Positions 1 to 64,000 of a DNA stretch of 64,000 nucleotides are shown piece after piece; position 1 is the stretch's first letter; the number at the start of each line of letters is the position of its first letter. Position numbers and translations under genes: made by a program. Source of the DNA: Rhodococcus oxybenzonivorans. GTDB taxonomy: Bacteria; Actinomycetota; Actinomycetes; Mycobacteriales; Mycobacteriaceae. Below the pieces are notes generated by a model. It was given only the letters and a program-made list of their open reading frames with translations, was not told the origin of the DNA and did not search any database. Location of the stretch: NCBI RefSeq assembly GCF_003130705.1, contig NZ_CP021354.1, positions 372,001 through 436,000 on the forward strand, given 5' to 3'.

Positions 1-57
1 ACCCACGAGCGAGGTGGGCACGGCGAACAGCAGCCACCACTGCCGCGCCGTGCCCAC
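1..57 (-). CDS. N-terminal start of a probable CopD-family membrane protein (partial)
   Basis: Only about 19 codons lie in the window. Reading the minus strand from a GTG at 57, the peptide VGTARQWWLLFAVPTSLVG looks like a short cytosolic lead followed by the first membrane helix. It begins 6 bases after the stop of the CopC-type gene, so translational coupling is likely. In actinobacteria YcnI, CopC and CopD (the inner-membrane copper partner of CopC) commonly sit in this order, which is the main reason for the call. The identity is an inference from context, since no CopD motif falls inside the window. Confidence 0.4.
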   Translation of the reverse strand, partial: MGTARQWWLLFAVPTSLVG

Positions 58-62
58 CGTGC

Positions 63-596
63 TCAGTTCCGCTCGCGCGGTGTGCGGAGCGCGAACCACA
101 GCCCGGCACCGAACACGAGCACACCCGCGGCGACGAACGGCCACAACGGGATGCCTCCGGAGCCCGAATCACCTGAACTGTCGGCGGCGGCGCCCGGTGT
201 GCCCGACCCCGCCTGGGTGAGCGTGAATGTTCGGGTTCCGCTCACCGGATGTCCGTCGGCGGAGGTGACGCGGAAGGCGATGGTGTAGTCACCGGCCTGG
301 CCCAGTTCACCGAGCTCCGCGCTCACGGTGGCCCCTTCGACCGAGGGGTCGCCCTTGGTCCACAGGTTGCCGTCGGGGCCCACCACGGTGAGCGACGCGA
401 ACGACTCCTGCAGCGCCTCGTTGAACGTGACACTCACCCGTTCGGGCGCTGCCGCGATCTGTGCACCGTTCTCCGGGTTGGAACTGAGTACCACCGAATG
501 GGCGGTGGCGGAGCCGACACCGATCATGCTCGCCAACATCGCCAGCAGTCCGACGGCGATCACCTTCATCGAGGTGAGCGTTGCGCGCGCCTTCAT
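63..596 (-). CDS. CopC domain periplasmic copper-binding protein, membrane-anchored
   Basis: A 177-aa exported protein. Residues 1-32 form a signal peptide ending ATA, so the mature chain begins with His (HSVVLSSNPENGA), the usual N-terminal copper-binding His of CopC. A CopC-type beta-sandwich follows (to about residue 130) with the second expected ligand region DGHPVSGT. After a Gly/Ser/Asp-rich linker there is one C-terminal membrane helix (about 149-168) and a short basic tail. The ATG at 596 was chosen because it overlaps the upstream ycnI-like stop (ATGA) and gives a clean signal peptide; an upstream in-frame start would add 27 Arg-rich residues. Likely role: binding Cu(II) outside the membrane for handover to the CopD-like partner. 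Confidence 0.88.
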   Translation of the reverse strand: MKARATLTSMKVIAVGLLAMLASMIGVGSATAHSVVLSSNPENGAQIAAAPERVSVTFNEALQESFASLTVVGPDGNLWTKGDPSVEGATVSAELGELGQAGDYTIAFRVTSADGHPVSGTRTFTLTQAGSGTPGAAADSSGDSGSGGIPLWPFVAAGVLVFGAGLWFALRTPRERN

Positions 597-1258
597 GAGC
601 GACGACTTCGAACCAGTGCGCCGAGACCGAGGGCCGCACCGAGCGCGCCGAGGACGAGCCCGACACCACCCAACCAACGGGCGGTGTCGTCGGTTCCCTG
701 GGCCGCCAACTCGTGGTCGTCACCCGACGAGGACACGGCGTCGTGGCTGCCGTCTTCCCCGCTGGAGGCCGCGAGGGTGAGCGTGGGTGCCGGCTTGTCC
801 GGTTCGGCACCATCCGGGCCGGCGGGCTGATCCCAGTTGACGACGTTGCCGTCGCTGTAGGTCTGTGCTGCCGGGAACGACACCTCGTCCTGTTCGGGCA
901 GCGGTCCGGCCGACAGCACGAATTGCTGGAACTGGCCGGGTGCCACCCCGACACCGGGATCGGCCGTCCACGTCACCGAGGTCGCGAGCTTGGAACCCGG
1001 GTCCTTGGCGACGACGGCCGTCCAGCCCGGCAGCGGTTCGGTGCGAGCGGATTTGAGGCCCGGAAGTGTCACAGTGAGCGCGGTGGTGGAAGCCGTTTCG
1101 GATTCGGTAGGCACCCGGAACGTCAGGACGGAGTAGCCGCCCTGCTCGGCGCCTGGAGCCGCGACCGTCACGTGTGCGGCGGCAACACCGGCCGTGAGCA
1201 ACATGGCACCACCGGCGGCGCCGGCGGTGAAAAGGGCACGCGAAACTAGGGAGTTCAT
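593..1258 (-). CDS. YcnI-like DUF1775 copper-associated exported protein
   Basis: 221 aa. A signal peptide (about 1-28, AAGGAMLLTAGVAAA) is followed by a mature N-terminus starting HVTVAAP, matching the YcnI/DUF1775 family in which the N-terminal His and a downstream Trp bind Cu(II). The domain spans about 29-160, including PLPGW near residue 77 of the precursor. A charged linker and a C-terminal membrane helix (about 190-212) followed by RSRRS anchor it. The ATG at 1258 has AAGGA about 9 bases upstream. The stop overlaps the CopC start by 4 bases, so the two are translationally coupled. A metallochaperone role in copper handling follows from the family. Confidence 0.88.
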   Translation of the reverse strand: MNSLVSRALFTAGAAGGAMLLTAGVAAAHVTVAAPGAEQGGYSVLTFRVPTESETASTTALTVTLPGLKSARTEPLPGWTAVVAKDPGSKLATSVTWTADPGVGVAPGQFQQFVLSAGPLPEQDEVSFPAAQTYSDGNVVNWDQPAGPDGAEPDKPAPTLTLAASSGEDGSHDAVSSSGDDHELAAQGTDDTARWLGGVGLVLGALGAALGLGALVRSRRS

Positions 1259-1303
1259 CGAAACAAGGTCCTTACTGGTCTGAAGGCGAAGTGAGATGAA
1301 GGT

Positions 1304-1822
1304 TCAGACCAGAACAGGGGGACCGCGACGGGAGATGCTCGCTCGGAGTAGTGCGTCGACGGGGTTTCTGCGGGGGACGGGGTGAGGGAGCGCAGCAGCG
1401 ACCGCGACGGGTCGAGGCTCCCCGCGTAACACCACCCGCCATACGTGGACCAGCGAACGGTAGAGCCGTTCGGCGCTGGCAATGAGCAACGCGCAGACGA
1501 CGGTGGCGGCTGCGTGCGCCAGCAGCATCGGTGCAGCGGGGAGAACTGCGTGCACGTGTGCTGTGGCTGCGAGCGTGAGGTGGCCGGCGACCTGTCCGAA
1601 ACCGAGCGCGCCGAGAAGGGCCGAGCTGCTGTGGAAACGCGGCGGCAGGTTCGCGGTGATCGCGCCCACGCCGCTACAGGCGAGGAGCAGCAACGTCAGT
1701 GCTGCCGATGCGGGAAATCCGCCCCCACCCGCGCCGTGCGCCGCGACCGCGAGACCGGCCGAAAGCGCACCGACGGCCGCGCCTCTGAGGGTGGCGGTCG
1801 CGTCGGAGCGGGCGGGGGACAT
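1304..1822 (-). CDS. Predicted multi-pass membrane protein upstream of ycnI
   Basis: 172 aa. I do not recognise a named family. It has about four hydrophobic segments, with His-containing stretches (TAHVHAVLPAAP and LLAHAAATVV), then an amphipathic basic C-terminal tail ending SISRRGPPVLV. The ATG at 1822 was preferred over one 20 codons earlier because the earlier one would run into the end of the DUF6474 gene. It sits 45 bases upstream of the ycnI-like gene on the same strand, so a part in the copper set is possible from position and from the histidines, but function is unknown. Confidence 0.7.
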   Translation of the reverse strand: MSPARSDATATLRGAAVGALSAGLAVAAHGAGGGGFPASAALTLLLLACSGVGAITANLPPRFHSSSALLGALGFGQVAGHLTLAATAHVHAVLPAAPMLLAHAAATVVCALLIASAERLYRSLVHVWRVVLRGEPRPVAVAAALPHPVPRRNPVDALLRASISRRGPPVLV

Positions 1823-1841
1823 GAAAGTGCGTCGAAGTCGG

Positions 1842-2495
1842 TCAGCGCACGCCGAGGCGGGCGAGGAGATCCGCTTCGACACCGTCGAGTTCGGACGAGA
1901 TGGCCTGGTGAGCGGCCTTCCGGCGCGCCTGGGGCATTTGCTCCGCCGCGCGGACGGCGGTATTCAGATCGCCGAGGCGTTCGCGGATTGCGCCGGCGAA
2001 CTTCTGCGTCTCGGCGTCGTCAGGCTTCTGACCGAGAATCTCGGTAGTGGAGCTTTCGGCACCGGCGATGCGGGCGCTGAGCTTGGCACCGTGACCCGTG
2101 TAGTTGGCGAGTTGGTCGATGCCGACGCCCATTCGATCGGCGCGCCTGGCGTCGATCTGGCCGCGCACGACGGTTGCGGCGCGGTAGACGATGGGGAGCA
2201 GCACGGGCGTGAGGAGTCGCGCGACACCGAGATACTTGCGAACGGAGGCCACGGTGAAGCCCTTCTGGGCGGCCGCCTTCTCCTGAGCTTTGAGGGTAGC
2301 GATTTGAGCCTTCTCGATCTTCTTCTGTGATTTCAGTTCGGCAGCTTCGAGCTTGCGCGCGGACTTGAACGCGGCCTTGTCCCGCCTGCGTTCGTTGCGT
2401 GCCTTCAGCTTCGCTTCCACTCCCGCCTTGTGCTTGAGTGCCTTAGCTTCTGCCTTACGGGTGGCTCGGGACTTACGTTTCTTCAACAACCCCAT
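1842..2495 (-). CDS. DUF6474 family protein
   Basis: 217 aa. The first 80 residues are extremely rich in Lys, Arg, Ala and Glu (GLLKKRKSRATRKAEAKALK onward) and are predicted to form a long charged helix or coiled coil. A middle region (about 90-120) has a moderately hydrophobic patch (LLTPVLLPIVYRAATVV). The C-terminal part is helical and ends LLARLGVR. This composition matches the actinobacterial DUF6474 family; no biochemical role is known to me. The ATG at 2495 has AAAAGGGG upstream, better than an alternative 13 codons earlier. It is divergent from the RecB-like nuclease gene. Confidence 0.75.
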   Translation of the reverse strand: MGLLKKRKSRATRKAEAKALKHKAGVEAKLKARNERRRDKAAFKSARKLEAAELKSQKKIEKAQIATLKAQEKAAAQKGFTVASVRKYLGVARLLTPVLLPIVYRAATVVRGQIDARRADRMGVGIDQLANYTGHGAKLSARIAGAESSTTEILGQKPDDAETQKFAGAIRERLGDLNTAVRAAEQMPQARRKAAHQAISSELDGVEADLLARLGVR

Positions 2496-2594
2496 CGAAA
2501 AGACCCCTTTTCCTGGTGTTTCTGCGCAGCCCACGCTACCAACTGCATCCGGTGCTTCGGGATCAGCCTAGGGGAGCACATAATCTTCGTCATC

Positions 2595-4214
2595 GTGTGT
2601 TCCCATATCGGTCAGCAAACAGAACCCGGCGCCTCTCCCGGACAGGTGCCCGGGCCGGTGATCGATGCCAGCGCACTGACGCGGTGCCGTCACCGTGTGC
2701 ATCTCGACGCCGCCTTCCCCGCCGCCCTGGCTGCTGCGCCGGAGGACATCGGCGTCCGTCAGCGGCAGGATGCGGCCGCCGCCCGCCGCGAAGACATTCG
2801 TCGGCTTCTCGTCGAATACGATCCCGAGCGGTGGGTAGTGATCGACGCCGAAGGCAGCATGCGCACTCGTGCCGAAGACACGGTGGCCGCGTGCAGGGCA
2901 GGCGCGGACCGGATCTGGGGCGCCGTGCTGCCGCTCGAACGGGACACCGGCCGCAAAGCCCGTTGCGAGATTCTCATCCGGGACGCGGACCGCGGCGGGT
3001 ACATCCCCGTGATCGTCGTCAACCACAAGGTCACGGATCCCGGTCGGGGCGCGACGACGTCCGGCATGTTCGAGTGGGAGCCGCGTGAGGATCCGACCAG
3101 GAAGCCCCGCAGTCAGGTCCGCGACCAGATGCGTGTGGCACAGGTGTACCGGATGCTCGAGCGGCACGGGTTGGCCAGTCCGGCCCGCCTGGCCGGGGCG
3201 ATCGGATACGGCTCCGACGTGATCTTCGTGCACGATCTCAGCACCATCCTCGCCGACTACGACGAGCGCTTCGCCGACCGACTGTCCGTGGCGCGGGGGG
3301 AATCGGCGACGGTGCCGTCTCGGATCGGCGAATGCCGGTCGTGCCCCTGGTGGCCCGGTTGCGAAGAACAGTTGACGCTGACGCACGACGTGAGCCTGGT
3401 GGCCACCGGGTCGCGGGCCGACATGCTGCGCGAGGCCGGTTGTCACACCATCGACGACCTTGCCGCCTGGGACCGCGAACCTCTCGAGGACTGGCCGCAC
3501 GGTGCGTTCGAGGACGCGGTGGTGACGGCAAAAGCCTGGCTGGCGGGTGCGCCACTGGTTCGGCGCTTTCCGCAGATCCGGGTGACCCGCGCCGACATCG
3601 AGATCGACGTCGACATGGAGAGCTACCAGGAACACGGTGCCTACCTGTGGGGAACGTTGCTCAATATGGACGGGGTGTCGGTGTATCGACCGTTCGTCAG
3701 CTGGGACCCCGTACCGACACAGGACGAGGCGCGGTCGTTCGCCGAGTTCTGGACGTGGCTGATGGCCGAACGGGAGGCCGCGGCCCTGAGCGGCAAGACG
3801 TTCGCCGCCTACTGCTACTCACGTGCGGCCGAGGACAAGTGGTTGCTCGATTCGGCCCGCCGATTCGCCGGAGTCCCGGGCATCCCCACCGAGGCCGAAA
3901 TCCGCGAGTTCATCGACAGCCCACAATGGGTCGACATCTACCAAGCGGTCAGCGATCAATTCATCTGCCCGGGCGGCAAAGGACTGAAGAAGATCGCTCC
4001 TGTCGCAGGTTTCAGGTGGCGTGACGCCGACGCCGGTGGTGAGGCCTCGATGAGTTGGTACCGCGAAGCCGTCGGCTACGACGGTGAACCCGACCTCACC
4101 CAGCGTGAGCGACTCCTGCAATACAACGAAGACGATGTGATCGCCACGAAAGTGCTGCGCGAGTGGATGTCGGATCGAGCGGAGTCGGAGATCCCGCTCG
4201 CGTCCGACCTCTAG
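2595..4214 (+). CDS. TM0106 family RecB-like putative nuclease
   Basis: About 539 aa from the GTG at 2595. Features of the TM0106/RecB-like family are visible: an early LTRCRHRVHLD segment, a nuclease core with IPVIVVNHKVTDPG and GYGSDVIFVHDLS, a Cys-containing segment RIGECRSCPWWPGC that could be part of an Fe-S or Zn site, and a C-terminal half resembling an RNase H-like exonuclease domain (IEIDVDMESYQE, and LLQYNEDDVIATKVL near the end). Such proteins are predicted DNA or RNA processing nucleases. The start is uncertain: GTG codons at 2646 and 2658 are possible, while AGGGGAG at about 2572 is rather far from 2595. The body of the gene is secure. Confidence 0.85.
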   Translation: MCSHIGQQTEPGASPGQVPGPVIDASALTRCRHRVHLDAAFPAALAAAPEDIGVRQRQDAAAARREDIRRLLVEYDPERWVVIDAEGSMRTRAEDTVAACRAGADRIWGAVLPLERDTGRKARCEILIRDADRGGYIPVIVVNHKVTDPGRGATTSGMFEWEPREDPTRKPRSQVRDQMRVAQVYRMLERHGLASPARLAGAIGYGSDVIFVHDLSTILADYDERFADRLSVARGESATVPSRIGECRSCPWWPGCEEQLTLTHDVSLVATGSRADMLREAGCHTIDDLAAWDREPLEDWPHGAFEDAVVTAKAWLAGAPLVRRFPQIRVTRADIEIDVDMESYQEHGAYLWGTLLNMDGVSVYRPFVSWDPVPTQDEARSFAEFWTWLMAEREAAALSGKTFAAYCYSRAAEDKWLLDSARRFAGVPGIPTEAEIREFIDSPQWVDIYQAVSDQFICPGGKGLKKIAPVAGFRWRDADAGGEASMSWYREAVGYDGEPDLTQRERLLQYNEDDVIATKVLREWMSDRAESEIPLASDL

Positions 4215-4251
4215 GCTGCAAGGCAGGGGCCGATTCGGTAGGGGTGGTCAG

Positions 4252-4926
4252 GTGGAAGTGCCGAAGACATCCACGACGCTGCGGTTCGCTCTGCTGCTCA
4301 CCGCCGCCGGCGGCTTCCTCGACGCCTACACCTACATCAGCCGCGGCGGAGTTTTCGCGAACGCCCAGACCGGCAACGTCATCCTCATGGCCATCGACCT
4401 GTCGGAGAGGCACTTCCACGCCGCACGGGCACACCTGTGGCCGATCCTCGCGTTCATCGTCGGTGTCGCATTCGCCCACCTACTCAAAGGCGAACTCGCC
4501 CACAGCGTCTTCGACCACCCCATCCGGATTGCCATGGTCGCGCAAATCGTCGTCCTCGTCGCGGTCGCGTTCATTCCCGCGAAGGTCCCCAACGCGGCGG
4601 TGACCGTACCCATCTCCTTCGTGGCGGCCATGCAGTTCGGTCTGTTCCGCACCATCGGTTCGCTGTCGTACATCGCTGTCGCCACCACGGGCAACCTCAT
4701 GCGCTTCACCGAGTCGGCGTACGCCGGATACATCGAGAAGGTCCCCGAATCGCGCCAGCACACACGGGTGTACGCCGCCATCGTCGGCAGCTTCGCCGGT
4801 GGAGCCGTCCTCGGGGCGTTCGCCACCCGCTACTTCGGCGGAGCCGCCGCCTGGATCCCAGCCGCCCTTCTGTGCGGGGCACTCGTGCTGTTCTACATCG
4901 ACGACCGTCGACGCCGCCGACTGTGA
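4252..4926 (+). CDS. YoaK family (DUF1275) membrane protein
   Basis: 224 aa with about six membrane helices. The N-terminal signature ALLLTAAGGFLDAYTYI followed by FANAQTGNVILMA is typical of DUF1275/YoaK proteins, and the second half repeats the idea with YIAVATTGNLMR. The GTG at 4252 is preceded by AGGGGTGG. The gene starts 37 bases after the nuclease stop on the same strand. Transport activity is suspected for the family but not established. The C-terminus is strongly basic (IDDRRRRRL), which places it in the cytosol. Confidence 0.85.
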   Translation: MEVPKTSTTLRFALLLTAAGGFLDAYTYISRGGVFANAQTGNVILMAIDLSERHFHAARAHLWPILAFIVGVAFAHLLKGELAHSVFDHPIRIAMVAQIVVLVAVAFIPAKVPNAAVTVPISFVAAMQFGLFRTIGSLSYIAVATTGNLMRFTESAYAGYIEKVPESRQHTRVYAAIVGSFAGGAVLGAFATRYFGGAAAWIPAALLCGALVLFYIDDRRRRRL

Positions 4927-4966
4927 GCGGATGTCGAGTACCTGCACTCCCGGGCGGTGACGTCGC

Positions 4967-5770
4967 CTACTCCGGCGTCGCGGGCCCGATCCACTCCGGA
5001 TACTGCACGGCGACCGGCATGGTGGGAGGTTCGAATCCGGGTGGGGGCACGAGGTTGCCGCCCGCGTTCGGGCTGAAGTTCGGAAACTGCTGCCGCCACC
5101 AGTCGGTGCAGCCCTGAGGGATGACGTCCCCGTTCAACGGGCGCAGGTAGTGAAGCCTGGTGATCTTCCAATCGCCGAACACATTCCAAGTCGGTACTCG
5201 GTGTGCGCGCGGGTCCTTCCGGGCGGGGTCGGTATCGGGGATGCCAGCCGGCCCGGCGTCCACCCCGGCTCGCTCCAGTTCGATACGGAACGCCATGCTG
5301 AGCGGATTGAGCGAAATATTCGTCGTATCGTCTTCCGGGAAAAGGTAGTAATGGCAGACCGTTGCCGCTACCGAAGTCTCGGTGGACCCATAGTCAGTGA
5401 TGTGCGCGAAGTTTGTTCCCGGAGCCTGCGTATCGGTCTGGACCTCCAGCGAGGTCATGAAGTACTCGATGTCGGGATCGCCGTGATTGGCCTCACCGCG
5501 CACCGCGCCGCCGAATCCGGGATACGAATTCTCCAGACCCACGAACGCCGTGTACTCGCCGGCCTCGAAGCTCGCTCGTACCAATTCGACACCCCGGCTG
5601 AACAGATCAACTCCCGGATCCGCTGACCAAACGTGGGAATACAGCACTTCTCCGTCTTGCACGCTTGGTGCCGGTGCCGGTTTATTGCGCGGGTTCGTCC
5701 CGCATCCTGATGCGAGTATCAGCGTCGCCGCGGCCCAACACGTGACTCGTGCGCCCCTGTCAGCCGTCAT
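4967..5770 (-). CDS. Putative lipoprotein, T7SS-cluster member
   Basis: 267 aa with a lipoprotein signal: basic MTADRGARVT, a hydrophobic stretch, and lipobox LASGC (Cys about residue 23). The mature protein is mostly polar with several Tyr/Trp-rich segments (YSHVWSADPGVD, DWKITRLHYLRP) and a Pro-rich C-terminus. No named family recognised. The ATG at 5770 overlaps the end of the large upstream gene by 11 bases, so the two are coupled and were probably acquired or kept together. A surface lipoprotein paired with a large WXG-type protein could be a partner or immunity factor, but that is inference. Confidence 0.75.
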   Translation of the reverse strand: MTADRGARVTCWAAATLILASGCGTNPRNKPAPAPSVQDGEVLYSHVWSADPGVDLFSRGVELVRASFEAGEYTAFVGLENSYPGFGGAVRGEANHGDPDIEYFMTSLEVQTDTQAPGTNFAHITDYGSTETSVAATVCHYYLFPEDDTTNISLNPLSMAFRIELERAGVDAGPAGIPDTDPARKDPRAHRVPTWNVFGDWKITRLHYLRPLNGDVIPQGCTDWWRQQFPNFSPNAGGNLVPPPGFEPPTMPVAVQYPEWIGPATPE

Positions 5771-8045
5771 TGCGCACCACGTCGTCGTAGCCGTTTCGGA
5801 TGCGCTGCCCGTTCCCATCGGCGGGGTCTCCGAGCTGGTTGAACATGGTCTGGTAACCATCTTTCATTCGCGGAGCCATATCGGGATTCGACTGCACGTC
5901 ATCCCAGGAAAGGAGATTGCCCGACCCGTCGAATGCCCACGGATACTTCTGGGGGAACGATTCGGGAAGAACGGGTGCGGCTTGGAGAATGTTGTAGTAA
6001 TCGCGGTAGAAGTCGGGGGCTTCGAGGGCGACTGACGGTGCCGGACCCGGTGCCTTGCCGATGATGGCGTCCTTCAGAGGGTCGCCGCCCGCGTCGATCA
6101 TGGTGTTGATGTATTCACCGCCCGGGAGTCTGTCTATTCCTTGGCCACCGAGGCTCGTCAGGGCGCCGTACGCCGCTGCTTTGCGGTCGTAAATGGCTTG
6201 CGCCTGTTCGGCTTTGTCGCTGTAGCTGTCCTCGGTCGAGAGGAGTAGTCCTCTGTCCATGAGGCCGTGGATTCGACCCGCTGTGGAGAGGTCGCCACCG
6301 GAGAGGGGCGCCGAGGGGTCGTGCGCGTACCGGCCCTCTGCGGCGAGGATTTCCTGCATCGACGACTGGGTGAAATGTGTTCCTGCTTCCGGGTCGGTGT
6401 TGAGGACCGCGAAAACGTTCGACGAGCCGCCGAAGTGGTTGTTGTCGGCGGGATCTGCCCAGGTGCCGATATCGAATCCGGGGGTCTCGGGCCTCCCGGC
6501 ACCGGCGAGGTCTCCGACATACGGGCTCATGCTGTGGGACACGGTCCGAAGCAGGTCCGGGTTGACCTGCCCGACGGATTGGCCTTCGGTACCGGGAATG
6601 TTCCTCAGCGTGTCCCAGTCGGTGCTCATGTTTTCCGCGACGGCCGACATGATGCTGCCGGTGCGGGTGGCGGCGGCGACGTCCGCCGGGTTGTTCGTGT
6701 CTTCGACGGTTGCATCACCGGCCCTGAACTCGAAGAGCGTCGAGGCTGCCTGCCCGTTGTCGGACCAATTGTGAACCAGCACATCGCGAACCAGTCCTTG
6801 GCCGGTGTCGGGATGAGTGACCGCATTCTCGACGGCGATCTTGTCGTCCGCGACGGCCGCGAAGATACCTTCGGTGATGGCCGTGTTCTCGGTGCCGCGG
6901 CCGTCGACGGTGAAGTACTCGAACTTGTGATTGGGGTTCTGTTCGTGCGCGACCTGGGCGTCGAGGTACTGGCGACCTACGTCGAGTAGGTGCTGATCGA
7001 GGCCGCTGCCGACCTGGTACTGCGGATCACCGGCCTCGACGACCTTCGCGATGGCCTGATTGTCCGCGACACCGTTCAGTTCGACGCTGGAGGCGCCCGA
7101 GGAGCCCACCATCTTGAAGTCGCGGATGACGAGGTCGTCCCGGGTGAGCGATTCCCGCATCTTGTCCGGCAGCAGGGCTCCTCCGCCCTTGGTCGGCACC
7201 TCGGAGTCGCCGGTGACGGTGGCGGTGACTTTCTCGTTCGAGATGAGCTGGAGCGAGTTTGCGAGGGAGCGTTGGGCGTCGGGCGGCAGCTTCTCCATGA
7301 TCTGTTGGATCTCTTGCGGACTTTTCCCGTCGAGCGACCGGCTCACCTGGTTCAGGTACTCCATCTGGGACGCGGGGATGGTAGCGGCATTTCCGCTGTT
7401 CACTGCATCGAGCTGTGCGGGCGTCAGGGCACCCGCCTCGCCCAGCCTCCGGACCTGCTCCGGGGTAAACCCGCCCGGGTCGGACACGAGGTCGGCCGCA
7501 TCGGTGCGACCCTGGTCTGCACCGAGCGCGGCGGCGGACGTGAAGGCCGCTCGCAGGCCGTCACGTGCCGTGTTCAGGGCGTCCCGGACAGTCCTATCGG
7601 CATTCACTGTCGCTGTCGCTGCGTCGGACAGGTCGCGCTGCCAGGCGGCCATGTCGTTCGCTCGAGCGGCGTCCGCCTCGGAATTGACCGGATCCGTCAC
7701 GACCAAGTCCTCGGATACGCGGAATTGGGCTGCTTCTGCGCCGACGATCGCCATCCGGGCGCGTTGCAATGGCGCATCCACTTCGTGGAAACCCTGCTTC
7801 GCCCGGTTGGCGAGCGCCTCGAGGTGATCGACGAGGGCGAGGGCGGTCTTCTTGTCGGCATTCGCCCGACCCTGGGCGGCCTCTGCGGTTTTGCCCTCCC
7901 AGTATGAGTCGTTCACCTTCGTGACGCCGTCGACGTAACGGCCGAACAGGTCCTCGACCTTGACGCCGAGCGCAATCCACGCGCCACCGACCTCGGTCAG
8001 CAGCGACGGATCCCACGATTCGAGCTGCGTGCGGGTGACGGTCAT
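5760..8045 (-). CDS. Large WXG100-like protein with TPR-region type body
   Basis: 761 aa. The first ~170 residues are predicted to be helical and contain a WXG-type turn (DSYWEGKTAEAA, about residues 47-58), as in ESX (type VII) substrates. The remainder resembles the actinobacterial family annotated as TPR repeat region-containing protein, with segments such as SHSMSPYVGDLAGAG and DPADNNHFGGSSNVFAVL. No signal peptide or membrane helix. Its start overlaps the small upstream gene by 4 bases (ATGA) and its end overlaps the lipoprotein gene, giving a tight three-gene unit. Likely a secreted or secretion-associated protein; an effector role is possible but no catalytic motif is visible. Confidence 0.75.
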   Translation of the reverse strand: MTVTRTQLESWDPSLLTEVGGAWIALGVKVEDLFGRYVDGVTKVNDSYWEGKTAEAAQGRANADKKTALALVDHLEALANRAKQGFHEVDAPLQRARMAIVGAEAAQFRVSEDLVVTDPVNSEADAARANDMAAWQRDLSDAATATVNADRTVRDALNTARDGLRAAFTSAAALGADQGRTDAADLVSDPGGFTPEQVRRLGEAGALTPAQLDAVNSGNAATIPASQMEYLNQVSRSLDGKSPQEIQQIMEKLPPDAQRSLANSLQLISNEKVTATVTGDSEVPTKGGGALLPDKMRESLTRDDLVIRDFKMVGSSGASSVELNGVADNQAIAKVVEAGDPQYQVGSGLDQHLLDVGRQYLDAQVAHEQNPNHKFEYFTVDGRGTENTAITEGIFAAVADDKIAVENAVTHPDTGQGLVRDVLVHNWSDNGQAASTLFEFRAGDATVEDTNNPADVAAATRTGSIMSAVAENMSTDWDTLRNIPGTEGQSVGQVNPDLLRTVSHSMSPYVGDLAGAGRPETPGFDIGTWADPADNNHFGGSSNVFAVLNTDPEAGTHFTQSSMQEILAAEGRYAHDPSAPLSGGDLSTAGRIHGLMDRGLLLSTEDSYSDKAEQAQAIYDRKAAAYGALTSLGGQGIDRLPGGEYINTMIDAGGDPLKDAIIGKAPGPAPSVALEAPDFYRDYYNILQAAPVLPESFPQKYPWAFDGSGNLLSWDDVQSNPDMAPRMKDGYQTMFNQLGDPADGNGQRIRNGYDDVVRNDG

Positions 8046-8422
8046 CCTTCAGCGTTCCAGTCACCTGTGGCGTCTGTGTACGCAGCGACGAATCGGTCGG
8101 CGGACGCGTCGTCCTGATCCCGGTATTCCCGGGCGACGTTGATCATCACGTCACCGGTTTCGCCGAGCCGCTCGACGAGAGCGGGGACGAGGGATCCGTC
8201 GATGAGATCACCCGAGATGCTGCACGCCTCGAGGACGGAAGACATGACGCCGCCCGGGCTCGACATGAAAGGGCCTGCCGCGGGGCCGACTCGTAAACTG
8301 CCCGCCTCCCCGGCCAGGCCGCGCAATACTGCTCCCAGCTTTTCGAGCTGGTCCAGATCAGCTTTCAACGTCCCCGCAAAGGCCCCCTTCGACTGCCGGC
8401 CACTTCGGCCGGCTCCCCCCAC
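8042..8422 (-). CDS. Small WXG100/EspC-like protein
   Basis: 126 aa from a GTG at 8422, or 108 aa from a TTG at 8368 (LKADLDQLEKLG) which also has GGGG-type sequence just upstream. The size, helical pattern and absence of a signal peptide fit small ESX-associated partners. The C-terminus carries YRDQDDASADRF, in which an YxxxD-like element is present, as in type VII export signals. It is the first gene of a coupled unit with the 761-aa protein, suggesting the two form a partner pair. The family call is inference from size, fold type and context. Confidence 0.65.
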   Translation of the reverse strand: MGGAGRSGRQSKGAFAGTLKADLDQLEKLGAVLRGLAGEAGSLRVGPAAGPFMSSPGGVMSSVLEACSISGDLIDGSLVPALVERLGETGDVMINVAREYRDQDDASADRFVAAYTDATGDWNAEG

Positions 8423-8430
8423 CGTCAGCG

Positions 8431-9060
8431 CTAGAGCCTAGCGGGCGGTGCGGCCGCGTACCCGAGGGAGTAGGCGCCGACCACCTTGGGAGTGGATTTT
8501 TCGTAGAAGACGTCGAGTTCCCGAATGTCGAAACCGGCGTCGGTGAGCAGGGCAGGGATGTCGCGGGTGAGGTGGCAACCACCGGCCACGGTCTTCTGGA
8601 TGGGCTCCAGCCGGTGCTGCCATTTCTGGACCCCGGCGTCAGGGGCGAGGCCGTGCTCGACGAAATGCAGGGTTCCGCCCGGCCTCAGCACTCGGCGCAC
8701 CTCACGCAGTGCGGCGTCGATATCGGGAATGGTGCACATCGTCCAGGTGGACAATGCACTGTCGAAGCTGTTGTCCAGGAACGGGAGCGACTGACCGTCC
8801 ACACCGGCGCGGTCCACAGTTACCGGGGACACGCTCAGCCTTTTCGCGGCCAGCTTCCAGCCGAGATCGGCTGGTTCGACGGCGCTCACGGAATCGAGAT
8901 CCGGTGGATAGAACGGGACGTTGAGGCCGGAGCCGAAGCCGATCTCCACAACGCGCCCGTGCAGTCCGGCGCAGACCCGTCGGCGCGTCGGCTCCGTGAA
9001 TTTCAATCCACAGCTGATGTCGACGAGCCGCGGAACGATCCGATCAATGTAGAAACCCAT
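8431..9060 (-). CDS. Class I SAM-dependent methyltransferase
   Basis: 209 aa. Rossmann methyltransferase motifs are in order: VVEIGFGSGLNVPFYP (motif I, about 36-51), an acidic end of beta 2 (SAVEPADLG), LPFLDNSFDSALSTWTMCTI (motif II, UbiE-like) and LREVRRVLRPGGTLHFVEHG (motif III). The protein resembles Methyltransf_11 enzymes acting on small molecules or lipids; the substrate cannot be read from the sequence. Start ATG at 9060. The upstream 86 bases hold copy 1 of the intergenic palindromic element and no other gene. Confidence 0.88.
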   Translation of the reverse strand: MGFYIDRIVPRLVDISCGLKFTEPTRRRVCAGLHGRVVEIGFGSGLNVPFYPPDLDSVSAVEPADLGWKLAAKRLSVSPVTVDRAGVDGQSLPFLDNSFDSALSTWTMCTIPDIDAALREVRRVLRPGGTLHFVEHGLAPDAGVQKWQHRLEPIQKTVAGGCHLTRDIPALLTDAGFDIRELDVFYEKSTPKVVGAYSLGYAAAPPARL

Positions 9061-9075
9061 GCCGTCCTCCCATCA

Positions 9076-9149
9076 GGGCGCTTCGCGCCCCGTGCGCGGG
9101 TGAAGAGTCCAGAGACTCGTTAACCGCGCACGGGCGGCGGAGCCGCCTA
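9076..9149. repeat. Intergenic palindromic element, copy 1
   Basis: Three hairpins in a row. Left: GGGCGC-TTC-GCGCCC (9076-9090). Central: arms CCGTGCGCGG (9090-9099) and CCGCGCACGG (9124-9133), imperfectly extended inward, enclosing an inner stem GAGTC-CAGA-GACTC (9105-9118). Right: GGCGGC-GGA-GCCGCC (9133-9147). The block ends CTA, which is the reverse of the TAG stop of the minus-strand dehydrogenase. Similar units lie at 36689-36759 and 54567-54640. It could act as a terminator or as a mobile repeat of the REP/BIME kind. Confidence 0.7.
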
Positions 9150-9914
9150 CCGCGGGGCCATGCGCAGCGCGCCATCCATACGAATGGTCTCACCGTTGAG
9201 GTAGTCGTGTTCGACAATCATCTGAGCGAGCTGCGCGTATTCGGCGGGCTGGCCGAGGCGGGAGGGGAACGGGACCCCGGCCTCGAGTCCCTTGCGATAC
9301 TCGTCGGTGACGCCGGCGAGCATCGGGGTGTCGATGATGCCGGGGGCGATGGTGTTGACGCGGATGCCGAACTGGGCGAGGTCGCGGGCGGCGGGGACGG
9401 TCATGCCGTGCACGCCACCCTTGGAAGCGGAGTAGGCAATCTGGCCGATCTGGCCTTCGAACGCGGCGACGGACGCGGTGTTGATGATGACGCCGCGCTG
9501 CCCGGACTCGTCGACGGTGTCGGTCTTGGAGATGGCGTCGGCGGCCAGTCGCATGACGTTGAACGTGCCGAGCAGGTTGACGGTGATGACCGTGCGGAAC
9601 AGTTCGAGGTCGTGGGGGCCCTTCTTCGACAGGATGCGCCCGGCCCATCCGACACCGGCACAGTTGACCACGATGCGCAGCGGCAGCCCCGATTCGACGA
9701 TCTTCGCGACTGCGGCCTGGACCTCGTCGCCGCTGGTGACGTCGGTGGCGAGGAGGGTCACGCCTTCCGGGACGGTGTCGCCGGCGCGCTCGATGGACTG
9801 CTGCAGGTCCAGTCCGAAGACGGTGGCTCCGGCGTCGACGAGACGCTTGGCGGTGGCGGCACCGAGGCCCGACGCTGCTCCCGTGACCAATGCGGCGGTT
9901 CCCTGAATTTCCAC
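9147..9914 (-). CDS. SDR family 3-hydroxyacyl-CoA dehydrogenase type
   Basis: 255 aa classical short-chain dehydrogenase. The NAD(P)-binding motif TGAASGLG is at about 10-17, LLATDVTS marks the adenine site, NCAG is the structural motif, and the catalytic Ser-Tyr-Lys set is IINTASVAAFEG with YSASKGG. IAPGIIDTPM completes the fold. The HSD10-like 3-hydroxyacyl-CoA dehydrogenase group fits best (fatty acid or steroid beta-oxidation). GTG at 9914 was chosen: AGAAAAGG lies upstream and the conserved fold starts immediately (VEIQGTAALVTG). An upstream reading of 129 codons is an artefact. The TAG stop falls inside the palindromic element. Confidence 0.88.
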   Translation of the reverse strand: MEIQGTAALVTGAASGLGAATAKRLVDAGATVFGLDLQQSIERAGDTVPEGVTLLATDVTSGDEVQAAVAKIVESGLPLRIVVNCAGVGWAGRILSKKGPHDLELFRTVITVNLLGTFNVMRLAADAISKTDTVDESGQRGVIINTASVAAFEGQIGQIAYSASKGGVHGMTVPAARDLAQFGIRVNTIAPGIIDTPMLAGVTDEYRKGLEAGVPFPSRLGQPAEYAQLAQMIVEHDYLNGETIRMDGALRMAPR

Positions 9915-10017
9915 TGTTCGAATCCTTTTCTCCGGCTGACCCGAGTTGGTCAACCCTGGTGACCTGCACCATAACGCGGCCAGCTCATGGCAGCAGAGGC
10001 AAGGTGTGCCCGACCGG

Positions 10018-10611
10018 CTACTCCGTGGAATTCCCGAAGTCCGCTCGCAGGTAGCGGCACCCTGTTCGACCGCTGACCAGTGCGGCTCGCGCTGTGCCGA
10101 GACGAATCTCGTTGCCGTCACCGCTGTGGAGTCGCACGTTGTGGTCTCCCGGTCGATCTGCCCGTACCTCGATGTGCGCGAATCCGTGTGCCGTCGCAAT
10201 GTCTCGAGCCGCCCGGAGCACTGCGGGCCACTCGGCGTCGGGGATGGGACTCGTCGAATACATGTCGGGAAGAAAGACCGACATCCCGGCGGTACTCGCA
10301 AACGGCACTGAGCAGCTTCCCTGAGTCCGGTCGCCCGCCGATACCCAGCGAAGCGTGGGCACGATGGTTGCGGCGGCGTCAGCGATCTGGTGCGCCACGC
10401 TCGCGACCGTCGCTTCCGCGTCCTCTAGCGGAGACCACTGGCGCATCCGCCCCTCGGCGGCCGCAATGTCGGCGGCAGTGCCGTTGTACGGGTTGTCTGT
10501 CATTGCACTCCCCAATCCTGTGACGGCAGCACCTCCTGTGACGGCCGTCAGAAAAATCCCCACGGCAATTGCGGCGGCCCGGTGAGCCGGGCGACGGCGG
10601 TCGGCAATCAC
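10018..10611 (-). CDS. LppA-like exported protein without lipobox
   Basis: 197 aa. An N-terminal basic region and one hydrophobic helix (about 13-33) form a signal or anchor, but there is no Cys for lipidation. The following segment (MRQWSPLEDAEATVASVAHQIADA) and the later SRTGC-type region resemble mycobacterial LppA/LppB proteins; two Cys remain in the mature part (GSCSVPF and GRTGCRY), perhaps a disulfide. The ATG overlaps the stop of the DUF1023 hydrolase by 4 bases (ATGA), so it is coupled to it and may act on or protect against it. Function unknown. Confidence 0.7.
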   Translation of the reverse strand: MIADRRRPAHRAAAIAVGIFLTAVTGGAAVTGLGSAMTDNPYNGTAADIAAAEGRMRQWSPLEDAEATVASVAHQIADAAATIVPTLRWVSAGDRTQGSCSVPFASTAGMSVFLPDMYSTSPIPDAEWPAVLRAARDIATAHGFAHIEVRADRPGDHNVRLHSGDGNEIRLGTARAALVSGRTGCRYLRADFGNSTE

Positions 10612-12260
10612 CGAACCACCCTCTCTGGCAGCCCGGCCACGATTGCCGACATGTTGTACTCCGACATGGTTCCCCGGTGCGGATACCCGCTGTGCCCCAG
10701 TGCGCCGTCGCGAAAAATCCCGTCCGGGCTCATGCCCTCGTCGACCGAGAGTTGTTCGAAACTCACTGTGCCCGGATCGGGGCCGAACCTGTGTGTCTTG
10801 CCTACCTCGGTGACGAATCGGTCGTCGGCGGCTTCCATCACGTATCCGTGCCCGTCGCGCAACCCGAGGTCGGACTCGTCGTCGGCGTTGACGCCAGGAG
10901 ATCCGTAGAACACTGCGTCATCGACCGGCTGGCCGGGGCTGGGATCCTGGAGTGCCAGGCCAGTCGTGTAGGAACCATACGAATGTCCCAATGCGGTGAG
11001 ATGCGGATCCGATTGCCGAGACGCAACATTCACCCCTTCGTAGAAGGCGGCGAGCTTGACCGCTCCGGCAGCGGCCCGGTCGCTCTGTGTCACGTCCAGC
11101 ACGCCTCGAACCGTGTCGAAAGTCCCCGGTCCCATTGTCTGCGGCGGCTCGTATCCCAACCACGCGATCGTCGCGACCGTCTCGTCTCCCCGGCCCTGAA
11201 GACGCAACTGCTCGACGCTGGTGTCTCCCAACGAACGTGCCTCGCCGACCATTCCCTCGAACGAGTCGACGATGGTGGTGTTCAGTCCGGGCGCCGTCAC
11301 CGAGATGTGCTCGGCGGTATCGGGGTCACCCACCGCGAAGGCCGCCATGCCTCGCTCTCCAGATTTCAGGTCGAGCAGCATCAGCCGGCCGTCCGGATTC
11401 TTCGCGACGACCTGCTCGAGTGTGCGCAGATCTTTCATCTTTTGTTCGGTGTACCACAGCGCCGCATCAGCATTGGTGAATGCACCGCCGAACGGAGCGT
11501 CGTCGATAATCGACTGCAGCCGGTCGCGTTCGGCTGTCAGCCGGACCCGCTCGTCGTCGAACTGGTTGAGGTTCGCCTGATGCCGCGCCGCAGAGGGGAG
11601 GCCGTCACTGCTTCCGACCCACTCGGGATGGCGCTCGAGTATTTCCCTGCGTTGCGACTCCGGCATTGCGTCCCAATACTTCCGGTTCTCCAGCGGGGAG
11701 GCGTTCTGCGGTGGCGCCGGGGCAGGCAGTCTGCCCTGCTGATCGGCTGCTTCGAAGTCTCCGGCGCCCCGATCTCCGAAGCCACTGCTCATCGCGTGTG
11801 TGAGCACGTGGGCTGCGTCGGCGTCGATGTCCTCGGCCTCGAGGATCAGCGCTCGCGCACTCGACTCGAGGGCATCCCGGACCGCGAACTCGTGCTGCCG
11901 CCGTTCGGAAGAATTCGGCGCATCGGTGACCGCACCGGCATCGGACACAACGAACGCATTGTCGTCCGCCGTAGTCATCAGCGCGGCGACCTCGAGTTGG
12001 ACGTGCAGAACAGCGTCGAACGTGTCCGCCGTGACCCGCCGGACCGCGCCGATCACCGCACTCTCGTCGGCGAGGTCCTGCACTACCACCTGAAAAGCAC
12101 GTCGTGCTGCCTGCGCGGCTTCGCCCTCCCAACCGCGCAGATCACCGAGTTCGGTAATCCGCCGCCGCACGTCGTCGATGGCGGTGATGCGTGCCGACAG
12201 AGCCTGTTCCAACTGTTCGAGCGCGACGGTGTCCCACTCACGAATCATCTTCAGATCCAC
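10608..12260 (-). CDS. DUF1023 alpha/beta hydrolase with WXG-like N-terminus
   Basis: 550 aa. The N-terminal ~130 residues are helical with a WxG turn (DLRGWEGEAAQAARRAF, about 42-58), like type VII secretion substrates. The C-terminal half is a DUF1023 alpha/beta hydrolase: nucleophile elbow LTALGHSYGSYTTG with Ser in GHSYG, downstream VFYGSPGV, and a probable catalytic His near the end (GHSGYPHRGTMS). Substrates are unknown; lipids or peptidoglycan-linked esters are possible. No signal peptide. It is coupled to the LppA-like gene downstream and divergent from a small WXG-type gene at 12347. Confidence 0.82.
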   Translation of the reverse strand: MDLKMIREWDTVALEQLEQALSARITAIDDVRRRITELGDLRGWEGEAAQAARRAFQVVVQDLADESAVIGAVRRVTADTFDAVLHVQLEVAALMTTADDNAFVVSDAGAVTDAPNSSERRQHEFAVRDALESSARALILEAEDIDADAAHVLTHAMSSGFGDRGAGDFEAADQQGRLPAPAPPQNASPLENRKYWDAMPESQRREILERHPEWVGSSDGLPSAARHQANLNQFDDERVRLTAERDRLQSIIDDAPFGGAFTNADAALWYTEQKMKDLRTLEQVVAKNPDGRLMLLDLKSGERGMAAFAVGDPDTAEHISVTAPGLNTTIVDSFEGMVGEARSLGDTSVEQLRLQGRGDETVATIAWLGYEPPQTMGPGTFDTVRGVLDVTQSDRAAAGAVKLAAFYEGVNVASRQSDPHLTALGHSYGSYTTGLALQDPSPGQPVDDAVFYGSPGVNADDESDLGLRDGHGYVMEAADDRFVTEVGKTHRFGPDPGTVSFEQLSVDEGMSPDGIFRDGALGHSGYPHRGTMSEYNMSAIVAGLPERVVR

Positions 12261-12346
12261 GGTCCCCCCCGGGTGCCACTGTGCACGTAAGGTAGCGGAG
12301 CACGGCCGGATTCGTAAAGGGGGATGTCGTGGGGGAGTGGCAAACT

Positions 12347-12637
12347 GTGAACGTCGATGTCGTGGAACTGCGTGTCGTAGCAGGGCAGATGGAGGGGGTG
12401 TTCACGGAGGCGAATACGGCGCTCGCGGCCATCGACGGGGTGATCGCCCGATCATCTGCGGCGTGGGCTGCCACGTCGCGGGCGGCTTTCCCGCAGTTCT
12501 GCGCTTATCTCGATACGCGGCGAGAGGCGCTTTTCGGCGACCTCGCCAGAATTGCCGACAACCTCGCCGGTACAGCCGCTCGCTATGACGGGCAGGACAG
12601 GGCCATTACCGACGCAGTGTCGCGCCTCCTCCCCTGA
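12347..12637 (+). CDS. Small WXG100-like protein
   Basis: 96 aa from GTG 12347, chosen because GGGGGAG sits 8-9 bases upstream; an in-frame GTG at 12329 would lie inside that site. The predicted fold is two helices with a central turn (SSAAWAATSRAAF), where the Trp is kept but the Gly is not. No signal peptide. It is about the usual length of an ESX protein and stands divergently from the DUF1023 hydrolase, so the two may form a substrate/partner pair (inference). Confidence 0.7.
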   Translation: MNVDVVELRVVAGQMEGVFTEANTALAAIDGVIARSSAAWAATSRAAFPQFCAYLDTRREALFGDLARIADNLAGTAARYDGQDRAITDAVSRLLP

Positions 12638-12755
12638 GTGCGGAGAAAAGCCCGGACACCGTTCTGTTCGTGGTTACAGCGGGCGCGATGAGTTTCGAAC
12701 GGCTCGATGGTCTATCCCTTCGTCATCCCCGTAACGAAAAAGAGGAGTGAGTCCC

Positions 12756-13346
12756 GTGCGCGTTGTGATCATGGACTTCATCAGTTTGGACGGTGTCGTG
12801 CAGGCGCCCGGCGGCCCGGAGGAGGACACCGACGGTGGTTTCGCCCACGGCGGCTGGTCGCATCCGTTCTTCGATCCGGAGGCGATGGGCACCGCTTTCG
12901 ACGACGCGTTGAGCGGGGCAAAGGCGTTGCTGTTCGGGCGGCGCACGTGGCAGACGATGGCCGCGGCGTGGCCGGAGCGAGCAGGCGACCCGTTCGCCGA
13001 CCAGATGAACGCCATCCCGAAGTATGTGGTGTCCTCGACACTCGGCGACGACGAACTGAACTGGGAGAACACCACCCGCATTCCCGGTGGCGAGGCTGTC
13101 GCAGAAATCCGGAAGCTGCGGGAGAGCGGTGACGGCTCGCTGCTGGTGATGGGAAGCGCCACACTGGCGCGGACCCTCCTGAGCGAGGGCCTGTTCGACG
13201 AACTACGGCTCATGATCGAGCCGGTGATCCTCGGCGGCGGCAAGTCGATCTTCCCCGAGAACGGCGGGCTCCGGACTCTCGAGCTGGTCTCCTCGGTCAC
13301 GAGCAATACGGGCGTACACGTGTGCACCTACCGGCCTGTGGAGTAG
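12756..13346 (+). CDS. RibD/dihydrofolate reductase-fold family protein
   Basis: 196 aa. The pattern is that of the RibD C-terminal/DHFR-like family common in actinobacteria: N-terminal VVIMDFISLDGVVQAPGG, LLFGRRTWQTMAAAW, KYVVSSTL, LLVMGSATLARTLL and MIEPVILGGGKSIFP. These proteins bind NADPH; most have no proven substrate. GTG at 12756 is 8 bases after AGAGGAG, better than the GTG at 12747 inside that site. It separates two small WXG-like genes but looks unrelated to them. Confidence 0.85.
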   Translation: MRVVIMDFISLDGVVQAPGGPEEDTDGGFAHGGWSHPFFDPEAMGTAFDDALSGAKALLFGRRTWQTMAAAWPERAGDPFADQMNAIPKYVVSSTLGDDELNWENTTRIPGGEAVAEIRKLRESGDGSLLVMGSATLARTLLSEGLFDELRLMIEPVILGGGKSIFPENGGLRTLELVSSVTSNTGVHVCTYRPVE

Positions 13347-13404
13347 GCGGGTAGGTTGTCTTCGCGTGCGCACGGGAGGCGCAGGCAAAACGGTGGGGGG
13401 ACGG

Positions 13405-13758
13405 ATGACCGGGAATCAGATGGAAGTCGATCGCGGGGCGCTGCTGCGCTGCATCGCGGCATGTGACGCGCTGGAGTCGGACATGGCGGAGTTGCGACTG
13501 CGGGCGTACCGGGAACTCGCACCCGACAACTTCGGTTTGGGCGAAACGCATCTGTGGTCGGCCGCGGCGCTGGCAGAGCGCTTTCGGGCGACGGCCGTGG
13601 GCGGTTCGGGTGTGGCGGACGAGAACACCGCGGTCGGTGTTCTCGCCGCGCACGAACGCCACGCCGCGGCGATGAAGGCGACGTTCGAGGTGACGCTTGC
13701 CCGCTACGACGAACAGGACGCTGCGACCGCAGCACAAGTGAACGGTGCCGGTCTCTAG
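13405..13758 (+). CDS. Small WXG100-superfamily-like protein
   Basis: 117 aa, all helical by composition, with no signal peptide. The centre has LWSAAALAERFRATAV and the C-terminus repeated Ala/Glu helices. ATG 13405 follows GGTGGGGGGACGG. Its length and pattern resemble ESX-associated proteins, but no clear WxG or YxxxD motif is present, so the assignment rests on neighbours. It ends 9 bases before the convergent UBP-type gene. Confidence 0.6.
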   Translation: MTGNQMEVDRGALLRCIAACDALESDMAELRLRAYRELAPDNFGLGETHLWSAAALAERFRATAVGGSGVADENTAVGVLAAHERHAAAMKATFEVTLARYDEQDAATAAQVNGAGL

Positions 13759-13767
13759 GTCGGCAGA

Positions 13768-14115
13768 TCAGTGGATGTGTTTCTGCCAGTCCTGCGGCAC
13801 GCGGTCGGCGGGGCCCGGAATGGTCTGCTCGAGCGGATGATGCTGCGGTGCAGCCAGTTCCGGGCCCTGGAACGCTTGATCGGTGGCGTAGTTCCAGAAC
13901 CACGATTCGCCGGGCTCGAAGCTTTGCACCACCGGGTGGCCGGTGTCGGCGGCGTGCCGGCTGGCGTGCTGCGCCGGGGAGGAGTCGCAGCATCCCACGT
14001 GTCCGCACAGTGCGCAGCGCCGCAGGTGCACCCACCACCCACCGGCGGCGTCGCATTCGACGCAACCGGTACCGCTCGGTGCGACGCTCGTGTCGATGCC
14101 TTCCACTTCACCCAT
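13768..14115 (-). CDS. UBP-type zinc finger protein
   Basis: 115 aa. A Cys/His-rich zf-UBP domain occupies residues 18-65: CVEC, CALCGHVGCC, then HASRHAADTGHPVV. This fold binds zinc and, in eukaryotes, free ubiquitin C-termini; in bacteria its partner is unknown. The rest is a short tail with PADRVPQDWQKHIH. It overlaps the sensor kinase stop by 8 bases, making it the third gene of an operon with the kinase and the REC-flavoprotein fusion. Confidence 0.85.
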   Translation of the reverse strand: MGEVEGIDTSVAPSGTGCVECDAAGGWWVHLRRCALCGHVGCCDSSPAQHASRHAADTGHPVVQSFEPGESWFWNYATDQAFQGPELAAPQHHPLEQTIPGPADRVPQDWQKHIH

Positions 14116-15556
14116 GCGAATCTCCTTCCATCGCTGTCACTTCCGGCTCGATCGGGATGCGAACCTGGAAGCGGGTATCACCCGGCTCGGAGTGCACGCG
14201 GAGATCGCCGCGGTGTTTCTTCACCACGATGCGCCAGGAGATGTCGAGGCCCAGGCCGGTGCCTTCTCCGACGGGCTTCGTGGTGAAGAAGGGTTCGAAG
14301 ATGCGCGAGCGGATCTCTTCCGGCACACCGGGACCGGTGTCGCCGATCTCGATGAGCGCCATGTCGCCGTCCCGCCGGGTGCGGACGGTGAGAGTGCCGT
14401 GCCCCTGCATCGCGGCGACGGCATTGTCGATAAGGTTCGTCCACACCTGGTTGAGCTCCGCCGCATAGGCAGGAACCTGAGGCAGGGAAGCGTCGTAGTC
14501 CTTCACCACCGCGACCGAGTCGCCGATCTTGCGTCCCAGCATCACCAGCGAACTGTCGAGCAGTTCGCGAAGGTCGACGCGCTGGTACGGGGCACGGTCC
14601 ATCTGGGAATACTGCTTCGCGGCATTCACCAGAGTCGACACCCGGGCCGTCGAATCGGCGATCTCGTTCATCAGAAGCTCTGTCTCGATGGTGTAGTTGA
14701 GCCACCGCATCGTGCTCTCGACCACCGCGTCGTCGTCGACGCTCGCCACGATCCGCTCGAGCCAGGGGATGTCGAGGCCTCCCTGCACGAACGTGGGAGC
14801 GAGGTCCCAGCCGCCGGAGACGCCATGCGTGTCGAACCAGTCGCCGAGCTGGTCTTCACGATCCGCGGCTTCCAGCGGTGTGAGTGTGGGGGCTTTCGCC
14901 ACCAATTCAGCCGCTTCCTCCTGTAACCGAATCAGTGTCGCGAGTGCCTGCCGGTCGTACACCCCGGACGCGATGACACCGAGCTTCTGCCGCATGTGCG
15001 ACACCCGGTCGCGGAGCGAGGCCGTCGCCCGGACTGCGGCGGCCGCCGGGTTGTTGAGCTCGTGCGTCAATCCTGCAGACAGTGAGCCGAGGGCGAGGAG
15101 CCGCTCGCGTTGGTCGACGATCTGACGGGAATTTTCTGTGCCGAAGAACAGCCCTTCGAGGAGGTGAACTGCCATCGGGAACCACTCGTGCATCAGGGCG
15201 CCGAAGCGGTCGGCGTCCAACACGAAGAACCGGGACGGCGTGGTGACCCGCAACGATGTCGTGTACGTCTGAGGTGCGCGATCGCCGAGATACGACTGCC
15301 ACGCCCCGGCGTACACGCCGCGCTGAGAGGTTCGGTTGACCTCGATCTCCTCGCCCCCGGACAACTTGCCGAGGACCAGTTCGCCTTCCATCAGCACGTA
15401 GAAGCAGGTCGCGGCATCGCCCTCGGCGAAGACGGGACCCGGTTCGATCAGCTCGACGCGACCGCTTGCGCACAGCTGGCCGAGTTGGTGATCGTCGAGT
15501 TTCTCGAACAGGAAGAGCGTTCTCAGCTCCTCCGGGGAACAGGAAAGTGTGGTCAC
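14108..15556 (-). CDS. Sensor histidine kinase with N-terminal cyclic nucleotide-binding domain
   Basis: 482 aa, no membrane helix. Residues about 8-125 form a cNMP-binding (Crp-like) domain (LFEKLDDHQLGQLC to SRFFVLDADRFGALM, with a GEEIEVNRTS loop). A DHp domain follows with the H-box LSAGLTHELNNPAAA, then a HATPase_c domain with N-box VWTNLIDNAVAAM, G1 IGDTGPGVPEE, F-box FEPFFTTKP and G2 GEGTGLGL. A cytosolic ligand-gated kinase is expected. GTG 15556 follows GGGGGCA and is 13 bases after the REC-flavoprotein gene, its likely output partner. Confidence 0.88.
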   Translation of the reverse strand: MTTLSCSPEELRTLFLFEKLDDHQLGQLCASGRVELIEPGPVFAEGDAATCFYVLMEGELVLGKLSGGEEIEVNRTSQRGVYAGAWQSYLGDRAPQTYTTSLRVTTPSRFFVLDADRFGALMHEWFPMAVHLLEGLFFGTENSRQIVDQRERLLALGSLSAGLTHELNNPAAAAVRATASLRDRVSHMRQKLGVIASGVYDRQALATLIRLQEEAAELVAKAPTLTPLEAADREDQLGDWFDTHGVSGGWDLAPTFVQGGLDIPWLERIVASVDDDAVVESTMRWLNYTIETELLMNEIADSTARVSTLVNAAKQYSQMDRAPYQRVDLRELLDSSLVMLGRKIGDSVAVVKDYDASLPQVPAYAAELNQVWTNLIDNAVAAMQGHGTLTVRTRRDGDMALIEIGDTGPGVPEEIRSRIFEPFFTTKPVGEGTGLGLDISWRIVVKKHRGDLRVHSEPGDTRFQVRIPIEPEVTAMEGDSHG

Positions 15557-15569
15557 GGTCTGCCCCCGG

Positions 15570-17246
15570 TCACGGTTGTCCGATGTAGCGGTGCACGAGC
15601 ATGACAGCCATCGCCCCTTCACCGACTGCCGACGCCACCCGTTTGGCCGACTCCGACCGAACGTCGCCCGCGGCGAAGATTCCGGGGACGCTGGTTTCGA
15701 GGTGGTGCGGAAGCCGGTCGAGTGGCCAGCCGCTCGGCGCCTTCCCGTCCACGACGAGATCCGGGCCCGACACCACGAATCCGTGCTCGTCGCGAATCAC
15801 CACACCGTCGAGCCACTCGGTGCGCGGGGCGGCCCCGATGAACAGGAAGAGGAACCCGGCATCGACGGTCTCCTCGTACCCACCAGCATTGTCGCGCAGC
15901 CGGATCCTCTCGAGGTGGCCGTCCCCTTCCACTCCGACCACCTCGGTGCACGGCCGGACGCGTATTCGCGGGTTCTGCTGAATCTGCTGGATCAGGTAAT
16001 ACGACATCGAGTCTTCGAGCGACTTCGCCCGGACCACGATCGTGACGGTGCGCGCACCGCGCGCCAGGTACATCGCGGCCTGCCCGGCAGAGTTGGCGCC
16101 GCCGACGATGTACACATCCTGATCCGCGCAGCGGGCCGCCTCGGTGACGGCCGACCCGTAGAAGACCCCACGTCCGGTGAGCTCGTCGATCCCGGGCGCG
16201 GGGTGGCGCCGATAGGAGACCCCGGTGGCCAGAATCACGGTGTGCGCGTCGATGGTGTGGCCGTCGGCGAATCGCACCGTGCGCGCCGAGCCGTTCACCT
16301 CGAGAGCCACCACGTCGCGCGTGGTGATCAGCTCGGCCCCGAACCGAGTTGCCTGCCGACGGGCGCGGTCGGCCAGCTGGGCGCCGGACACGCCGTCGGG
16401 GAATCCGAGGTAGTTCTCGATACGGCTGCTCTGACCCGCCTGCCCGCCGGTTGCCGTCCGCTCGACGAGCGCGGTGCGCAAACCTTCGGAGGCGCCGTAG
16501 ACCGCGGCGCCCAGCCCGGCGGGACCGCCTCCGACGACGACGAGATCGTAGAAGTTCTCCGACGGCGACGTCCGCAGCCCCAGCCGATTGCCCAGCTCGG
16601 TGTCGGCCGGCTCGACCAGGACATCACCGTCCGGGCAGATGACGACAGGCAACCGCAGTCCGTCGGCACCTGCGGCGGCGAGGAGTCGCTCGCCTTCCGG
16701 TTCGTCGGACATGTACCAGCGATACGAGAGTTGGTTGCGTGCGAGGAACTCGCGCACCTCCGACGACCGGGCCGCCCAGCGGTGGCCGATCACCTTGGTT
16801 TCCTCCACCGGGTGCCGCTCCGACGACGCCCACGCGTCGAGCAACGCGTCGACCACCGGATACAGCTTCTCCTCCGGCGGATCCCAGGGTTTGAGCAGGT
16901 AGTAGTCAAGGTCGATCACGTTGATCGCCTCGATCGCCGCATCGGTGTCCGCGTATGCGGTGAGCAGCACGCGACGGGCCACCGGGTAGAGGTCCATGGC
17001 TTTCTCGAGGAACTCGATTCCGCTCATGGCCGGCATGCGGTAATCGGCGAGAATGACCGCGACGGGGTCGCCGCGCAGTTTCAGCTCGCGCAGCGCTTCC
17101 AGTGCGGATTCGCCGGACTCGGCGCGGATGATGCGGTACTTCTCGCCGTACCGGCGCCGTAAGTCCCGCGCGACGGCGCGAGATACTCCCGGATCGTCGT
17201 CGACTGTGAGAAGCGCGGGTTTGGCGCTCGCAACTGGATGGTTCAC
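15570..17246 (-). CDS. Response regulator fused to thioredoxin-reductase-like flavoprotein
   Basis: 558 aa. Residues about 10-130 are a REC domain: TVDDDPG acidic pocket, phospho-acceptor Asp in VILADYRMP, Thr in LLTAYAD and Lys in LLKPW. A glutaredoxin-like segment (about 160-225) follows. The rest is an FAD/NAD(P) oxidoreductase: DLVVVGGGPAGLG, TGGQAG, IENYLGFPDG, the second GxGxxG-like site YIVGGANSAGQAA, and FAAGDVRSESAKRVASAVGEG. The CxxC redox pair usual in thioredoxin reductases (CATC) is replaced by YGSAVTEAARC, so direct disulfide reduction is doubtful. GTG 17246 has GAGAGG upstream. First gene of the kinase/zinc-finger operon. Confidence 0.88.
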   Translation of the reverse strand: MNHPVASAKPALLTVDDDPGVSRAVARDLRRRYGEKYRIIRAESGESALEALRELKLRGDPVAVILADYRMPAMSGIEFLEKAMDLYPVARRVLLTAYADTDAAIEAINVIDLDYYLLKPWDPPEEKLYPVVDALLDAWASSERHPVEETKVIGHRWAARSSEVREFLARNQLSYRWYMSDEPEGERLLAAAGADGLRLPVVICPDGDVLVEPADTELGNRLGLRTSPSENFYDLVVVGGGPAGLGAAVYGASEGLRTALVERTATGGQAGQSSRIENYLGFPDGVSGAQLADRARRQATRFGAELITTRDVVALEVNGSARTVRFADGHTIDAHTVILATGVSYRRHPAPGIDELTGRGVFYGSAVTEAARCADQDVYIVGGANSAGQAAMYLARGARTVTIVVRAKSLEDSMSYYLIQQIQQNPRIRVRPCTEVVGVEGDGHLERIRLRDNAGGYEETVDAGFLFLFIGAAPRTEWLDGVVIRDEHGFVVSGPDLVVDGKAPSGWPLDRLPHHLETSVPGIFAAGDVRSESAKRVASAVGEGAMAVMLVHRYIGQP

Positions 17247-17346
17247 ACACGCCTCTCGTCCGCGGAGAACATTGAGCAACTTTCGCGTCGAGTATCGCCC
17301 GTACTGCGTGACGTTGTCGACTCGCCGGGAAGACACCGGAGTGCGG

Positions 17347-18045
17347 TCAATGCAGCAACTCCTGATCCTTCACCGGAGCGTGCGTCCGGCGACGGGACCA
17401 CACGGTACGACCAGCTACGACAGCGACGGCGGTGACGACGACGGCGCCGGCCGCGAGTGGGCCCGCCGCGCTGCCCGGGAGCAGACCTGCCAGCAGCAAC
17501 CAGGCCCCGAAGGCGAAGAACGACACCGCAGCACCGATGCGGATGACTCTCTCCGGCAGGTGCTTGCCCAGGACCGCGCCGAGCAGGATAGCCAGGGCGT
17601 CGGCCGCCACCATGCCGACAGTCGAGCCGATCCACACGCCGACCGTGTCGTGGTCGGTGGCGAGGGTGATGGTGGCGAGCATCGTCTTGTCGCCCAGTTC
17701 GGCGAGGAAGAAGGCGGATGTCACCGCCAGGAACGCGGAGCGGGCGGTGCGGCCGGCCTTGAGTTGCTCATCGTCGCTGAGGCGGTCACCGCGCAATGTC
17801 CACGCACCGAAGATCAGGAACGCGACCCCACCGACCACACTGATCGCGCCGGTGGGAAGTGCGACTCCGAGGCTGTGACCCACGGCGACCGACACCAGAT
17901 GCACCACCGTCGTCGCGACCGTGATGCCCGAGATCACCACCCACCACCGGTAGCGCAGCGCGAACGTCATCGCCATCAGCTGGGATTTGTCACCCAGTTC
18001 GGCGACGAAGATCACCCCGAAACTCAGCAGCACGGCGGCCAGCAC
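17347..18045 (-). CDS. TMEM165/GDT1 family cation (Mn2+) exporter
   Basis: 232 aa with six to seven helices and two copies of the family motif E-x-G-D-K-[ST]: VAELGDKSQ (first helix) and LAELGDKTM (about residue 114). Known members export Mn2+ or exchange Ca2+/Mn2+ for protons. The central loop (RGDRLSDDEQLKAGRTAR) is cytosolic and charged. GTG 18045 is placed 5 bases after a strong AGGAGG. A long leader with a 30-bp palindrome lies upstream, suggesting RNA-level or operator control. Confidence 0.88.
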   Translation of the reverse strand: MLAAVLLSFGVIFVAELGDKSQLMAMTFALRYRWWVVISGITVATTVVHLVSVAVGHSLGVALPTGAISVVGGVAFLIFGAWTLRGDRLSDDEQLKAGRTARSAFLAVTSAFFLAELGDKTMLATITLATDHDTVGVWIGSTVGMVAADALAILLGAVLGKHLPERVIRIGAAVSFFAFGAWLLLAGLLPGSAAGPLAAGAVVVTAVAVVAGRTVWSRRRTHAPVKDQELLH

Positions 18046-18051
18046 AACATC

Positions 18052-18168
18052 CTCCTAGAGCAGTCAGTCGGAGGATTGACAGATGGGTCCCCCGGCGTGG
18101 CAGGCACTGGCGCGCCCACTCGGCCGAAGGTCTCGCCCACCGGCACCGAGAGGCCTCTCGGTGCCGGT
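18052..18168 (-). promoter_or_regulatory. Structured leader of the exporter gene, with 30-bp palindrome
   Basis: A perfect 30-bp palindrome at 18139-18168 (ACCGGCACCGAGAGG and its complement) lies about 95 bases upstream of the exporter start, followed by GGGCGAGACCTTCGGCC and GGGGGACCCATCTGTCAATC. Genes of this family are often under yybP-ykoY Mn2+ riboswitches, and GCGAGACC resembles a piece of them, but the diagnostic GGGGAGUA loop is not seen. It may be a divergent riboswitch, a protein operator or a terminator for the upstream gene. Confidence 0.35.
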
Positions 18169-18329
18169 TCACCAGGCCGGGTCCGGTGACTCGCGTCACA
18201 GTACCGATATGTCGACACTGGCGATTGGGGGCTACTCCCCTTCGCTGACCTTCACGCTAGCGGGGCGGATCCGAAAACGCAAAGGCGACAATAAGTTTGG
18301 GCAACCTCGTCGTGAGGTTTCGGGAACCC

Positions 18330-18857
18330 TCACGATGCCAGCAGCATCGCCAAAACGGCAGTGTCGGGGTCGCTGATCGGGTCGATGCCCACTCGGCTGA
18401 CCATGGAGGTGACCGTGCCGTCCGCCTCCGCCTCCACCCACGCCGCCCGGTGGTCGAGACCCAGGTGAGGCAGGCCGGGCAGCAGGACGCAACCGGATGC
18501 CGCGCCTGCACATTCCGGCAACGACGGCGTGGTCTCCGACGGTGGGTGCAGCATCATCAATGCCGGTGGCTGATGGTCCGCGAACCGCCCGGGAGCCAGC
18601 GCGAACTCACCGAGGACCGTGCCCTCGGCAACCACGAGGCCGACGGTCTCGGGCTCCGGTTCCTCCGGCAGATCCTCGCGGGCGCCGAACACCGTCGTGG
18701 TGTGCAGAAGCCCCGGAATGCACGCCACCCGGACCGCGAGGGCAAGCAGCTGCGCCCATTCCTTGGTGGTGTCGGGCCAACGCCCCGAAATGACGAATCC
18801 GCGCAAAGTACCTGCGGCCTGGAAGGGCGAGATGCCGATGTAGCCGTCCCTGTTCAT
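18330..18857 (-). CDS. Hypothetical protein
   Basis: 175 aa, family not recognised. ATG 18857 follows GAGGAGGCAGAG, an excellent ribosome site; an earlier in-frame ATG would add 32 residues with no support. The protein is soluble in appearance, with a Trp-containing N-terminal half (SGRWPDTTKEWAQLLALA), an acidic linker (REDLPEEPEPE) and a C-terminal half with HPPSETTPSLPEC. No motif suggests a reaction. The IS element begins about 150 bases upstream, so its promoter lies in 18858-19008. Confidence 0.65.
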   Translation of the reverse strand: MNRDGYIGISPFQAAGTLRGFVISGRWPDTTKEWAQLLALAVRVACIPGLLHTTTVFGAREDLPEEPEPETVGLVVAEGTVLGEFALAPGRFADHQPPALMMLHPPSETTPSLPECAGAASGCVLLPGLPHLGLDHRAAWVEAEADGTVTSMVSRVGIDPISDPDTAVLAMLLAS

Positions 18858-19012
18858 CTCTGCCTCCTCGGTGTGAATGACGTGCTGGAAACATGCCTCG
18901 TGCGCACACCTCGTTGGGTACTTGAAGAATGCACCGAACAATGCCTGGCACACAAGTGCATATGAGTGCTAACGCACAGGAGTGCTCACCCGTCGGCAGG
19001 GGGCGCCCGTTC

Positions 19013-19032
19013 CTCAGCTTGTCGTTTAACCT
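19013..19032 (+). repeat. IS left terminal inverted repeat
   Basis: Sequence CTCAGCTTGTCGTTTAACCT; pairs with the right end at 20600-20619 in inverted orientation, 16 of 20 positions. Confidence 0.7.
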
Positions 19033-19157
19033 CTGCCGTGGCGTGGGGCAGTTGGTGCTGGTGTTGTTCGGCGTGTCGCAGCGGCATGAGGCGACCACCG
19101 CCTGATCATCTTGAAGTTCCTTCCAGAGAACTTTCGAGACGAAGACAGGCGGTGGCC

Positions 19158-20606
19158 GTGAGTATCAGTGTGCCCGATCGGCGGGCGGTCGGGGAAGAAT
19201 CGGTCCCCGATCCGCGTGTCGACCTGGTGTCGTTCCGCGAAGAGTTCTACCGGTCCCTGCCGGCCCGAGGTGATGCTTTGTTCGAGTTGACCGATGCGCT
19301 GCTGTGTTCCGGCACCGCGGTTCGCACCCTGGTCGAGTTGTCACTGGCCGCCGAGCATCGGCGCGGTCACGGCGCCTTGTACGACGCAATCAACTGCGGC
19401 CGAATAGATTACACTCGGCTGCGCCGCGCCCTCGGCGGGCTGACAATCCCGCGTGATCGCGGCGGCCGGATCGTGTTGGCCGTCGACATCAGTGCCTGGT
19501 TGCGCCCGGATGCACCGACGAGTCCGCAGCGGGGTTCTGCCACGTCTACGGCCGCGGGAAGAATCAGGCACAGCTGATCCCGGGGTGGCCGTACTCGTTC
19601 GTCGCCGCCCTCGAGACCGGCCGTACCTCGTGGACGACGGTGCTCGACGCGGTCCGCCTACGCCCCGACGACGACGAAACCGCTGTGACGGCCACCCAGG
19701 TGCGTGAAGTGATCACGCGGTTGCGCGACGCCGGGCACCACCGCGACGGCGACCCGGACATTCTGCTGGTGTTCGACGCCGGGTACGAGCTGGCCCGGCT
19801 GGCGTTCGTGCTCGCCGATCTCCCGGTGCAGGTGCTGGGTCGGATGCGTTCGGACCGGGTGCTGTGCTTCCCGGCGCCGCCACCGGGCCGTACCGGGCGC
19901 CCACCCCGGCACGGTTCCGACTTCAAATTCGCCGACCCCAGACCTGGCCCGAACCCGAGACCACCACCAGCACCGACACCGATCGCTACGGAACAGCCAC
20001 CGCTGCGGCGTGGAATCGGTTGCACCCGAGGCTCGTCCATCGTGGCTCGTGGGCGGACCACCCGGGACCGCCACCGATCGTCGAAGGCACGGTGATCCGG
20101 CTGACGGTCGATCACCTGCCCGGGACCGGCATCCCAAACCGGTGTGGCTCTGGTACTCACATCCTGGTGCGGGAACCGCCGATATCGACCGATTGTGGCA
20201 GATGTTTCTGCGGCGCTTCGACCTCGAACACACCTTCCGTTTCTTCAAGCAGACGTTGGGGTGGACCGCCCCGAAGCTCCGCAGTCCCGAGGCGGCCGAC
20301 CGCTGGACCTGGATCGTGCTGGTGGCCTACGCCCAACTCCGGCTCGCCCGTCCTCTGGCCGAGGACCTACGCCGCCCGTGGGAACGACCCGTCCCACCAA
20401 CACGATTGACGCCGGCACAGGTTCGTCGAGGGTTTTCGCGCACCCGCGCGACGATGCCTGTTCCGGCCAGTGCACCGAAACCCAGTCGACCCGGACCCGG
20501 ACGCCCACCCGGATCGAAAAACACCCACCGCGCACCGCATCACCACGTGGGCAAACGCGCCGAAACCAAAGCTAGAAAACCCGTCGGGGCCGCCTGCCCA
20601 GGTTAA
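19158..20606 (+). pseudogene. Transposase pseudogene (NF041680-type), at least three frameshifts
   Basis: The protein is read in pieces. From GTG 19158 (VSISVPDRRAVGEESV, LVSFREEFYRSLPAR, LVELSLAAEHRRGHG) to about 19535, where after LRPDAPTSPQRG the frame shifts. Then the FCHVYGRGKNQAQ segment to about 19940, where DFKFADP shifts again near CCCAGACC. Then EPETTTSTDTDRYGTATAAAW to about 20130, and finally KPVWLWYSHPGAGTADIDRL to LGWTAPKLRSPEAADRW, ending at 20606. The intact order of all parts shows decay by small indels rather than rearrangement. Confidence 0.85.
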
Positions 20607-20619
20607 AGATCAAGCTCAG
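20600..20619 (-). repeat. IS right terminal inverted repeat
   Basis: Complement reads CTGAGCTTGATCTTTAACCT. It lies directly at the transposase stop, overlapping the last codons. Confidence 0.7.
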
Positions 20620-20675
20620 AGAACCCTCAGAAAGCCCACAACCGCGCGCTATCAAAGCCCCCTACCCTCACCGGA

Positions 20676-22040
20676 ATGACGTCTGAGCGCCCAGGGAAAT
20701 CCGTCGGCCACCACGCCGCAACCGACACGATGCGACAGTTCTTCACACCCCGGCGCACAGCCGCACTCGGGCTGACCGCGCTCGTCGCCGTCTCCGCGGC
20801 CGGCCTCGGCGCCCTGTTTCTCGGCGACGCGCCGGACAGCCGGACGGTGGCGATCGTGAACGCCGATGCGGGTGCCACGGTCGAGGGGGAGGCAGTGCGG
20901 GCCGGCGAATCCCTGATCGAGAATCTCGAAGCGAATCAGGATTTCGACTGGGCGGTGCTGTCGGCCGACGAGGCGGAGACCGGCAACTACTTCGCCACCG
21001 TCACCGTGCCCGAGGACTTCAGCGCCGCCGTGTCGTCGATCTGGGGTACGAAACCGCGGCAGGCCACCCTCGGTCTCGACGTGGAGGGCTCCGACGAGGC
21101 GGCATCCCTCAGACTGTCCGAGGTGGTGTCTTCTCAGGTCGGTGCCGACGGTGTCGCCGACCTGCTGGCCGACATGTCGAAGTCACGGACTACCTTTCAG
21201 CAGGCGGGGATGGCCGCCGGACTTCTCGCGGCGGGCACGTCCGCGGCGGACGATGCGGCACAGCAACTCACCGCAGGCGCCGACACGCTGCTGCCGTACC
21301 TCGAGACGGCGCGATCGGGCGCAGTGCAACTCCTCGGTGTGGCGGATCAGGTAGCGGGTGTGGTCGACGAGACGGCCGGAACGGCGAACGACCTGGCAGA
21401 TCGGCTGAGCGCGCTGGGACTGACCTTGGGTGAAGCGAACGACAGTGCCGTGCAGATGCGCACGAGAATCGATGCGGCGATCCGCGTTCTCGCGGCCACT
21501 CCCGTCGCGCCCGAGGTGGTTCCGGCCCTACAGCAGGTGAGTGCGGACCTGGGATTGCTTTCAGGTCAGCTGACTTCGGTCCCGGGGCTTCTGGGTGAGC
21601 AAGTCGGCCCCGACACCGACCTGGGTGAACTCGTCCGGGTGGCGATGGGACAGCTGACCGACGCAAGTGCCGAACTGAGCAGTGGCGCGCGCCAACTGAA
21701 CGATGGCATCGTCCCGATCGCTGATCAGGCTCCCGAGCTGCTGGCCGGTGCCACGACGCAGATCGTCGACGGCTTCGCGAAATTGAAGGCACTGTCGGGG
21801 CAGCTGTCGACCGATCTCAATGCCGGCGTGGCCGCTATGCCGGCCCGGTCCGGGGCGCAGCAGACGCAGTTGGCGACAGTTCTCGCGGATCCGGTCGCGG
21901 TGTCGCGCAGCGTCAGTGGCTCGACTCCGATCCTGACCGCCGGTCACCTGGCCGTCGGATTCGGGTGCACCACGGTGCTACTCGCCGGCTTTGTCGTCTG
22001 GATGAGCCTGCGAAGAGGTAACTTTCAGCGCGCATCCTGA
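20676..22040 (+). CDS. YhgE/Pip-like membrane protein
   Basis: 454 aa. One N-terminal membrane helix (about 29-50), a large extracytosolic helical region and one C-terminal helix (about 420-445) followed by basic SLRRGNFQRAS. The segment after the first helix (TVAIVNADAGATVEGEAVRAGESL, then YFATVTVPEDFSAAVSS) is the hallmark N-terminal domain of YhgE/Pip (phage infection protein) families. The middle is a long Ala/Leu-rich coiled region. Only one C-terminal helix is seen, so it lacks the multi-helix ABC-2-like end of full Pip proteins. Start ATG 20676; ATG 20730 is an alternative. Its last 16 bases overlap the convergent amidase. Confidence 0.75.
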   Translation: MTSERPGKSVGHHAATDTMRQFFTPRRTAALGLTALVAVSAAGLGALFLGDAPDSRTVAIVNADAGATVEGEAVRAGESLIENLEANQDFDWAVLSADEAETGNYFATVTVPEDFSAAVSSIWGTKPRQATLGLDVEGSDEAASLRLSEVVSSQVGADGVADLLADMSKSRTTFQQAGMAAGLLAAGTSAADDAAQQLTAGADTLLPYLETARSGAVQLLGVADQVAGVVDETAGTANDLADRLSALGLTLGEANDSAVQMRTRIDAAIRVLAATPVAPEVVPALQQVSADLGLLSGQLTSVPGLLGEQVGPDTDLGELVRVAMGQLTDASAELSSGARQLNDGIVPIADQAPELLAGATTQIVDGFAKLKALSGQLSTDLNAGVAAMPARSGAQQTQLATVLADPVAVSRSVSGSTPILTAGHLAVGFGCTTVLLAGFVVWMSLRRGNFQRAS

Positions 22041-23461
22041 ATGCGTCGCCAGGGAGTTGCCTGCTCCAACTCGAACGCCAACTCGAGCAGTGTGCGCTCG
22101 TCCCCGTGATTCGCGGAGAAATGCGAGGCGAGCGGAAGCCCCTGCGACGTCTCGTGCAGTGGCAGCGAGATGGCAGGGCCACCGGATGCGTTGTTGAGCG
22201 GCGTGAACGCCGTGTAGGCGATGAGCTTGTCGAATAGTTCCTCGAAACCTTGACTGGGGGAGAGGTATCCGAGTTCGGGTGTCGTGTGTGCGAGGGTGGG
22301 TGAGAGCACCACGTCGTACGTCTGGAACACCCGGGCGTACTCGCGGTACGTACGACGCAGCCGGTAGAGCATCTGGGGTGTTCTGGCCATTTTCTTTCGG
22401 TACATCGCAGCCAGCCCGCGTGTCAGGTTGTCGGTAGCGGCTCGATCGAAATCCGGCCCGAGCATCCGCTTGCCGTTGTTGGAAATGACGAACGCGAGGA
22501 ATCCCCAGTAGGTGCAGAAATCGTCGACGAAGGACTGGGGCACCGGCATCGGTGCTTCCTCGACGTGATGTCCCAGCTCGGCGAGCAGGTCGGCGGTGGC
22601 GTGAACCGACTTTCGTGTCTCGTCGTCGGTGGGAGACGTGGTGACGGAATCGACGACCACCCCGATGCGGAGCCTTATGGTGCTGGGCCCCTCCACCAAT
22701 CGGATGGGCGGCAGCGTCGGATTGCGGTAGTAGCGTTCGGCCGCGGCCATCCACCGAGCGGTATCACGGACCGACCGGGTGACGACGCCCTGCGAGATGA
22801 TCCTGACGGGCAGCGTCTTGTCCATGGCATCGGGCACCGTGCGACCCCGGGACGGCTTGAGTCCGACGAGCCCGCAGGCCGCGGCGGGAATGCGGATGGA
22901 GCCGCCGCCGTCGTTCGCGTGGGCGATCGGAACTACCCCGGACGCGACGAGCGCGGCCGAACCGCCGGACGAGGCGCCGGGGGAGTACGCGAGGTTCCAC
23001 GGGTTGTGCACCGGTTCTGCATCCATGAATTCCGTCGAGGCACTGAACCCGAATTCCGGTAGCCGGCTCTTTCCGAGCGAGACGATTCCGGTGGACAGGT
23101 ACTGCGCCACGAAGTCGCTGTCGGCCCGGGCCGGAGTGGCGGTGAACGCTGCGCTGCCGTGCTGGGTGGGCTGGCCGGCGACGTCGACGTTGTCTTTGAT
23201 GACCGTCGGCACCCCGGCGAACACGCCTTCGTGGGGGCGTCCCGATTCTGTCAGGGCGCGGTCGAAGTCGGGGAACGCCAGCCCGCACAGTGAAGGTTCG
23301 ACCGACTCGGCGCGGGCGATTGCCGCTTCGGTCACCTCACGGACCGAGACTTCCTTGGACGCGATCCGCTCCGCGATACCGGTGGCGTCCAGATCGCCGA
23401 GCGCATCGTCGCGGAAGGCGTGGACGGCGGAGTTCTTGCGTGGCGTGCTGTTGTCGGTCAC
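22025..23461 (-). CDS. Amidase signature family enzyme
   Basis: 478 aa. The Ser-cisSer-Lys triad is visible: Lys in GVPTVIKDN (about 89), cis-Ser in SPGASSGGSAALVASG and nucleophile Ser in HANDGGGSIRIPAAACGLVG. The N-terminus (LGDLDATGIAERIASKEVSV) is typical. These enzymes hydrolyse amides of acyl or aryl substrates; specificity is not predictable. No signal peptide. ATG 23461. The 3' end runs 16 bases into the convergent Pip-like gene. Confidence 0.9.
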   Translation of the reverse strand: MTDNSTPRKNSAVHAFRDDALGDLDATGIAERIASKEVSVREVTEAAIARAESVEPSLCGLAFPDFDRALTESGRPHEGVFAGVPTVIKDNVDVAGQPTQHGSAAFTATPARADSDFVAQYLSTGIVSLGKSRLPEFGFSASTEFMDAEPVHNPWNLAYSPGASSGGSAALVASGVVPIAHANDGGGSIRIPAAACGLVGLKPSRGRTVPDAMDKTLPVRIISQGVVTRSVRDTARWMAAAERYYRNPTLPPIRLVEGPSTIRLRIGVVVDSVTTSPTDDETRKSVHATADLLAELGHHVEEAPMPVPQSFVDDFCTYWGFLAFVISNNGKRMLGPDFDRAATDNLTRGLAAMYRKKMARTPQMLYRLRRTYREYARVFQTYDVVLSPTLAHTTPELGYLSPSQGFEELFDKLIAYTAFTPLNNASGGPAISLPLHETSQGLPLASHFSANHGDERTLLELAFELEQATPWRRIQDAR

Positions 23462-23527
23462 GGATCAAGGCTATTGGACGCACGGCCAACTCGGACGAAT
23501 TCCGGAGTGGTGAGGGCGCCAGAACGG

Positions 23528-23570
23528 CACGAGCGCACAGAAATGCCCGGAGGCGTTCTGTGCGCTCGTG
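23528..23570 (-). terminator. Long-stem hairpin downstream of superoxide dismutase
   Basis: A 15-bp perfect stem, CACGAGCGCACAGAA (23528-23542) with TTCTGTGCGCTCGTG (23556-23570), loop of 13. It begins 16 bases after the SOD stop. There is no clear U-tract, as is common in actinobacteria. Confidence 0.65.
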
Positions 23571-23585
23571 AGAGAAGAGAGGAGA

Positions 23586-24209
23586 TCAGCCGATGAGGCC
23601 GGCGCCCTGAGTGCGGGCGCGGGTGAAGCGTTCCTCGGCGTCTGCCCAGTTCACGATGTTCCACCAAGCCTTGACGTAGTCGGGCTTGACGTTCTGGTAG
23701 TCGAGGTAGAAGGCGTGCTCCCACATGTCGAGCATGACCACGGGGATCAGCGCGGCGGTGATGTTGCCGTGCTGATCGGTCATCTGCTCGATGACCAGGC
23801 GCTGGCCGATGGTGTCGTAGCCGAGCAGTGCCCAACCCGAACCCTGCAGGGTGGTCGCGACACCGGTGAAGTGAGCCTGGAACTTGTCGAACGAACCGAA
23901 CTGGTCGTCGATCGCGGCGGCCAACTCGCCGGTGGGCTTGTCGCCACCGTTGGGGGAGAGGTTCTTCCAGAAGATGGAGTGGTTGGTGTGTCCACCGAGG
24001 TTGAAGGCCAGGTTGCGGGAGAGCAGCAGCGCCTTGTCGGCGATGGTGCCGTCTTCGCGGGCTTCGGCCATCTTCTCGAGGGCGGTGTTGGCGCCCTTGA
24101 CGTAGGTGGCGTGGTGCTTGTCGTGATGCAGCTCCATGATCTTGCCGGAGATGTGCGGCTCGAGAGCTGCGTAATCGTAGGGGAGTTCCGGCAGCGTGTA
24201 TTCAGACAC
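23586..24209 (-). CDS. sodA: Superoxide dismutase, Fe/Mn type
   Basis: 207 aa. Signature elements: [19 protein letters not shown] at the N-terminus, [13 protein letters not shown] with metal ligand His28, [27 protein letters not shown], and the C-terminal metal site [20 protein letters not shown] supplying Asp and His. It dismutates superoxide to peroxide and oxygen. GTG 24209 gives the standard N-terminus; a reading 21 codons longer is not supported. Monocistronic by context, with a hairpin downstream and a palindrome-bearing promoter region upstream. The family alone does not settle Fe versus Mn. Confidence 0.95.
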
Positions 24210-24304
24210 GAGGGTCCCTTCTTTGTGGGCGTGTGGCCCTGATTCTTCCGGGTGCGAACGCCGCGTGAGCATGCGTCACGCACCCGCCTTTTCCAATCGT
24301 TCTC

Positions 24305-24327
24305 GGGTATATACCCAATCTCATTGG
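24305..24327. promoter_or_regulatory. Double palindrome between sodA and the acyltransferase gene
   Basis: GGGTATATACCC (24305-24316, perfect 12-bp palindrome) runs into CCAAT-CTC-ATTGG (24315-24327). It lies 96 bases upstream of sodA and 136 upstream of the divergent acyltransferase, a place fitting an operator. The binding protein is unknown. The rest of 24210-24462 shows no gene. Confidence 0.4.
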
Positions 24328-24462
24328 TACACCGTGCGCAACACCGGGGCACAGGGGGCGATTCCCTCACAGTAAAGTTCGGCTACCCGAAAAATCTGAC
24401 ACGGCGGCTTCGGCGGTCGTGAAAATTCGTCTGCCCGGTGAACGGAACCTTAAGCTGTCGCG

Positions 24463-25656
24463 GTGCCTTTGCTGATACCTGTTGCAGATTCACACGCGGC
24501 CGCCCCGCGCGTGGAGCTCACGGGCGCGAATCTGCTGCGTTTCTTCGCGGTCCTGACCGTTATCTATTCGCACATCTCGTTCTATCTGATCGACGATCTC
24601 GGAACGGGATGGTGGTTCATCGACGTCGTCTATCAGATATTCATCGAACGGGCCGGACTGAATCAGCATTTGTCTTTTCTCGGTGTCGCTGTATTCATGA
24701 TGCTGACCGGGGTGTTGATCACCCGTTCGGCCATTCGTCACCCGCCCGGGCGATTCCTGTTCAACCGGCTCGGGCGCATCCTGCCCGCATTCTGGGTGGC
24801 GATTCTCGCCGCCGTCGTCCTGGTACGCCTGGGAATCAACGGCATGTTCAGCGGGCAGGACGGAATCTCCAACGTCGACGCCCTCCTGAGCTTCGTGCTC
24901 GGCGGATTCTTCCTCAAACCGGAAGTCGCGGTACTCGGCGTCACCTGGACCCTGGCCGTGCAGATTCTCTTCTATGTGGCCTGCGTCGCCGCGCGGCCGG
25001 TCCTACGTACCGCCCCTATCGCGATGCCTCTCGCCGGCGCCGCGATCTGCGCCCTGATCCTGCTGTACAACCTGTACGTGCCGCAGCCCTACACGGTCCC
25101 GATGCTCTCCAAGATCGCCGCGACGTTGCCGGCCGTGTTCCTCGGTCAACTCATCTACCTCGGGTGGGCCAGGCTCGCGGAGCCACGATGGATCATCATC
25201 GCCGGGCTCGCCCAGGTGAACGTCATACACCTCGCTACCGACTTCCGGGTGTACTGGGCAGGGGAGCACTACCTGTGGACATTCGCCGTCGTCACCGCTT
25301 GCGTCGTGCTCGTCGGCCGGTACGACGGCCCGGCCGCTCACTGGGCCGTCGTCCGCTGGACGGCGACGCGCAGCTACGCGATCTACCTCGTCCATACGCT
25401 CGTTCTGTACCGGGTGTACGAGCACACCGTCGGTCATTTCGGCGCGACCGGCGCCATCGTCGTCTTCCTCCTGGTGACCGCGCTGATCTCGGAGGCGCTG
25501 TACCGATGGGTGGAATTGCCTGCCTCGCGGTGGGTTGCCGCGCACATTCCGGACCAGGGTGAAACGGCGACATCGGTCGAGGAAACGCCTGCGACTGCGC
25601 GCGTAGCATCGAGTCATGTCTTGGTACGACGAGCTGCTGGGTCGGGCAACCGCTAA
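24463..25656 (+). CDS. Acyltransferase family 3 (OafA-like) membrane protein
   Basis: 397 aa with about ten membrane helices. The opening [21 protein letters not shown] supplies the R/H elements of the family active site, and [18 protein letters not shown] is the second conserved region. Such proteins O-acylate sugars or lipids of the envelope, the acyl chain crossing the membrane. GTG 24463 is taken as start; no strong ribosome site is present. The C-terminal 13 codons overlap msrA by 41 bases. Confidence 0.85.
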
Positions 25657-26326
25657 GTCGACGATGGTCACCGCCGAGGGTGCGCTCCCCGGCCGGGATC
25701 GGTCGATGCCGGTTCCGGCGACGCACTTCGTGAACGGTCATCCGCTGCAGCCGCCGTTCCCCGAAGAAATGCAGACTGCGGTGCTGGGGATGGGATGTTT
25801 CTGGGGCGCCGAGAAAGAGTTCTGGCAGCTCGACGGCGTGTACACGACCGCTGTCGGATACGCAGGTGGCTATACCCCGAATCCCACCTACGAGGAGACC
25901 TGCTCCGGTCGGACCGGGCACACCGAGGTCGTGTTCGTGGTGTTCGATCCGAACGTGATCTCCTACGCTGAAATTCTGAAGGAGTTCTGGGAAAATCACG
26001 ATCCCACCCAGGGCATGCGGCAGGGCAACGACCAGGGCACGCAGTACCGGTCCGCGATCTACACGATGAATGAGTCGCAGATCGAGATCGCGGAAGCGAC
26101 GGCCGAGGCTTTCGAAAAACGCCTCGCCGACGCCGGTTACGGGGCAATCACCACGGAGATCGCCCCGCTCACCCAGTTCTTCTACGCGGAGGACTACCAC
26201 CAGCAGTACCTCGCCAAGAACCCCGGCGGCTACTGCCCGGTGCACGCCACCGGAGTCAGCTGCCCCGTCGGAGTGCTGAAGCAGGACGAGGTCCCCTCTC
26301 AGACGGACGTGCTTCCGCCGTCGTAG
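25616..26326 (+). CDS. msrA: Peptide methionine sulfoxide reductase MsrA
   Basis: 236 aa. The catalytic Cys lies in [39 protein letters not shown] and [23 protein letters not shown] are conserved substrate-binding segments. The C-terminal Cys residues ([16 protein letters not shown]) can serve as resolving cysteines. It reduces methionine-S-sulfoxide in proteins using thioredoxin. ATG 25616 lies within the acyltransferase gene; the N-terminal extension [14 protein letters not shown] is normal for actinobacterial MsrA. The stop lies one base from the convergent DUF1772 stop. Confidence 0.95.
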
Positions 26327-26327
26327 C

Positions 26328-26795
26328 TCAGGTTCCGGTCGCTGCCCACACGAGGACCGCCGAGGCCGACAGTGCACTGACCGTGCGGACGTGGTTCCAC
26401 GCAGTCCACCCGCGCACGTAGTTTCCCCAGACGTCCGCTGCGTCGTTCCCGCCGGGATCGACCACGTCCAGCGCGTTGTTGCGAGGGACGTGATAGACCA
26501 CCGTCAACACGATCCCGGTGAAATAGAGAACGCACGCCACCACTGCGTAGCTCGCCGAGGCGTCGTGCCGGACCACCGTCGCCACCGCCAGCGCGATCGA
26601 GGTCACCGCCGTACCGAACAACGCGGTTATGAAGAACGCATTCGGCGCTGCACGGTTGATCGCCTGCATGGCCGCGATGCTCTGTCGCGGTTCGAGGCGG
26701 CTCAGCGCCGGCATGATGAACGTCGAGAACGCGAACATCACACCGCCGATCAACCCCGCCCCCACGGCCGTGACGATCAGCAGGGAACGCACCAT
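26328..26795 (-). CDS. DUF1772 (anthrone oxygenase-like) membrane protein
   Basis: 155 aa, four membrane helices. The segments FSTFIMPALSRLEP, NRAAPNAFFITALFG, and NNALDVVDPGG with WNHVRTVSA near the end match DUF1772 proteins, some of which are linked to anthrone oxygenases. ATG 26795 overlaps the stop of the NmrA-like gene (ATGA), and AAGGAGGG lies immediately upstream. It is coupled to the NmrA-like gene in an operon divergent from an AraC regulator. Confidence 0.82.
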   Translation of the reverse strand: MVRSLLIVTAVGAGLIGGVMFAFSTFIMPALSRLEPRQSIAAMQAINRAAPNAFFITALFGTAVTSIALAVATVVRHDASASYAVVACVLYFTGIVLTVVYHVPRNNALDVVDPGGNDAADVWGNYVRGWTAWNHVRTVSALSASAVLVWAATGT

Positions 26796-27625
26796 CAACC
26801 CTCCTTCCAGACGCCCGCTGCCGCCGCGGCACGGGCGTAGTCGGTGAAGTCCTTCGGTGCCCGTCCGAGAGCCCGCTCCACGCCGTCGGTGAGATATGCA
26901 TTCCGCCCGTCGAGAACGTCCTCGAACAGGTAGGTGAGCAAACCGATCGCATCGGGGGCCAACCCCGCCGCGGCCAGCAGTGACGCATAGTCCGCCGAAG
27001 TGGTGGTGAAATAACGGAAGTCGCGCCCCGTTGCCTCCGAGATTGCGGCGACGGCGTCAGCGAACGACATCAAGCGGGGGCCGGTCACCTCGTACAACTC
27101 GCCCGCGTGTCCGTCCTCGGTGAGTGCGGCGACGGCGATGTCGGCGAGATCGTCGGCGTCGACGAAGGGTTCGAGGACATCGCCGACGGGCAGAGTGAGA
27201 GTTCCGGTGCGCAACGAGTCGGCCATGAAACTTTCACTGAAGTTCTGGCTGAACCAACTCGAGCGAAGGATGGTCCACTCCACGCCCGACTTCTGCACCA
27301 CCTGTTCGCTCCGCTCCGCCTCCGGTTCGCCCCGGCCGGACAACAGGACCAGCCGTTGTGCTCCGGCTGCCACCGCAGTCTCGGTGAAATTCTCGACCAC
27401 CTCGGCGGCCCCCGGCACGGCGAGGTCTGGGTAGTAGGCGATGTACACCGAGTTGATGCCCTCGAGCGCGGGCGTCCACGTGTCTTCGTCGTCCCAGTCG
27501 AAGGGCGGGTGGCCGGATCGTGAACCACTGCGGGCGGGCGCTCCCGCGGCGCCGAGTCCGCGGAGAACGCGACCGCCGATCTTGCCGGTGCCGGTCAGGA
27601 CGAGGGTGGAGGTTGTCGTTGTCAT
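26795..27625 (-). CDS. NmrA-like NAD(P)-binding protein
   Basis: 276 aa. The N-terminal TLVLTGTGKIGGRVLRGLGAAG gives the GxxGxxG dinucleotide motif. No catalytic YxxxK is visible, as expected for NmrA/atypical SDR proteins; SVYIAYYPDLAVPGA and LVLLSGRGEPEAERSEQVVQ follow the family. It may be a redox-sensing or small-molecule reductase. ATG 27625 chosen; 19 extra upstream codons have no family likeness. Likely regulated by the divergent AraC protein. Confidence 0.85.
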   Translation of the reverse strand: MTTTTSTLVLTGTGKIGGRVLRGLGAAGAPARSGSRSGHPPFDWDDEDTWTPALEGINSVYIAYYPDLAVPGAAEVVENFTETAVAAGAQRLVLLSGRGEPEAERSEQVVQKSGVEWTILRSSWFSQNFSESFMADSLRTGTLTLPVGDVLEPFVDADDLADIAVAALTEDGHAGELYEVTGPRLMSFADAVAAISEATGRDFRYFTTTSADYASLLAAAGLAPDAIGLLTYLFEDVLDGRNAYLTDGVERALGRAPKDFTDYARAAAAAGVWKEG

Positions 27626-27706
27626 GCGTCCAGTCAAGACGGAAGTGGTGAGACTATCCATGGTCGAGAAGCGCTCATCCATACGTCAGCGTCTACGATC
27701 GCGTCC

Positions 27707-28678
27707 ATGGATCCCCTCGCCGGTCTCATCAGCGGTCCCCGAGCCACCGGAGCCTTCGTGCTCCGCTCGATCATGGAACCACCGTGGTCGCTGCAGATCG
27801 ACGACCGTGCACCGCTCAGTCTCGTGGCCGTGGGCCGCGGCGAGGCGTGGATCTCCCCCCATGCCGGTGAACCCATCCGGTTGACCGAGGGGGACATCGC
27901 CGTCGTGCGTGGACCGGAACGCTACGTCGTTGCGGACGACCCGGCGAGGGCGCCGCGCGTCGTCATCAATCCCGACCAGAGCTGCACGACGCTGCACGGG
28001 GAACCGCTCGCCGAATCGATGGATCTGGGCGTCCGGACGTGGGGAAACAACCCTAACGGCCGCACCGTGCTGTTGACCGGAACGTATACGACTCCCGGCG
28101 AGATCAGCCGCCGCCTGCTGTCGGCGCTGCCCCCGCTGATAGTGCAACGCCGCACCGACTGGGACTCCCGGCTGGTCACCCTTCTGCACGACGAGGTGGT
28201 GCGCGACGAGCCCGGTCAAGAAGCGGTTCTCGACCGGTTGCTCGATCTACTGCTCATCGCCGTGCTGCGTGCGTGGTTCGCCCGGCCTGCGGTCGAGACG
28301 CCGTCGTGGGTGCGGGCACAGACCGATCCGGTGGTCGGCAAGGCGATGCGCATCCTGCAGAACAATCCGGCGCAACCATGGACCGTCGCTTCGCTTGCCG
28401 CCGAGACCGGGATGTCCCGGGCTGCCCTTGCCCGCAGGTTCACCGAATTGGTCGGGGAGCCGCCGATGACCTACTTGGCCCACTGGCGGCTTGCTCTGGC
28501 CGCCGACCTGCTCCGCGAGCCCGACGCCACCGTGGCCGCGGTTGCGCAACGAGTCGGGTACGGCAGCGGTTTCGCGCTGAGTGCGGCATTCAAGCGAGTA
28601 CGGGGAATGAGCCCCAAAGAACACCGGGAACTGGCCCTATGCGGACGAACCTCGGGAGGAGTATCAGTAGAGGTGTAA
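27707..28678 (+). CDS. AraC family regulator with N-terminal cupin
   Basis: 323 aa. A Cupin_6 (AraC-binding-like) domain occupies about 1-190 (DPLAGLISGPRATGAFVLRS, GRGEAWISPHAGEP). Two helix-turn-helix motifs follow: WTVASLAAETGMSRAALARRF (about 224-244) and VAAVAQRVGYGSGFALSAAFKR (about 275-296). It is a DNA-binding regulator responding to a small molecule. It is divergent, 81 bases away, from the NmrA-DUF1772 pair, its probable target. Confidence 0.92.
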   Translation: MDPLAGLISGPRATGAFVLRSIMEPPWSLQIDDRAPLSLVAVGRGEAWISPHAGEPIRLTEGDIAVVRGPERYVVADDPARAPRVVINPDQSCTTLHGEPLAESMDLGVRTWGNNPNGRTVLLTGTYTTPGEISRRLLSALPPLIVQRRTDWDSRLVTLLHDEVVRDEPGQEAVLDRLLDLLLIAVLRAWFARPAVETPSWVRAQTDPVVGKAMRILQNNPAQPWTVASLAAETGMSRAALARRFTELVGEPPMTYLAHWRLALAADLLREPDATVAAVAQRVGYGSGFALSAAFKRVRGMSPKEHRELALCGRTSGGVSVEV

Positions 28679-28778
28679 TACCACACAGTGCCCAAGCACA
28701 CACCTCGATGACTTGATCTTGTTTGCGAAGCGTACGACCCTGGAAGCAGGAGATTGTCGGCGAGAGGACCGGAACGAC

Positions 28779-29372
28779 ATGTGGAAGAACTCTCGAGCGG
28801 GAGGGCTGCCGCTGCGGCCCGGCTCCACCCGGCGCAACCCTCTGATGCGACGTTCCGACCGCATCGAGAACCTTCTCACGCTCGCAGTGATCGTGCTCGC
28901 CTTTGCGATGCTTCCGCTCGCCATCTTCGCGGGTGCGAAGACCGCCGCCAGTCAAGAGGTGCTGGCCGAGCAGCAGACCTCCGAGTTTCGGACCGTCACC
29001 GCGACCACCCTCGCCGACTCCACAGGCGTGACGATGTCCTCCGACGTCGCACCGTCCGGAGTCGATACCGCCCCGGCCAAGTGGACGTGGGGTGACCAGA
29101 CCCGCCGCGCCGACATCACCGTCGATCCCGCCACTCCCGCCGGCACCGAGGAACAGATCTGGGTCGACGGCGAAGGGAACCTGACCACCCAGCCGATGTC
29201 GGCGTCTGCCGCACGAGTGGCCGGAGTGATCGCCGGACTGTTCACCTGGTTCGTGGTGATGATGATCGCGATGTCCGGATTCCTCATCACCCGGGCGTCC
29301 CTCAACCATGCCCGCGACGCCCAGTGGGACCGCGACCTCCGCCAGTTCCTGGACTCGACCACCCGCCACTGA
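28779..29372 (+). CDS. Rv1733c-like two-helix membrane protein
   Basis: 197 aa. Architecture: basic N-terminus (GSTRRNPLMRRSDRIENLL), helix about 37-57, an extracellular domain of about 90 residues (including PAKWTWGDQTRRADITV), helix about 158-180, and a short cytosolic tail. This is the pattern of mycobacterial Rv1733c-family proteins. ATG 28779 is preferred (GAGGACCGGAA upstream) to ATG 28713. In M. tuberculosis the family member is part of the DosR regulon; I do not see a DosR box here. Function unknown. Confidence 0.8.
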   Translation: MWKNSRAGGLPLRPGSTRRNPLMRRSDRIENLLTLAVIVLAFAMLPLAIFAGAKTAASQEVLAEQQTSEFRTVTATTLADSTGVTMSSDVAPSGVDTAPAKWTWGDQTRRADITVDPATPAGTEEQIWVDGEGNLTTQPMSASAARVAGVIAGLFTWFVVMMIAMSGFLITRASLNHARDAQWDRDLRQFLDSTTRH

Positions 29373-29384
29373 CCGGGCAGCCCC

Positions 29385-29876
29385 TCACAGTCGGTGCAGT
29401 TCGACCTCGCGCAGTTCCCCGTCCCGAACCTCGGCCGTCATGTACGTGCAGAACGGCTGACGACGCCGATCCGTGGGTGACCCCGGATTGAGTAGGCGCA
29501 GACCCGTGTCGGAGACCGTGTCCCACGGAATGTGACTGTGCCCGAAGACGAGAACGTCGGTGTCGGGGTAGGCGGCGGACATCCGCTTGTCCCGGCCGGT
29601 GGACGCCCCGGTCTCGTGCACGACAGTGAAGCGCACCCCCTCCAGTGTCACCTCAGCCGTCTCGGGCATCCGCGCGCGCAGGTCGTCGCCGTCGTTGTTT
29701 CCCCAGCAGGCGACGAGCCGGGTGGACCGTTCCTCGAGGGCATCAAACAGCGCCACGTCCACCCAGTCCCCGGCATGAATGACCACATCGGCCTTGTCGA
29801 CCTCCTCCCAGACGAGGGCGGGAAGATCCCGCGCACGCTTGGGCACATGGGTGTCGGCAAGAAGCAGCAACCTCAT
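29385..29876 (-). CDS. Metallophosphoesterase (YfcE/MJ0936 type)
   Basis: 163 aa. All metal motifs are visible: LLLADTHVPKRA (D-x-H), VIHAGDWVD (GDxxD-type), CWGNNDGDD (GNxD), VVHETG and VFGHSHIPW (GHSH). It is a two-metal phosphodiesterase or phosphatase, with a cytosolic location. Substrate unknown. It lies 12 bases from the convergent Rv1733c-like gene. Confidence 0.9.
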   Translation of the reverse strand: MRLLLLADTHVPKRARDLPALVWEEVDKADVVIHAGDWVDVALFDALEERSTRLVACWGNNDGDDLRARMPETAEVTLEGVRFTVVHETGASTGRDKRMSAAYPDTDVLVFGHSHIPWDTVSDTGLRLLNPGSPTDRRRQPFCTYMTAEVRDGELREVELHRL

Positions 29877-29904
29877 ACCCTGATTGTGCTGTAGTTGTCC
29901 TGGT

Positions 29905-30834
29905 TCAGCTCAGCTGCGGAAGTACCTCGCTCGCGACCAGTTCGAGGTGGTCGAGGTCGCTCAGGTCGAGGGTCTGCAGGTAGATGCGCTGCGATCCCGC
30001 TTCGGTGTAACGGCCGATCTTGTCGACCAGTTCGGCGGGCGACCCGGCGAGTCCGTTCTCCCGCAGTTCGCTCACCTCACGCCCGATGTTCGAGGCCCGT
30101 CGGGACACTTCCTCCTCGGTGCGGCCACAGCACAACACCAGCGCGTTGGAATACACCAACTCGGTGGGGTCGCGGTCGATGGTCTTGCACGCGAGATGGA
30201 CTCGTTCGATGATGTTGCGCGTGTCCTCGATGGAGGCGAAGGGAACGTTGAACTCGTCGGCGTACTTCGCGGCCAGAGCCGGCGTCTTCTTCTTGCCCGC
30301 ACCGCCGATCACGACGGGAGGGCCCTGCGGCTGTCGAGGTTTGGGAAGGGCAGGTGAGTTCTCGATCTGAAAGTGCTTCCCGCTGTACGAGAAGGACTCA
30401 CCACGAGGTGTGCGCCACAGCCCGGTGATCACCGCCAGCGACTCCTCGAGTCGTTCGAAACGCCCTTTCAGCACAGGGAACGGGATGCCGTACGCCTTGT
30501 GCTCTTCCTCGAACCAGCCGGCGCCGATCCCGAGGTCGACGCGTCCACCACTCATGTCGTCGACCTGCGCCACCGAGATGGCCAACGGTCCCGGATGGCG
30601 GAAAGTCGCGGAGGTGACGAGGGTGCCCAACCGGATGGTGGACGTCTCCCGGGCCAGAGCGGCCAAGGTGATCCACGCGTCCGTCGGGCCGGGCAAGCCC
30701 TCACTGTTCATCGCGAGGTAGTGATCGGAGCGGAAAAATGCGCCATAGCCGAATTGTTCGGCGGCCTGCGCCACGGCCAGAAGGTCGGTGTAGGTAGCGC
30801 CCTGCTGAGGTTCGGTGAAGATTCGCAACTCCAT
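29905..30834 (-). CDS. LLM class F420-dependent oxidoreductase
   Basis: 309 aa. Luciferase-like fold signatures: MELRIFTEPQQGATY start, YGAFFRSDHYLAMNS, RLGTLVTSATFRHPGPLA, MSGGRVDLGIGAGWFEEEH and PPVVIGGAGKKK. The family uses coenzyme F420 (present in rhodococci) or FMN. ATG 30834 is chosen as it begins the conserved strand; a GTG at 30843 would add three residues. Substrate unknown. Confidence 0.9.
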   Translation of the reverse strand: MELRIFTEPQQGATYTDLLAVAQAAEQFGYGAFFRSDHYLAMNSEGLPGPTDAWITLAALARETSTIRLGTLVTSATFRHPGPLAISVAQVDDMSGGRVDLGIGAGWFEEEHKAYGIPFPVLKGRFERLEESLAVITGLWRTPRGESFSYSGKHFQIENSPALPKPRQPQGPPVVIGGAGKKKTPALAAKYADEFNVPFASIEDTRNIIERVHLACKTIDRDPTELVYSNALVLCCGRTEEEVSRRASNIGREVSELRENGLAGSPAELVDKIGRYTEAGSQRIYLQTLDLSDLDHLELVASEVLPQLS

Positions 30835-30875
30835 GGCAGCCACTTTGCCCGATGCGTCGTCGGTACGCTGAATTC

Positions 30876-31745
30876 ATGGCCAAGAAGATCCCGCTCTCCC
30901 TGCCGAAACCGCTGGCCGACAGGTTGCCCGACGCACTCGGTGGCGGCGGTGCGGGCGTGGTCCCGGTGGTGCGCCTGCACGGAATGATTGCGTCGGGAGG
31001 CGCCGGTTTCGGGCGGGTCCTGAGCGCGGAGTCGGTCGAGGAACCGCTTCGCCGGGCCTTCACCGCACACGGCGCCAAGGCCGTGGCACTCCTCATCAAC
31101 AGTCCCGGTGGTTCGCCGACGCAGAGTGAGTACATCGGCGCCCGCATACGGCAGCTCGCGTCCGAGCACGAACTGCCGGTGCTTGCGTTCTGTGAAGATG
31201 TCGCGGCGTCCGGCGGATATTGGCTCGCATGTGCGGCCGACGAAATTTATGCCACCGCGACGTCGGTGGTCGGTTCCGTCGGCGTGATCTCGGCGGGGTT
31301 CGGATTCTCGGAACTGATCGACCGCATGGGCATCGAGCGACGGCTGCACTCCGCAGGCGAGGCCAAGGCCCGCCTCGACCCGTTCTTCGCGGAGAAGTCG
31401 GAGGACGTGCGGTGGCTCGAACAGATCCAGGAGGGCATCCACGACGAGTTTCGGAACTGGGTAATCGAACGCCGCGGTGACAAGCTGAAGGCGACCGAGG
31501 AAGAGCTGTTCAACGGCGAAGTGTGGCTGGGCCGACGGGCCGTCGAACTCGGCGTCGTGGACGGAATCGGCACCCTCCGCGAGGTGGTGGAGAAGCGATT
31601 CCCCGACGCCACCATCGAACTGACGGGCCCGCGCCGGTCGCTCTTCGCGAAACTCGGTCTGCCCGCCGCCGGATGGGACGACGCACTGGCAGCCGTGGTC
31701 GGGGCGGCGAGTACCCGTATCGCCTGGTCCCGGTACGGCCTCTGA
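30876..31745 (+). CDS. S49 family serine peptidase (SppA/SohB-like)
   Basis: 289 aa. The nucleophile Ser is in DVAASGGYWLACAADEIYA and the catalytic Lys in SAGEAKARLDPFF, in the Ser-then-Lys order of S49 proteases. LLINSPGGSPTQSE and SVVGSVGVIS are also conserved. No convincing membrane helix, so it resembles the short, soluble SppA forms that degrade signal peptides or act in stress. ATG 30876 gives MAKKIPLSLPKPLADRLP. Confidence 0.9.
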   Translation: MAKKIPLSLPKPLADRLPDALGGGGAGVVPVVRLHGMIASGGAGFGRVLSAESVEEPLRRAFTAHGAKAVALLINSPGGSPTQSEYIGARIRQLASEHELPVLAFCEDVAASGGYWLACAADEIYATATSVVGSVGVISAGFGFSELIDRMGIERRLHSAGEAKARLDPFFAEKSEDVRWLEQIQEGIHDEFRNWVIERRGDKLKATEEELFNGEVWLGRRAVELGVVDGIGTLREVVEKRFPDATIELTGPRRSLFAKLGLPAAGWDDALAAVVGAASTRIAWSRYGL

Positions 31746-31749
31746 TCTC

Positions 31750-31762
31750 CCGGGACGCCCGG
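31750..31762. terminator. Small hairpin between convergent stops
   Basis: CCGGG-ACG-CCCGG lies exactly between the S49 peptidase stop and the glycosyltransferase stop. Five base pairs only, so a weak candidate. Confidence 0.3.
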
Positions 31763-33549
31763 CTACTTCGGTACGACGACCCCGACCGGGCCCACACCCA
31801 CACACACCGACAGGTCAGGAGTCAGCGTCTTCACCCGCAGACTCTGCCCGCCGCCCGTGAGGCGCACGTACACCGAGTTGAGCCCGCGGTGCACCGGCAC
31901 CCGCACGGGATCACCGACCTCCATGGCCACGGAAAGCTCACCGTCCGCACTGGCGAGATAGTTCAGCTGGGCCGTCCACTCCCATCCCGTCAGCGGGCCG
32001 TCGAGAGCGACTGGGACGAAGCTGCGCTGGTCCACCAGATGCCCGCAGTCCGGTACCGTCCCCGGCTCGAGCGACCGCACCCACGTCACCTGCGCGTCGA
32101 CCAACTTCCCGGAGTCGTCGAGCATCCGTAGCCGGTCCGTGCTGTCGGCGAATGCAGGACGGTCCGGGAGGGGCGCGAAGACCCGGCTGACGAGATTGTT
32201 CGGATACGCCACCGGAAGCAGCACCCAGATCGACACCGGTTGTTCGAGCAGGGCTGCGTCCTGATGCTCGGCCAGGGAGGCGCGGGCCGTGGTCAGGTAG
32301 TCGGTGGTCGGGTTCTCCGCCCAGCTCCGCGTGAACGTGTACGTCGACCACAGGCTGCCGACCACGAACGCGGCGACCACGGTCGCCGCCACGACCGGCC
32401 GGGTGAGGAACGGGACCGGGACGGGCCCCCGCGCGGGCGCCCGCACGATCAGCGCGGTACCGATCGCCAACACGACCGCCGTGTCGGTGAAATAGCGCAG
32501 AGTCTGGGCCAGCTCGTAGGTGGTGTCGGCTCCCCATCGGGTGACCACCATCGCGGCCACCGACAGCAGGAAATACCCGGCAGTGAGAATCCACACCGCA
32601 CCGATGCGCCGCTTCGATCGCATCGTCGCAAACACCACAGCGAGAAGAACCAGCCAGCTCACCACCACGAGAGCCGGGGACGGAGACGCCCACGGCGGAC
32701 TCGGAATCCAGCGGTCCCACGTCCACGGCCCCCCGAGCAACGTCGGCACCAGACCCAGCGAGGTCGCGTGGTGGAACAACTGGAACGCCCGAGACGGTCC
32801 TGCCCACTCGAACTGCGACTCCACGGTGAACAGGTACAGCGCCGCCCACCCACCGAGCACCACTCCCGAACCGATCCACAGGGGAGCGCCGCGCCGCAGT
32901 GTGGACCACAGCGGTCGAGGAGCGCCGTCGACGTGGGCGAGCAACGCCACGGTCGCGAACGCCACGAAAGGCACCACCACAGACTTCTCGAAGAAAAGCA
33001 ACCCCGCGACGGTGACGAGGATGGCGGAGATCGCGTATCTGCGTCGTCCCGTCCGGCACAGCTCCAGTGCGTCACCCGCCACCCAGGCCAGCGCGATCTG
33101 CAGAGGTAGTGCGTTGAGCGCCGCCGCCCACCACGCGAACGCGGGCACCGTCAACGGCGTGAACAAATACAGCACCAGAGGGATCAGCACCGCGGGCCGC
33201 AGTCCCAGAATTTTGCGCAACAACCGGAAGACCGCGTAGGACGCCGCCGCCTGGAGCGCGATCATCGTGAGCATCGGCAGGATCCACTGGTAGGGCGCGA
33301 TTCGCGTCGCGATACCGGCGACCAGGAAGGCGCCGGGCATCAAGTGACCGTCGTGGTCGTAGACAAGAAGGTCGGCTGACAGGAGCGGCAGGCTCCCGCC
33401 CCGCCACTGAGGATCAGATCGTCCCAGTAGAAGTCGCTGCGAGCTGCCACCCACGACCGGACGAGTAGCGATACGGCGATGAGGCCCAGAGCCAGGTGGA
33501 GGACGCGGGCGGGTCCGAGCTGCCACCGCGATCCGACGTCGTCCGTCAT
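31763..33549 (-). pseudogene. GT-C-like membrane glycosyltransferase, frameshifted near 33405
   Basis: Two frames are needed. From ATG 33549 the N-terminus reads MTDDVGSRWQLGPARVLHLA through one helix to SDFYWDDLIL, which has the Asp-Asp pair in the first extracytosolic loop typical of GT-C enzymes. The continuation SLPLLSADLLVYDHDGHLMPGAFL lies in the next frame and runs to the stop at 31763. A single missing base in the G/C-rich run AGTGGCGGGGCGGGAGCC would explain this. The rest has about ten helices and a C-terminal beta-rich domain. It may be a true null allele, a sequencing error or programmed shifting. About 595 residues if repaired. Confidence 0.75.
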
Positions 33550-34010
33550 CGTTTTCCGAGATTACAGATCGAGTGGAACCAAACGGCACCGGGCCGCGTC
33601 AGATCAGGTGTCGGGGAAAATCTGCCCCGGCACGCGGTGGGGGAGAAGACGGCCGGTCCGGAGTTTTCGGGTTGCTTCGCGGGCAACCCGGCATGGAGGG
33701 GTAATTCCGGGCCGCGCCGTCGCCCAGCCGAATCGCATCGTTCACCGACCTGCGGTGTCAAGTTCATCCACGGTTGTGGACCGTTCATGTCGAGGCTGTC
33801 AACAACGGAGATTGTCCACGCCTTCTGACCAGGAATTGCGCGGTGTGAGCAGTGTTCATAACTGTGGATGAACCTGTGGAAACTGTGGATAACTCGAGAA
33901 TCCCCGTGGCGCAGCTCACAAAATTGGCGGGAAAAGGACGAATCGGTCGCTGCCCGACCCCAACAGGTGTGTCGTGACAGAATCGGAACTGTGAAGTGGG
34001 TGCGGACGGC
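33550..34010. other. Non-coding region with DnaA-box-like cluster
   Basis: 461 bases without a gene between the glycosyltransferase start and the DUF4328 start. Six sequences close to the 9-mer TTRTCCACA lie in 33764-33892: 33764-33772, 33775-33783 (complement), 33812-33820 (TTGTCCACG), 33863-33871 (TCATCCACA on minus), 33875-33883 and 33884-33892 (TTATCCACA on minus, perfect). The last three are closely spaced tandem copies. The left part (33550-33760) shows nothing beyond a GGTTGC-TTCGCG-GGCAACC hairpin near 33675. This is not beside dnaA or dnaN, so it is not an obvious oriC. Confidence 0.6.
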
Positions 34011-34982
34011 ATGAGCGTCATTCAGGTGTGCGCACGATGCGCCGGCCGGTGGCCAGTTCTCGGCGCCCCGGCACAGTGGTGTCCTCGCTGTCACGGCGTG
34101 CTCCTCGCACCCATCCGGACGGAGCAGCAGCTTTCTCCCGATCAGCGAGGCTTCCGTTGGGTGGCGCGACCACCCCTCCGGCGTGGGGGGCTGGCCGCTG
34201 ATCCACCTGCGCCCAGTCCGACACCCCACTACACCGACGTTCCGCGTTGGGGACTTCAGGACCATGTCGATTCTTCTCCTGGGGGGAGGAACTGGCCGGA
34301 AGCACTCGCCGACAAGGCCGCCACCTTCCTGATCGCCACCGCCGGCCTGTACGCGCTGGCCGTGCCGGCTGAACTGGGTCGCTACGCCGTCCTCGTCTGG
34401 AACAGGACCCGTTTGGTCGACCCGACCGTGCTCGCCGTCTCGGATGTCGCCGTCTTCGTCACCCAAGCCGGTGGAATGCTCTTTGCCCTGCTGTCCGGCA
34501 TCAGTGGCGTGTGCTGGCTGCTGCGGATCCGCCGCCGCACATTCGCCCGGGAGCGTCGGTCGGATCCGCGTTCCGCCGGTGAACTGATCGTCGGCTGCGC
34601 CGTCCCCGGCCTCAACCTGGTGATGCCGGGTGTGTTCCTACTCGAGGTCGTCCGGCGAGATCCCCGAGCTGTCACGCTCGTGCGCGCCTGGTGGGCCATG
34701 TGGGTCTTCGGTGTCGTCCTCCTCGTCTTCAACTGGTTCTGGCGGTCCCGTCCCGGGTTGCAGGCCATGGCTGACGGCGTCCTCCTGTCTGCGTTCACCG
34801 CAATGATCGCGGCGGCCACCGCGCTGCTCGCCCTGCTGGTTCTGCGCAGACTCGAGGGCCGCACTCTGAAGGGGACGAAGGAAGCGGTCACCCGTTGGGT
34901 GATCGCCACCGATCCGCCGTCCGAATCGGAACTACCGGCAAAGAACTCGGGAACACCTGATCAGGAAGCGCTCGCCTCGTGA
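34011..34982 (+). CDS. DUF4328 membrane protein with N-terminal zinc ribbon
   Basis: 323 aa. Two CxxC pairs at the start (VCARCAGRW and WCPRCHG) form a probable zinc ribbon. A Pro-rich linker follows and then four helices with DUF4328 features (ARERRSDPRSAGELIVGCAVPGLNLVMPG). ATG 34011 begins MSVIQVCARC; the upstream GTG adds five residues only. Homologous in position and type to M. tuberculosis Rv3843c. The stop overlaps glpQ1 by 4 bases, so they are co-translated. Confidence 0.85.
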   Translation: MSVIQVCARCAGRWPVLGAPAQWCPRCHGVLLAPIRTEQQLSPDQRGFRWVARPPLRRGGLAADPPAPSPTPHYTDVPRWGLQDHVDSSPGGRNWPEALADKAATFLIATAGLYALAVPAELGRYAVLVWNRTRLVDPTVLAVSDVAVFVTQAGGMLFALLSGISGVCWLLRIRRRTFARERRSDPRSAGELIVGCAVPGLNLVMPGVFLLEVVRRDPRAVTLVRAWWAMWVFGVVLLVFNWFWRSRPGLQAMADGVLLSAFTAMIAAATALLALLVLRRLEGRTLKGTKEAVTRWVIATDPPSESELPAKNSGTPDQEALAS

Positions 34983-35740
34983 GCCCCGATCGGCGCGGAC
35001 CGCTCGTCGTCGCGCATCGTGGTGCGTCCGCAGCCAAGCCCGAACACACCCTCGCCGCGTACGAACTCGCGCTGAGAGAGGGTGCCGACGGGCTCGAATG
35101 CGATGTGCGGCTCACGAAGGACGGCCACCTCGTGTGCGTCCACGATCGCACCATCGATCGCACCTCCGACGGCGTAGGCGTCGTCAGCGAGATGACGCGC
35201 GACGAGCTGGCCCAATATAACTACGGCACCGCCGAAGAGCCCGCCGAACTTCTCGAATTGAGTGCGCTCATCGAGCTCGCTCTCGCCTCGGCGAGGCCCG
35301 TCAAGGTGTTCATCGAAACCAAGCATCCCGTCAGGTTCGGCGGGCTCGTGGAAAGCAAGGTCCTGGCCGAGTTGCAGCGGTTCGGCATCGCGTCCCCGCC
35401 GTCGGCCGACCACTCGCGCGCCGTCGTGATGTCGTTCTCGGCCGGAGCCGTCTGGCGGATCCGGAGATCGGCGCCGATGCTCCCGACCGTGCTGCTGGGG
35501 GAGTCGGCCCGCTATCTCGGCGGAGGAGCGGCCACGACGGTCGGCGCCACCGCGGTGGGTCCCTCGGTCAAGACCCTGCACGAGCACCCCGACATGGTCG
35601 ACAAGGCCGCGGCCGCAGGACGGGCCACCTACTGCTGGACCGTCGACGATCGGACCGATGTCGCTCTGTGTCGCGAACTCGGCGTCAGCTGGGTGGCTAC
35701 CAACCACCCCGGGCGCACCAAGAATTGGCTGGCCTCCTGA
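34979..35740 (+). CDS. glpQ1: Glycerophosphodiester phosphodiesterase
   Basis: 253 aa GDPD domain. VVAHRGASAAKPEHTLAAY gives catalytic His and the HRG motif, GLECDVRLTKDGHLVCVHD the metal ligands and second His, and VFIETKHP the third region. It hydrolyses glycerophosphodiesters to glycerol-3-phosphate and an alcohol. No signal peptide, so cytosolic. GTG 34979 overlaps the DUF4328 stop. Same neighbour order as Rv3842c. Confidence 0.92.
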   Translation: MSPDRRGPLVVAHRGASAAKPEHTLAAYELALREGADGLECDVRLTKDGHLVCVHDRTIDRTSDGVGVVSEMTRDELAQYNYGTAEEPAELLELSALIELALASARPVKVFIETKHPVRFGGLVESKVLAELQRFGIASPPSADHSRAVVMSFSAGAVWRIRRSAPMLPTVLLGESARYLGGGAATTVGATAVGPSVKTLHEHPDMVDKAAAAGRATYCWTVDDRTDVALCRELGVSWVATNHPGRTKNWLAS

Positions 35741-35773
35741 CCGAGGCTCTTCCGGCGTGTAGGTTTTGGCGTC

Positions 35774-36688
35774 GTGGCAAAGAAGAGCAAGAGAAACAGT
35801 GGACCGAAGCCCGACAGTGCCCGCGCCGAGAAGCTCGCGCAGCGGAAGGCGGAACGGGAAAGTGCCGCCGCGGCCGTGACGCGCCCCTTCGAAGGCCTTG
35901 CCGCGGAATGCGACCTCGTCGCGCTGCGTGAATTCGTCCCCTCCGCAACAGCACCGCTGCCGGTGAAGGACTCCTCGCGTCCGGTGACGTTGGCGACCGT
36001 CCTGCCGGGTGCCGTGGCGGCGCTCGTCCGTGACGAAGGCGAGGACGCCACCGGGTTCGTCGGTGTACAGGTCCAGGCGCACTCTGCGGACCTCGGTGCC
36101 GACTTGGCGGCCTCCGTCGTGTGGGTTCGAGACGCCGCGGCCGGAGAATCGCTGGCCTCCGCCAACCCCGGTGCCGACACCCCCGCACCGGCCGAGGTGA
36201 TCGACGCGGACGCTCTGCTCGACATCACGGTGCACCAGGATTTCAACTGGTGGATCCCCGAAGGGGTGGAACCGGCACCCGAGGTCGCGACCACGGTGCA
36301 GCACGCCAACGCGGCAATCATGCCGTCCGCGCGGGTCGAAGCCGAAGGCGTCGTGGCGGCGTGGTGGGTAGATGCGGGGGAGAAGGCGCACATCCGCTGG
36401 GTGCGTCCCGAAAACGAGGACGACCTGATGCTGGCGCTGGCGCGGGTCCACGCCACCGGCGGGCTGCACCTGGGTGAAGGGTCGCGCTATGCCGGCTCCT
36501 TCCGGACGCACGGCCTTCTCGTTCCGGTCTTCGACCTGGATCGAGAGAAGCACCCCAACGAGTGGGCGGCCGCCACGGTCGAGCTCGGTGACCGACTCGC
36601 GCAGGCGCTGGCCGTCGATGCTCCGCTCACCACCGACGAGCGCCGCGCCCGCGACGGCCTCCGCGGTCGCCAGGTCACGTTGCGCTAG
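35774..36688 (+). CDS. DUF5926 family protein
   Basis: 304 aa. A basic N-terminus (AKKSKRNSGPKPDSARAEKLAQRKAER) precedes a soluble domain with FNWWIPEGVEP, AAWWVDAGEKAHIRWVRPENEDDLML and LDREKHPNEWAAATVELGDRL. This matches the actinobacterial DUF5926 family, of unknown function; some members carry a C-terminal SEC-type zinc site, not seen here. ATG 35774. Its TAG stop opens the copy-2 palindromic element. Confidence 0.82.
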   Translation: MAKKSKRNSGPKPDSARAEKLAQRKAERESAAAAVTRPFEGLAAECDLVALREFVPSATAPLPVKDSSRPVTLATVLPGAVAALVRDEGEDATGFVGVQVQAHSADLGADLAASVVWVRDAAAGESLASANPGADTPAPAEVIDADALLDITVHQDFNWWIPEGVEPAPEVATTVQHANAAIMPSARVEAEGVVAAWWVDAGEKAHIRWVRPENEDDLMLALARVHATGGLHLGEGSRYAGSFRTHGLLVPVFDLDREKHPNEWAAATVELGDRLAQALAVDAPLTTDERRARDGLRGRQVTLR

Positions 36689-36759
36689 GCCCTCCGGGCC
36701 CGTGAGTGGTTAAGGAGTGCAGAGACTCGTTAACCACTCACGGGCGGCGGAGCCGCCTA
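36689..36759. repeat. Intergenic palindromic element, copy 2
   Basis: Left hairpin GCCC-TCC-GGGC (36689-36699) directly follows the DUF5926 stop. The central stem is a perfect 16-bp inverted repeat, GCCCGTGAGTGGTTAA (36698-36713) with TTAACCACTCACGGGC (36730-36745), enclosing GAGTG-CAGA-GACTC. The right hairpin GGCGGC-GGA-GCCGCC (36743-36757) ends in CTA, the complement of the bfrB TAG stop. Both convergent genes thus end at the element's edges, a fitting bidirectional terminator. Confidence 0.75.
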
Positions 36760-37302
36760 GATGGCGCCGCCGGCGGCAGCAGGCGCTCCGGCGGTGTCGT
36801 CCACGACGCTCATCTCGCGAGCGACGAAGTCCTCCAGATGGAACATGTTGGCGCCCGCGCGGTCGGCGATGGCGAGCAGAGTGGTCATGCTGGCGACCTC
36901 CTCGACCTGTTCCTTGAGGAACCACTGCATGAACTGCTCGCCGAGGTAGTCGCCCTCTTCGCGGGCGGTGCTCGCGAGCTGCACGATCTGCTCGGTGACC
37001 GTCTTCTCCTGCGTCAGAGCCAGCGCGATCGGCTCACGCGCATTCTCGAAGTTGCCCTTCGCGGCGTCGACACCCGACAGCTCCACGTTGATTCCGCGAT
37101 CCAGGAAGTACTGGATGATCATCATCGCGTGATTGCGTTCCTCGACGGCCTGCTTGTAGAAGTGCTTGGCCAGCTGCGGAAGGTCCGCATTATCGAAATA
37201 GACGGCAGTCGCGGTGTACTGGTGTGACGCGTTGAATTCGTTGCGAATCTGGTCGTGCAGCAGAGCGTGGAATTTTGTCTTGTGCGCGTCAACGGAAGTC
37301 AT
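36757..37302 (-). CDS. bfrB: Ferritin
   Basis: 181 aa. The ferroxidase residues are in NEFNASHQY, AVEERNHAMM and GEQFMQWFLKEQVEEV; the C-terminal extension (ANMFHLEDFVAREMSVVDDTAGAPAAAGGA) is the long tail of actinobacterial BfrB. It is a 24-mer iron store without haem. ATG 37302 (MTSVDAHKTKFHALLHDQI) fits homologues. In M. tuberculosis the same gene is activated by IdeR with iron; I cannot point to a convincing IdeR box here. It lies directly downstream of a second ferritin gene on the same strand. Confidence 0.93.
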   Translation of the reverse strand: MTSVDAHKTKFHALLHDQIRNEFNASHQYTATAVYFDNADLPQLAKHFYKQAVEERNHAMMIIQYFLDRGINVELSGVDAAKGNFENAREPIALALTQEKTVTEQIVQLASTAREEGDYLGEQFMQWFLKEQVEEVASMTTLLAIADRAGANMFHLEDFVAREMSVVDDTAGAPAAAGGAI

Positions 37303-37387
37303 GGGACACACGATATAGCTGGTCAGACGGCGTTGTCATGCAAGTTCTGCCTAATTATGGCAAGGGTTCCCAAACTTATTGCGGCCT

Positions 37388-37412
37388 AATTCGGCGCGAA
37401 TTCCGCCGAATT
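37388..37412. promoter_or_regulatory. Inverted repeat in the bfrB upstream region
   Basis: AATTCGGCG (37388-37396) and CGCCGAATT (37404-37412) with a 7-base spacer CGAATTC. The 144-base stretch between the two ferritin genes is visibly AT-richer than its surroundings. It may be an operator of bfrB or the terminator of the upstream ferritin. Confidence 0.4.
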
Positions 37413-37446
37413 ATCGCGCACCGTTTCGGGTTTATCAGGGGCGCCT

Positions 37447-37998
37447 TCAGGCTCCACTACCTGCGGTCTTGGGCGCGGTCGAATCGGCGCGCGGGGCGGC
37501 GTTCATCTCCCGGGCGACGAAGTCTTCGACGTTGAACACATCGTGGCCCGCGCGGTCGACGATGGTCAGCAGGGTGTTCATGCCCGCAGTTTCCTCGACC
37601 TGCTCCTTGAGGAACCATTGCATGAACTGCTCGCCGAGGTAGTCCCCGTTGTCGCGGGCCGTGCGGGCGAGTTTCGTGATCTGCTCGGTGACCGCTTCTT
37701 CCTGTTTCAGCGCCAGTTCCACCGGTGCCCGCACCGAGTCGAAATCCGTGATCACGTCGTCGATACCCGGAACGGTCACGTCCACGTGATTATCGAGGAG
37801 GTACTGGATCATCATCATCGCGTGGCGGCGTTCCTCGGTGGCCTGGGTATAGAACCGCTTCGCCAACTGCGGGAGATGGTGGGAATCGAAGTAGACGGCC
37901 ACCGCGATGTATTGCTGTGACGCCGTGAATTCGTTGCGGATCTGCTGTTGCAGCAGGTGGTGGAATTCACTGGGTTTCGTTGGCGCCGACTGTGTCAT
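37447..37998 (-). CDS. Second ferritin, paralogue of bfrB
   Basis: 183 aa. It aligns along its length with the adjacent bfrB product: NEFTASQQY, ATEERRHAMMMIQYLLDN, GEQFMQWFLKEQVEETAGM and VEDFVAREM. Ferroxidase Glu and His ligands are retained (EERRH). The C-terminal tail differs (NAAPRADSTAPKTAGSGA). Tandem duplication is the simple explanation. ATG 37998. It lies 24 bases after the LCP gene, so may also be read from that promoter. Confidence 0.92.
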   Translation of the reverse strand: MTQSAPTKPSEFHHLLQQQIRNEFTASQQYIAVAVYFDSHHLPQLAKRFYTQATEERRHAMMMIQYLLDNHVDVTVPGIDDVITDFDSVRAPVELALKQEEAVTEQITKLARTARDNGDYLGEQFMQWFLKEQVEETAGMNTLLTIVDRAGHDVFNVEDFVAREMNAAPRADSTAPKTAGSGA

Positions 37999-38022
37999 GC
38001 GGCTCAGTTTACGGATGCGACG

Positions 38023-39489
38023 TCACTGGCCTGTGGTGACCAGTTCGGCGGGAACCTGCCGATCCTCGGCGAGGGCGCCGAAGAACTGCGACGCCCGTTC
38101 GTCGTCCCACACCAGCACGTTCCCCGAACCGTCGACATCCTCGAATCCGGCCACCGGGACCGTGGTGGTGACCATGTCACCGCGCACCGCCCACGCGAGC
38201 ATTGCGAGGTTCCAGATGTGATCGCCCTCGTCCACGCGCAACGACTTGGCTGTGTCGGTGACCAGCGGCCACACCCGGAACGGGTTCAGCCACGTTGCCG
38301 GGCTGGTGGCTTTCGCCATCAGCGCGGCCATGAACTTCCGCTGGTGGTTCATGCGGTCGATGTCGGCGAGCGCCGTTGCACGGGTGCGGACGAATCCGAG
38401 GGCGTCCGAGCCGGACAGCTCCTGGCAGCCGGGCGCCAGGTTGATGCCGGCGAGGGGGTCGTCGATGGGGGCATCCAGGCACATCTCGACACCACCGATG
38501 GCGTCGACGATCCCGGCGAAACCGCCGAACCCGATCTCGGCGTAGTGGTCGATGTGCAGCCCGGACGCTTCCTCGACCGTCTGCACCAGCAATTGCGGGC
38601 CACCGAATGCGAACGACGCGTTGATCTTGTCCTCGCCGTAGCCCGGTATGGACACGTAGGAGTCGCGGGGGATGCTCACCATGGTCGCCGGCCCGCCGCT
38701 GCTCGGGAGGTGCATCACGATGATGGTGTCGGTGCGGTCGGGACCGCTGTTGCCGCCGGTCGACAACTCCTGCTCCTGTTCGGGTGTCAACCCGGTGCGG
38801 CTGTCCGACCCGACCAGCAGCCAGTTGGTGCCGGGGGTGTCGCCGACCCGGCCGTCGTAATCGGCGAGGGCGTCGACCCGGTTCAGGGAGGTGTCCAGGT
38901 AGTAGGTCATGCCGGCGAGGGCAAGGATCAACACCAGGAAGAGGATGCCGATGCGACTGCCCCAGTTTCGCCGGCGTCTGGGTCTGCGTTGACGCGGTGG
39001 TTCGGGGTTGCGGGGAGGCGCGAGCGGGGGCGGCGGGTTGCGAGGGGGGCGCCGATCCGGGACATACGCCTGTCGGTACTGCGGCGCCTGACGATACTGC
39101 GGTGGCTCACGATAGGGCTGCGGCGTCTGGGTGGGCGCGTAGCCATCCGAGCGAGGAGGCGCGGACCGCGACAATCGCGGTTCGGGCGCCTGCGACCACG
39201 CCTGCTGCGGGGCGGGTGGGGTACCTCGCCCGTCTCGCCGGATCACCTGGGTTCCTTCCGGAGGCGGACCTGTTGGGCCGGGGCGGGGCGCCGGGTGCCG
39301 GGGTCGCGGCGGCGGCGGTCCCGGAGATCCTCGTGGCGGAACGCGAGGAGGCGGAGGCGGGGCGGAACCGTGCGGGCCGGGAGGTGGGGTACGGCGGTTC
39401 GGCGACTGCGGCGCGGGCCCGCCGCCCTGCGTCCGCCGAGGCGGACGGGGCGGCAGCGGTGGATAGGGTGCGTCGCCGGTCACCCGCAC
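38023..39489 (-). CDS. LytR-CpsA-Psr (LCP) family cell wall ligase
   Basis: 488 aa. About 175 N-terminal residues are cytosolic and very rich in Pro and Arg, ending RQRRPRRRRNWGSR, then one membrane helix (GILFLVLILALAGMTYYL). The LCP domain outside has TNWLLVGSDSRTGLTP, DRTDTIIVMHLP, MVSIPRDSYVSIPGYGEDKINASFAFGG and LGFVRTRATALADIDRMNHQRKF, with the Arg/Asp residues that bind polyprenyl pyrophosphate. Such enzymes attach arabinogalactan or other glycans to peptidoglycan. GTG 39489. Position matches M. tuberculosis Rv3840. Confidence 0.92.
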   Translation of the reverse strand: MRVTGDAPYPPLPPRPPRRTQGGGPAPQSPNRRTPPPGPHGSAPPPPPRVPPRGSPGPPPPRPRHPAPRPGPTGPPPEGTQVIRRDGRGTPPAPQQAWSQAPEPRLSRSAPPRSDGYAPTQTPQPYREPPQYRQAPQYRQAYVPDRRPPRNPPPPLAPPRNPEPPRQRRPRRRRNWGSRIGILFLVLILALAGMTYYLDTSLNRVDALADYDGRVGDTPGTNWLLVGSDSRTGLTPEQEQELSTGGNSGPDRTDTIIVMHLPSSGGPATMVSIPRDSYVSIPGYGEDKINASFAFGGPQLLVQTVEEASGLHIDHYAEIGFGGFAGIVDAIGGVEMCLDAPIDDPLAGINLAPGCQELSGSDALGFVRTRATALADIDRMNHQRKFMAALMAKATSPATWLNPFRVWPLVTDTAKSLRVDEGDHIWNLAMLAWAVRGDMVTTTVPVAGFEDVDGSGNVLVWDDERASQFFGALAEDRQVPAELVTTGQ

Positions 39490-39510
39490 GACTTTACTGG
39501 TCTCGAAGGA

Positions 39511-40323
39511 TTACGGAATCCAGCCGACGTGGCCACGCAGTGCCGCGTAGCCGACGAAAGCCACCGAGTCGATGGTGGCGTGCGCGATCACGAGTGGCCA
39601 CATCCGGCCGGTCTTCTGCCAGTACCGGCCGAACACCACACCCATCGCCACATTGCCCAGCCCGCCGCCGAAGCCCTGGTAGAGGTGGTAGGTGCCACGC
39701 AGCAGGGCCGACGCCAGCAGGGACGAGTTCTCGCTCCATCCCAGTTGCCGCAGTCGGGTGACGAGATAGGCGACGACCAGTACCTCCTCGGCCCCCGAGT
39801 TGGCGATCGCCCAGAGGACGAGGACGGGAAGCCGCCACCAATGGTCACCGATCGTGCTCGGGACGACGGTCAGGTTGGCGCCCACCGCACGCGCCAGCAA
39901 GTAGAAGCCGAGGCCGGGGAGCCCGATCAGCGCAGCCAGCCCGACACCCTGTACCGCGTCGGGTCGCCACCGGATACGCCCCAGCCCCACCGAGGCGAGG
40001 CTGATGCCGCCACGCCACAGGAGATACAGACCCAGCGCCGCCCAGGACAGCAGTTTCACGACACCGAGCAGCTGCCGTGCCGCATCGATGAACTGGTTCT
40101 CCGCGCGTGCGACGTTCAGCGCCACCGCTTGGTCGGCGAGGTCACCGGGCGTCAGCAGGGACTCGGTCAGCGACAGCAATCCCGACAACCCGCTGGTCCC
40201 GAAGGTGACGAGCAGGACGATCGTGATTTCGATCCACAGCCCGCGGCGTTCCTTCGCCGGCACCACCGGCAGCTCGGGTGATGCGGGGCGTAACCAGGAG
40301 TCGAGCGTTGTCCGCGAGATCAC
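39511..40323 (-). CDS. CPBP family intramembrane metalloprotease
   Basis: 270 aa, about seven helices. The Abi/CPBP motifs are NSGAEEVLVVAYLVTRL (Glu-Glu motif 1; the common Arg of EExxxR is displaced), ALLRGTYHLYQGFGGGLGN (motif 2 His) and LVIAHATIDSVAF (motif 3 HxxxD). These enzymes cleave substrates within the membrane, but the target is unknown. ATG 40323; 21 bases upstream of the LCP gene on the same strand. Confidence 0.88.
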   Translation of the reverse strand: MISRTTLDSWLRPASPELPVVPAKERRGLWIEITIVLLVTFGTSGLSGLLSLTESLLTPGDLADQAVALNVARAENQFIDAARQLLGVVKLLSWAALGLYLLWRGGISLASVGLGRIRWRPDAVQGVGLAALIGLPGLGFYLLARAVGANLTVVPSTIGDHWWRLPVLVLWAIANSGAEEVLVVAYLVTRLRQLGWSENSSLLASALLRGTYHLYQGFGGGLGNVAMGVVFGRYWQKTGRMWPLVIAHATIDSVAFVGYAALRGHVGWIP

Positions 40324-40365
40324 GCGGCAACGCTAGCGCGCGGGACCCTGAGTTGCCGATGCCGA

Positions 40366-41130
40366 TCAGCCGCGGGCGCGCAGACCGTTGACGAAGGGGC
40401 ATCCGACGAGCAGTCGTATCGCCCGGCTCAGCGACAGGGCGTCGTCCACCGGATTCGCGAACGGCATCCAGATGTCGCGGTCACCGTTGTCGCTCTCGAC
40501 GCGCAACCGCAACCCGTAGCGGTCGATGCCGAGCGGACGGATGCGTCCCTGCCGCATGTGCGGTGGAAGCTTGCGGGAGAGCAGGTCGATGAGGTCGGTG
40601 TGATCCTCGTCGAGGTGCTGAAGCCAGGCCGTTTCCATTTCCCAGAACGGGTCGGGCCTGGCTGCGAGCAGGTCGGGAAGGGAGACGGGTTCGGCGCCGG
40701 TCGAGTCGGCGACGACGGCCGATTCGAGCCGTAGCTGCAACAGCGTGGCGTCGTGCCCGACGTCGAGCAGTCCGGGATGCGGGTATTCGGAGGCGACCTC
40801 GTCCGCGAGGGCGCGGGTGTGCGCCTCGCACAGGGAGTGAAGGGTGCCCCGTAGCCAGACGAGTGATCGCACGGGCTCGCGGAGTGGGAGCGGGGAATTG
40901 TCGGTCAGCTCCAGGACCGCGGGGATTCCGCCGCCACCGGCCAACCAGGACAGGGTGGCCGCCGCCGAGTCGGTCGGCACCGCGACGACGACGTCTCCGC
41001 CGGCGCGCAGGTGGTGGACGGACGTGACCGTAGGAGCGCTGCCCTCGACAGCGAGTACTGCCTCCTGGGTCCGTGCGCACGAACTACGCACACGCTCGGC
41101 GGTGGTCGGTCCGGTAGTCGTGACGGGCAT
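40366..41130 (-). CDS. DUF2470 domain protein, Rv3839-like
   Basis: 254 aa. The C-terminal third has the DUF2470/haem-utilisation-like pattern: TAWLQHLDEDHTDLIDLLSRKL, RIRPLGIDRYGLRLRVE and WMPFANPVDDALSLSRAIRLLV. DUF2470 domains accompany pyridoxamine-oxidase-fold proteins that bind or degrade haem. The N-terminal part (VRSSCARTQEAVLAVEG, LRAGGDVVVAVP) is of unknown role. ATG 41130. An IdeR-like box is centred about 36 bases upstream, and the M. tuberculosis neighbour Rv3839 is iron-regulated, so iron repression is likely. Confidence 0.82.
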   Translation of the reverse strand: MPVTTTGPTTAERVRSSCARTQEAVLAVEGSAPTVTSVHHLRAGGDVVVAVPTDSAAATLSWLAGGGGIPAVLELTDNSPLPLREPVRSLVWLRGTLHSLCEAHTRALADEVASEYPHPGLLDVGHDATLLQLRLESAVVADSTGAEPVSLPDLLAARPDPFWEMETAWLQHLDEDHTDLIDLLSRKLPPHMRQGRIRPLGIDRYGLRLRVESDNGDRDIWMPFANPVDDALSLSRAIRLLVGCPFVNGLRARG

Positions 41131-41156
41131 GGAGCCTCCTTCGGGAGCAGCGGTAC

Positions 41157-41175
41157 TGAGGTAAACCTAACCTAA
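41157..41175. promoter_or_regulatory. IdeR/DtxR-like iron box
   Basis: TGAGGTAAACCTAACCTAA matches the 19-base consensus TTAGGTTAGSCTAACCTAA at 16 positions. It lies 27-45 bases upstream of the DUF2470 gene and 43 bases before the divergent 41218 gene, overlapping the expected promoter, so repression by iron-loaded IdeR is predicted. Confidence 0.7.
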
Positions 41176-41217
41176 TGTGACGTGCGTCGGTTGGCAAGAC
41201 CACCGCAGGATTACGGT

Positions 41218-41925
41218 GTGGAGGTGGCAATTCCTCTTTCCCTCGGAGTTCCGCGTTCGCGCGGACCGCAGTCGCTGCTCGAAGGCCTGCTCAGCGCGGC
41301 ACCCACCGCCGGAGTATCCGCGGACCCCGCGGACACGATCGGAGGAACAGTCGGGCCCCGGGTGGTTCTTGCGTCCACTCTGATCGGCTGCCACGGCACC
41401 GACGCGGGCCGCATCATCGTCGGCCTCGACATCGACCCCGCCGAGCTGCGTACCCGAGAACAGGCGTCCTACGAGGCAGTCCGATTCCACCTCGACTGCC
41501 CTGCGGCGCAGCTCGGCGACGCACTCGCGTTGCGACTGCCCTCGCCGCTCGCCGTGTTCGTCGGCGACGGCGACCTCGGGCTCGCAGAATCGGCGCAGCA
41601 ACTCGCCGATGCCGGACGCATCCCCGGCCTGGGCAGTGGATGCTCCATCGGTGAGGTGGCGGATTTCCTGGCGGTCCTCGCCCATGCGGACGTCGGATAC
41701 GTGGCCAGGGCGTGTGACGCCGCCGAGGTGCTCGCCCTGTTGTCCGGCACCGTCGCGTCGCTGCGCGGAGACAACGTCCGGTCGGCTCTCGCCGACCCGA
41801 CCGCGGAGAAGCTTGCGGCGCTCGGTCCGGAGGCGGCCGAGGCTGTCCGGGAAGTGCTGCTGGGCATCGAGGTGAGCGATCCCGCCCGGGTGAGTCGCGA
41901 ACTCGCCGCCGCCGGGTTGCGATAA
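41218..41925 (+). CDS. Hypothetical protein between iron box and pheA
   Basis: 235 aa, family not recognised. GTG 41218 has GCAGGA six bases upstream; a GTG at 41182 is also possible and would put the iron box at the very edge of the gene. The protein is soluble with two similar-looking alpha/beta stretches (RVVLASTLIGCHGTDAGRIIVGLDIDPAEL and LAVFVGDGDLGLAESAQQLADAGR) and an Ala/Leu-rich C-terminal helix region. No motif gives a reaction. It may share iron control through the divergent box. Confidence 0.65.
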   Translation: MEVAIPLSLGVPRSRGPQSLLEGLLSAAPTAGVSADPADTIGGTVGPRVVLASTLIGCHGTDAGRIIVGLDIDPAELRTREQASYEAVRFHLDCPAAQLGDALALRLPSPLAVFVGDGDLGLAESAQQLADAGRIPGLGSGCSIGEVADFLAVLAHADVGYVARACDAAEVLALLSGTVASLRGDNVRSALADPTAEKLAALGPEAAEAVREVLLGIEVSDPARVSRELAAAGLR

Positions 41926-41978
41926 AGATTCACCGCATAGCGCCGGGCCGTCAACTCTCGATGCGTAATCTCATAGGC

Positions 41979-42896
41979 GTGCCAAAGATCGCGTACTTCG
42001 GACCCTCGGGAACCTTCACGGAAATGGCGCTCGCCGAACTCGAGGGGGCGGGCGCCTTCGACGGGCCGGTCGAACGCGTCGCCGCGTCCAGCCCCCCGGC
42101 CACGCTCGAGCTGGTACGCGACGGTGTGGTCGACGGTGCCGTCGTCCCCATCGAGAGCTCTGTCGAGGGGGCTGTGGTGCCCACGCTGGACTCCCTGGCC
42201 CTGGGCGAACGGCTACAGATCGTCGCCGAGACCGAACTGGACGTGGCGTTCGAAATTCTGGGTCGACCCGGCATCGATCGCCTCGACCAGGTGCGGACCG
42301 TGCGCGCCTATCCCGTCGCCGCCGGCCAGGTGCGGACCTGGCTGGACAAGAACTGCCCCGACGCCGAGATTCAGACCGCATCGTCCAATGCGGGTGCGGC
42401 CGAGGACGTCTCGCATGGTCTCGCCGACGCCGCGGTATCGACCGCGCTGGCCGGCAGGCGTCTCGGATTGCACGCACTGGCCAGCAGTGTCGCGGACGTA
42501 GCCGGCGCGCGGACGCGGTTCGTGCTCGTCACCGCCCCGACGCGGGTCCCGCCGCGCACCGGTAGCGACCGGAGCTCCGCGGTGCTGCAGCCCGACAACG
42601 AACCCGGATCGCTCGTCAGCGTCCTCTCCGAGTTCGCCACTCGCGGAATCGACCTCATCCGCATCGAATCCCGGCCCGTTCGCACCGAACCCGGCTCCTA
42701 CCGGTTCTTCGTCGACTGCATCGGTCACCTCGACGATCCGCTGGTCGCCGAGGCATTCCGCGCGCTGCACCGCAAGTCGACCGTGCGCTTCCTCGGCTCG
42801 TGGCCGGCCGCGAACCCGAGTGGTCCGCCCCCGCCGTCCGACGGAGACGCGGCGGACTGGATCGAACGAATCCGTCAGGGAGACAGGGAACTGTGA
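41979..42896 (+). CDS. pheA: Prephenate dehydratase
   Basis: 305 aa. The N-terminal PKIAYFGPSGTFTEMALAEL, VPIESSVEGAVVPTLDSL and LAGRRLGLHALASSVADVAGARTRFVLV form the PDT catalytic domain; the last has the TRF motif needed for activity. A C-terminal ACT domain (SLVSVLSEFATRGIDLIRIESRPVR, FFVDCIGH) gives Phe feedback. It converts prephenate to phenylpyruvate in Phe synthesis. GTG 41979 fits homologues; an ATG at 41961 is possible. It overlaps the phosphatase by 4 bases. Confidence 0.95.
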   Translation: MPKIAYFGPSGTFTEMALAELEGAGAFDGPVERVAASSPPATLELVRDGVVDGAVVPIESSVEGAVVPTLDSLALGERLQIVAETELDVAFEILGRPGIDRLDQVRTVRAYPVAAGQVRTWLDKNCPDAEIQTASSNAGAAEDVSHGLADAAVSTALAGRRLGLHALASSVADVAGARTRFVLVTAPTRVPPRTGSDRSSAVLQPDNEPGSLVSVLSEFATRGIDLIRIESRPVRTEPGSYRFFVDCIGHLDDPLVAEAFRALHRKSTVRFLGSWPAANPSGPPPPSDGDAADWIERIRQGDREL

Positions 42897-43564
42897 GCGG
42901 CAAGCTGATTCTGGTACGGCACGGACAGACCGAGGCGAACGTCGAACGCCGACTCGACACCCGGCTGCCCGGCGCACCGCTGACCCCGGAGGGGCAGGCC
43001 CAGGCCGACGCTCTCGGGGCCCGGCTCGCGGCCCGTGCGTCGCTCGCTGCGCTCGTCAACTCGGAGGCCCTGCGCGCCCGGCAGACGGCGGGCGCGGTCG
43101 AACGTGCCACCGGGCTTACCGCCCAGACCCGTGAGGGGTTGTACGAGGCGCAGGCGGGTGAACTCGAGGATCGCCGTGACGATGAATCGCACGCCCTGTT
43201 CATGAAGACATTCCACCTGTGGCACGCGGGTGAGCTGGGAGCCCGCGTACCCGGTGGCGAATCCGCTCACGACATCCTCGACCGCTACGTGCCGGTCGTC
43301 GATACCCTGCGCGCGGAGTATCTCGACGATCCGAACCGATCGGGAGATGTCGTCCTCGTCAGCCACGGCGCCGCGATCCGCCTCGTCGCCGCACAGCTGG
43401 CGGATGTTCCCGGGCTGTTCGCCGCCAATAACCACCTCGCGAACACGGAGTCGGTCGAGTTGGTACCGACCCCCGGCGGAGGCTGGGAATGTGTGCGGTG
43501 GGGAACGATCGAGCCGCCGTTCGAACATCGCGTGATTCCCGGGGCCGACGACCCGATGGGGTGA
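42893..43564 (+). CDS. Histidine phosphatase (phosphoglycerate mutase-like)
   Basis: 223 aa. LILVRHGQTEANVERRLDTRLPGAPLT has the phospho-acceptor His in RHG and the second Arg; SEALRARQTA and VVLVSHGAAIR supply the remaining Arg and His. It is a cofactor-independent acid-phosphatase-type member, substrate unknown. GTG 42893 overlaps the pheA TGA (GTGA). Same pairing as M. tuberculosis Rv3837c-Rv3838c. Confidence 0.92.
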   Translation: MSGKLILVRHGQTEANVERRLDTRLPGAPLTPEGQAQADALGARLAARASLAALVNSEALRARQTAGAVERATGLTAQTREGLYEAQAGELEDRRDDESHALFMKTFHLWHAGELGARVPGGESAHDILDRYVPVVDTLRAEYLDDPNRSGDVVLVSHGAAIRLVAAQLADVPGLFAANNHLANTESVELVPTPGGGWECVRWGTIEPPFEHRVIPGADDPMG

Positions 43565-43628
43565 ATGCGTTGCGGACTTCCACCCGCTGCGCGACGATGG
43601 AGAAAACCGTCCTCGAGGAGTGACGGCA

Positions 43629-45023
43629 ATGGAATGGTTCGTAGCCGAAGACTATTCCCTCGGGCGGCTGCTCGTCACCGAGGGGCTCGCGGCGATCTAC
43701 CTTGTCGCCTTCCTGGGCGCGGTGCATCAGTTCAGGCCGCTCGTCGGTAGTGACGGCATGATGCCGATTCCGCGGTTCCTGCGGGCCGTCCCCTTCGCAC
43801 GCGCACCGAGTGTCTTTCACTTCCACTACTCGGATCGGTTCTTCGCGGCAGTTGCCTGGACTGGCGCCGGGTTGGCACTCGCGACTCTGCTGGGTGCGAC
43901 GCAATTCATGCCGCTTGCCGCCTGCATGCTGGTGTGGTTGGTGCTGTGGATCCTCTACCTGTCGATCGTCAACGTCTCGCAAATCTGGTACAGCTTCGGC
44001 TGGGAGTCGCTACTCCTTGAAGCCGGGTTTCTGGCGATTTTCCTCGGTAACTCCTCCGTCGGTCCGCCGATTCTGGTGCTGATTGCGGTGCGGTGGTTAT
44101 TGTTCCGGCTCGAGTTCGGCGCCGGACTGATCAAGATGCGCGGCGACAAATGCTGGCGTGACCTCACCTGCCTCTACTATCACCACGAAACCCAGCCGAT
44201 GCCCGGCCCGCTCAGCTGGTACTTCCACCGAATGCCGAAAAGACTCCACCGGCTCGAGGTGCTGGGAAATCACTTCGCGCAATTAGTGATGCCGTTCGGG
44301 CTGTTTGCGCCCCAGCCGGTGGCGGCGATCGCCGCGGCCGTCATGATCATCACTCAACTGTGGCTGGTGGCGAGCGGTAACTTCTCCTGGCTGAACTGGA
44401 TCACGATCGTGCTGGGTCTGTCGGTCATCCCGGACAGTGTGTTCGAGATGGTTGTGCCGGTATCGCTCCCGGAGGGAAGTTCGTCGGCGCCGCTGTATTT
44501 CGTCGTCCTGGTGGTCGCTGTGACAGCGTTGGTGGTGGTGCTGAGTTACTGGCCGATCCGCAACATGATCTCGCACGGTCAGCGGATGAATGCGTCGTTC
44601 AACTCGTGGCATCTGGTGAACACCTACGGCGCCTTCGGCAGCGTCACCAAAGTTCGGTACGAAGTGATTGTGGAGGGGACATCCGACTCGGCGATCACCG
44701 CGCAGTCCGAATGGAAGGAGTACGAGTTCAAGGGAAAACCGGGTGATGTGAATCGCCGGCCACGGCAGTTCGCGCCGTACCATCTGCGGCTCGATTGGTT
44801 GTTCTGGTTTATTCCGATCTCACCGGGCTATGCCGATCCATGGTTTCCTGCCTTCGTGGAGCGGCTGCTGAGGAACGACCGCGACACGCTGAAACTCCTG
44901 CGCCACAATCCTTTCCCCGACGCCCCGCCTCAACATGTGCGTGCACGCCTGTACCGCTACCGGTTCACCACCTGGAAGGAGCGCCGCGAGACGGGGGCGT
45001 GGTGGAAGCGTGAACCGGTGTAA
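43629..45023 (+). CDS. Lipase maturation factor family membrane protein
   Basis: 464 aa. The family is recognised by many helices plus conserved blocks SFGWESLLLEAGFLAIFLG, RWLLFRLEFGAGLIKMRGDKCWRDLTCLYYHHETQPMPGPLSWYFH, and a C-terminal soluble segment EWKEYEFKGKPGDVNRRP with APYHLRLDWLFWF. LMF1 proteins assist lipase folding in animals; the bacterial role is unknown. ATG 43629 sits nine bases after GAGGAG, better than GTG 43620. The gene interrupts the mycobacterial order between the phosphatase and the metallopeptidase. Confidence 0.9.
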   Translation: MEWFVAEDYSLGRLLVTEGLAAIYLVAFLGAVHQFRPLVGSDGMMPIPRFLRAVPFARAPSVFHFHYSDRFFAAVAWTGAGLALATLLGATQFMPLAACMLVWLVLWILYLSIVNVSQIWYSFGWESLLLEAGFLAIFLGNSSVGPPILVLIAVRWLLFRLEFGAGLIKMRGDKCWRDLTCLYYHHETQPMPGPLSWYFHRMPKRLHRLEVLGNHFAQLVMPFGLFAPQPVAAIAAAVMIITQLWLVASGNFSWLNWITIVLGLSVIPDSVFEMVVPVSLPEGSSSAPLYFVVLVVAVTALVVVLSYWPIRNMISHGQRMNASFNSWHLVNTYGAFGSVTKVRYEVIVEGTSDSAITAQSEWKEYEFKGKPGDVNRRPRQFAPYHLRLDWLFWFIPISPGYADPWFPAFVERLLRNDRDTLKLLRHNPFPDAPPQHVRARLYRYRFTTWKERRETGAWWKREPV

Positions 45024-45024
45024 C

Positions 45025-45816
45025 TCAGTGCAATCTGTCGGCCAGGAACTCGAGGGCCTGGCGCAGACGTTGTGGTGTACCCGGGCTCAGAGAAGACCAG
45101 GCGACGCCATGCGCGGATACGCTGGACGTGCCGACGATTCGCCCTTTGTGCGTGTCGAATACGGTAACGGGACCACCGACGGGGTCGTACTGCCCGTCGC
45201 CGTACACGATTCCCACTATTTCGGCGTAGGTGTTGCAGGTTGCCATCGCGGTGCCCAACGCGGTGGCATCGGACGGCGCGACACCGAGTGCGGTGAGGCC
45301 AGCCGCGAGAGCGTTACCGTCACCTCCCGCGTCGAACACCTCACCGAGTTGGGCAGTGGGTGCGTTGACCACGCCGAAGTCCATCGGCTCCGCGGTGCCG
45401 AGGGCAGCGATGACCGGCGCAAAGATGTCGACGCCGGCGTCCTGCACCACGTAGGTGTCGCCGGCGCGCATGGTGAGCACCGACATGGTGTCGCCCCGGG
45501 AAACACACAACCGCGAGATGCTTCCGTCGACGTACCAGCGCAGAGCAATTTCCCACCGCGGGCGGGCAAGAACCTGCAGCCCGGCAGCAAGCTCGGCGCG
45601 AACCTCACCGCCCGGGAGGAGATCCCGGGCGGTGAGGCCGGCGACGGCGTCGCGAAACGCTGTGTCCCTGGCTTCGTACGAGTCGTACCGCGGGCCGGCG
45701 TCGAGCACCACCGGCAGGACGTCGAGCGCGAGCCGGTCGACGAGGACATCCATCTCGTCGAGGCTCAGGGTCGCCGCCGGCAGGGTCGGTCCCGCCTGGG
45801 TGCCCAGGTCTATCAA
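45025..45816 (-). CDS. EspG family ESX secretion-associated protein
   Basis: 263 aa. Sequence and context fit EspG: LSLDEMDVLVDRLALDVLPVVL at the N-terminus, RWYVDGSISRLCVSRGDTMSVLTM in the middle, and helical TPQRLRQALEFLAD at the end. EspG proteins bind the tip of PE-PPE pairs and keep them soluble for delivery to a type VII secretion system. The ATG overlaps the PPE stop by four bases, so translation is coupled with its predicted client. Confidence 0.85.
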   Translation of the reverse strand: MIDLGTQAGPTLPAATLSLDEMDVLVDRLALDVLPVVLDAGPRYDSYEARDTAFRDAVAGLTARDLLPGGEVRAELAAGLQVLARPRWEIALRWYVDGSISRLCVSRGDTMSVLTMRAGDTYVVQDAGVDIFAPVIAALGTAEPMDFGVVNAPTAQLGEVFDAGGDGNALAAGLTALGVAPSDATALGTAMATCNTYAEIVGIVYGDGQYDPVGGPVTVFDTHKGRIVGTSSVSAHGVAWSSLSPGTPQRLRQALEFLADRLH

Positions 45817-47018
45817 CGTCCGCTCTCCGGGTGGTCGGGGTTGGCGCCGATCACCGAAGGAATGACCGTGCGTCCGTCGGCGAAGTGCTCGAAGTTTTTC
45901 AGATAATCGGGGGTGTCCCGTTCTTCGTCGTCCTGCGAACCGGCCGGACCCGCGCCGCGCCCGCTCATCATGGGTCCGCTACCCGTTGCTCCACGTGCCG
46001 CCGTAGCGGGATTCATGTCGGCCCGGACGTCTCCGATCACTGCGCCGGGTGTGGCCGCGGGCGCTCCGGGCCGAGCACCCTGGCCCAGAGCATCCGTCTT
46101 TCCCCAGCCCTCGGGAAGAGTCGCACCGCCGGCTCCCGTCCCGGCACCGAGCGCACCGGCCGACGTCCGTGCTGCCGCCGTCGACGTGGAAGCCGCGCCG
46201 CCACCGCTGTACGAGCCACCCGACAGCATCGGCGCACCAGCCATCATCGGGGTGGCCGCCGAGCTGGTGGCCGCGGACAGCGCCGCCCCACCGATGTTGC
46301 TCGCCGCCGACGTGGCGGTGGAAACGGTGGTACCGGCGATACTGCCGACCTGCGATGCGGCGGTGGTGACCGCGGGATTCTGACCGGCCGCCATCAGCGC
46401 GGCGGCGGCGGCCCGTGTCGGGTCGAAGTTGCCGTCCTGCGGGACGTCCTCGAAGGTTCCGACCTCTTTGGAATCGGCTTTGGTGACGATGCGTGGGGGC
46501 TGCTTGTACGGGCGTTTGAGCGCGAGGATGTTGGATGCGGCCTCGTACCCCTCCATCACGAGCCCTGCCCGGATGTCCATCGCCCGGTCGGCGGCCTCGG
46601 CGACTGCCGCGGAACCGTTGAGAGCACCGCCCGTCGAGTAGGCGGTGGCCTTCGCGGTCTTGACCGCCACGATCTCGGGAATGCTGGGCATGATGAGGGC
46701 GGCCGTCGTGTATGCGCCCGCCTCGAGTCCGGCCTTGACGGCGGTGTCTGCCGCCAGTTCGGCGCACTCGGCCGTCCATACCGTGAACGGCGTGATCTTG
46801 GCGAGTGCGGCCACGGCCGATACGCCCTGCCAGCCGGCGGCCAGCTCGGCCATCACCCGAACGAGCGTGAGGTTGGCGTCGACGAAGCTGGTGGACAGCG
46901 CAGTCCATGCAGCGCTCGCCACGCTGAGCGGCACCGGGCCTGCGCCCGCGATGAGCGTGGTCGAGTTGACGGTGGCCCCGCGGGGCAACCAGATGACACC
47001 TGTCAGTCCCATGGTCAT
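45813..47018 (-). CDS. PPE family protein
   Basis: 401 aa. The N-terminal ~170 residues are PPE-like: GVIWLPRGATVNSTTLIAGAGPVPLSVASAAW, then a WxG element ELAAGWQGVSAVAAL, then TVWTAECAELAADTAVKA and PSIPEI. The literal Pro-Pro-Glu is absent. Residues about 260-380 are Gly/Ala/Ser/Thr-rich low complexity, and the C-terminus is acidic. ATG 47018 follows AGGAGA at 8 bases; the longer upstream reading is antisense to nothing useful and lacks a ribosome site. Expected partner of the PE protein encoded 34 bases upstream. Confidence 0.85.
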   Translation of the reverse strand: MTMGLTGVIWLPRGATVNSTTLIAGAGPVPLSVASAAWTALSTSFVDANLTLVRVMAELAAGWQGVSAVAALAKITPFTVWTAECAELAADTAVKAGLEAGAYTTAALIMPSIPEIVAVKTAKATAYSTGGALNGSAAVAEAADRAMDIRAGLVMEGYEAASNILALKRPYKQPPRIVTKADSKEVGTFEDVPQDGNFDPTRAAAAALMAAGQNPAVTTAASQVGSIAGTTVSTATSAASNIGGAALSAATSSAATPMMAGAPMLSGGSYSGGGAASTSTAAARTSAGALGAGTGAGGATLPEGWGKTDALGQGARPGAPAATPGAVIGDVRADMNPATAARGATGSGPMMSGRGAGPAGSQDDEERDTPDYLKNFEHFADGRTVIPSVIGANPDHPESGR

Positions 47019-47052
47019 GTGCGATTCTCCTACTGGTCTCGAGGCGTACCGG

Positions 47053-47358
47053 TCACATGCCCGCAGCGAGCGACGCGCCCAGGGCAAAGTCCTCGGCGGC
47101 GTACAGAGCGGCTTGGGTGCGGAGCGTGTTCGCGGTCTCCCGCATCTCGAGAATTCCTTGGGCGACAGCAGGAGTGAACGTTCCTGCGACCGTGTTGAAG
47201 TAACCGGCGGCATGGAGGGAGACTTCTTCGCTCCCCGACGGGAGTACCCGGATTGCTGCGGAGTTCAGTGCGACCGAAGCCTCGAGGCGCGCGGCGAGCG
47301 CGTCGAGTTCCACGGCGGCGGCGACAAGAGCTTCGGGTGCGACGTGCAGAGCTGGCAT
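47053..47358 (-). CDS. PE family protein
   Basis: 101 aa, exactly a PE domain: MPALHVAPEALVAAAVELDA, helix, HAAGYFNTVAGTFTPAVAQG, helix, and the type VII export signal YxxxD in LYAAEDFALG. The literal Pro-Glu is present as APEAL. ATG 47358 follows AAGGAG. It heads the PE-PPE-EspG operon. No ESX core gene (eccC, mycP) is in the window, so a secretion system elsewhere must serve it. Confidence 0.85.
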   Translation of the reverse strand: MPALHVAPEALVAAAVELDALAARLEASVALNSAAIRVLPSGSEEVSLHAAGYFNTVAGTFTPAVAQGILEMRETANTLRTQAALYAAEDFALGASLAAGM

Positions 47359-47480
47359 TGCGTCGAACTCCTTCTGACCTAGGCGGGTACGGAAGGCAGT
47401 TGCCCCCCGGCAAGCGAACTGCATGGTGCAGCGTCCCTACTTCCTTGGACGCCGCCACGCGCTCTTCGGTTCCCCCCGAT

Positions 47481-47501
47481 CCCGAGAAAAAAATTCTCGG
47501 G
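47481..47501 (-). terminator. Hairpin after the septum-formation/metallopeptidase pair
   Basis: CCCGAGAA-AAAAA-TTCTCGGG, an 8-bp stem whose minus-strand loop is T-rich, 9 bases past the metallopeptidase stop. It separates that pair from the PE operon promoter. Confidence 0.55.
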
Positions 47502-47509
47502 AAAACCGT

Positions 47510-47860
47510 TCATCCCCAGCCGAGCTCGTGCAAGCGATCTTCTTCTATCCCGAAGTAGTGTGCAACCTCGTGGATCACGGTAACGGCCACTTCGTGAACG
47601 ACTTCCTCCTCTGAACTGCACATTTCGAGGAGGGCGTCGCGGTAGATGGTAATCGTATCGGGTAGCGAACCGCCGTAATGACTGTCCCGTTCGGTCAGCG
47701 CTATTCCGTGGTACAGCCCGAGGAGATGCGGATCGTCTTCGTTGCGGTCGTCGACGAGGACGACGACGTTGTCGATTGCGGTCGCGAGTTGAGGCGGAAT
47801 CAGATCGAGAGCGTCCCCCACCAATTCCTCGAATCGGTCGGGCGTCATCAGAACCGGCAC
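47510..47860 (-). CDS. Minimal zincin-type metallopeptidase (DUF1025)
   Basis: 116 aa. The zinc motif VTVIHEVAHYFGIEEDRLHELGW is an extended HExxHxxG...H, characteristic of the small metallopeptidase family exemplified by M. tuberculosis Rv3836. The N-terminus (MTPDRFEELVGDALDLIPPQL) is also conserved. It may also start at ATG 47848 rather than GTG 47860. It follows the septum-formation gene by one base, so the two are coupled. Protein substrate unknown. Confidence 0.88.
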   Translation of the reverse strand: MPVLMTPDRFEELVGDALDLIPPQLATAIDNVVVLVDDRNEDDPHLLGLYHGIALTERDSHYGGSLPDTITIYRDALLEMCSSEEEVVHEVAVTVIHEVAHYFGIEEDRLHELGWG

Positions 47861-47861
47861 C

Positions 47862-48968
47862 TCAGCGCCCGGGAACCGGAGCTGCGCCGGGAAGCGGTGT
47901 CGGCATCGACCTGCCCTCCGGAGTAGGCGGTGGCGGTACCGGCGCTGCGCCGTTGATCAGGATGTCGCCCTTGGCGGACCCGGTGATGGTCGAGAAGCCG
48001 CCGGTGTCGGTCTCCTTGCCCACCGAACAGTTGATGCGCCTGCTGCCCGCCAGCCAGCTGTCGAGTTCCAGGTTGTCCCAGAACAGGGTGAGGGTCTTGT
48101 TCCGCAACGCGTCCGCCGAGCCGAGAAATTCGTTGGACGCCTGGGTGCACACGCCCTCGAGGTACTTGTCCTGATCTTCGACCGACGGCATCGAACCCGG
48201 GAACTGGGTGCCGAGATCGACCACGGAGATCACCTCGTACGCGTGGGGCTGCACGCAGTCGACGGGATCGGTGGGGACATTCTGATTGATGCCGATGCAG
48301 GTGCCGGGATCCCAGACATTGGATTGGTCCTGCTCGGCCACCCGCCCACTGAAAGGCAGCAAAGTGCCTGCGGTGCCAGAGAATTGGAGACCGCACCGCA
48401 GGGTGCGCTCCCCGGCGGTCCAGCCTGCCTCGCTGGGGAACATGAGACCGACGCTGAACTTCCCGTAAGGGTCGAAACGCGAACCCAGGTAGGTCTCGAC
48501 GGCGGGCACGCAGTGCTCGTCCCGCAGCTCGGCGAACCGCAGGGCGCCCGGGTAGCGCGAACCCGGGCCGAACTCTGCGCCCGGGTAGACACTGAGATCC
48601 AGAGGGGCCGCCACCTCGAAACGGTGCTCCTCGGAGCAGTCGACTTTCGCGACGTCCTTGCGATCCTCTTTCGGATCGTTCGACGGTGTCCAGTCGAGGC
48701 AGTCGCCGGCGATCGCCGATGCGAAAGCCTCCCCTTCCACCGACGCGGTGGCCTGGGGTCCGGGGTCGCCCGAGTGGGTGGGTAGATTCTCGCTGCGCTC
48801 GAACCCACCTGCGATCGCGAAGGTCGCGATCGCCGCGACCACGGCGCCGATCGCGACAGCAGCGAGCGCGCGACGCGTCGTGGTCGCGGACATGGTGCGG
48901 GGTGCCTTGGTCGGTTGCCCGGCGTTCCCGGGCTGCGGTTCGGCACCGTTCGGCTGATCTGAGGACAT
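47862..48968 (-). CDS. Septum formation family membrane protein
   Basis: 368 aa. A Pro/Gln-rich cytosolic start, one membrane helix (about 33-53), then an extracytosolic region with two related Cys-containing repeats (AGDCLDWTPSNDP to DCSEEHRFEV, and PGTCIGINQNVPTDPVDCVQPHAYEVISVVDLG), the pattern of the Septum_form domain, with a Pro-rich tail. Same position as Rv3835. Its role is unproven although the family name suggests division. ATG 48968. Confidence 0.88.
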   Translation of the reverse strand: MSSDQPNGAEPQPGNAGQPTKAPRTMSATTTRRALAAVAIGAVVAAIATFAIAGGFERSENLPTHSGDPGPQATASVEGEAFASAIAGDCLDWTPSNDPKEDRKDVAKVDCSEEHRFEVAAPLDLSVYPGAEFGPGSRYPGALRFAELRDEHCVPAVETYLGSRFDPYGKFSVGLMFPSEAGWTAGERTLRCGLQFSGTAGTLLPFSGRVAEQDQSNVWDPGTCIGINQNVPTDPVDCVQPHAYEVISVVDLGTQFPGSMPSVEDQDKYLEGVCTQASNEFLGSADALRNKTLTLFWDNLELDSWLAGSRRINCSVGKETDTGGFSTITGSAKGDILINGAAPVPPPPTPEGRSMPTPLPGAAPVPGR

Positions 48969-49049
48969 CGTTTTCCATCATGCCCGTTCCGGTGCGAGAA
49001 GCAGAACAACTCCTTCGATCAGGTTCGCGGCGGGGTAGCTTCGAGTGCC

Positions 49050-49469
49050 ATGAACGACCATTCGCAGCCCTCCGCCGAACCTGTGGATCCGGAACTCCAG
49101 GAACTCGCGGGCCGGGTGTTCGATGCCGCACGCGCGGGTGACGCAGTGGCGTTGGCCACGTACATCGACGCCGGGGTCCCGGTGAACCTCACCAACCAGA
49201 ACGGCGACACCCTCGTCATGCTGGCCGCCTACCACGGCCATGCCGAGGCGGTCCAGGCTCTGATCGACCGCGGTGCCGACGTCAACCGACTCAACGACAA
49301 GGGCCAGTCACCGCTGGCAGGGGCGTTGTTCAAGGGTGAGGACGGGGTGGTGTGCACCCTCGTCGCGGGCGGTGCCGACCCCACAGCCGGGCACCCCACC
49401 GCGGTGGACGCCGCGCGCATGTTCGGCCGGGAAGATCTCCTGAGCCTGCTGGAACCGAAACCCGAATGA
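49050..49469 (+). CDS. Ankyrin repeat protein
   Basis: 139 aa, three ankyrin repeats: DAVALATYIDAGVPVNLTNQNGDT, LVMLAAYHGHAEAVQALIDRGADVNRLNDKGQSPLAGALFKGEDG, and VCTLVAGGADPTAGHPTAVDAARMF. No enzyme domain. It presumably binds a protein partner; it is not secreted. ATG 49050 and a 33-base gap to serS suggest cotranscription with it. Confidence 0.9.
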   Translation: MNDHSQPSAEPVDPELQELAGRVFDAARAGDAVALATYIDAGVPVNLTNQNGDTLVMLAAYHGHAEAVQALIDRGADVNRLNDKGQSPLAGALFKGEDGVVCTLVAGGADPTAGHPTAVDAARMFGREDLLSLLEPKPE

Positions 49470-49502
49470 GCGCGCCGGAGGCGCCCGGTAGGGTTTGACA
49501 CC

Positions 49503-50759
49503 GTGATTGACCTGAAGTTCCTCCGCGAGAACCCCGACGCCGTCCGCGAGTCGCAGCGCACCCGCGGTGAAGATCCTGCGCTGGTCGACGCGCTGCTCGA
49601 GGCCGATGCGTCCCGTCGCGCCGCGGTACTCGCCGGTGACACTCTGCGCGCCGAGCAGAAGGCCTTCGGTAAGAAGGTGGGCCAGGCGTCCCCCGAGGAA
49701 CGGCCCGCGCTGCTCGAGGGATCCAAGGAACTCGCGGCCAAGGTCAAGCAGGCCGAGGCGGAGCAGCACGAGGCGCAGGCCGCGCTCGATGCCGCGCACC
49801 GGGCGATCTCCAATATCGTCCAGGACGGCGCCCCGGCCGGTGGCGAGGACGACTTCGTCACCCTGGACACGGTCGGCGATGTCCCCACGTTCGACTTCGA
49901 GCCCAAGGACCACCTCGAGTTGGGCGAGTCGCTGGGACTGATCGACATGGAACGCGGCGCGAAGGTGTCCGGCGCCCGGTTCTATTTCCTCACCGGGTTC
50001 GGCGCCATGTTGCAACTCGGAATGCTGCAGCTCGCCGCGCAGAAGGCAATGGCCAACGGGTTCCAGATGATGATTCCCCCCGTGCTGGTGCGCCCCGAGA
50101 TCATGGCGGGCACCGGATTCCTCGGCGCCCACGCGGACGAGATCTACCACCTTGCCGACGACGACCTCTACCTCGTCGGAACTTCCGAGGTCCCGCTCGC
50201 CGGGTACCACTCGGGCGAGATCCTCGATCTTTCCGCAGGCCCGAAGCGGTACGCGGGTTGGTCGACCTGCTTCCGCCGGGAAGCAGGCAGCTACGGCAAG
50301 GACACCCGCGGAATCATCCGGGTCCACCAGTTCGACAAGGTGGAAATGTTCACCTACTGCAAGCCCGAGGATGCCGACGCCGAGCATCAGCGTCTGCTGG
50401 CCTGGGAGCGCGACATGCTGGCCGCAATCGACGTCCCCTACCGGGTGATCGACGTCGCCGGGGGCGATCTGGGTTCCTCGGCTGCCCGCAAGTTCGATTG
50501 CGAGGCGTGGGTGCCCACCCAGCAGGCGTACCGCGAGCTCACATCCACGTCGAACTGCACGACGTTCCAGGCGCGGCGCCTCGGCGTGCGGTACCGCGAC
50601 GAGAACGGGAAGCCGCAGACTGCTGCCACCCTGAACGGCACGTTGGCCACCACGCGGTGGATCGTGGCGATCCTCGAGAACCACCAGCAGTCCGATGGGA
50701 CGGTACGCGTGCCGGAGGCGCTGGTGCCCTTCGTCGGTACGGACGTATTGAAGCCGTAA
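49503..50759 (+). CDS. serS: Seryl-tRNA synthetase
   Basis: 418 aa, class II synthetase. An N-terminal coiled-coil arm (about 30-100, [18 protein letters not shown]) binds tRNA-Ser. Motif 2 is [29 protein letters not shown]; motif 3 is [49 protein letters not shown] is the serine-specific region. It charges tRNA-Ser with serine. GTG 49503. Confidence 0.97.
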
Positions 50760-50773
50760 AAGAATACTGTCCG

Positions 50774-50792
50774 TTATGCAAGGCTACCCTTG
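50774..50792. promoter_or_regulatory. Iron-box-like site 1 upstream of bfd
   Basis: TTATGCAAGGCTACCCTTG matches the 19-base IdeR consensus at 13 positions and lies within a larger dyad ATGCAAGG-CTAC-CCTTGCAT (50776-50795). It lies 62 bases before bfd. Confidence 0.45.
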
Positions 50793-50806
50793 CATCTGCG
50801 CCCCAA

Positions 50807-50825
50807 TGATGTAACCCTTACCTAA
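50807..50825. promoter_or_regulatory. Iron-box-like site 2 upstream of bfd
   Basis: The minus strand reads TTAGGTAAGGGTTACATCA, about 13 of 19 with the IdeR consensus, its best half being TTAGGT. Centre-to-centre spacing to site 1 is 33 bases (about three helical turns). Confidence 0.45.
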
Positions 50826-50853
50826 TCAGATAGTTCGCGTAAGGGAGCTCCAC

Positions 50854-51036
50854 ATGTTCGTGTGCATCTGCAAGGCCGTCACCGAGACCGAGGTGCACGA
50901 ACATGTGCACGACGGTGCCGACTCTGCAGATGCCATCGGTGAGCGATGTGGAGCCGGATGGGGGTGTGGAACCTGCGTCGACCGCCTCGAAGAAATTCTC
51001 TGTGCGTACGCGGAGCGTAATCGCACAGCTGCCTGA
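50854..51036 (+). CDS. bfd: Bacterioferritin-associated ferredoxin
   Basis: 60 aa. The [2Fe-2S] ligands are CxC (Cys4, Cys6) and CxxC (Cys38, Cys41) as in Bfd, with a third nearby Cys32. Bfd donates electrons to bacterioferritin to release iron when iron is scarce. ATG 50854 follows AAGGGAG. The bacterioferritin gene lies 77 bases downstream, and iron-box-like sites lie upstream, fitting induction when iron is low. Confidence 0.93.
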   Translation: MFVCICKAVTETEVHEHVHDGADSADAIGERCGAGWGCGTCVDRLEEILCAYAERNRTAA

Positions 51037-51113
51037 CAACTGACACCACGATCCGCTGCGGAGAGTGGTCGAGCCTGATACGGTCGCATTAGTCCCGGCG
51101 ACCGGAGGTTGTC

Positions 51114-51599
51114 ATGCGCGGTAACGACGAGGTAATCGCTCTTCTCAACGAACAGTTGACGAGTGAGCTGACGGCAATCAACCAGTATTTCCTGCACTCG
51201 AAGATGCAGGCCAACTGGGGTTTCACCAAACTGGCGGCGAAGACGCGTGCCGAGTCCATCGAAGAGATGATTCACGCCGAGATCTTGACCGACCGCATCC
51301 TCTTTCTCGAGGCGCTACCGAACTATCAGAAGCTGCTCCCGCTGCGCATCGGACAGGATCTGCGAGAGCAGTTCCACTCCGACCTCGCGGTCGAGCTCGA
51401 GGTTGTCGAACGCCTGCGTCCCGGAATTCAGATGTGCCGGGAGAAGGGCGACGCGACGTCGGCGAAGCTACTCGAAGGCATCCTCGCGGAAGAAGAGGAG
51501 CACATCGACTATCTGGAGACACAGATCGAGTTGATGGACAAGATGGGCGATCAGCTGTACATGGCCCAGCTCGTCGATCAGCCACCGACAGCCGGGTAG
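51114..51599 (+). CDS. bfr: Bacterioferritin (haem-containing)
   Basis: 161 aa. Met52 of SIEEMIHAE is the haem ligand; Glu18, Glu51 and His54 are in the ferroxidase centre, completed by EEEEHIDYLE near 127-136. It forms 24-mer shells that oxidise and store iron. ATG 51114 follows GGAGG. With Bfd upstream it forms a store/release pair, distinct from the two haem-free ferritins at 36.8-38.0 kb. Confidence 0.95.
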   Translation: MRGNDEVIALLNEQLTSELTAINQYFLHSKMQANWGFTKLAAKTRAESIEEMIHAEILTDRILFLEALPNYQKLLPLRIGQDLREQFHSDLAVELEVVERLRPGIQMCREKGDATSAKLLEGILAEEEEHIDYLETQIELMDKMGDQLYMAQLVDQPPTAG

Positions 51600-51709
51600 T
51601 CGATCGACGAAAACCGCGCGACTCGCTGGGCGCTCTGTGTAAAAATGGGCGCGTGAGATATCCCGCCGCTCAGCCTTGACCCAGCTCCCAGCGATCGCTC
51701 ACCGTCCGC

Positions 51710-52894
51710 GTGGTCGGTTACACCGCCACGCGTGACCTCATTCCGCTTTTCGGTCTCTACGACCTGCTGTTCGCCGACCACGGCCTCAGCGTCGGACAGA
51801 TTTCGTCGCTACTCGTCATCTGGTCCGTCGTATCGTTCGTCGCCGAGGTGCCCTCGGGCGCGTGGGCCGACACCGTGTCCCGGCGTGGACTGCTCGTCTT
51901 CGCCTCCGCCCTGTACACCGCGGGATTCACCGTGTGGGTGGTGGCGCCGTCGTATGCAGGCTTCGCAGCCGGATTCGTGTTGTGGGGCATCAGTGGCGCC
52001 ATCCAGTCCGGAACGTTCGAGGCGTTGCTGTACGACGAACTTGCCGCGCGGGGGAAGTCGGAGACCTTCGCCCGGCTCCTCGGCTACGCCAACTCCGGCG
52101 CCATGGCGAGCAACCTCGTCGCCACGCTGACCGCGGCGCCGCTCTTCGTTCTGGGTGGTTACACGCTGGTCGGATGGGCCAGTGTCGCTGCGACGGTGGT
52201 GCACGGAGGCTTCGCACTACTGCTTCCCGCTGCGCCGAGAGCAGCCGACGCGGACGAAACACGGGAAGTGGCCGGCGGGCGTGGACTGCTGTCCCGCTAC
52301 GCCGGGATGCTCCGGGCCGGGGTCGGGGAGGTGTCGCACGACACGGTGCTCCGCCGAGGCGTGGTGCTGTCGTCGGTGCTCGTCGGATTTCTCGCCTTCG
52401 ACGAGTACTTCGGCCTGCTCGCCCGCGACGGTGGCACCGCGACGGCGGCGGTGCCGTTGCTGGTGGCCATCACCGTCGCCGGCCAAGTGGTGGGTACCGC
52501 GGCGGCCGGCCGGACGGCGTCGATGCGAGCGGTGACGATGAGCCGTGTCGTCGCAGCGGGTGCCGTATTGCTCGGTGCCGGAGCGCTTCTGGGTGGTGTC
52601 ACCGGGTTCGCGGCAATCGGCGCGGGCTACGGCATCCTCGGCAATGCCATGATCGTGTCGGAAGCTCGTGTGCAGGACGCGATCACCGGTCCGGCGCGGG
52701 CCACCGTCACCTCGGTGTCGGGGCTGTTCGGCGAGATCACCGCACTTCTGATCTACGTGGGTTTCGCTGTCGGCTCGACGTGGTTCTCGGTCACCACACT
52801 CGTTGCCGCACTGGCTGTCCCGGTGCTGCTGTCGGCGGTCCTGGTGCGCCGGTGGCTGCCACCGGTTCGGCTGGACACACCCACCGCCGGGTGA
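51710..52894 (+). CDS. MFS transporter
   Basis: 394 aa, about eleven to twelve helices. The conserved loop 2-3 motif is EVPSGAWADTVSRR. GTG 51710 starts VVGYTATRDLIPLFGLYDLLF, close to where homologues enter helix 1. An in-frame GTG at 51653 opens a peptide VRYPAAQP that ends at TGA 51677-51679, so the usual N-terminal lead may have been cut by a point mutation. Substrate unknown. The TGA opens a long hairpin. Confidence 0.82.
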   Translation: MVGYTATRDLIPLFGLYDLLFADHGLSVGQISSLLVIWSVVSFVAEVPSGAWADTVSRRGLLVFASALYTAGFTVWVVAPSYAGFAAGFVLWGISGAIQSGTFEALLYDELAARGKSETFARLLGYANSGAMASNLVATLTAAPLFVLGGYTLVGWASVAATVVHGGFALLLPAAPRAADADETREVAGGRGLLSRYAGMLRAGVGEVSHDTVLRRGVVLSSVLVGFLAFDEYFGLLARDGGTATAAVPLLVAITVAGQVVGTAAAGRTASMRAVTMSRVVAAGAVLLGAGALLGGVTGFAAIGAGYGILGNAMIVSEARVQDAITGPARATVTSVSGLFGEITALLIYVGFAVGSTWFSVTTLVAALAVPVLLSAVLVRRWLPPVRLDTPTAG

Positions 52895-52935
52895 ATGTAC
52901 CTTTCGGCGCCTCAGATGCGCCGAAAGGTACATTC
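52893..52935. terminator. Perfect 18-bp hairpin between convergent genes
   Basis: GAATGTACCTTTCGGCGC (52893-52910), loop CTCAGAT, complement at 52918-52935. It overlaps the MFS stop codon and precedes the convergent Rieske-gene stop by 10 bases. Probably a bidirectional terminator. Confidence 0.7.
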
Positions 52936-52945
52936 GCCCGAGCGA

Positions 52946-54526
52946 TCAGAGCTTGCTGGACCGCAGCTCGTGGCCCTTCGACGTCTTGCAGCGACCCGAC
53001 TCGAGGTCCCACTGCCAGCCGTGCAGGTTGCAGGTGAGATTGGTGCCGTCGACGACGCCGAACTTGGACAGGTCGGCCTTGAGGTGCGGGCAGCGACGCT
53101 GAATCTCGTAGCCGCCGAGCTCGATCGACGCCGAGTCGTCGTGGGCTTCTGCGAACCAGCCGTCGGCGTAGGCGATGCGCTCGTCGGTGAGGCACTTGAA
53201 GAACGTGTACAGGAACTCGTTGTAGCCGCCGACCCGCCACGCCTCGAAGCGGGTGGACAGGAAGATGGTGTTCACCCAGTCGGGTTCGTCGTCCCGGAGC
53301 ACGGTGCGGACCAATTCGGGCGCGATACGGAAGCCGTAGCGGTACTTGCCGTCCTTCTCCCCGCGCGGACGGACGATGCGCTGCGGGAAGTCGAGGACGA
53401 CGGTCTCGTCACCCATCACCAGACCGACCGGGTAACCGATACCGTCGCAGATCAGGTCGGACTGCTTCATGATCGGCTCGAACTTGGCCTTGAGCGCCTC
53501 GAACAACGGTTCGCCCTCGGCCGGAGCCCACCCCGCCTTCTCGGCGGCCAGGACCGGAGCCATCCGCTGCGCCATGTCCTCGATGTACGCGGCCTTCTCG
53601 GCGAAGATCTTGTCGACCTCGGCGTCGGGAATGGGGTGCGTCAGGGTGAGCGCACCGCCCTTCACATCCGCGGTGGACCCCGGGATCATCAATATCCCGC
53701 CGTCGTTGCCGTGAATCTTCATCTGCTCGAGGAACGTGATCTGGTCGGGGAAGATGTTGCCCTCGTCACCGCGGTCGTCGTTGAGGTAACGCAGCTCGCC
53801 GTCCAGGAACACCGGCGGACCTGCCGAGGGCACCACCCAGGTGGCGTCGACCTGCTCGATGTAACTGCGACACCGATCCATGCCGCGCTGACGCTTCTGC
53901 TTGCCGAAGTTGGCCTTCGTCTTGGTGGGAATGTCGTAGACCATCGGGTACCAGATGGCGCCTGAGTACTGCAGCAGGTGGATGTCGATCTTCCCGAACT
54001 CGTCGTGCAGGACGTCCATGTCGACGGGCCGGGCGTCGTTCATGTTGAAGCACGTCGTCTCGCCGTCGGACACCACGAGACCGGAGTCGCCGATCGGTCC
54101 GTCGGCGGGCGCCCGTAAGGCGATGATCATGATGTCCAGGTCGCCCGGCGCGAGCGGGGCCTGCGGAGCGACCTCGATTCCTGCCCCGTTGATCCTGTGC
54201 TTGACCGAATCCTCGGTCTCGAAGAATTTATGGAATCCGAGTGCCTCGAGTTCCCGTTTGAGGTCCGGCACCGGATAGTCGGGGAGCAGAACGGTGGCGT
54301 CCTTGTTGACGTGCTTGCTCAGGTTCTCCGGATCGAAGTGGTCCTTGTGTAGGTGCGATACGTACAGGTAGTCGCAGTTGCCGAGGGCGTCCCAGTCGAG
54401 CTGGGTGTTGTCCGGGAACGGGAACCACGCCCCGAAGTACGCGGGGTTCACCCAGGGGTCGCACAGGATCGATCCTGCCTCGGTTTGGATGTGAAATCCG
54501 GCGTGGCCGACGCTGGTGACCTGCAC
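52946..54526 (-). CDS. Metallo-beta-lactamase fold/Rieske [2Fe-2S] fusion (CMAH-like)
   Basis: 526 aa. The N-terminal half has the lactamase-fold metal motif VSHLHKDHFDPE (HxHxDH) and VTSVGHAGFHIQTEAGSILCDPW. The C-terminal ~80 residues form a Rieske centre: QRRCPHLKADL and LTCNLHGWQWDL (CxH...CxxH). The same two domains occur in CMP-N-acetylneuraminate hydroxylase, where the Rieske part is N-terminal. GTG 54526 has AGGAGG at seven bases. A hydroxylase or oxygenase needing electrons is expected; no sialic-acid genes are near, so the substrate is open. Confidence 0.85.
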   Translation of the reverse strand: MQVTSVGHAGFHIQTEAGSILCDPWVNPAYFGAWFPFPDNTQLDWDALGNCDYLYVSHLHKDHFDPENLSKHVNKDATVLLPDYPVPDLKRELEALGFHKFFETEDSVKHRINGAGIEVAPQAPLAPGDLDIMIIALRAPADGPIGDSGLVVSDGETTCFNMNDARPVDMDVLHDEFGKIDIHLLQYSGAIWYPMVYDIPTKTKANFGKQKRQRGMDRCRSYIEQVDATWVVPSAGPPVFLDGELRYLNDDRGDEGNIFPDQITFLEQMKIHGNDGGILMIPGSTADVKGGALTLTHPIPDAEVDKIFAEKAAYIEDMAQRMAPVLAAEKAGWAPAEGEPLFEALKAKFEPIMKQSDLICDGIGYPVGLVMGDETVVLDFPQRIVRPRGEKDGKYRYGFRIAPELVRTVLRDDEPDWVNTIFLSTRFEAWRVGGYNEFLYTFFKCLTDERIAYADGWFAEAHDDSASIELGGYEIQRRCPHLKADLSKFGVVDGTNLTCNLHGWQWDLESGRCKTSKGHELRSSKL

Positions 54527-54566
54527 TGGTATGCCTCCTGAAGAGCTGAGCGACTGTTCCAGGGTA

Positions 54567-54640
54567 GGCGGCTGCGCCAACCATGCGCCTTTCCGGTAGC
54601 CCCAACAGCCAAAAAGGCGCACGGGCGGCGGAGCCGCCTA
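54567..54640. repeat. Intergenic palindromic element, copy 3
   Basis: Left hairpin is degenerate (GGCG-GCTG-CGCC, 54567-54578). The variable stem is TGCGCCTTT (54584-54592) with AAAGGCGCA (54613-54621), loop of 20 with no inner stem. The constant right part CACGGGCGGCGGAGCCGCC ends CTA, again the complement of the neighbour's TAG stop. A divergent member of the family at 9076 and 36689. Confidence 0.65.
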
Positions 54641-55525
54641 CGTTACTTCGCCCAGGCAGTAGCCGTCCTGGCCGATCGACAAGGTGACCTGCTTGGTCTT
54701 CGTCACACCCGAGACATCGGTGACCGGGACCGTGACGTTCACGTAGTCGCCGCGGACCGGTGTGGTGGTCATGTCGTCTGCCGCGAACGCGGTGGTGTCG
54801 GCCAGAACGTCGGGGTCCTGCTTCAGCGGTGGCTGTCCACCGTCCCCCGCCCCGGAGGGGTCCCACGGACTGAACCCGGGGCAGATCAAGGGATAGGCGG
54901 TCTCGGTGTCGGCCGGGCTCACCGGTCGTCCCGCCTCCCGCGACAGGAACCTCGCCACCGCGTGTTCGGCGTCCGCCGGGGTGTAGACGTCGGCCGTCCC
55001 GGCGGGATGGACGTGCGGGCAGGCGTAACCCGACGCGATCTCGCTCCGCTTGACCGACACGGTGGTGCCGCCACCCGTCCACGACACGGAGAACTGCCCG
55101 TCGACACCGGGTTGTGCGAGGGCCCGCAGCACTGCGCCGGTGTCCTCGTACTGTTCGGCCATCTGAGCCGGCGGCAGGGTCCAGCAGGTCGAGGTCAGCC
55201 CCTCGGGATCCGTGACGAGGTCGAGAGCCCATGCGCGGACGGCGTCGGCGGCCTCGGGATTGCCGGGGACCTCACCGACGACCACCTGCGGGGCCGGCCG
55301 GGCCGAGGTGGGAGGCACGGTACCGGGACTGTCGGCGGTGGAGGTGGGGGCAGCCGCGACTCCTGCCGCCGCGACTTCTGCCGCCGCAACGTCTGCCTCC
55401 GCGGCGTCCACGGGGATGCCGGACTGGGAATCGCAGGCCGCCGCTGAGGCGAGGATCCCGACCACGAGGGCGAATGTGTGTGCGGGCGCGAACGCCCCCC
55501 TGCCCGTGCGGCCCATTTCCTTCAC
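54638..55525 (-). CDS. Putative lipoprotein
   Basis: 295 aa. A lipoprotein signal ends LASAAAC (Cys about residue 31), followed by a low-complexity Ala/Val/Glu/Asp stretch (VAAAEVAAAGVAAAP) and a Pro/Thr linker. The folded part has CWTLPPAQMAEQYEDTG, YACPHVHPAG, YPLICPGFSP and a C-terminal GQDGYCLGEV, so four Cys may make two disulfides. No family recognised. GTG 55525 has AGGAGGG upstream; ATG 55516 is possible. Confidence 0.78.
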   Translation of the reverse strand: MKEMGRTGRGAFAPAHTFALVVGILASAAACDSQSGIPVDAAEADVAAAEVAAAGVAAAPTSTADSPGTVPPTSARPAPQVVVGEVPGNPEAADAVRAWALDLVTDPEGLTSTCWTLPPAQMAEQYEDTGAVLRALAQPGVDGQFSVSWTGGGTTVSVKRSEIASGYACPHVHPAGTADVYTPADAEHAVARFLSREAGRPVSPADTETAYPLICPGFSPWDPSGAGDGGQPPLKQDPDVLADTTAFAADDMTTTPVRGDYVNVTVPVTDVSGVTKTKQVTLSIGQDGYCLGEVT

Positions 55526-55606
55526 ACGCCCTCCTGCCGACTCCCCGCCGAGCGTCCGTCCCCGACTTCGGGCCAGATCGCCGATACCCGGCTACGCTAG
55601 CCGATT

Positions 55607-56362
55607 GTGGAACCCGTCTATCGAACCGTCATCGGCATTGCCCGCACCGTATTCGCCTTCGAGGGGCTGAAGTTCACGGTCAAGGGCGATCAGCACATTC
55701 CCGCGACGGGTGGGGCGGTGATCGCGATCAATCACACCGGCTACATGGACTTCACCTATGCGGGGCTCCCGGCGCGCAGGGTGAAGCGGTACGTCCGCTT
55801 CATGGCGAAGAAGGAAGTGTTCGACAACAAGATTTCGGGCCCGATCATGCGGGCCCTCAAACACATTCCCGTCGACCGCGGGGCTGGTTCGGATTCGTAT
55901 CGGGCTGCCGTCGACCGGCTGCGCCGCGGGGAGCTGGTCGGCGTCTATCCCGAGGCCACAATCAGTCGCAGCTTCGAAATCAAGGAATTCAAGTCGGGCG
56001 CCGCACGGATGGCGATCGAGGCCGACGTGCCCATCATCCCGATCGTGATCTGGGGTGCGCAGCGCGTGTGGACCAAGGGGTTCCCGAAGCGCCTCGGGCG
56101 AACCAACACCCCCATTTCGATTGCTGTCGGTGAGCCCATCGCGCCGATCGAGCCCGCCGCCGAATTGACGAAGAAACTCCACACCACCATGCAGGAAATG
56201 CTCGCCGACCTGCAGAAGGATTACGACCATCCCGCGGGCGCCTACTGGGTGCCCGCGCGACTCGGCGGCAGCGCGCCGACGCTGGAAGAGGCCGACAAGT
56301 TGGACGCCGCCGACGCCGAGAAGAGGGCGCAGGCTCGACAGGCCCGGGAGTCCGGGAGCTAG
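55607..56362 (+). CDS. 1-acylglycerol-3-phosphate acyltransferase-like (PlsC family)
   Basis: 251 aa. The acyltransferase motif NHxxxxD is AINHTGYMDF; the second motif is VGVYPEATIS in place of the common FPEGTR; IIPIVIWGAQ and the C-terminal AYWVPARLGGSAPTLEEAD follow mycobacterial Rv3814c-3816c proteins. It would transfer an acyl chain to a lysophospholipid at the inner membrane face. GTG 55607 without a strong ribosome site. A decayed tandem copy follows five bases downstream. Confidence 0.9.
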   Translation: MEPVYRTVIGIARTVFAFEGLKFTVKGDQHIPATGGAVIAINHTGYMDFTYAGLPARRVKRYVRFMAKKEVFDNKISGPIMRALKHIPVDRGAGSDSYRAAVDRLRRGELVGVYPEATISRSFEIKEFKSGAARMAIEADVPIIPIVIWGAQRVWTKGFPKRLGRTNTPISIAVGEPIAPIEPAAELTKKLHTTMQEMLADLQKDYDHPAGAYWVPARLGGSAPTLEEADKLDAADAEKRAQARQARESGS

Positions 56363-56367
56363 ATCGG

Positions 56368-56869
56368 GTGGAACCTGTCTTTGTCGAGTCGGCGGCAAGG
56401 GCGCTGTCCCGTTTCCAGGGACTGAGGATTTCTCGCACCGGACTCGACAACATCCCGGCGACGAGCGGCGCGGGCTCGCGGTCAATCACACCGCGTACCT
56501 CGACTTCGTTCAGCTGGCGCTGACGGTGGCCGCCGCGGACAGGAAACTGCGACTGATGGCGAAGGCCGGGCTCGCGCGCGACCCGGGTGATGAATTTCTC
56601 ATGCGCGGCTGCGAGGATGCCGTTGGTGCACGCATTCGCCATGTCGCTGCGCGGCGTGATTCCGGCCGATCGGGCCGACGGGACCGCCGGAGTTGCTCAC
56701 CGCGGCGCTGCACGCGCGGATGGAAGGCATCCTGCATCACGTGCAGAGTGGCTTCGAGCATCCGGCCGGGGCGTACTGGGTCCCGAGACGTCTCGGCGGC
56801 AGTGCCCCGACGATCGAGGAAGCCACCGAGATGGACCGCCGCGAGACCGAGTTGCGACACCACCGGTAG
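56368..56869 (+). pseudogene. Decayed tandem copy of the acyltransferase
   Basis: Starts GTG GAA CCT GTC like its neighbour and continues ALSRFQGLRISRTGLDNIPAT, shifts frame near 56470 into AVNHTAYLDFVQLAL (the NHxxxxD motif), KLRLMAKAGL, then further shifts with a region like HAFAMSLRGVIPADRA, loses roughly 80 codons, and ends GFEHPAGAYWVPRRLGGSAPTIEEA with stop 56867-56869. So: duplication followed by frameshifts and an internal deletion. Confidence 0.85.
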
Positions 56870-56924
56870 CCCGAGCCCGGCGGCCGCTCGGCACGGGGAA
56901 GAACCGTGCAGGCAGAATGACCGG

Positions 56925-57746
56925 GTGAGCCCAGACCGACCGACCCTTGTAGCGTCCGATGTCGACGGCACCCTGATCGGGCCCGACGAACGGGTCAGTG
57001 CCCGCACCCGTGACGCCGTGCAGTCGGTGGTGGCGTCGGGAACCCCGTTCGTTCTCGCCACCGGTCGCCCGCCGCGGTGGATCCATCCCGTTGTGGAGGG
57101 CCTGGGTTATGCGCCCCTCGCCGTCTGCGCCAACGGCGCCGTCATCTACGACGCCGACAGTGACAGAGTGCTCAGCGCCGCGACGCTCGACGTGGACACC
57201 CTCACCTGGTTGTCGGAGATCGCTCTGGAGATGTTGCCGGGCGCGGGGCTGGCGGCGGAACGTGTGGGCGTCAGCGCTCACGACGCGGCCACACCCCAGT
57301 TCGTGAGCTCTCCCGGCTATCAGCATGCGTGGCTCAATCCGGACAACACCGAGATGTCCGAGGACGAGGTTCTGGCAGCGCCTGCCGTCAAGTTGCTGAT
57401 CAGAGTGCCCGGAATGTCGAGCCAGGCGATGGTCGACGTCTTGCGGCCCCACCTCGGCGCCCGCGCGGACCTCACATTTTCGACGGACAACGGTCTGATC
57501 GAGCTGTCGGCGTCGGGGATCAGCAAGGCGTCCGGCCTCGCGATCGTGATGGAGCAGCTCGGGGTCACGGCGTCGGGGATCGTCGCGTTCGGTGACATGC
57601 CCAACGACATCCCGATGCTGAATCTCGCGGGTCGAGGAGTGGCCGTGGAGAACGCGCATCCGGACGCCAAGGCGGCTGCCGACGAGGTCACCGCAACCAA
57701 CTCGGACGACGGGGTGGCAAAAGTACTCGAGCGCTGGTGGTCGTAA
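56925..57746 (+). CDS. Cof-type HAD family phosphatase
   Basis: 273 aa. HAD motif I is LVASDVDGTLIGPDE with two catalytic Asp; FVLATGRPPRWIHPV is motif II; the C-terminal SKASGLAIVMEQLGV carries the Lys; VAFGDMPNDIPMLNLAG is motif IV. It is a cytosolic sugar- or cofactor-phosphate phosphatase. GTG 56925 is the start; an upstream in-frame reading belongs to the acyltransferase remnant. Same relative place as Rv3813c. Confidence 0.92.
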   Translation: MSPDRPTLVASDVDGTLIGPDERVSARTRDAVQSVVASGTPFVLATGRPPRWIHPVVEGLGYAPLAVCANGAVIYDADSDRVLSAATLDVDTLTWLSEIALEMLPGAGLAAERVGVSAHDAATPQFVSSPGYQHAWLNPDNTEMSEDEVLAAPAVKLLIRVPGMSSQAMVDVLRPHLGARADLTFSTDNGLIELSASGISKASGLAIVMEQLGVTASGIVAFGDMPNDIPMLNLAGRGVAVENAHPDAKAAADEVTATNSDDGVAKVLERWWS

Positions 57747-57757
57747 ACCACCAGCGC
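57731..57757. terminator. Hairpin spanning the HAD gene stop codon
   Basis: GCGCTGGTGGT (57731-57741), loop CGTAA, ACCACCAGCGC (57747-57757). The TAA stop is in the loop, so the last four codons of the gene make the left arm. It separates convergent genes. Confidence 0.65.
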
Positions 57758-57779
57758 CCGAGAGGGTGATGCAGTTCCG

Positions 57780-59906
57780 TCAGCCCACCGGAGCTGGTGC
57801 CGGAGCGGCCGGCGCAGGCTCGACCGGTGCAGGTGCAGGTGCAGGTGCCGGCGGCAGCTGTGCCGGATCTGCGGGCGGTGCGGCGGGCGCCGCGGCGTCG
57901 ACCCTGGCGCCGTCGCGGTACGCCTCCGCGTAGGCGTCGTTGTAGGTCTTCAACACCTTGGTGACGATGCCGGTGAGCTCGTTGAAGATGAGCGAGCCGT
58001 TCTCGAAATCGGTGCGCAGCCCACCCGGGATCGGGTATTCGTCGGAAGTCGGCAATCCCAGCTCGCCGTTGTCGGCGCCCAGGTTCTGCCAGGTCTTGAA
58101 GATCTGTCCGAGAACCGACCACACACCCCCGTTGGGTGACGTGTAGATGGCTCCGTTGGTGAACTTCGCACCCTGGTTGCCGGCCTTCGCCTGCAGCAGT
58201 CCGGTGACGGCCTGCCCGAGGGGGCCGGTGTCACCGCCTTCGGCCACCCACTTCTGTGCGACGGGGGAGGGGTCCGTCAGCCGAAGAATTTCGTTGACCA
58301 GGGCCGGGATGCCTGCGCCGAGGCTCGCGCTCGCATCCGTTCCCGGCGCGGACGCAGGCGGGGTCTCGCCCGCCGGAGGTCCCGAGGCGAGTGATGCGCT
58401 GTCGCCGCCGCCACCGCTATTCGCGGCCGCGATCTGACGGATCTCGTCCATGTGCGAGTACCCGGCATCACCGGGGCAGGAGGTGTTGCCGACGTCTCGG
58501 TGCGCGAAGATCACCGGCAGGTCGACGGCCTCACCCTGTGCATACGGCGTGAACTCGGTGCCTTCCGAGTACATCGTGGTCTGGCCGAGCGGATCGAGTC
58601 CCGCCTTGGCGAGCTTCCATCCGAGGAACTTGCCGACGGAGTCGATCGTCGCCTGCGGCGGATCCTCGGATGAGAAGTCACCCATCATCGCGATGCCCAT
58701 GGTGTTTTCGTTGAACCCGCCCGCGTGCGCGCCCTGAACCGGACGGTCCAGACCGCCCGCGCGACCTTCGAAGATTTGCCCGTACTTGTCGACCAGCACG
58801 TTGTAGCCGACGTCGCACCAGCCCAGCGTCTGCGCGTGGTATGCGTAGATCGCCCGGACGATTTCGGCGGACTCGGCCTTGGAGTAGTCGTTGGCGCCGG
58901 CGGTGTGGTGCACCGTCGCACCACCGATGAAGTCGTCGTACGTCGGTTCGTCGCAACGGATCGACTCGTCGGCGCCCCACTGGGAGCGGGTGATCACCTT
59001 GGGTCCGGAACCGCCGATCGGTGCCGCAATGTCGCTCAGGGCCCCGTCACCCGGTCCGCTGCCCGGCTCGATGAGCACGGCGGTGACGTCGTCGGCACCG
59101 GTCTGGGCCGGCTGTTGACGCAGCGGTCGGTCGACGGAAGCGGGTGTGTACCCCAGCGGCGCAGCACCCGCGGGCGCCGCGGCAGCCGGAGGTGCAGGTG
59201 CCGCCGGAGGTGCAGGCTGCGCCGCCGGAGCGGGTACCGGCCCGGCGGCCGATGCCGGCGCAGTCGTGGGCGTCAGGATCTGGATGGCCTTCGTCAACCC
59301 GACGTACACCGGTTCGGTGGCCACCGTGCCGTTCGACGCCGTGCTGTCGGTGCGCCGCGTGTCGATCATGTCGGGGGAGAACCAATCGCCCCAGGTTCCG
59401 TCGGCTCGCAGGGCGCGGACCTTCGACTCCGCGGACGCCACGGTCTCGGAGGTGAGCGCAACCATGCTGAACGGGGTGTCCCGGGTGATTTGCTTGACGA
59501 TGGCTCCCGGCTGCTGGTCGGCAGGCGGCAAGATCGCCGGGTCGGAGACGTCACCGGGAGCGGGAAGCTTCAGGGGGATCTGCAGGTTGGGGATCTGAAT
59601 TCCGGCCGGCAGGGGGAGATTGCTCGGAATCTGAATGTACGGCGGGATCTTCACGTTGCGCAGATCGCCGATATTGACGTCGGGCAGGTTCAGCCCCGTC
59701 AGTTCCTTCAGCGGAATCACGATGTCGGGAATTTGGGAGAGCACTACCTGGGCGATCTCCGTGGACACCGCGGAGGCAGAGGTCTCGTTGGTGGAGCGGA
59801 CGTCGGAGGGGGCGCTGCTGATGCCGTAGACCGCAACGGGACTTGCGACAGCCAGAGCAGCGACAGCCCCGAGGACGATCGAGGGCTTCGGTCGGCGGTG
59901 CGGCAA
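57780..59906 (-). CDS. PGRP-type N-acetylmuramoyl-L-alanine amidase with LGFP repeats
   Basis: 708 aa. Signal peptide 1-30; a region of short Ile/Pro/Leu repeats (IQIPSNLPLPAGIQIPNLQIPLKLP); Pro/Ala-rich linker (about 225-260). The PGRP/amidase_2 domain (about 315-490) has zinc ligands in ATVHHTAGAND and IFAHRDVGNTSCPG, with WCDVGYNVLVDKYGQIFEGRAGG. After a Ser/Gly/Pro linker come LGFP repeats (LGADNGELGLPTSDEYPIPGGLRTDFENG) that bind the mycolyl-arabinogalactan envelope. Expected to cut muramic acid-peptide bonds outside the cell. Like M. tuberculosis Rv3811. Divergent from the SpoIID gene. Confidence 0.93.
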   Translation of the reverse strand: MPHRRPKPSIVLGAVAALAVASPVAVYGISSAPSDVRSTNETSASAVSTEIAQVVLSQIPDIVIPLKELTGLNLPDVNIGDLRNVKIPPYIQIPSNLPLPAGIQIPNLQIPLKLPAPGDVSDPAILPPADQQPGAIVKQITRDTPFSMVALTSETVASAESKVRALRADGTWGDWFSPDMIDTRRTDSTASNGTVATEPVYVGLTKAIQILTPTTAPASAAGPVPAPAAQPAPPAAPAPPAAAAPAGAAPLGYTPASVDRPLRQQPAQTGADDVTAVLIEPGSGPGDGALSDIAAPIGGSGPKVITRSQWGADESIRCDEPTYDDFIGGATVHHTAGANDYSKAESAEIVRAIYAYHAQTLGWCDVGYNVLVDKYGQIFEGRAGGLDRPVQGAHAGGFNENTMGIAMMGDFSSEDPPQATIDSVGKFLGWKLAKAGLDPLGQTTMYSEGTEFTPYAQGEAVDLPVIFAHRDVGNTSCPGDAGYSHMDEIRQIAAANSGGGGDSASLASGPPAGETPPASAPGTDASASLGAGIPALVNEILRLTDPSPVAQKWVAEGGDTGPLGQAVTGLLQAKAGNQGAKFTNGAIYTSPNGGVWSVLGQIFKTWQNLGADNGELGLPTSDEYPIPGGLRTDFENGSLIFNELTGIVTKVLKTYNDAYAEAYRDGARVDAAAPAAPPADPAQLPPAPAPAPAPVEPAPAAPAPAPVG

Positions 59907-59974
59907 GGGGACTCTCCTCAGTTGTAGTTTCCTGCGAGCAGGCCTCGCTCATCTGCAACTTGTGATGCCGATGT

Positions 59975-60033
59975 GACCTGTGTGACTGATGTTGCCAACT
60001 CGAATCACTCTTGCCACACTAGTCACACAGGTC
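59975..60033. promoter_or_regulatory. Long-range inverted repeat in a divergent cell-wall promoter region
   Basis: GACCTGTGTGACT (59975-59987) and AGTCACACAGGTC (60021-60033) are perfect 13-bp inverted copies, 33 bases apart, midway in the 237-base gap between the amidase and SpoIID genes. Each holds GTCACA, which resembles the reported core of MtrA sites. Shared control of both genes is plausible. Confidence 0.55.
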
Positions 60034-60143
60034 CATAACGCTCAACCTTACATTGAGACTTTATCCCGAATTCTTAGGACCCGCCGGAGCAAGGCACTCA
60101 CCGCGCTTCGGAGCTCGTTGTTTCAGCGATGAGGAGTGCATTG

Positions 60144-61702
60144 ATGTCCAAGACCGAATTCGGGATCCGCGCAGGGAGAACTGCCTGGACACGCAGAAGG
60201 CGGTACATCGCGGGACGTCCCGTTCGGCGCGGATGGACGTCGTCGGTGGCGCGCGTGTCGGCGCTCGGTATCGCCCCTCTCCTCGTGGTGGGCGCTGCCG
60301 GCATGGCGGTTCATCTCCGCTCGGCCGAGCCGGAGATTCGGGAGTCGGTCGCCTCGGACACTCCGTTCACGCTCTCCGGACACGGCAACGGGCACGGTCG
60401 CGGGATGGGCCAGTGGGGCGCCTACGGATACGCCAAAGACCAGGGATGGGCAGCCGAGCGCATCCTCGCCCACTACTACGGCGGAACCACCCTGGGCACG
60501 CTCGCGGACGCGCAGATCAGCGTGCGACTACAGGGCCGCGACGATCAGACACTCGACGTGTATTCCGCCGTCGGTGCGGTCGTGGCGGGCAAGCCCGTCG
60601 GGCCGGGTGAAGCCGTGCATCTCACGCCGACGGCGGGCGGTGGCGCCAACGTCGTCGTGACCCGGGGCTGCGCCGGGGAGGTGCTGTGGCAGGACGTCAC
60701 GGACCACCCGTGGGTGGACCCGGTCGATCTCGGGCCCGACCGTCCGCCGAACGAACACCTCACCTTCTGTGCCGGCGACACGCCGTACCGCGGTGCACTC
60801 GGTGTCGCGCTGGACGGCGCAGCCGTGCGCACGGTCAACGTCCTCGGCATGGAGGACTACCTGCTCGGGGTCGTGCCCGTCGAGGCGAAGGCCGAGTGGA
60901 CCGATACCGGCGGTGCGGAAGCCCTTCGGGCACAGGCGGTTGCCGCACGCTCGTACGCTGCCGCCGAGAGTCGTGAGGCCTACGCGCGGACCTGCGACAC
61001 TCAGAGTTGCCAGGTCTATGGCGGCTCCGCGGTGGAGGATCCTCGCACCACGGATGCCGTGCGTTCGACTCAGGGCATGATCCTCGTCAAGGACAACAAG
61101 GCCGTTGCCGCCGAATTTTCGTCGTCGACAGGCGGATTCACGGCCGGTGGCGAGTTTCCGGCTGTCGAGGACCAGGGCGACACCGCGTCGCCGCACCACG
61201 ATTGGGCGGTCACGCTGACGGCCGGCGATATCGCGACCGCGTTCGGTGTGGGCGAACTCCACACCTTCGAAGTGGTGACACGCAACAACTTCGGCGTCGA
61301 CGGGGGCCGGGTCACCGGCGTGAAGGTAGTCGGTTCCGCCGGTACCACGGAGGCGACGGGGGCGCAGGCGCGGGCCAAGCTGAAACTGAAGTCCGACTGG
61401 TTCACGGTCGGCGAGGGCGTCGGGATACCGGGAGAGCCGTCGGTGCCGGGCGAACCCGACCCGAGTCTCGCCGACGACGACACCGTCGGCACCAACCCGG
61501 GATCGCCGATCGCCGAGAAGTACAAGGAACTGGGCGGAGTGAACAGCACGCTCGGTGCACCGGTCGGTCCGGAGATGATGCTGCCGTCCGAGGCGGGCAA
61601 GTTTCGGATGTATCAGAACGGAACCATCATCTGGACGGAGAAGCTGGGTGCGCAGGTGATCGACGCGAGTGTGCTCCGGGACTGGATCCCGACCGGAGGC
61701 AG

Positions 61703-61706
<4 letters not shown>
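60144..61706 (+). CDS. SpoIID/LytB domain protein with LGFP repeat
   Basis: 520 aa. Basic N-terminus and signal/anchor helix (VSALGIAPLLVVGAAGMAV). The start of the mature part has SGHGNGHGRGMGQWGAYGYA, then the SpoIID core VNVLGMEDYLLGVVPVEA and ALRAQAVAARSYA, CQVYGG, and AEFSSSTGG. A C-terminal LGFP repeat follows (LGGVNSTLGAPVGPEMMLPSEAGKFRMYQNG). SpoIID proteins are lytic transglycosylases or amidase activators. ATG 60144 has GAGGAG eight bases upstream. Its TAG overlaps the TAG of the convergent glycosyltransferase in CTAG. Confidence 0.9.

Positions 61707-64000
<2,294 letters not shown>

Follow-up and report, generated by a model that had tools for sequence, protein, structure and literature searches.

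A large family of DNA hairpins at Rhodococcus gene ends often provides the stop codon

The window analysed here, a 64-kb stretch of the genome of Rhodococcus oxybenzonivorans, contains three intergenic copies of a composite palindrome together with a few other hairpins (Table 1; genomes used for comparison are denoted by G numbers). The minus-strand gene that stops at copy 1 is presumably an SDR-like oxidoreductase, and we take the minus-strand neighbour of copy 2 to be ferritin-like. Each element is built, in order, of a small hairpin, a 40-nt palindromic core and a second small hairpin. The core is a perfect or near-perfect palindrome that starts with GTG and ends with CAC; each edge is formed by a small GC hairpin with TA lying outside it. 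An earlier note had described the three copies from the window alone, and its sequences and coordinates proved correct: the shared block, the 18-mer GGGCGGCGGAGCCGCC, is exact at positions 9132, 36742 and 54623, its last three bases are the complement of a minus-strand TAG stop every time, and the adjacent stems differ among the copies yet pair as described. The inner stem that had been noticed in copies 1 and 2 reflects a common core family (A), while copy 3 has the end hairpin in common with them and a core of another family (B). The element is two-ended: in copy 2 each end holds the TAG of one of two convergent genes. At the copy 1 site G024 carries a family A variant, and at the copy 3 site four relatives have a plain hairpin and a TGA stop.

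Table 1. Positions of the elements, their parts and other hairpins in the window.
Position	Strand	Feature
4871..4964		Degenerate family A remnant; orthologous intact A elements in G024 and G001
8384..8454		Plain hairpin GCCGGCC-ACTTC-GGCCGGC, unrelated; G024 and G001 have family A there
9076..9149		Copy 1 of family A; minus-strand genes on either side
9076..9090		Copy 1 left end hairpin GGGCGC-TTC-GCGCCC
9092..9131		Copy 1 core, 40-nt palindrome GTGCGCGG...CCGCGCAC
9132..9147		Copy 1 right end hairpin GGGCGGCGGAGCCGCC
9147..9149	-	TAG stop of minus-strand gene at copy 1; 1-base overlap with hairpin
36686..36759		Copy 2 of family A; lies between convergent genes, with a TAG on each side
36686..36688	+	TAG stop of plus-strand neighbour of copy 2; G is first base of left hairpin
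36688..36700		Copy 2 left end hairpin GGCCC-TCC-GGGCC
36702..36741		Copy 2 core, family A; family B instead in G001, G006 and G019
36742..36757		Copy 2 right end hairpin
36757..36759	-	TAG stop of minus-strand neighbour of copy 2
52888..52940		Family D dispersed hairpin at convergent gene ends; family E there in G020 and G001
54565..54640		Copy 3; end hairpins of the A/B type around a family B core
54583..54622		Copy 3 core, family B, ATGCGCCTTTCC...AAAAAGGCGCAC
54623..54638		Copy 3 right end hairpin
54638..54640	-	TAG stop of minus-strand gene at copy 3

With up to three mismatches the 18-mer has 17 matches in the window, against a shuffle mean of 6.9; in the 8.0-Mb genome it occurs exactly 14 times and its reversed control 0 times, which rules out a chance origin. 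The genome-wide search and count of stop placement that the earlier note had proposed were carried out with a model (R1) built from family A copies and returned 86 loci at E<=0.1, the three window copies included, with both covariation and a bias to gene ends; element counts per genome in the comparison are lower bounds (150 candidates were scored). Two loci (E 0.083 and 0.088) were left out of the resulting 84, and two further ones, C1:1439975 and C1:6290702, were set aside, so that 82 copies were examined. The cores are of three unrelated types, A, B and C, and the end hairpins are common to A and B. The A core pattern was found in 18 of 28 genomes of the genus and in 0 of 33 others, and Rhodococcus stands in the title of 80 of the 80 matches listed (82 stretches; 84,980 species searched). 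The exact pattern of family C occurs 32 times in R. oxybenzonivorans, 51 times in G015 and 0 times in the sister genome G020. Rfam at gathering score gave no match in the window, and a literature search conducted mostly without subscription papers found no description of these Rhodococcus repeats. The hairpins form a large DNA family at gene ends; they are probably composite palindromes of a REP-like kind by which gene 3′ ends are marked in this genus.

Placement is biased toward gene 3′ ends and against divergent spacers. Among the 82 copies, 37 are convergent, 40 tandem, four divergent and one undetermined, against 71 convergent, 257 tandem and 72 divergent among the 400 gene pairs of a 464-kb background region from this genome. 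The stops of the 114 gene 3′ ends that face a copy, called by a home-made codon scorer, are TAG in 69 cases, TGA in 36 and TAA in nine, compared with 110, 256 and 35 of 401 background stops in the 464 kb. At 56 of the 114 the G of a TAG is the first base of the hairpin (A, 43 of 74; B, 12 of 22; C, 1 of 18, all ends that match neither B nor C being counted as A). The proposed lock of the element to TAG stops is therefore a strong link, and not an absolute one. TA lies outside 58 of 89 intact ends facing gene 3′ ends and outside 11 of 33 facing 5′ ends. An edge of the form TA|GG completes a TAG stop for a gene running in from either side, and genes reading in other frames have their stop just outside or just inside the element. 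The simpler reading of the TAG link is that the edge itself brings the stop, as in the GTAG-type REPs described in the available part of PMC3733652; a TAG bias at gene ends can thus be explained by the edge of a repeat.

Those GTAG-tagged REPs (Di Nocera and colleagues, 2013; PMC3733652, available text) are among the closest known systems: their TAG edge often gives a stop codon, they are short palindromes dispersed mainly in spacers of convergent or same-direction ORFs and near 3′ ends, and their stems have alternative complementary letters. They are named, in the same available part, from Proteobacteria, Cyanobacteria, Chloroflexi and the PVC group, and the words Rhodococcus and Actinobacteria have 0 occurrences in the text of PMC3733652. 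The Rhodococcus elements are REP-like in the broad sense, as dispersed intergenic palindromes close to stops with a convergent and unidirectional bias. However, they lack a conserved GTAG: the base before TAG is G in 32, C in 18, A in six and T in two of 58 cases, whereas the available part of PMC3733652 gives GTAG as conserved in >90% in most families. The G of their TAG is the first base of the hairpin and is paired, whereas the tag of the GTAG families is described there as unpaired, and a 40-nt core lies between their end hairpins. The unconserved GTAG and the paired G count against true REP/BIME units moved by a RAYT (Y1 REP transposase), in which the end hairpins would be GTAG-tagged REPs in a head-to-head pair around a long spacer. 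REP-like size, palindromy, a TAG at the foot, the convergent and tandem bias and the supply of stops as reported in that text (PMC3733652) all agree with such an origin, and Y1_Tnp is present in 12 of the 28 genomes of the genus (six matches in G001); but Y1_Tnp (PF01797) has no match in R. oxybenzonivorans (control genomes, 5 of 14), nor in G019 with its 60 B copies, G024 or G020, and we consider this origin improbable.

Comparison of orthologous sites revealed that the core may differ while its surroundings are kept. The search with copy 2 matched 28 of 28 genomes of the genus, and the intergenic site was read in 17 and in G027; it holds family A in eight genomes and B in three, and on the well-supported branches of the gene tree the B label requires at least three changes. 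At C1:549317 of R. oxybenzonivorans, G001 has B where its close relative G024 has A; the two are otherwise the same over 63 nt on the left (one mismatch) and 17 nt on the right, and the difference is confined to the core between GTG and CAC. In G006 one identical 40-nt B core occurs at at least seven unrelated sites with differing flanks (33 listed of 61 B places). Five of the seven were mapped to R. oxybenzonivorans and all five are A there, these loci having been chosen by the A-built model; the other two gave no mapping. A direction from A to B is supported by the tree, at the copy 2 site alone. Orthologous copies appear to have taken on the form that prevails in their own genome with their flanks kept, as in concerted repeats, and part of the variation among copies is core exchange or homogenisation and not independent paired mutation. 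Homogenisation also appears within family A, the third variable base being G in 32 of 32 arms in the erythropolis group and C in 53 of 66 arms in the opacus group and 47 of 62 in R. oxybenzonivorans. Nine of the 12 mapped sites in the 464 kb, where relatives were mapped, show no change to another family (six further A–E sites are without mapping, and copy 3 lies below the hairpin threshold). Some orthologous sites whose hairpins belong to no repeated family (region positions 142739 and 197125) differ as well, and turnover therefore extends beyond the repeated families.

The reading that we favour, and hold to be fairly probable, is that of REP-like, stop-bearing 3′-end palindromes which evolve by gene-conversion-like replacement of the core. 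The anatomy, the supply of stops, the conserved sites, the differences of core in place and the repeated identical core can be read directly from the genomes. Across species the elements keep their positions at orthologous gene ends, while the resident core would give way, within the element, to one brought in from elsewhere, making the copies of one genome resemble each other (concerted evolution). The route may be ectopic gene-conversion-like repair or template switching, seeded perhaps by the common end hairpins and the GTG/CAC edges. The question of gene conversion in the evolution of REP-type repeats goes back to 1988, when it stood in the title of an article by Higgins and colleagues. 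A more specific proposal is that the 40-nt core is itself a mobile unit that homes into resident gene-end palindromes and is swapped exactly from GTG to CAC, the stop-bearing end hairpins staying behind, through a dedicated site-specific or hairpin-cleaving activity and not through general gene conversion. We regard it as unlikely; if it were true, the identical core of G006 would represent a live wave of replacement, and its wider travels would account for the exact B arms in two other genera.

Insertion of whole elements would be the alternative if these were TA-inserting MITEs of the IS630/Tc1-mariner type, the duplicated TA and a terminal G forming the stop codon. Many copies do have TA on both outer edges, and so do some ends facing no gene 3′ end (the 11 of 33 above); the copy number of family C differs among genomes, and the copy 2 site is without an element in G027 and G013. 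No clean single-TA empty site was found, however, including in those two genomes at copy 2, and a precise exchange of cores inside kept ends is unlike insertion; we give the MITE reading very little probability. The 32 exact family C copies against 0 had also suggested insertion of this family in R. oxybenzonivorans after the split from G020, an idea weakened by two C sites of G020, which are decayed remnants and not empty. The kept sequence of the cores, not pairing alone, could point instead to dyad sites kept for a DNA-binding protein of the nucleoid, segregation or a fork barrier, as could the exact B arms present once each in four genomes from two other genera; yet at least three unrelated cores serve the same places, and we think this role highly improbable.

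Pairing is kept while the sequence changes, as had been claimed: covariation of the stems exceeds that of shuffled and slid controls, and paired changes occur at one orthologous site, C1:583733, compared with four relatives. The further claim that covariation implies a selected structure was not borne out for RNA: the stem mismatches of 98 copies between tandem genes, read in the transcript sense, comprise 35 G.T and 29 A.C and reveal neither a wobble preference nor a sign of selection on the RNA strand. No U-tract terminator was called at copies 2 and 3, and T4 stands next to an element end in one of 82 copies. Without an excess of G.T over A.C and without U-tracts, selection for an RNA terminator is not established; of the two identities that had been suggested, the REP-like one agrees with the dispersal and the 3′-end bias, and the terminator one lacks its U-tract. 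The mycobacterial RNA polymerase is said, in the title of one paper, to require a U-tract. Ordinary intrinsic terminators selected for RNA pairing, with families shared by descent and cores arisen independently, would nonetheless fit the position directly after stops and between convergent genes, the covariation of the stems and the paired changes at orthologous sites, and compensatory evolution has been described for Bacillus cereus terminators in the available part of PMC5381666. The 40-nt core that recurs unchanged at seven unrelated sites cannot have evolved independently, and we give this explanation little probability.

Covariation could also arise without selection, through quasi-palindrome correction, in which changes in one arm of a hairpin are transferred to its partner by template switching. 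The paired changes in hairpins of no repeated family (positions 193772 and 218109) and the absence of an RNA-strand signature speak for such copying, whereas family exchange, stop placement and dispersal are left unexplained by it; as the whole account it is possible but doubtful, and it can act beside core replacement, with which it is compatible. Covariation among dispersed palindromes should accordingly be treated with caution, as it can come from copying and not from RNA selection. A three-hairpin RNA fold was rejected, the minimum-energy folds of the copies being one long hairpin; the separate end hairpins thus rest on paired changes in the ends, and may be relevant only in DNA or as alternatives. 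Under the favoured core-replacement reading the elements might fold the transcript 3′ end, protecting it or separating convergent genes, in a manner other than that of a U-tract terminator. The role in translation stop raised in the earlier note would be a further possibility; ribosome stalling is reported for REPs that lie within 15 nt of a stop (PMC12306157).

Where orthologous sites combine kept flanks with different cores, the exchange can be seen and dated, in genomes without a detected classical REP transposase; such sites offer an unusually direct view of the evolution of dispersed bacterial palindromes as well as swappable gene-end parts for Rhodococcus. The enterobacterial BIME, a pair of REPs, likewise consists of two inverted small hairpins around a linker and is homogenised within a genome, but in Rhodococcus the linker is itself palindromic and long, and comes in several unrelated families that can be exchanged. 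Stop-supplying REPs are already known elsewhere (PMC3733652, available part); the exchange of cores in place is new here. In the accessible portion of PMC1852404, the uptake-sequence terminators of Neisseria and Pasteurellaceae are similarly dispersed repeats in inverted pairs at gene ends; their hairpins comprise two copies of a 9–11 nt uptake signal and carry T tails, whereas the Rhodococcus element has neither a T tail nor a known uptake role. Repeated hairpins biased to convergent spacers and stops also characterize the stem-loop families of 40 genomes, as far as the accessible portions of PMC1590033 and PMC2267715 go, Rhodococcus being counted 0 times in the former text and, among the listed terms, 0 times for the latter. 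The hairpin-cluster terminators in the accessible portion of PMC8355165 resemble the present elements in having several hairpins directly after the stop and no U-tract; their stems are 2–10 bp and of no repeated family, compared with a repeated family and a stem of ~18–20 bp in Rhodococcus.

The three intergenic copies described in the earlier note were recovered exactly when the sequence and the stem pairing were checked. Every copy consists of a 40-nt palindromic core bordered by one small hairpin per side, the left being GGGCGC-TTC-GCGCCC or a variant and the right GGCGGC-GGA-GCCGCC. The core begins with GTG in copies 1 and 2 and with ATG in copy 3, and ends with CAC. The right outer edge is TA in all three, and since the first base of the hairpin is G, a gene entering from the right ends in TAG; the proposed lock to TAG stops thus holds on the right side of each window copy, the hairpin providing the G.

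Hairpin elements in the window and cores of families A, B and C
Feature	Position in window	Sequence	Gene context
Copy 1 (family A)	9076-9149		both neighbouring genes on the minus strand
Copy 2 (family A)	36686-36759		convergent gene pair, TAG edge on both sides
Copy 3 (family B)	54565-54640		both neighbouring genes on the minus strand
Family D hairpin	52888-52940		convergent gene ends
Non-exchanged hairpin	57726-57762	CTCGAGCGCTGGTGGTC...	
Family A core		GTGAGTGGTTAACGAGTC...	
Family B core		GTGCGCCTTTCTGGTAGC...	
Family C core		GTGAGTACTTATTAACCGC...	

The element is dispersed throughout the genome. The 18-mer block shared by the three copies occurs 14 times (reversed control, 0), and BLAST with copy 1 as the query returned 59 rows, many of them the two strands of one palindrome. 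A covariance-model search, as the earlier note had advised, with a model built from 25 copies, yielded 140 rows at E<=0.1 that merged into 86 loci, of which 84 were carried on and 82 read for context. By pattern, these 82 comprise three unrelated core families, A (53, including the default class), B (15) and C (14); A and B have their end hairpins in common, while C mostly has different ones. Scanning for hairpins in the window and in relatives revealed more dispersed gene-end hairpins, families D and E. The model matches 26 of 28 genomes of the genus at E<=0.001, the A core pattern is found in 18 of these 28 and in none of 33 others, and a scan of 84,980 species gave 82 stretches, all 80 of those listed being titled Rhodococcus. 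Exact family B arms were also seen once each in G089, G123 and G174 (genus g10) and G129 (genus g43), four genomes from two other genera of the same bacterial family; altogether 7 of 151 genomes matched in this arm search.

The 82 loci lie between convergent (37), tandem (40) or divergent (4) genes, with one undetermined; across 464 kb of this genome, 400 neighbouring gene pairs divide into 71, 257 and 72, respectively. Of 114 facing gene 3′ ends, 56 carry a TAG that overlaps the hairpin by a single base, and TAG is used by 69 of the 114 overall compared with 110 of 401 genes; these ends were assigned with a small codon scorer, for which 15 ORFs of the window were the training set, and they inherit its errors. 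The link to TAG is not absolute: at other ends the stop lies directly outside the element (TGA at offset 0, n = 8) or inside it (for example TGA at offset 20, n = 6). Because 11 of 33 intact ends without a facing gene 3′ end are likewise bordered by TA, the edge is partly a property of the element itself. At the level of sequence, the stop supply and the element's position are facts.

The element does not look like a standard terminator, one of the readings put forward in the earlier note. A T4 run follows an end in only one of 82 copies, and a consensus terminator scan of window positions 36500-55000 called nine terminator-like sites, against 8.5 in shuffles; copies 2 and 3 were not among them. 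The predicted RNA folds are single long hairpins of great stability (z of -3.8, of -8.3 and -9.8 on either strand of copy 2, and of -6.9).

Pairing is indeed kept while the sequence changes: across 25 copies 92.8% of cells pair (33-41% in a slid-structure control), with both sides changed at nine pairs, a number equalled in 2 of 500 shuffles. At the orthologous site C1:583733 (own-genome position), the stem is GTGAGTGG/CCACTCAC here and GTGCGTGG/CCACGCAC in four relatives. The hairpin structure is thus maintained. Selection on RNA is not established, since transcript-sense mismatches display no wobble preference (G.T 35 and A.C 29 in 98 tandem copies, 30 and 37 in 96 convergent copies, 9 and 14 in 15 divergent copies) and paired changes also occur in hairpins of no repeated family. 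Template switching within the palindrome or a DNA-level constraint would account equally well for the kept pairing.

Comparison of orthologous sites points to exchange of the core in place. The copy 2 site, readable in 17 genomes of the genus, holds A in R. oxybenzonivorans, G020, G015, G018, G024, G005, G023 and G026 and B in G001, G006 and G019; the stems have diverged in G012 and G007, and no A or B element is present in G022, G002, G013 and G009. In G027 (L245) the site has no element and the convergent genes almost abut (TAG-CTCG-TCA). On the tree of the two flanking genes B is not monophyletic: G001 (B) and G024 (A) are sisters (support 96/96), G019 (B) groups with G023 and G026, both A (98/98), and the well-supported branches force at least three core changes. 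At C1:549317 the core is A in five genomes and B in G001. Here G024 and G001 match at 62 of 63 nt on the left, with GTG counted in, and are alike over 17 nt on the right from CAC, followed by a small length difference; they differ between GTG and CAC. The site at 52888 holds D in R. oxybenzonivorans, G018 and G015 and E in G020 and G001, yet no pair is closer than R. oxybenzonivorans and G020 (93%). The copy 3 site is B in these two, and a plain hairpin with a TGA rather than a TAG gene stop in G015, G018, G024 and G001; the copy 1 site is A in G018, G024 and G001, with an internal deletion in G015. Of the A-E sites found by hairpin scan in the 464 kb, 12 could be mapped in one or more relatives (six more were unmapped); a relative shows another family at three of the 12 and not at the other nine. 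Non-family hairpins at 142739 and 197125 of this region also vary between relatives, so hairpin turnover extends beyond the families. The window hairpin at 57726-57762 is retained in place in each of the five relatives compared and is a handy unswapped control.

By a relaxed pattern, B copies number 61 in G006, 60 in G019, 42 in G001 and 20 in G024. The exact B core of the G006 copy 2 site is present at seven of the 33 G006 places listed (61 in total), and the flanks of these seven are unlike one another, so this is not a segmental duplication. Five map by both flanks to R. oxybenzonivorans element loci, all of family A (two do not map to the loci compared), and at one of them R. tibetensis likewise has A; at 1846089 and 337446 the end hairpins are unchanged or show single-letter differences, and at the other three they are partly different. 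A direction from A to B has the support of a tree at the copy 2 site only. Where family A copies have intact arms, the third variable position holds G in the erythropolis group (32/32 arms) and C in 53/66 (opacus group), 47/62 (R. oxybenzonivorans), 17/24 (R. tibetensis) and 22/26 and 9/14 (two MAGs); the first variable position holds G in 53/66 (opacus group) and A in 42/62 (R. oxybenzonivorans). Such group-specific letters fit concerted evolution or lineage-specific amplification. We suggest that the unstable palindrome may suffer breaks or stalls within its core, that another copy, reached via the end hairpins and GTG/CAC edges that the two have in common, would then serve for repair or template switching so that the core is replaced, and that selection would retain some strong gene-end hairpin of any family, as transcript protection or delimitation. 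The title of a 1988 paper poses the question of REP evolution by gene conversion.

GTAG-type REPs are described as often supplying TAG to flanking ORFs and as preferring convergent and same-direction spacers (PMC3733652); hairpins near stops in convergent spacers are presented as a general phenomenon (PMC1590033), and ribosome stalling has been attributed to REPs <=15 nt from a stop (PMC12306157). Unlike GTAG REPs, these elements have no conserved GTAG and no unpaired tag, and no match to the associated RAYT gene was found in the genome; the element is therefore not filed with them, and the earlier comparison survives as REP-like in the broad sense.

Family C has its own distribution, with 32 exact matches in R. 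oxybenzonivorans, 51 in G015 and none in the other 149 genomes searched, including the sister G020, where decayed remnants persist at two sites. It is present in G018 at 290550 and G015 at 99826 (script coordinates), where the R. oxybenzonivorans interval of ~200 bp has no such hairpin. In G018 (concatenated region 7419-9256) and G001 (8387-10241; L260, L268-L271 set), a family C palindrome is split near its loop by a ~1.8 kb insertion with ends like GGGGGGCTGTT...AACAGCCCCCC, which looks like an insertion sequence targeting the hairpin loop.
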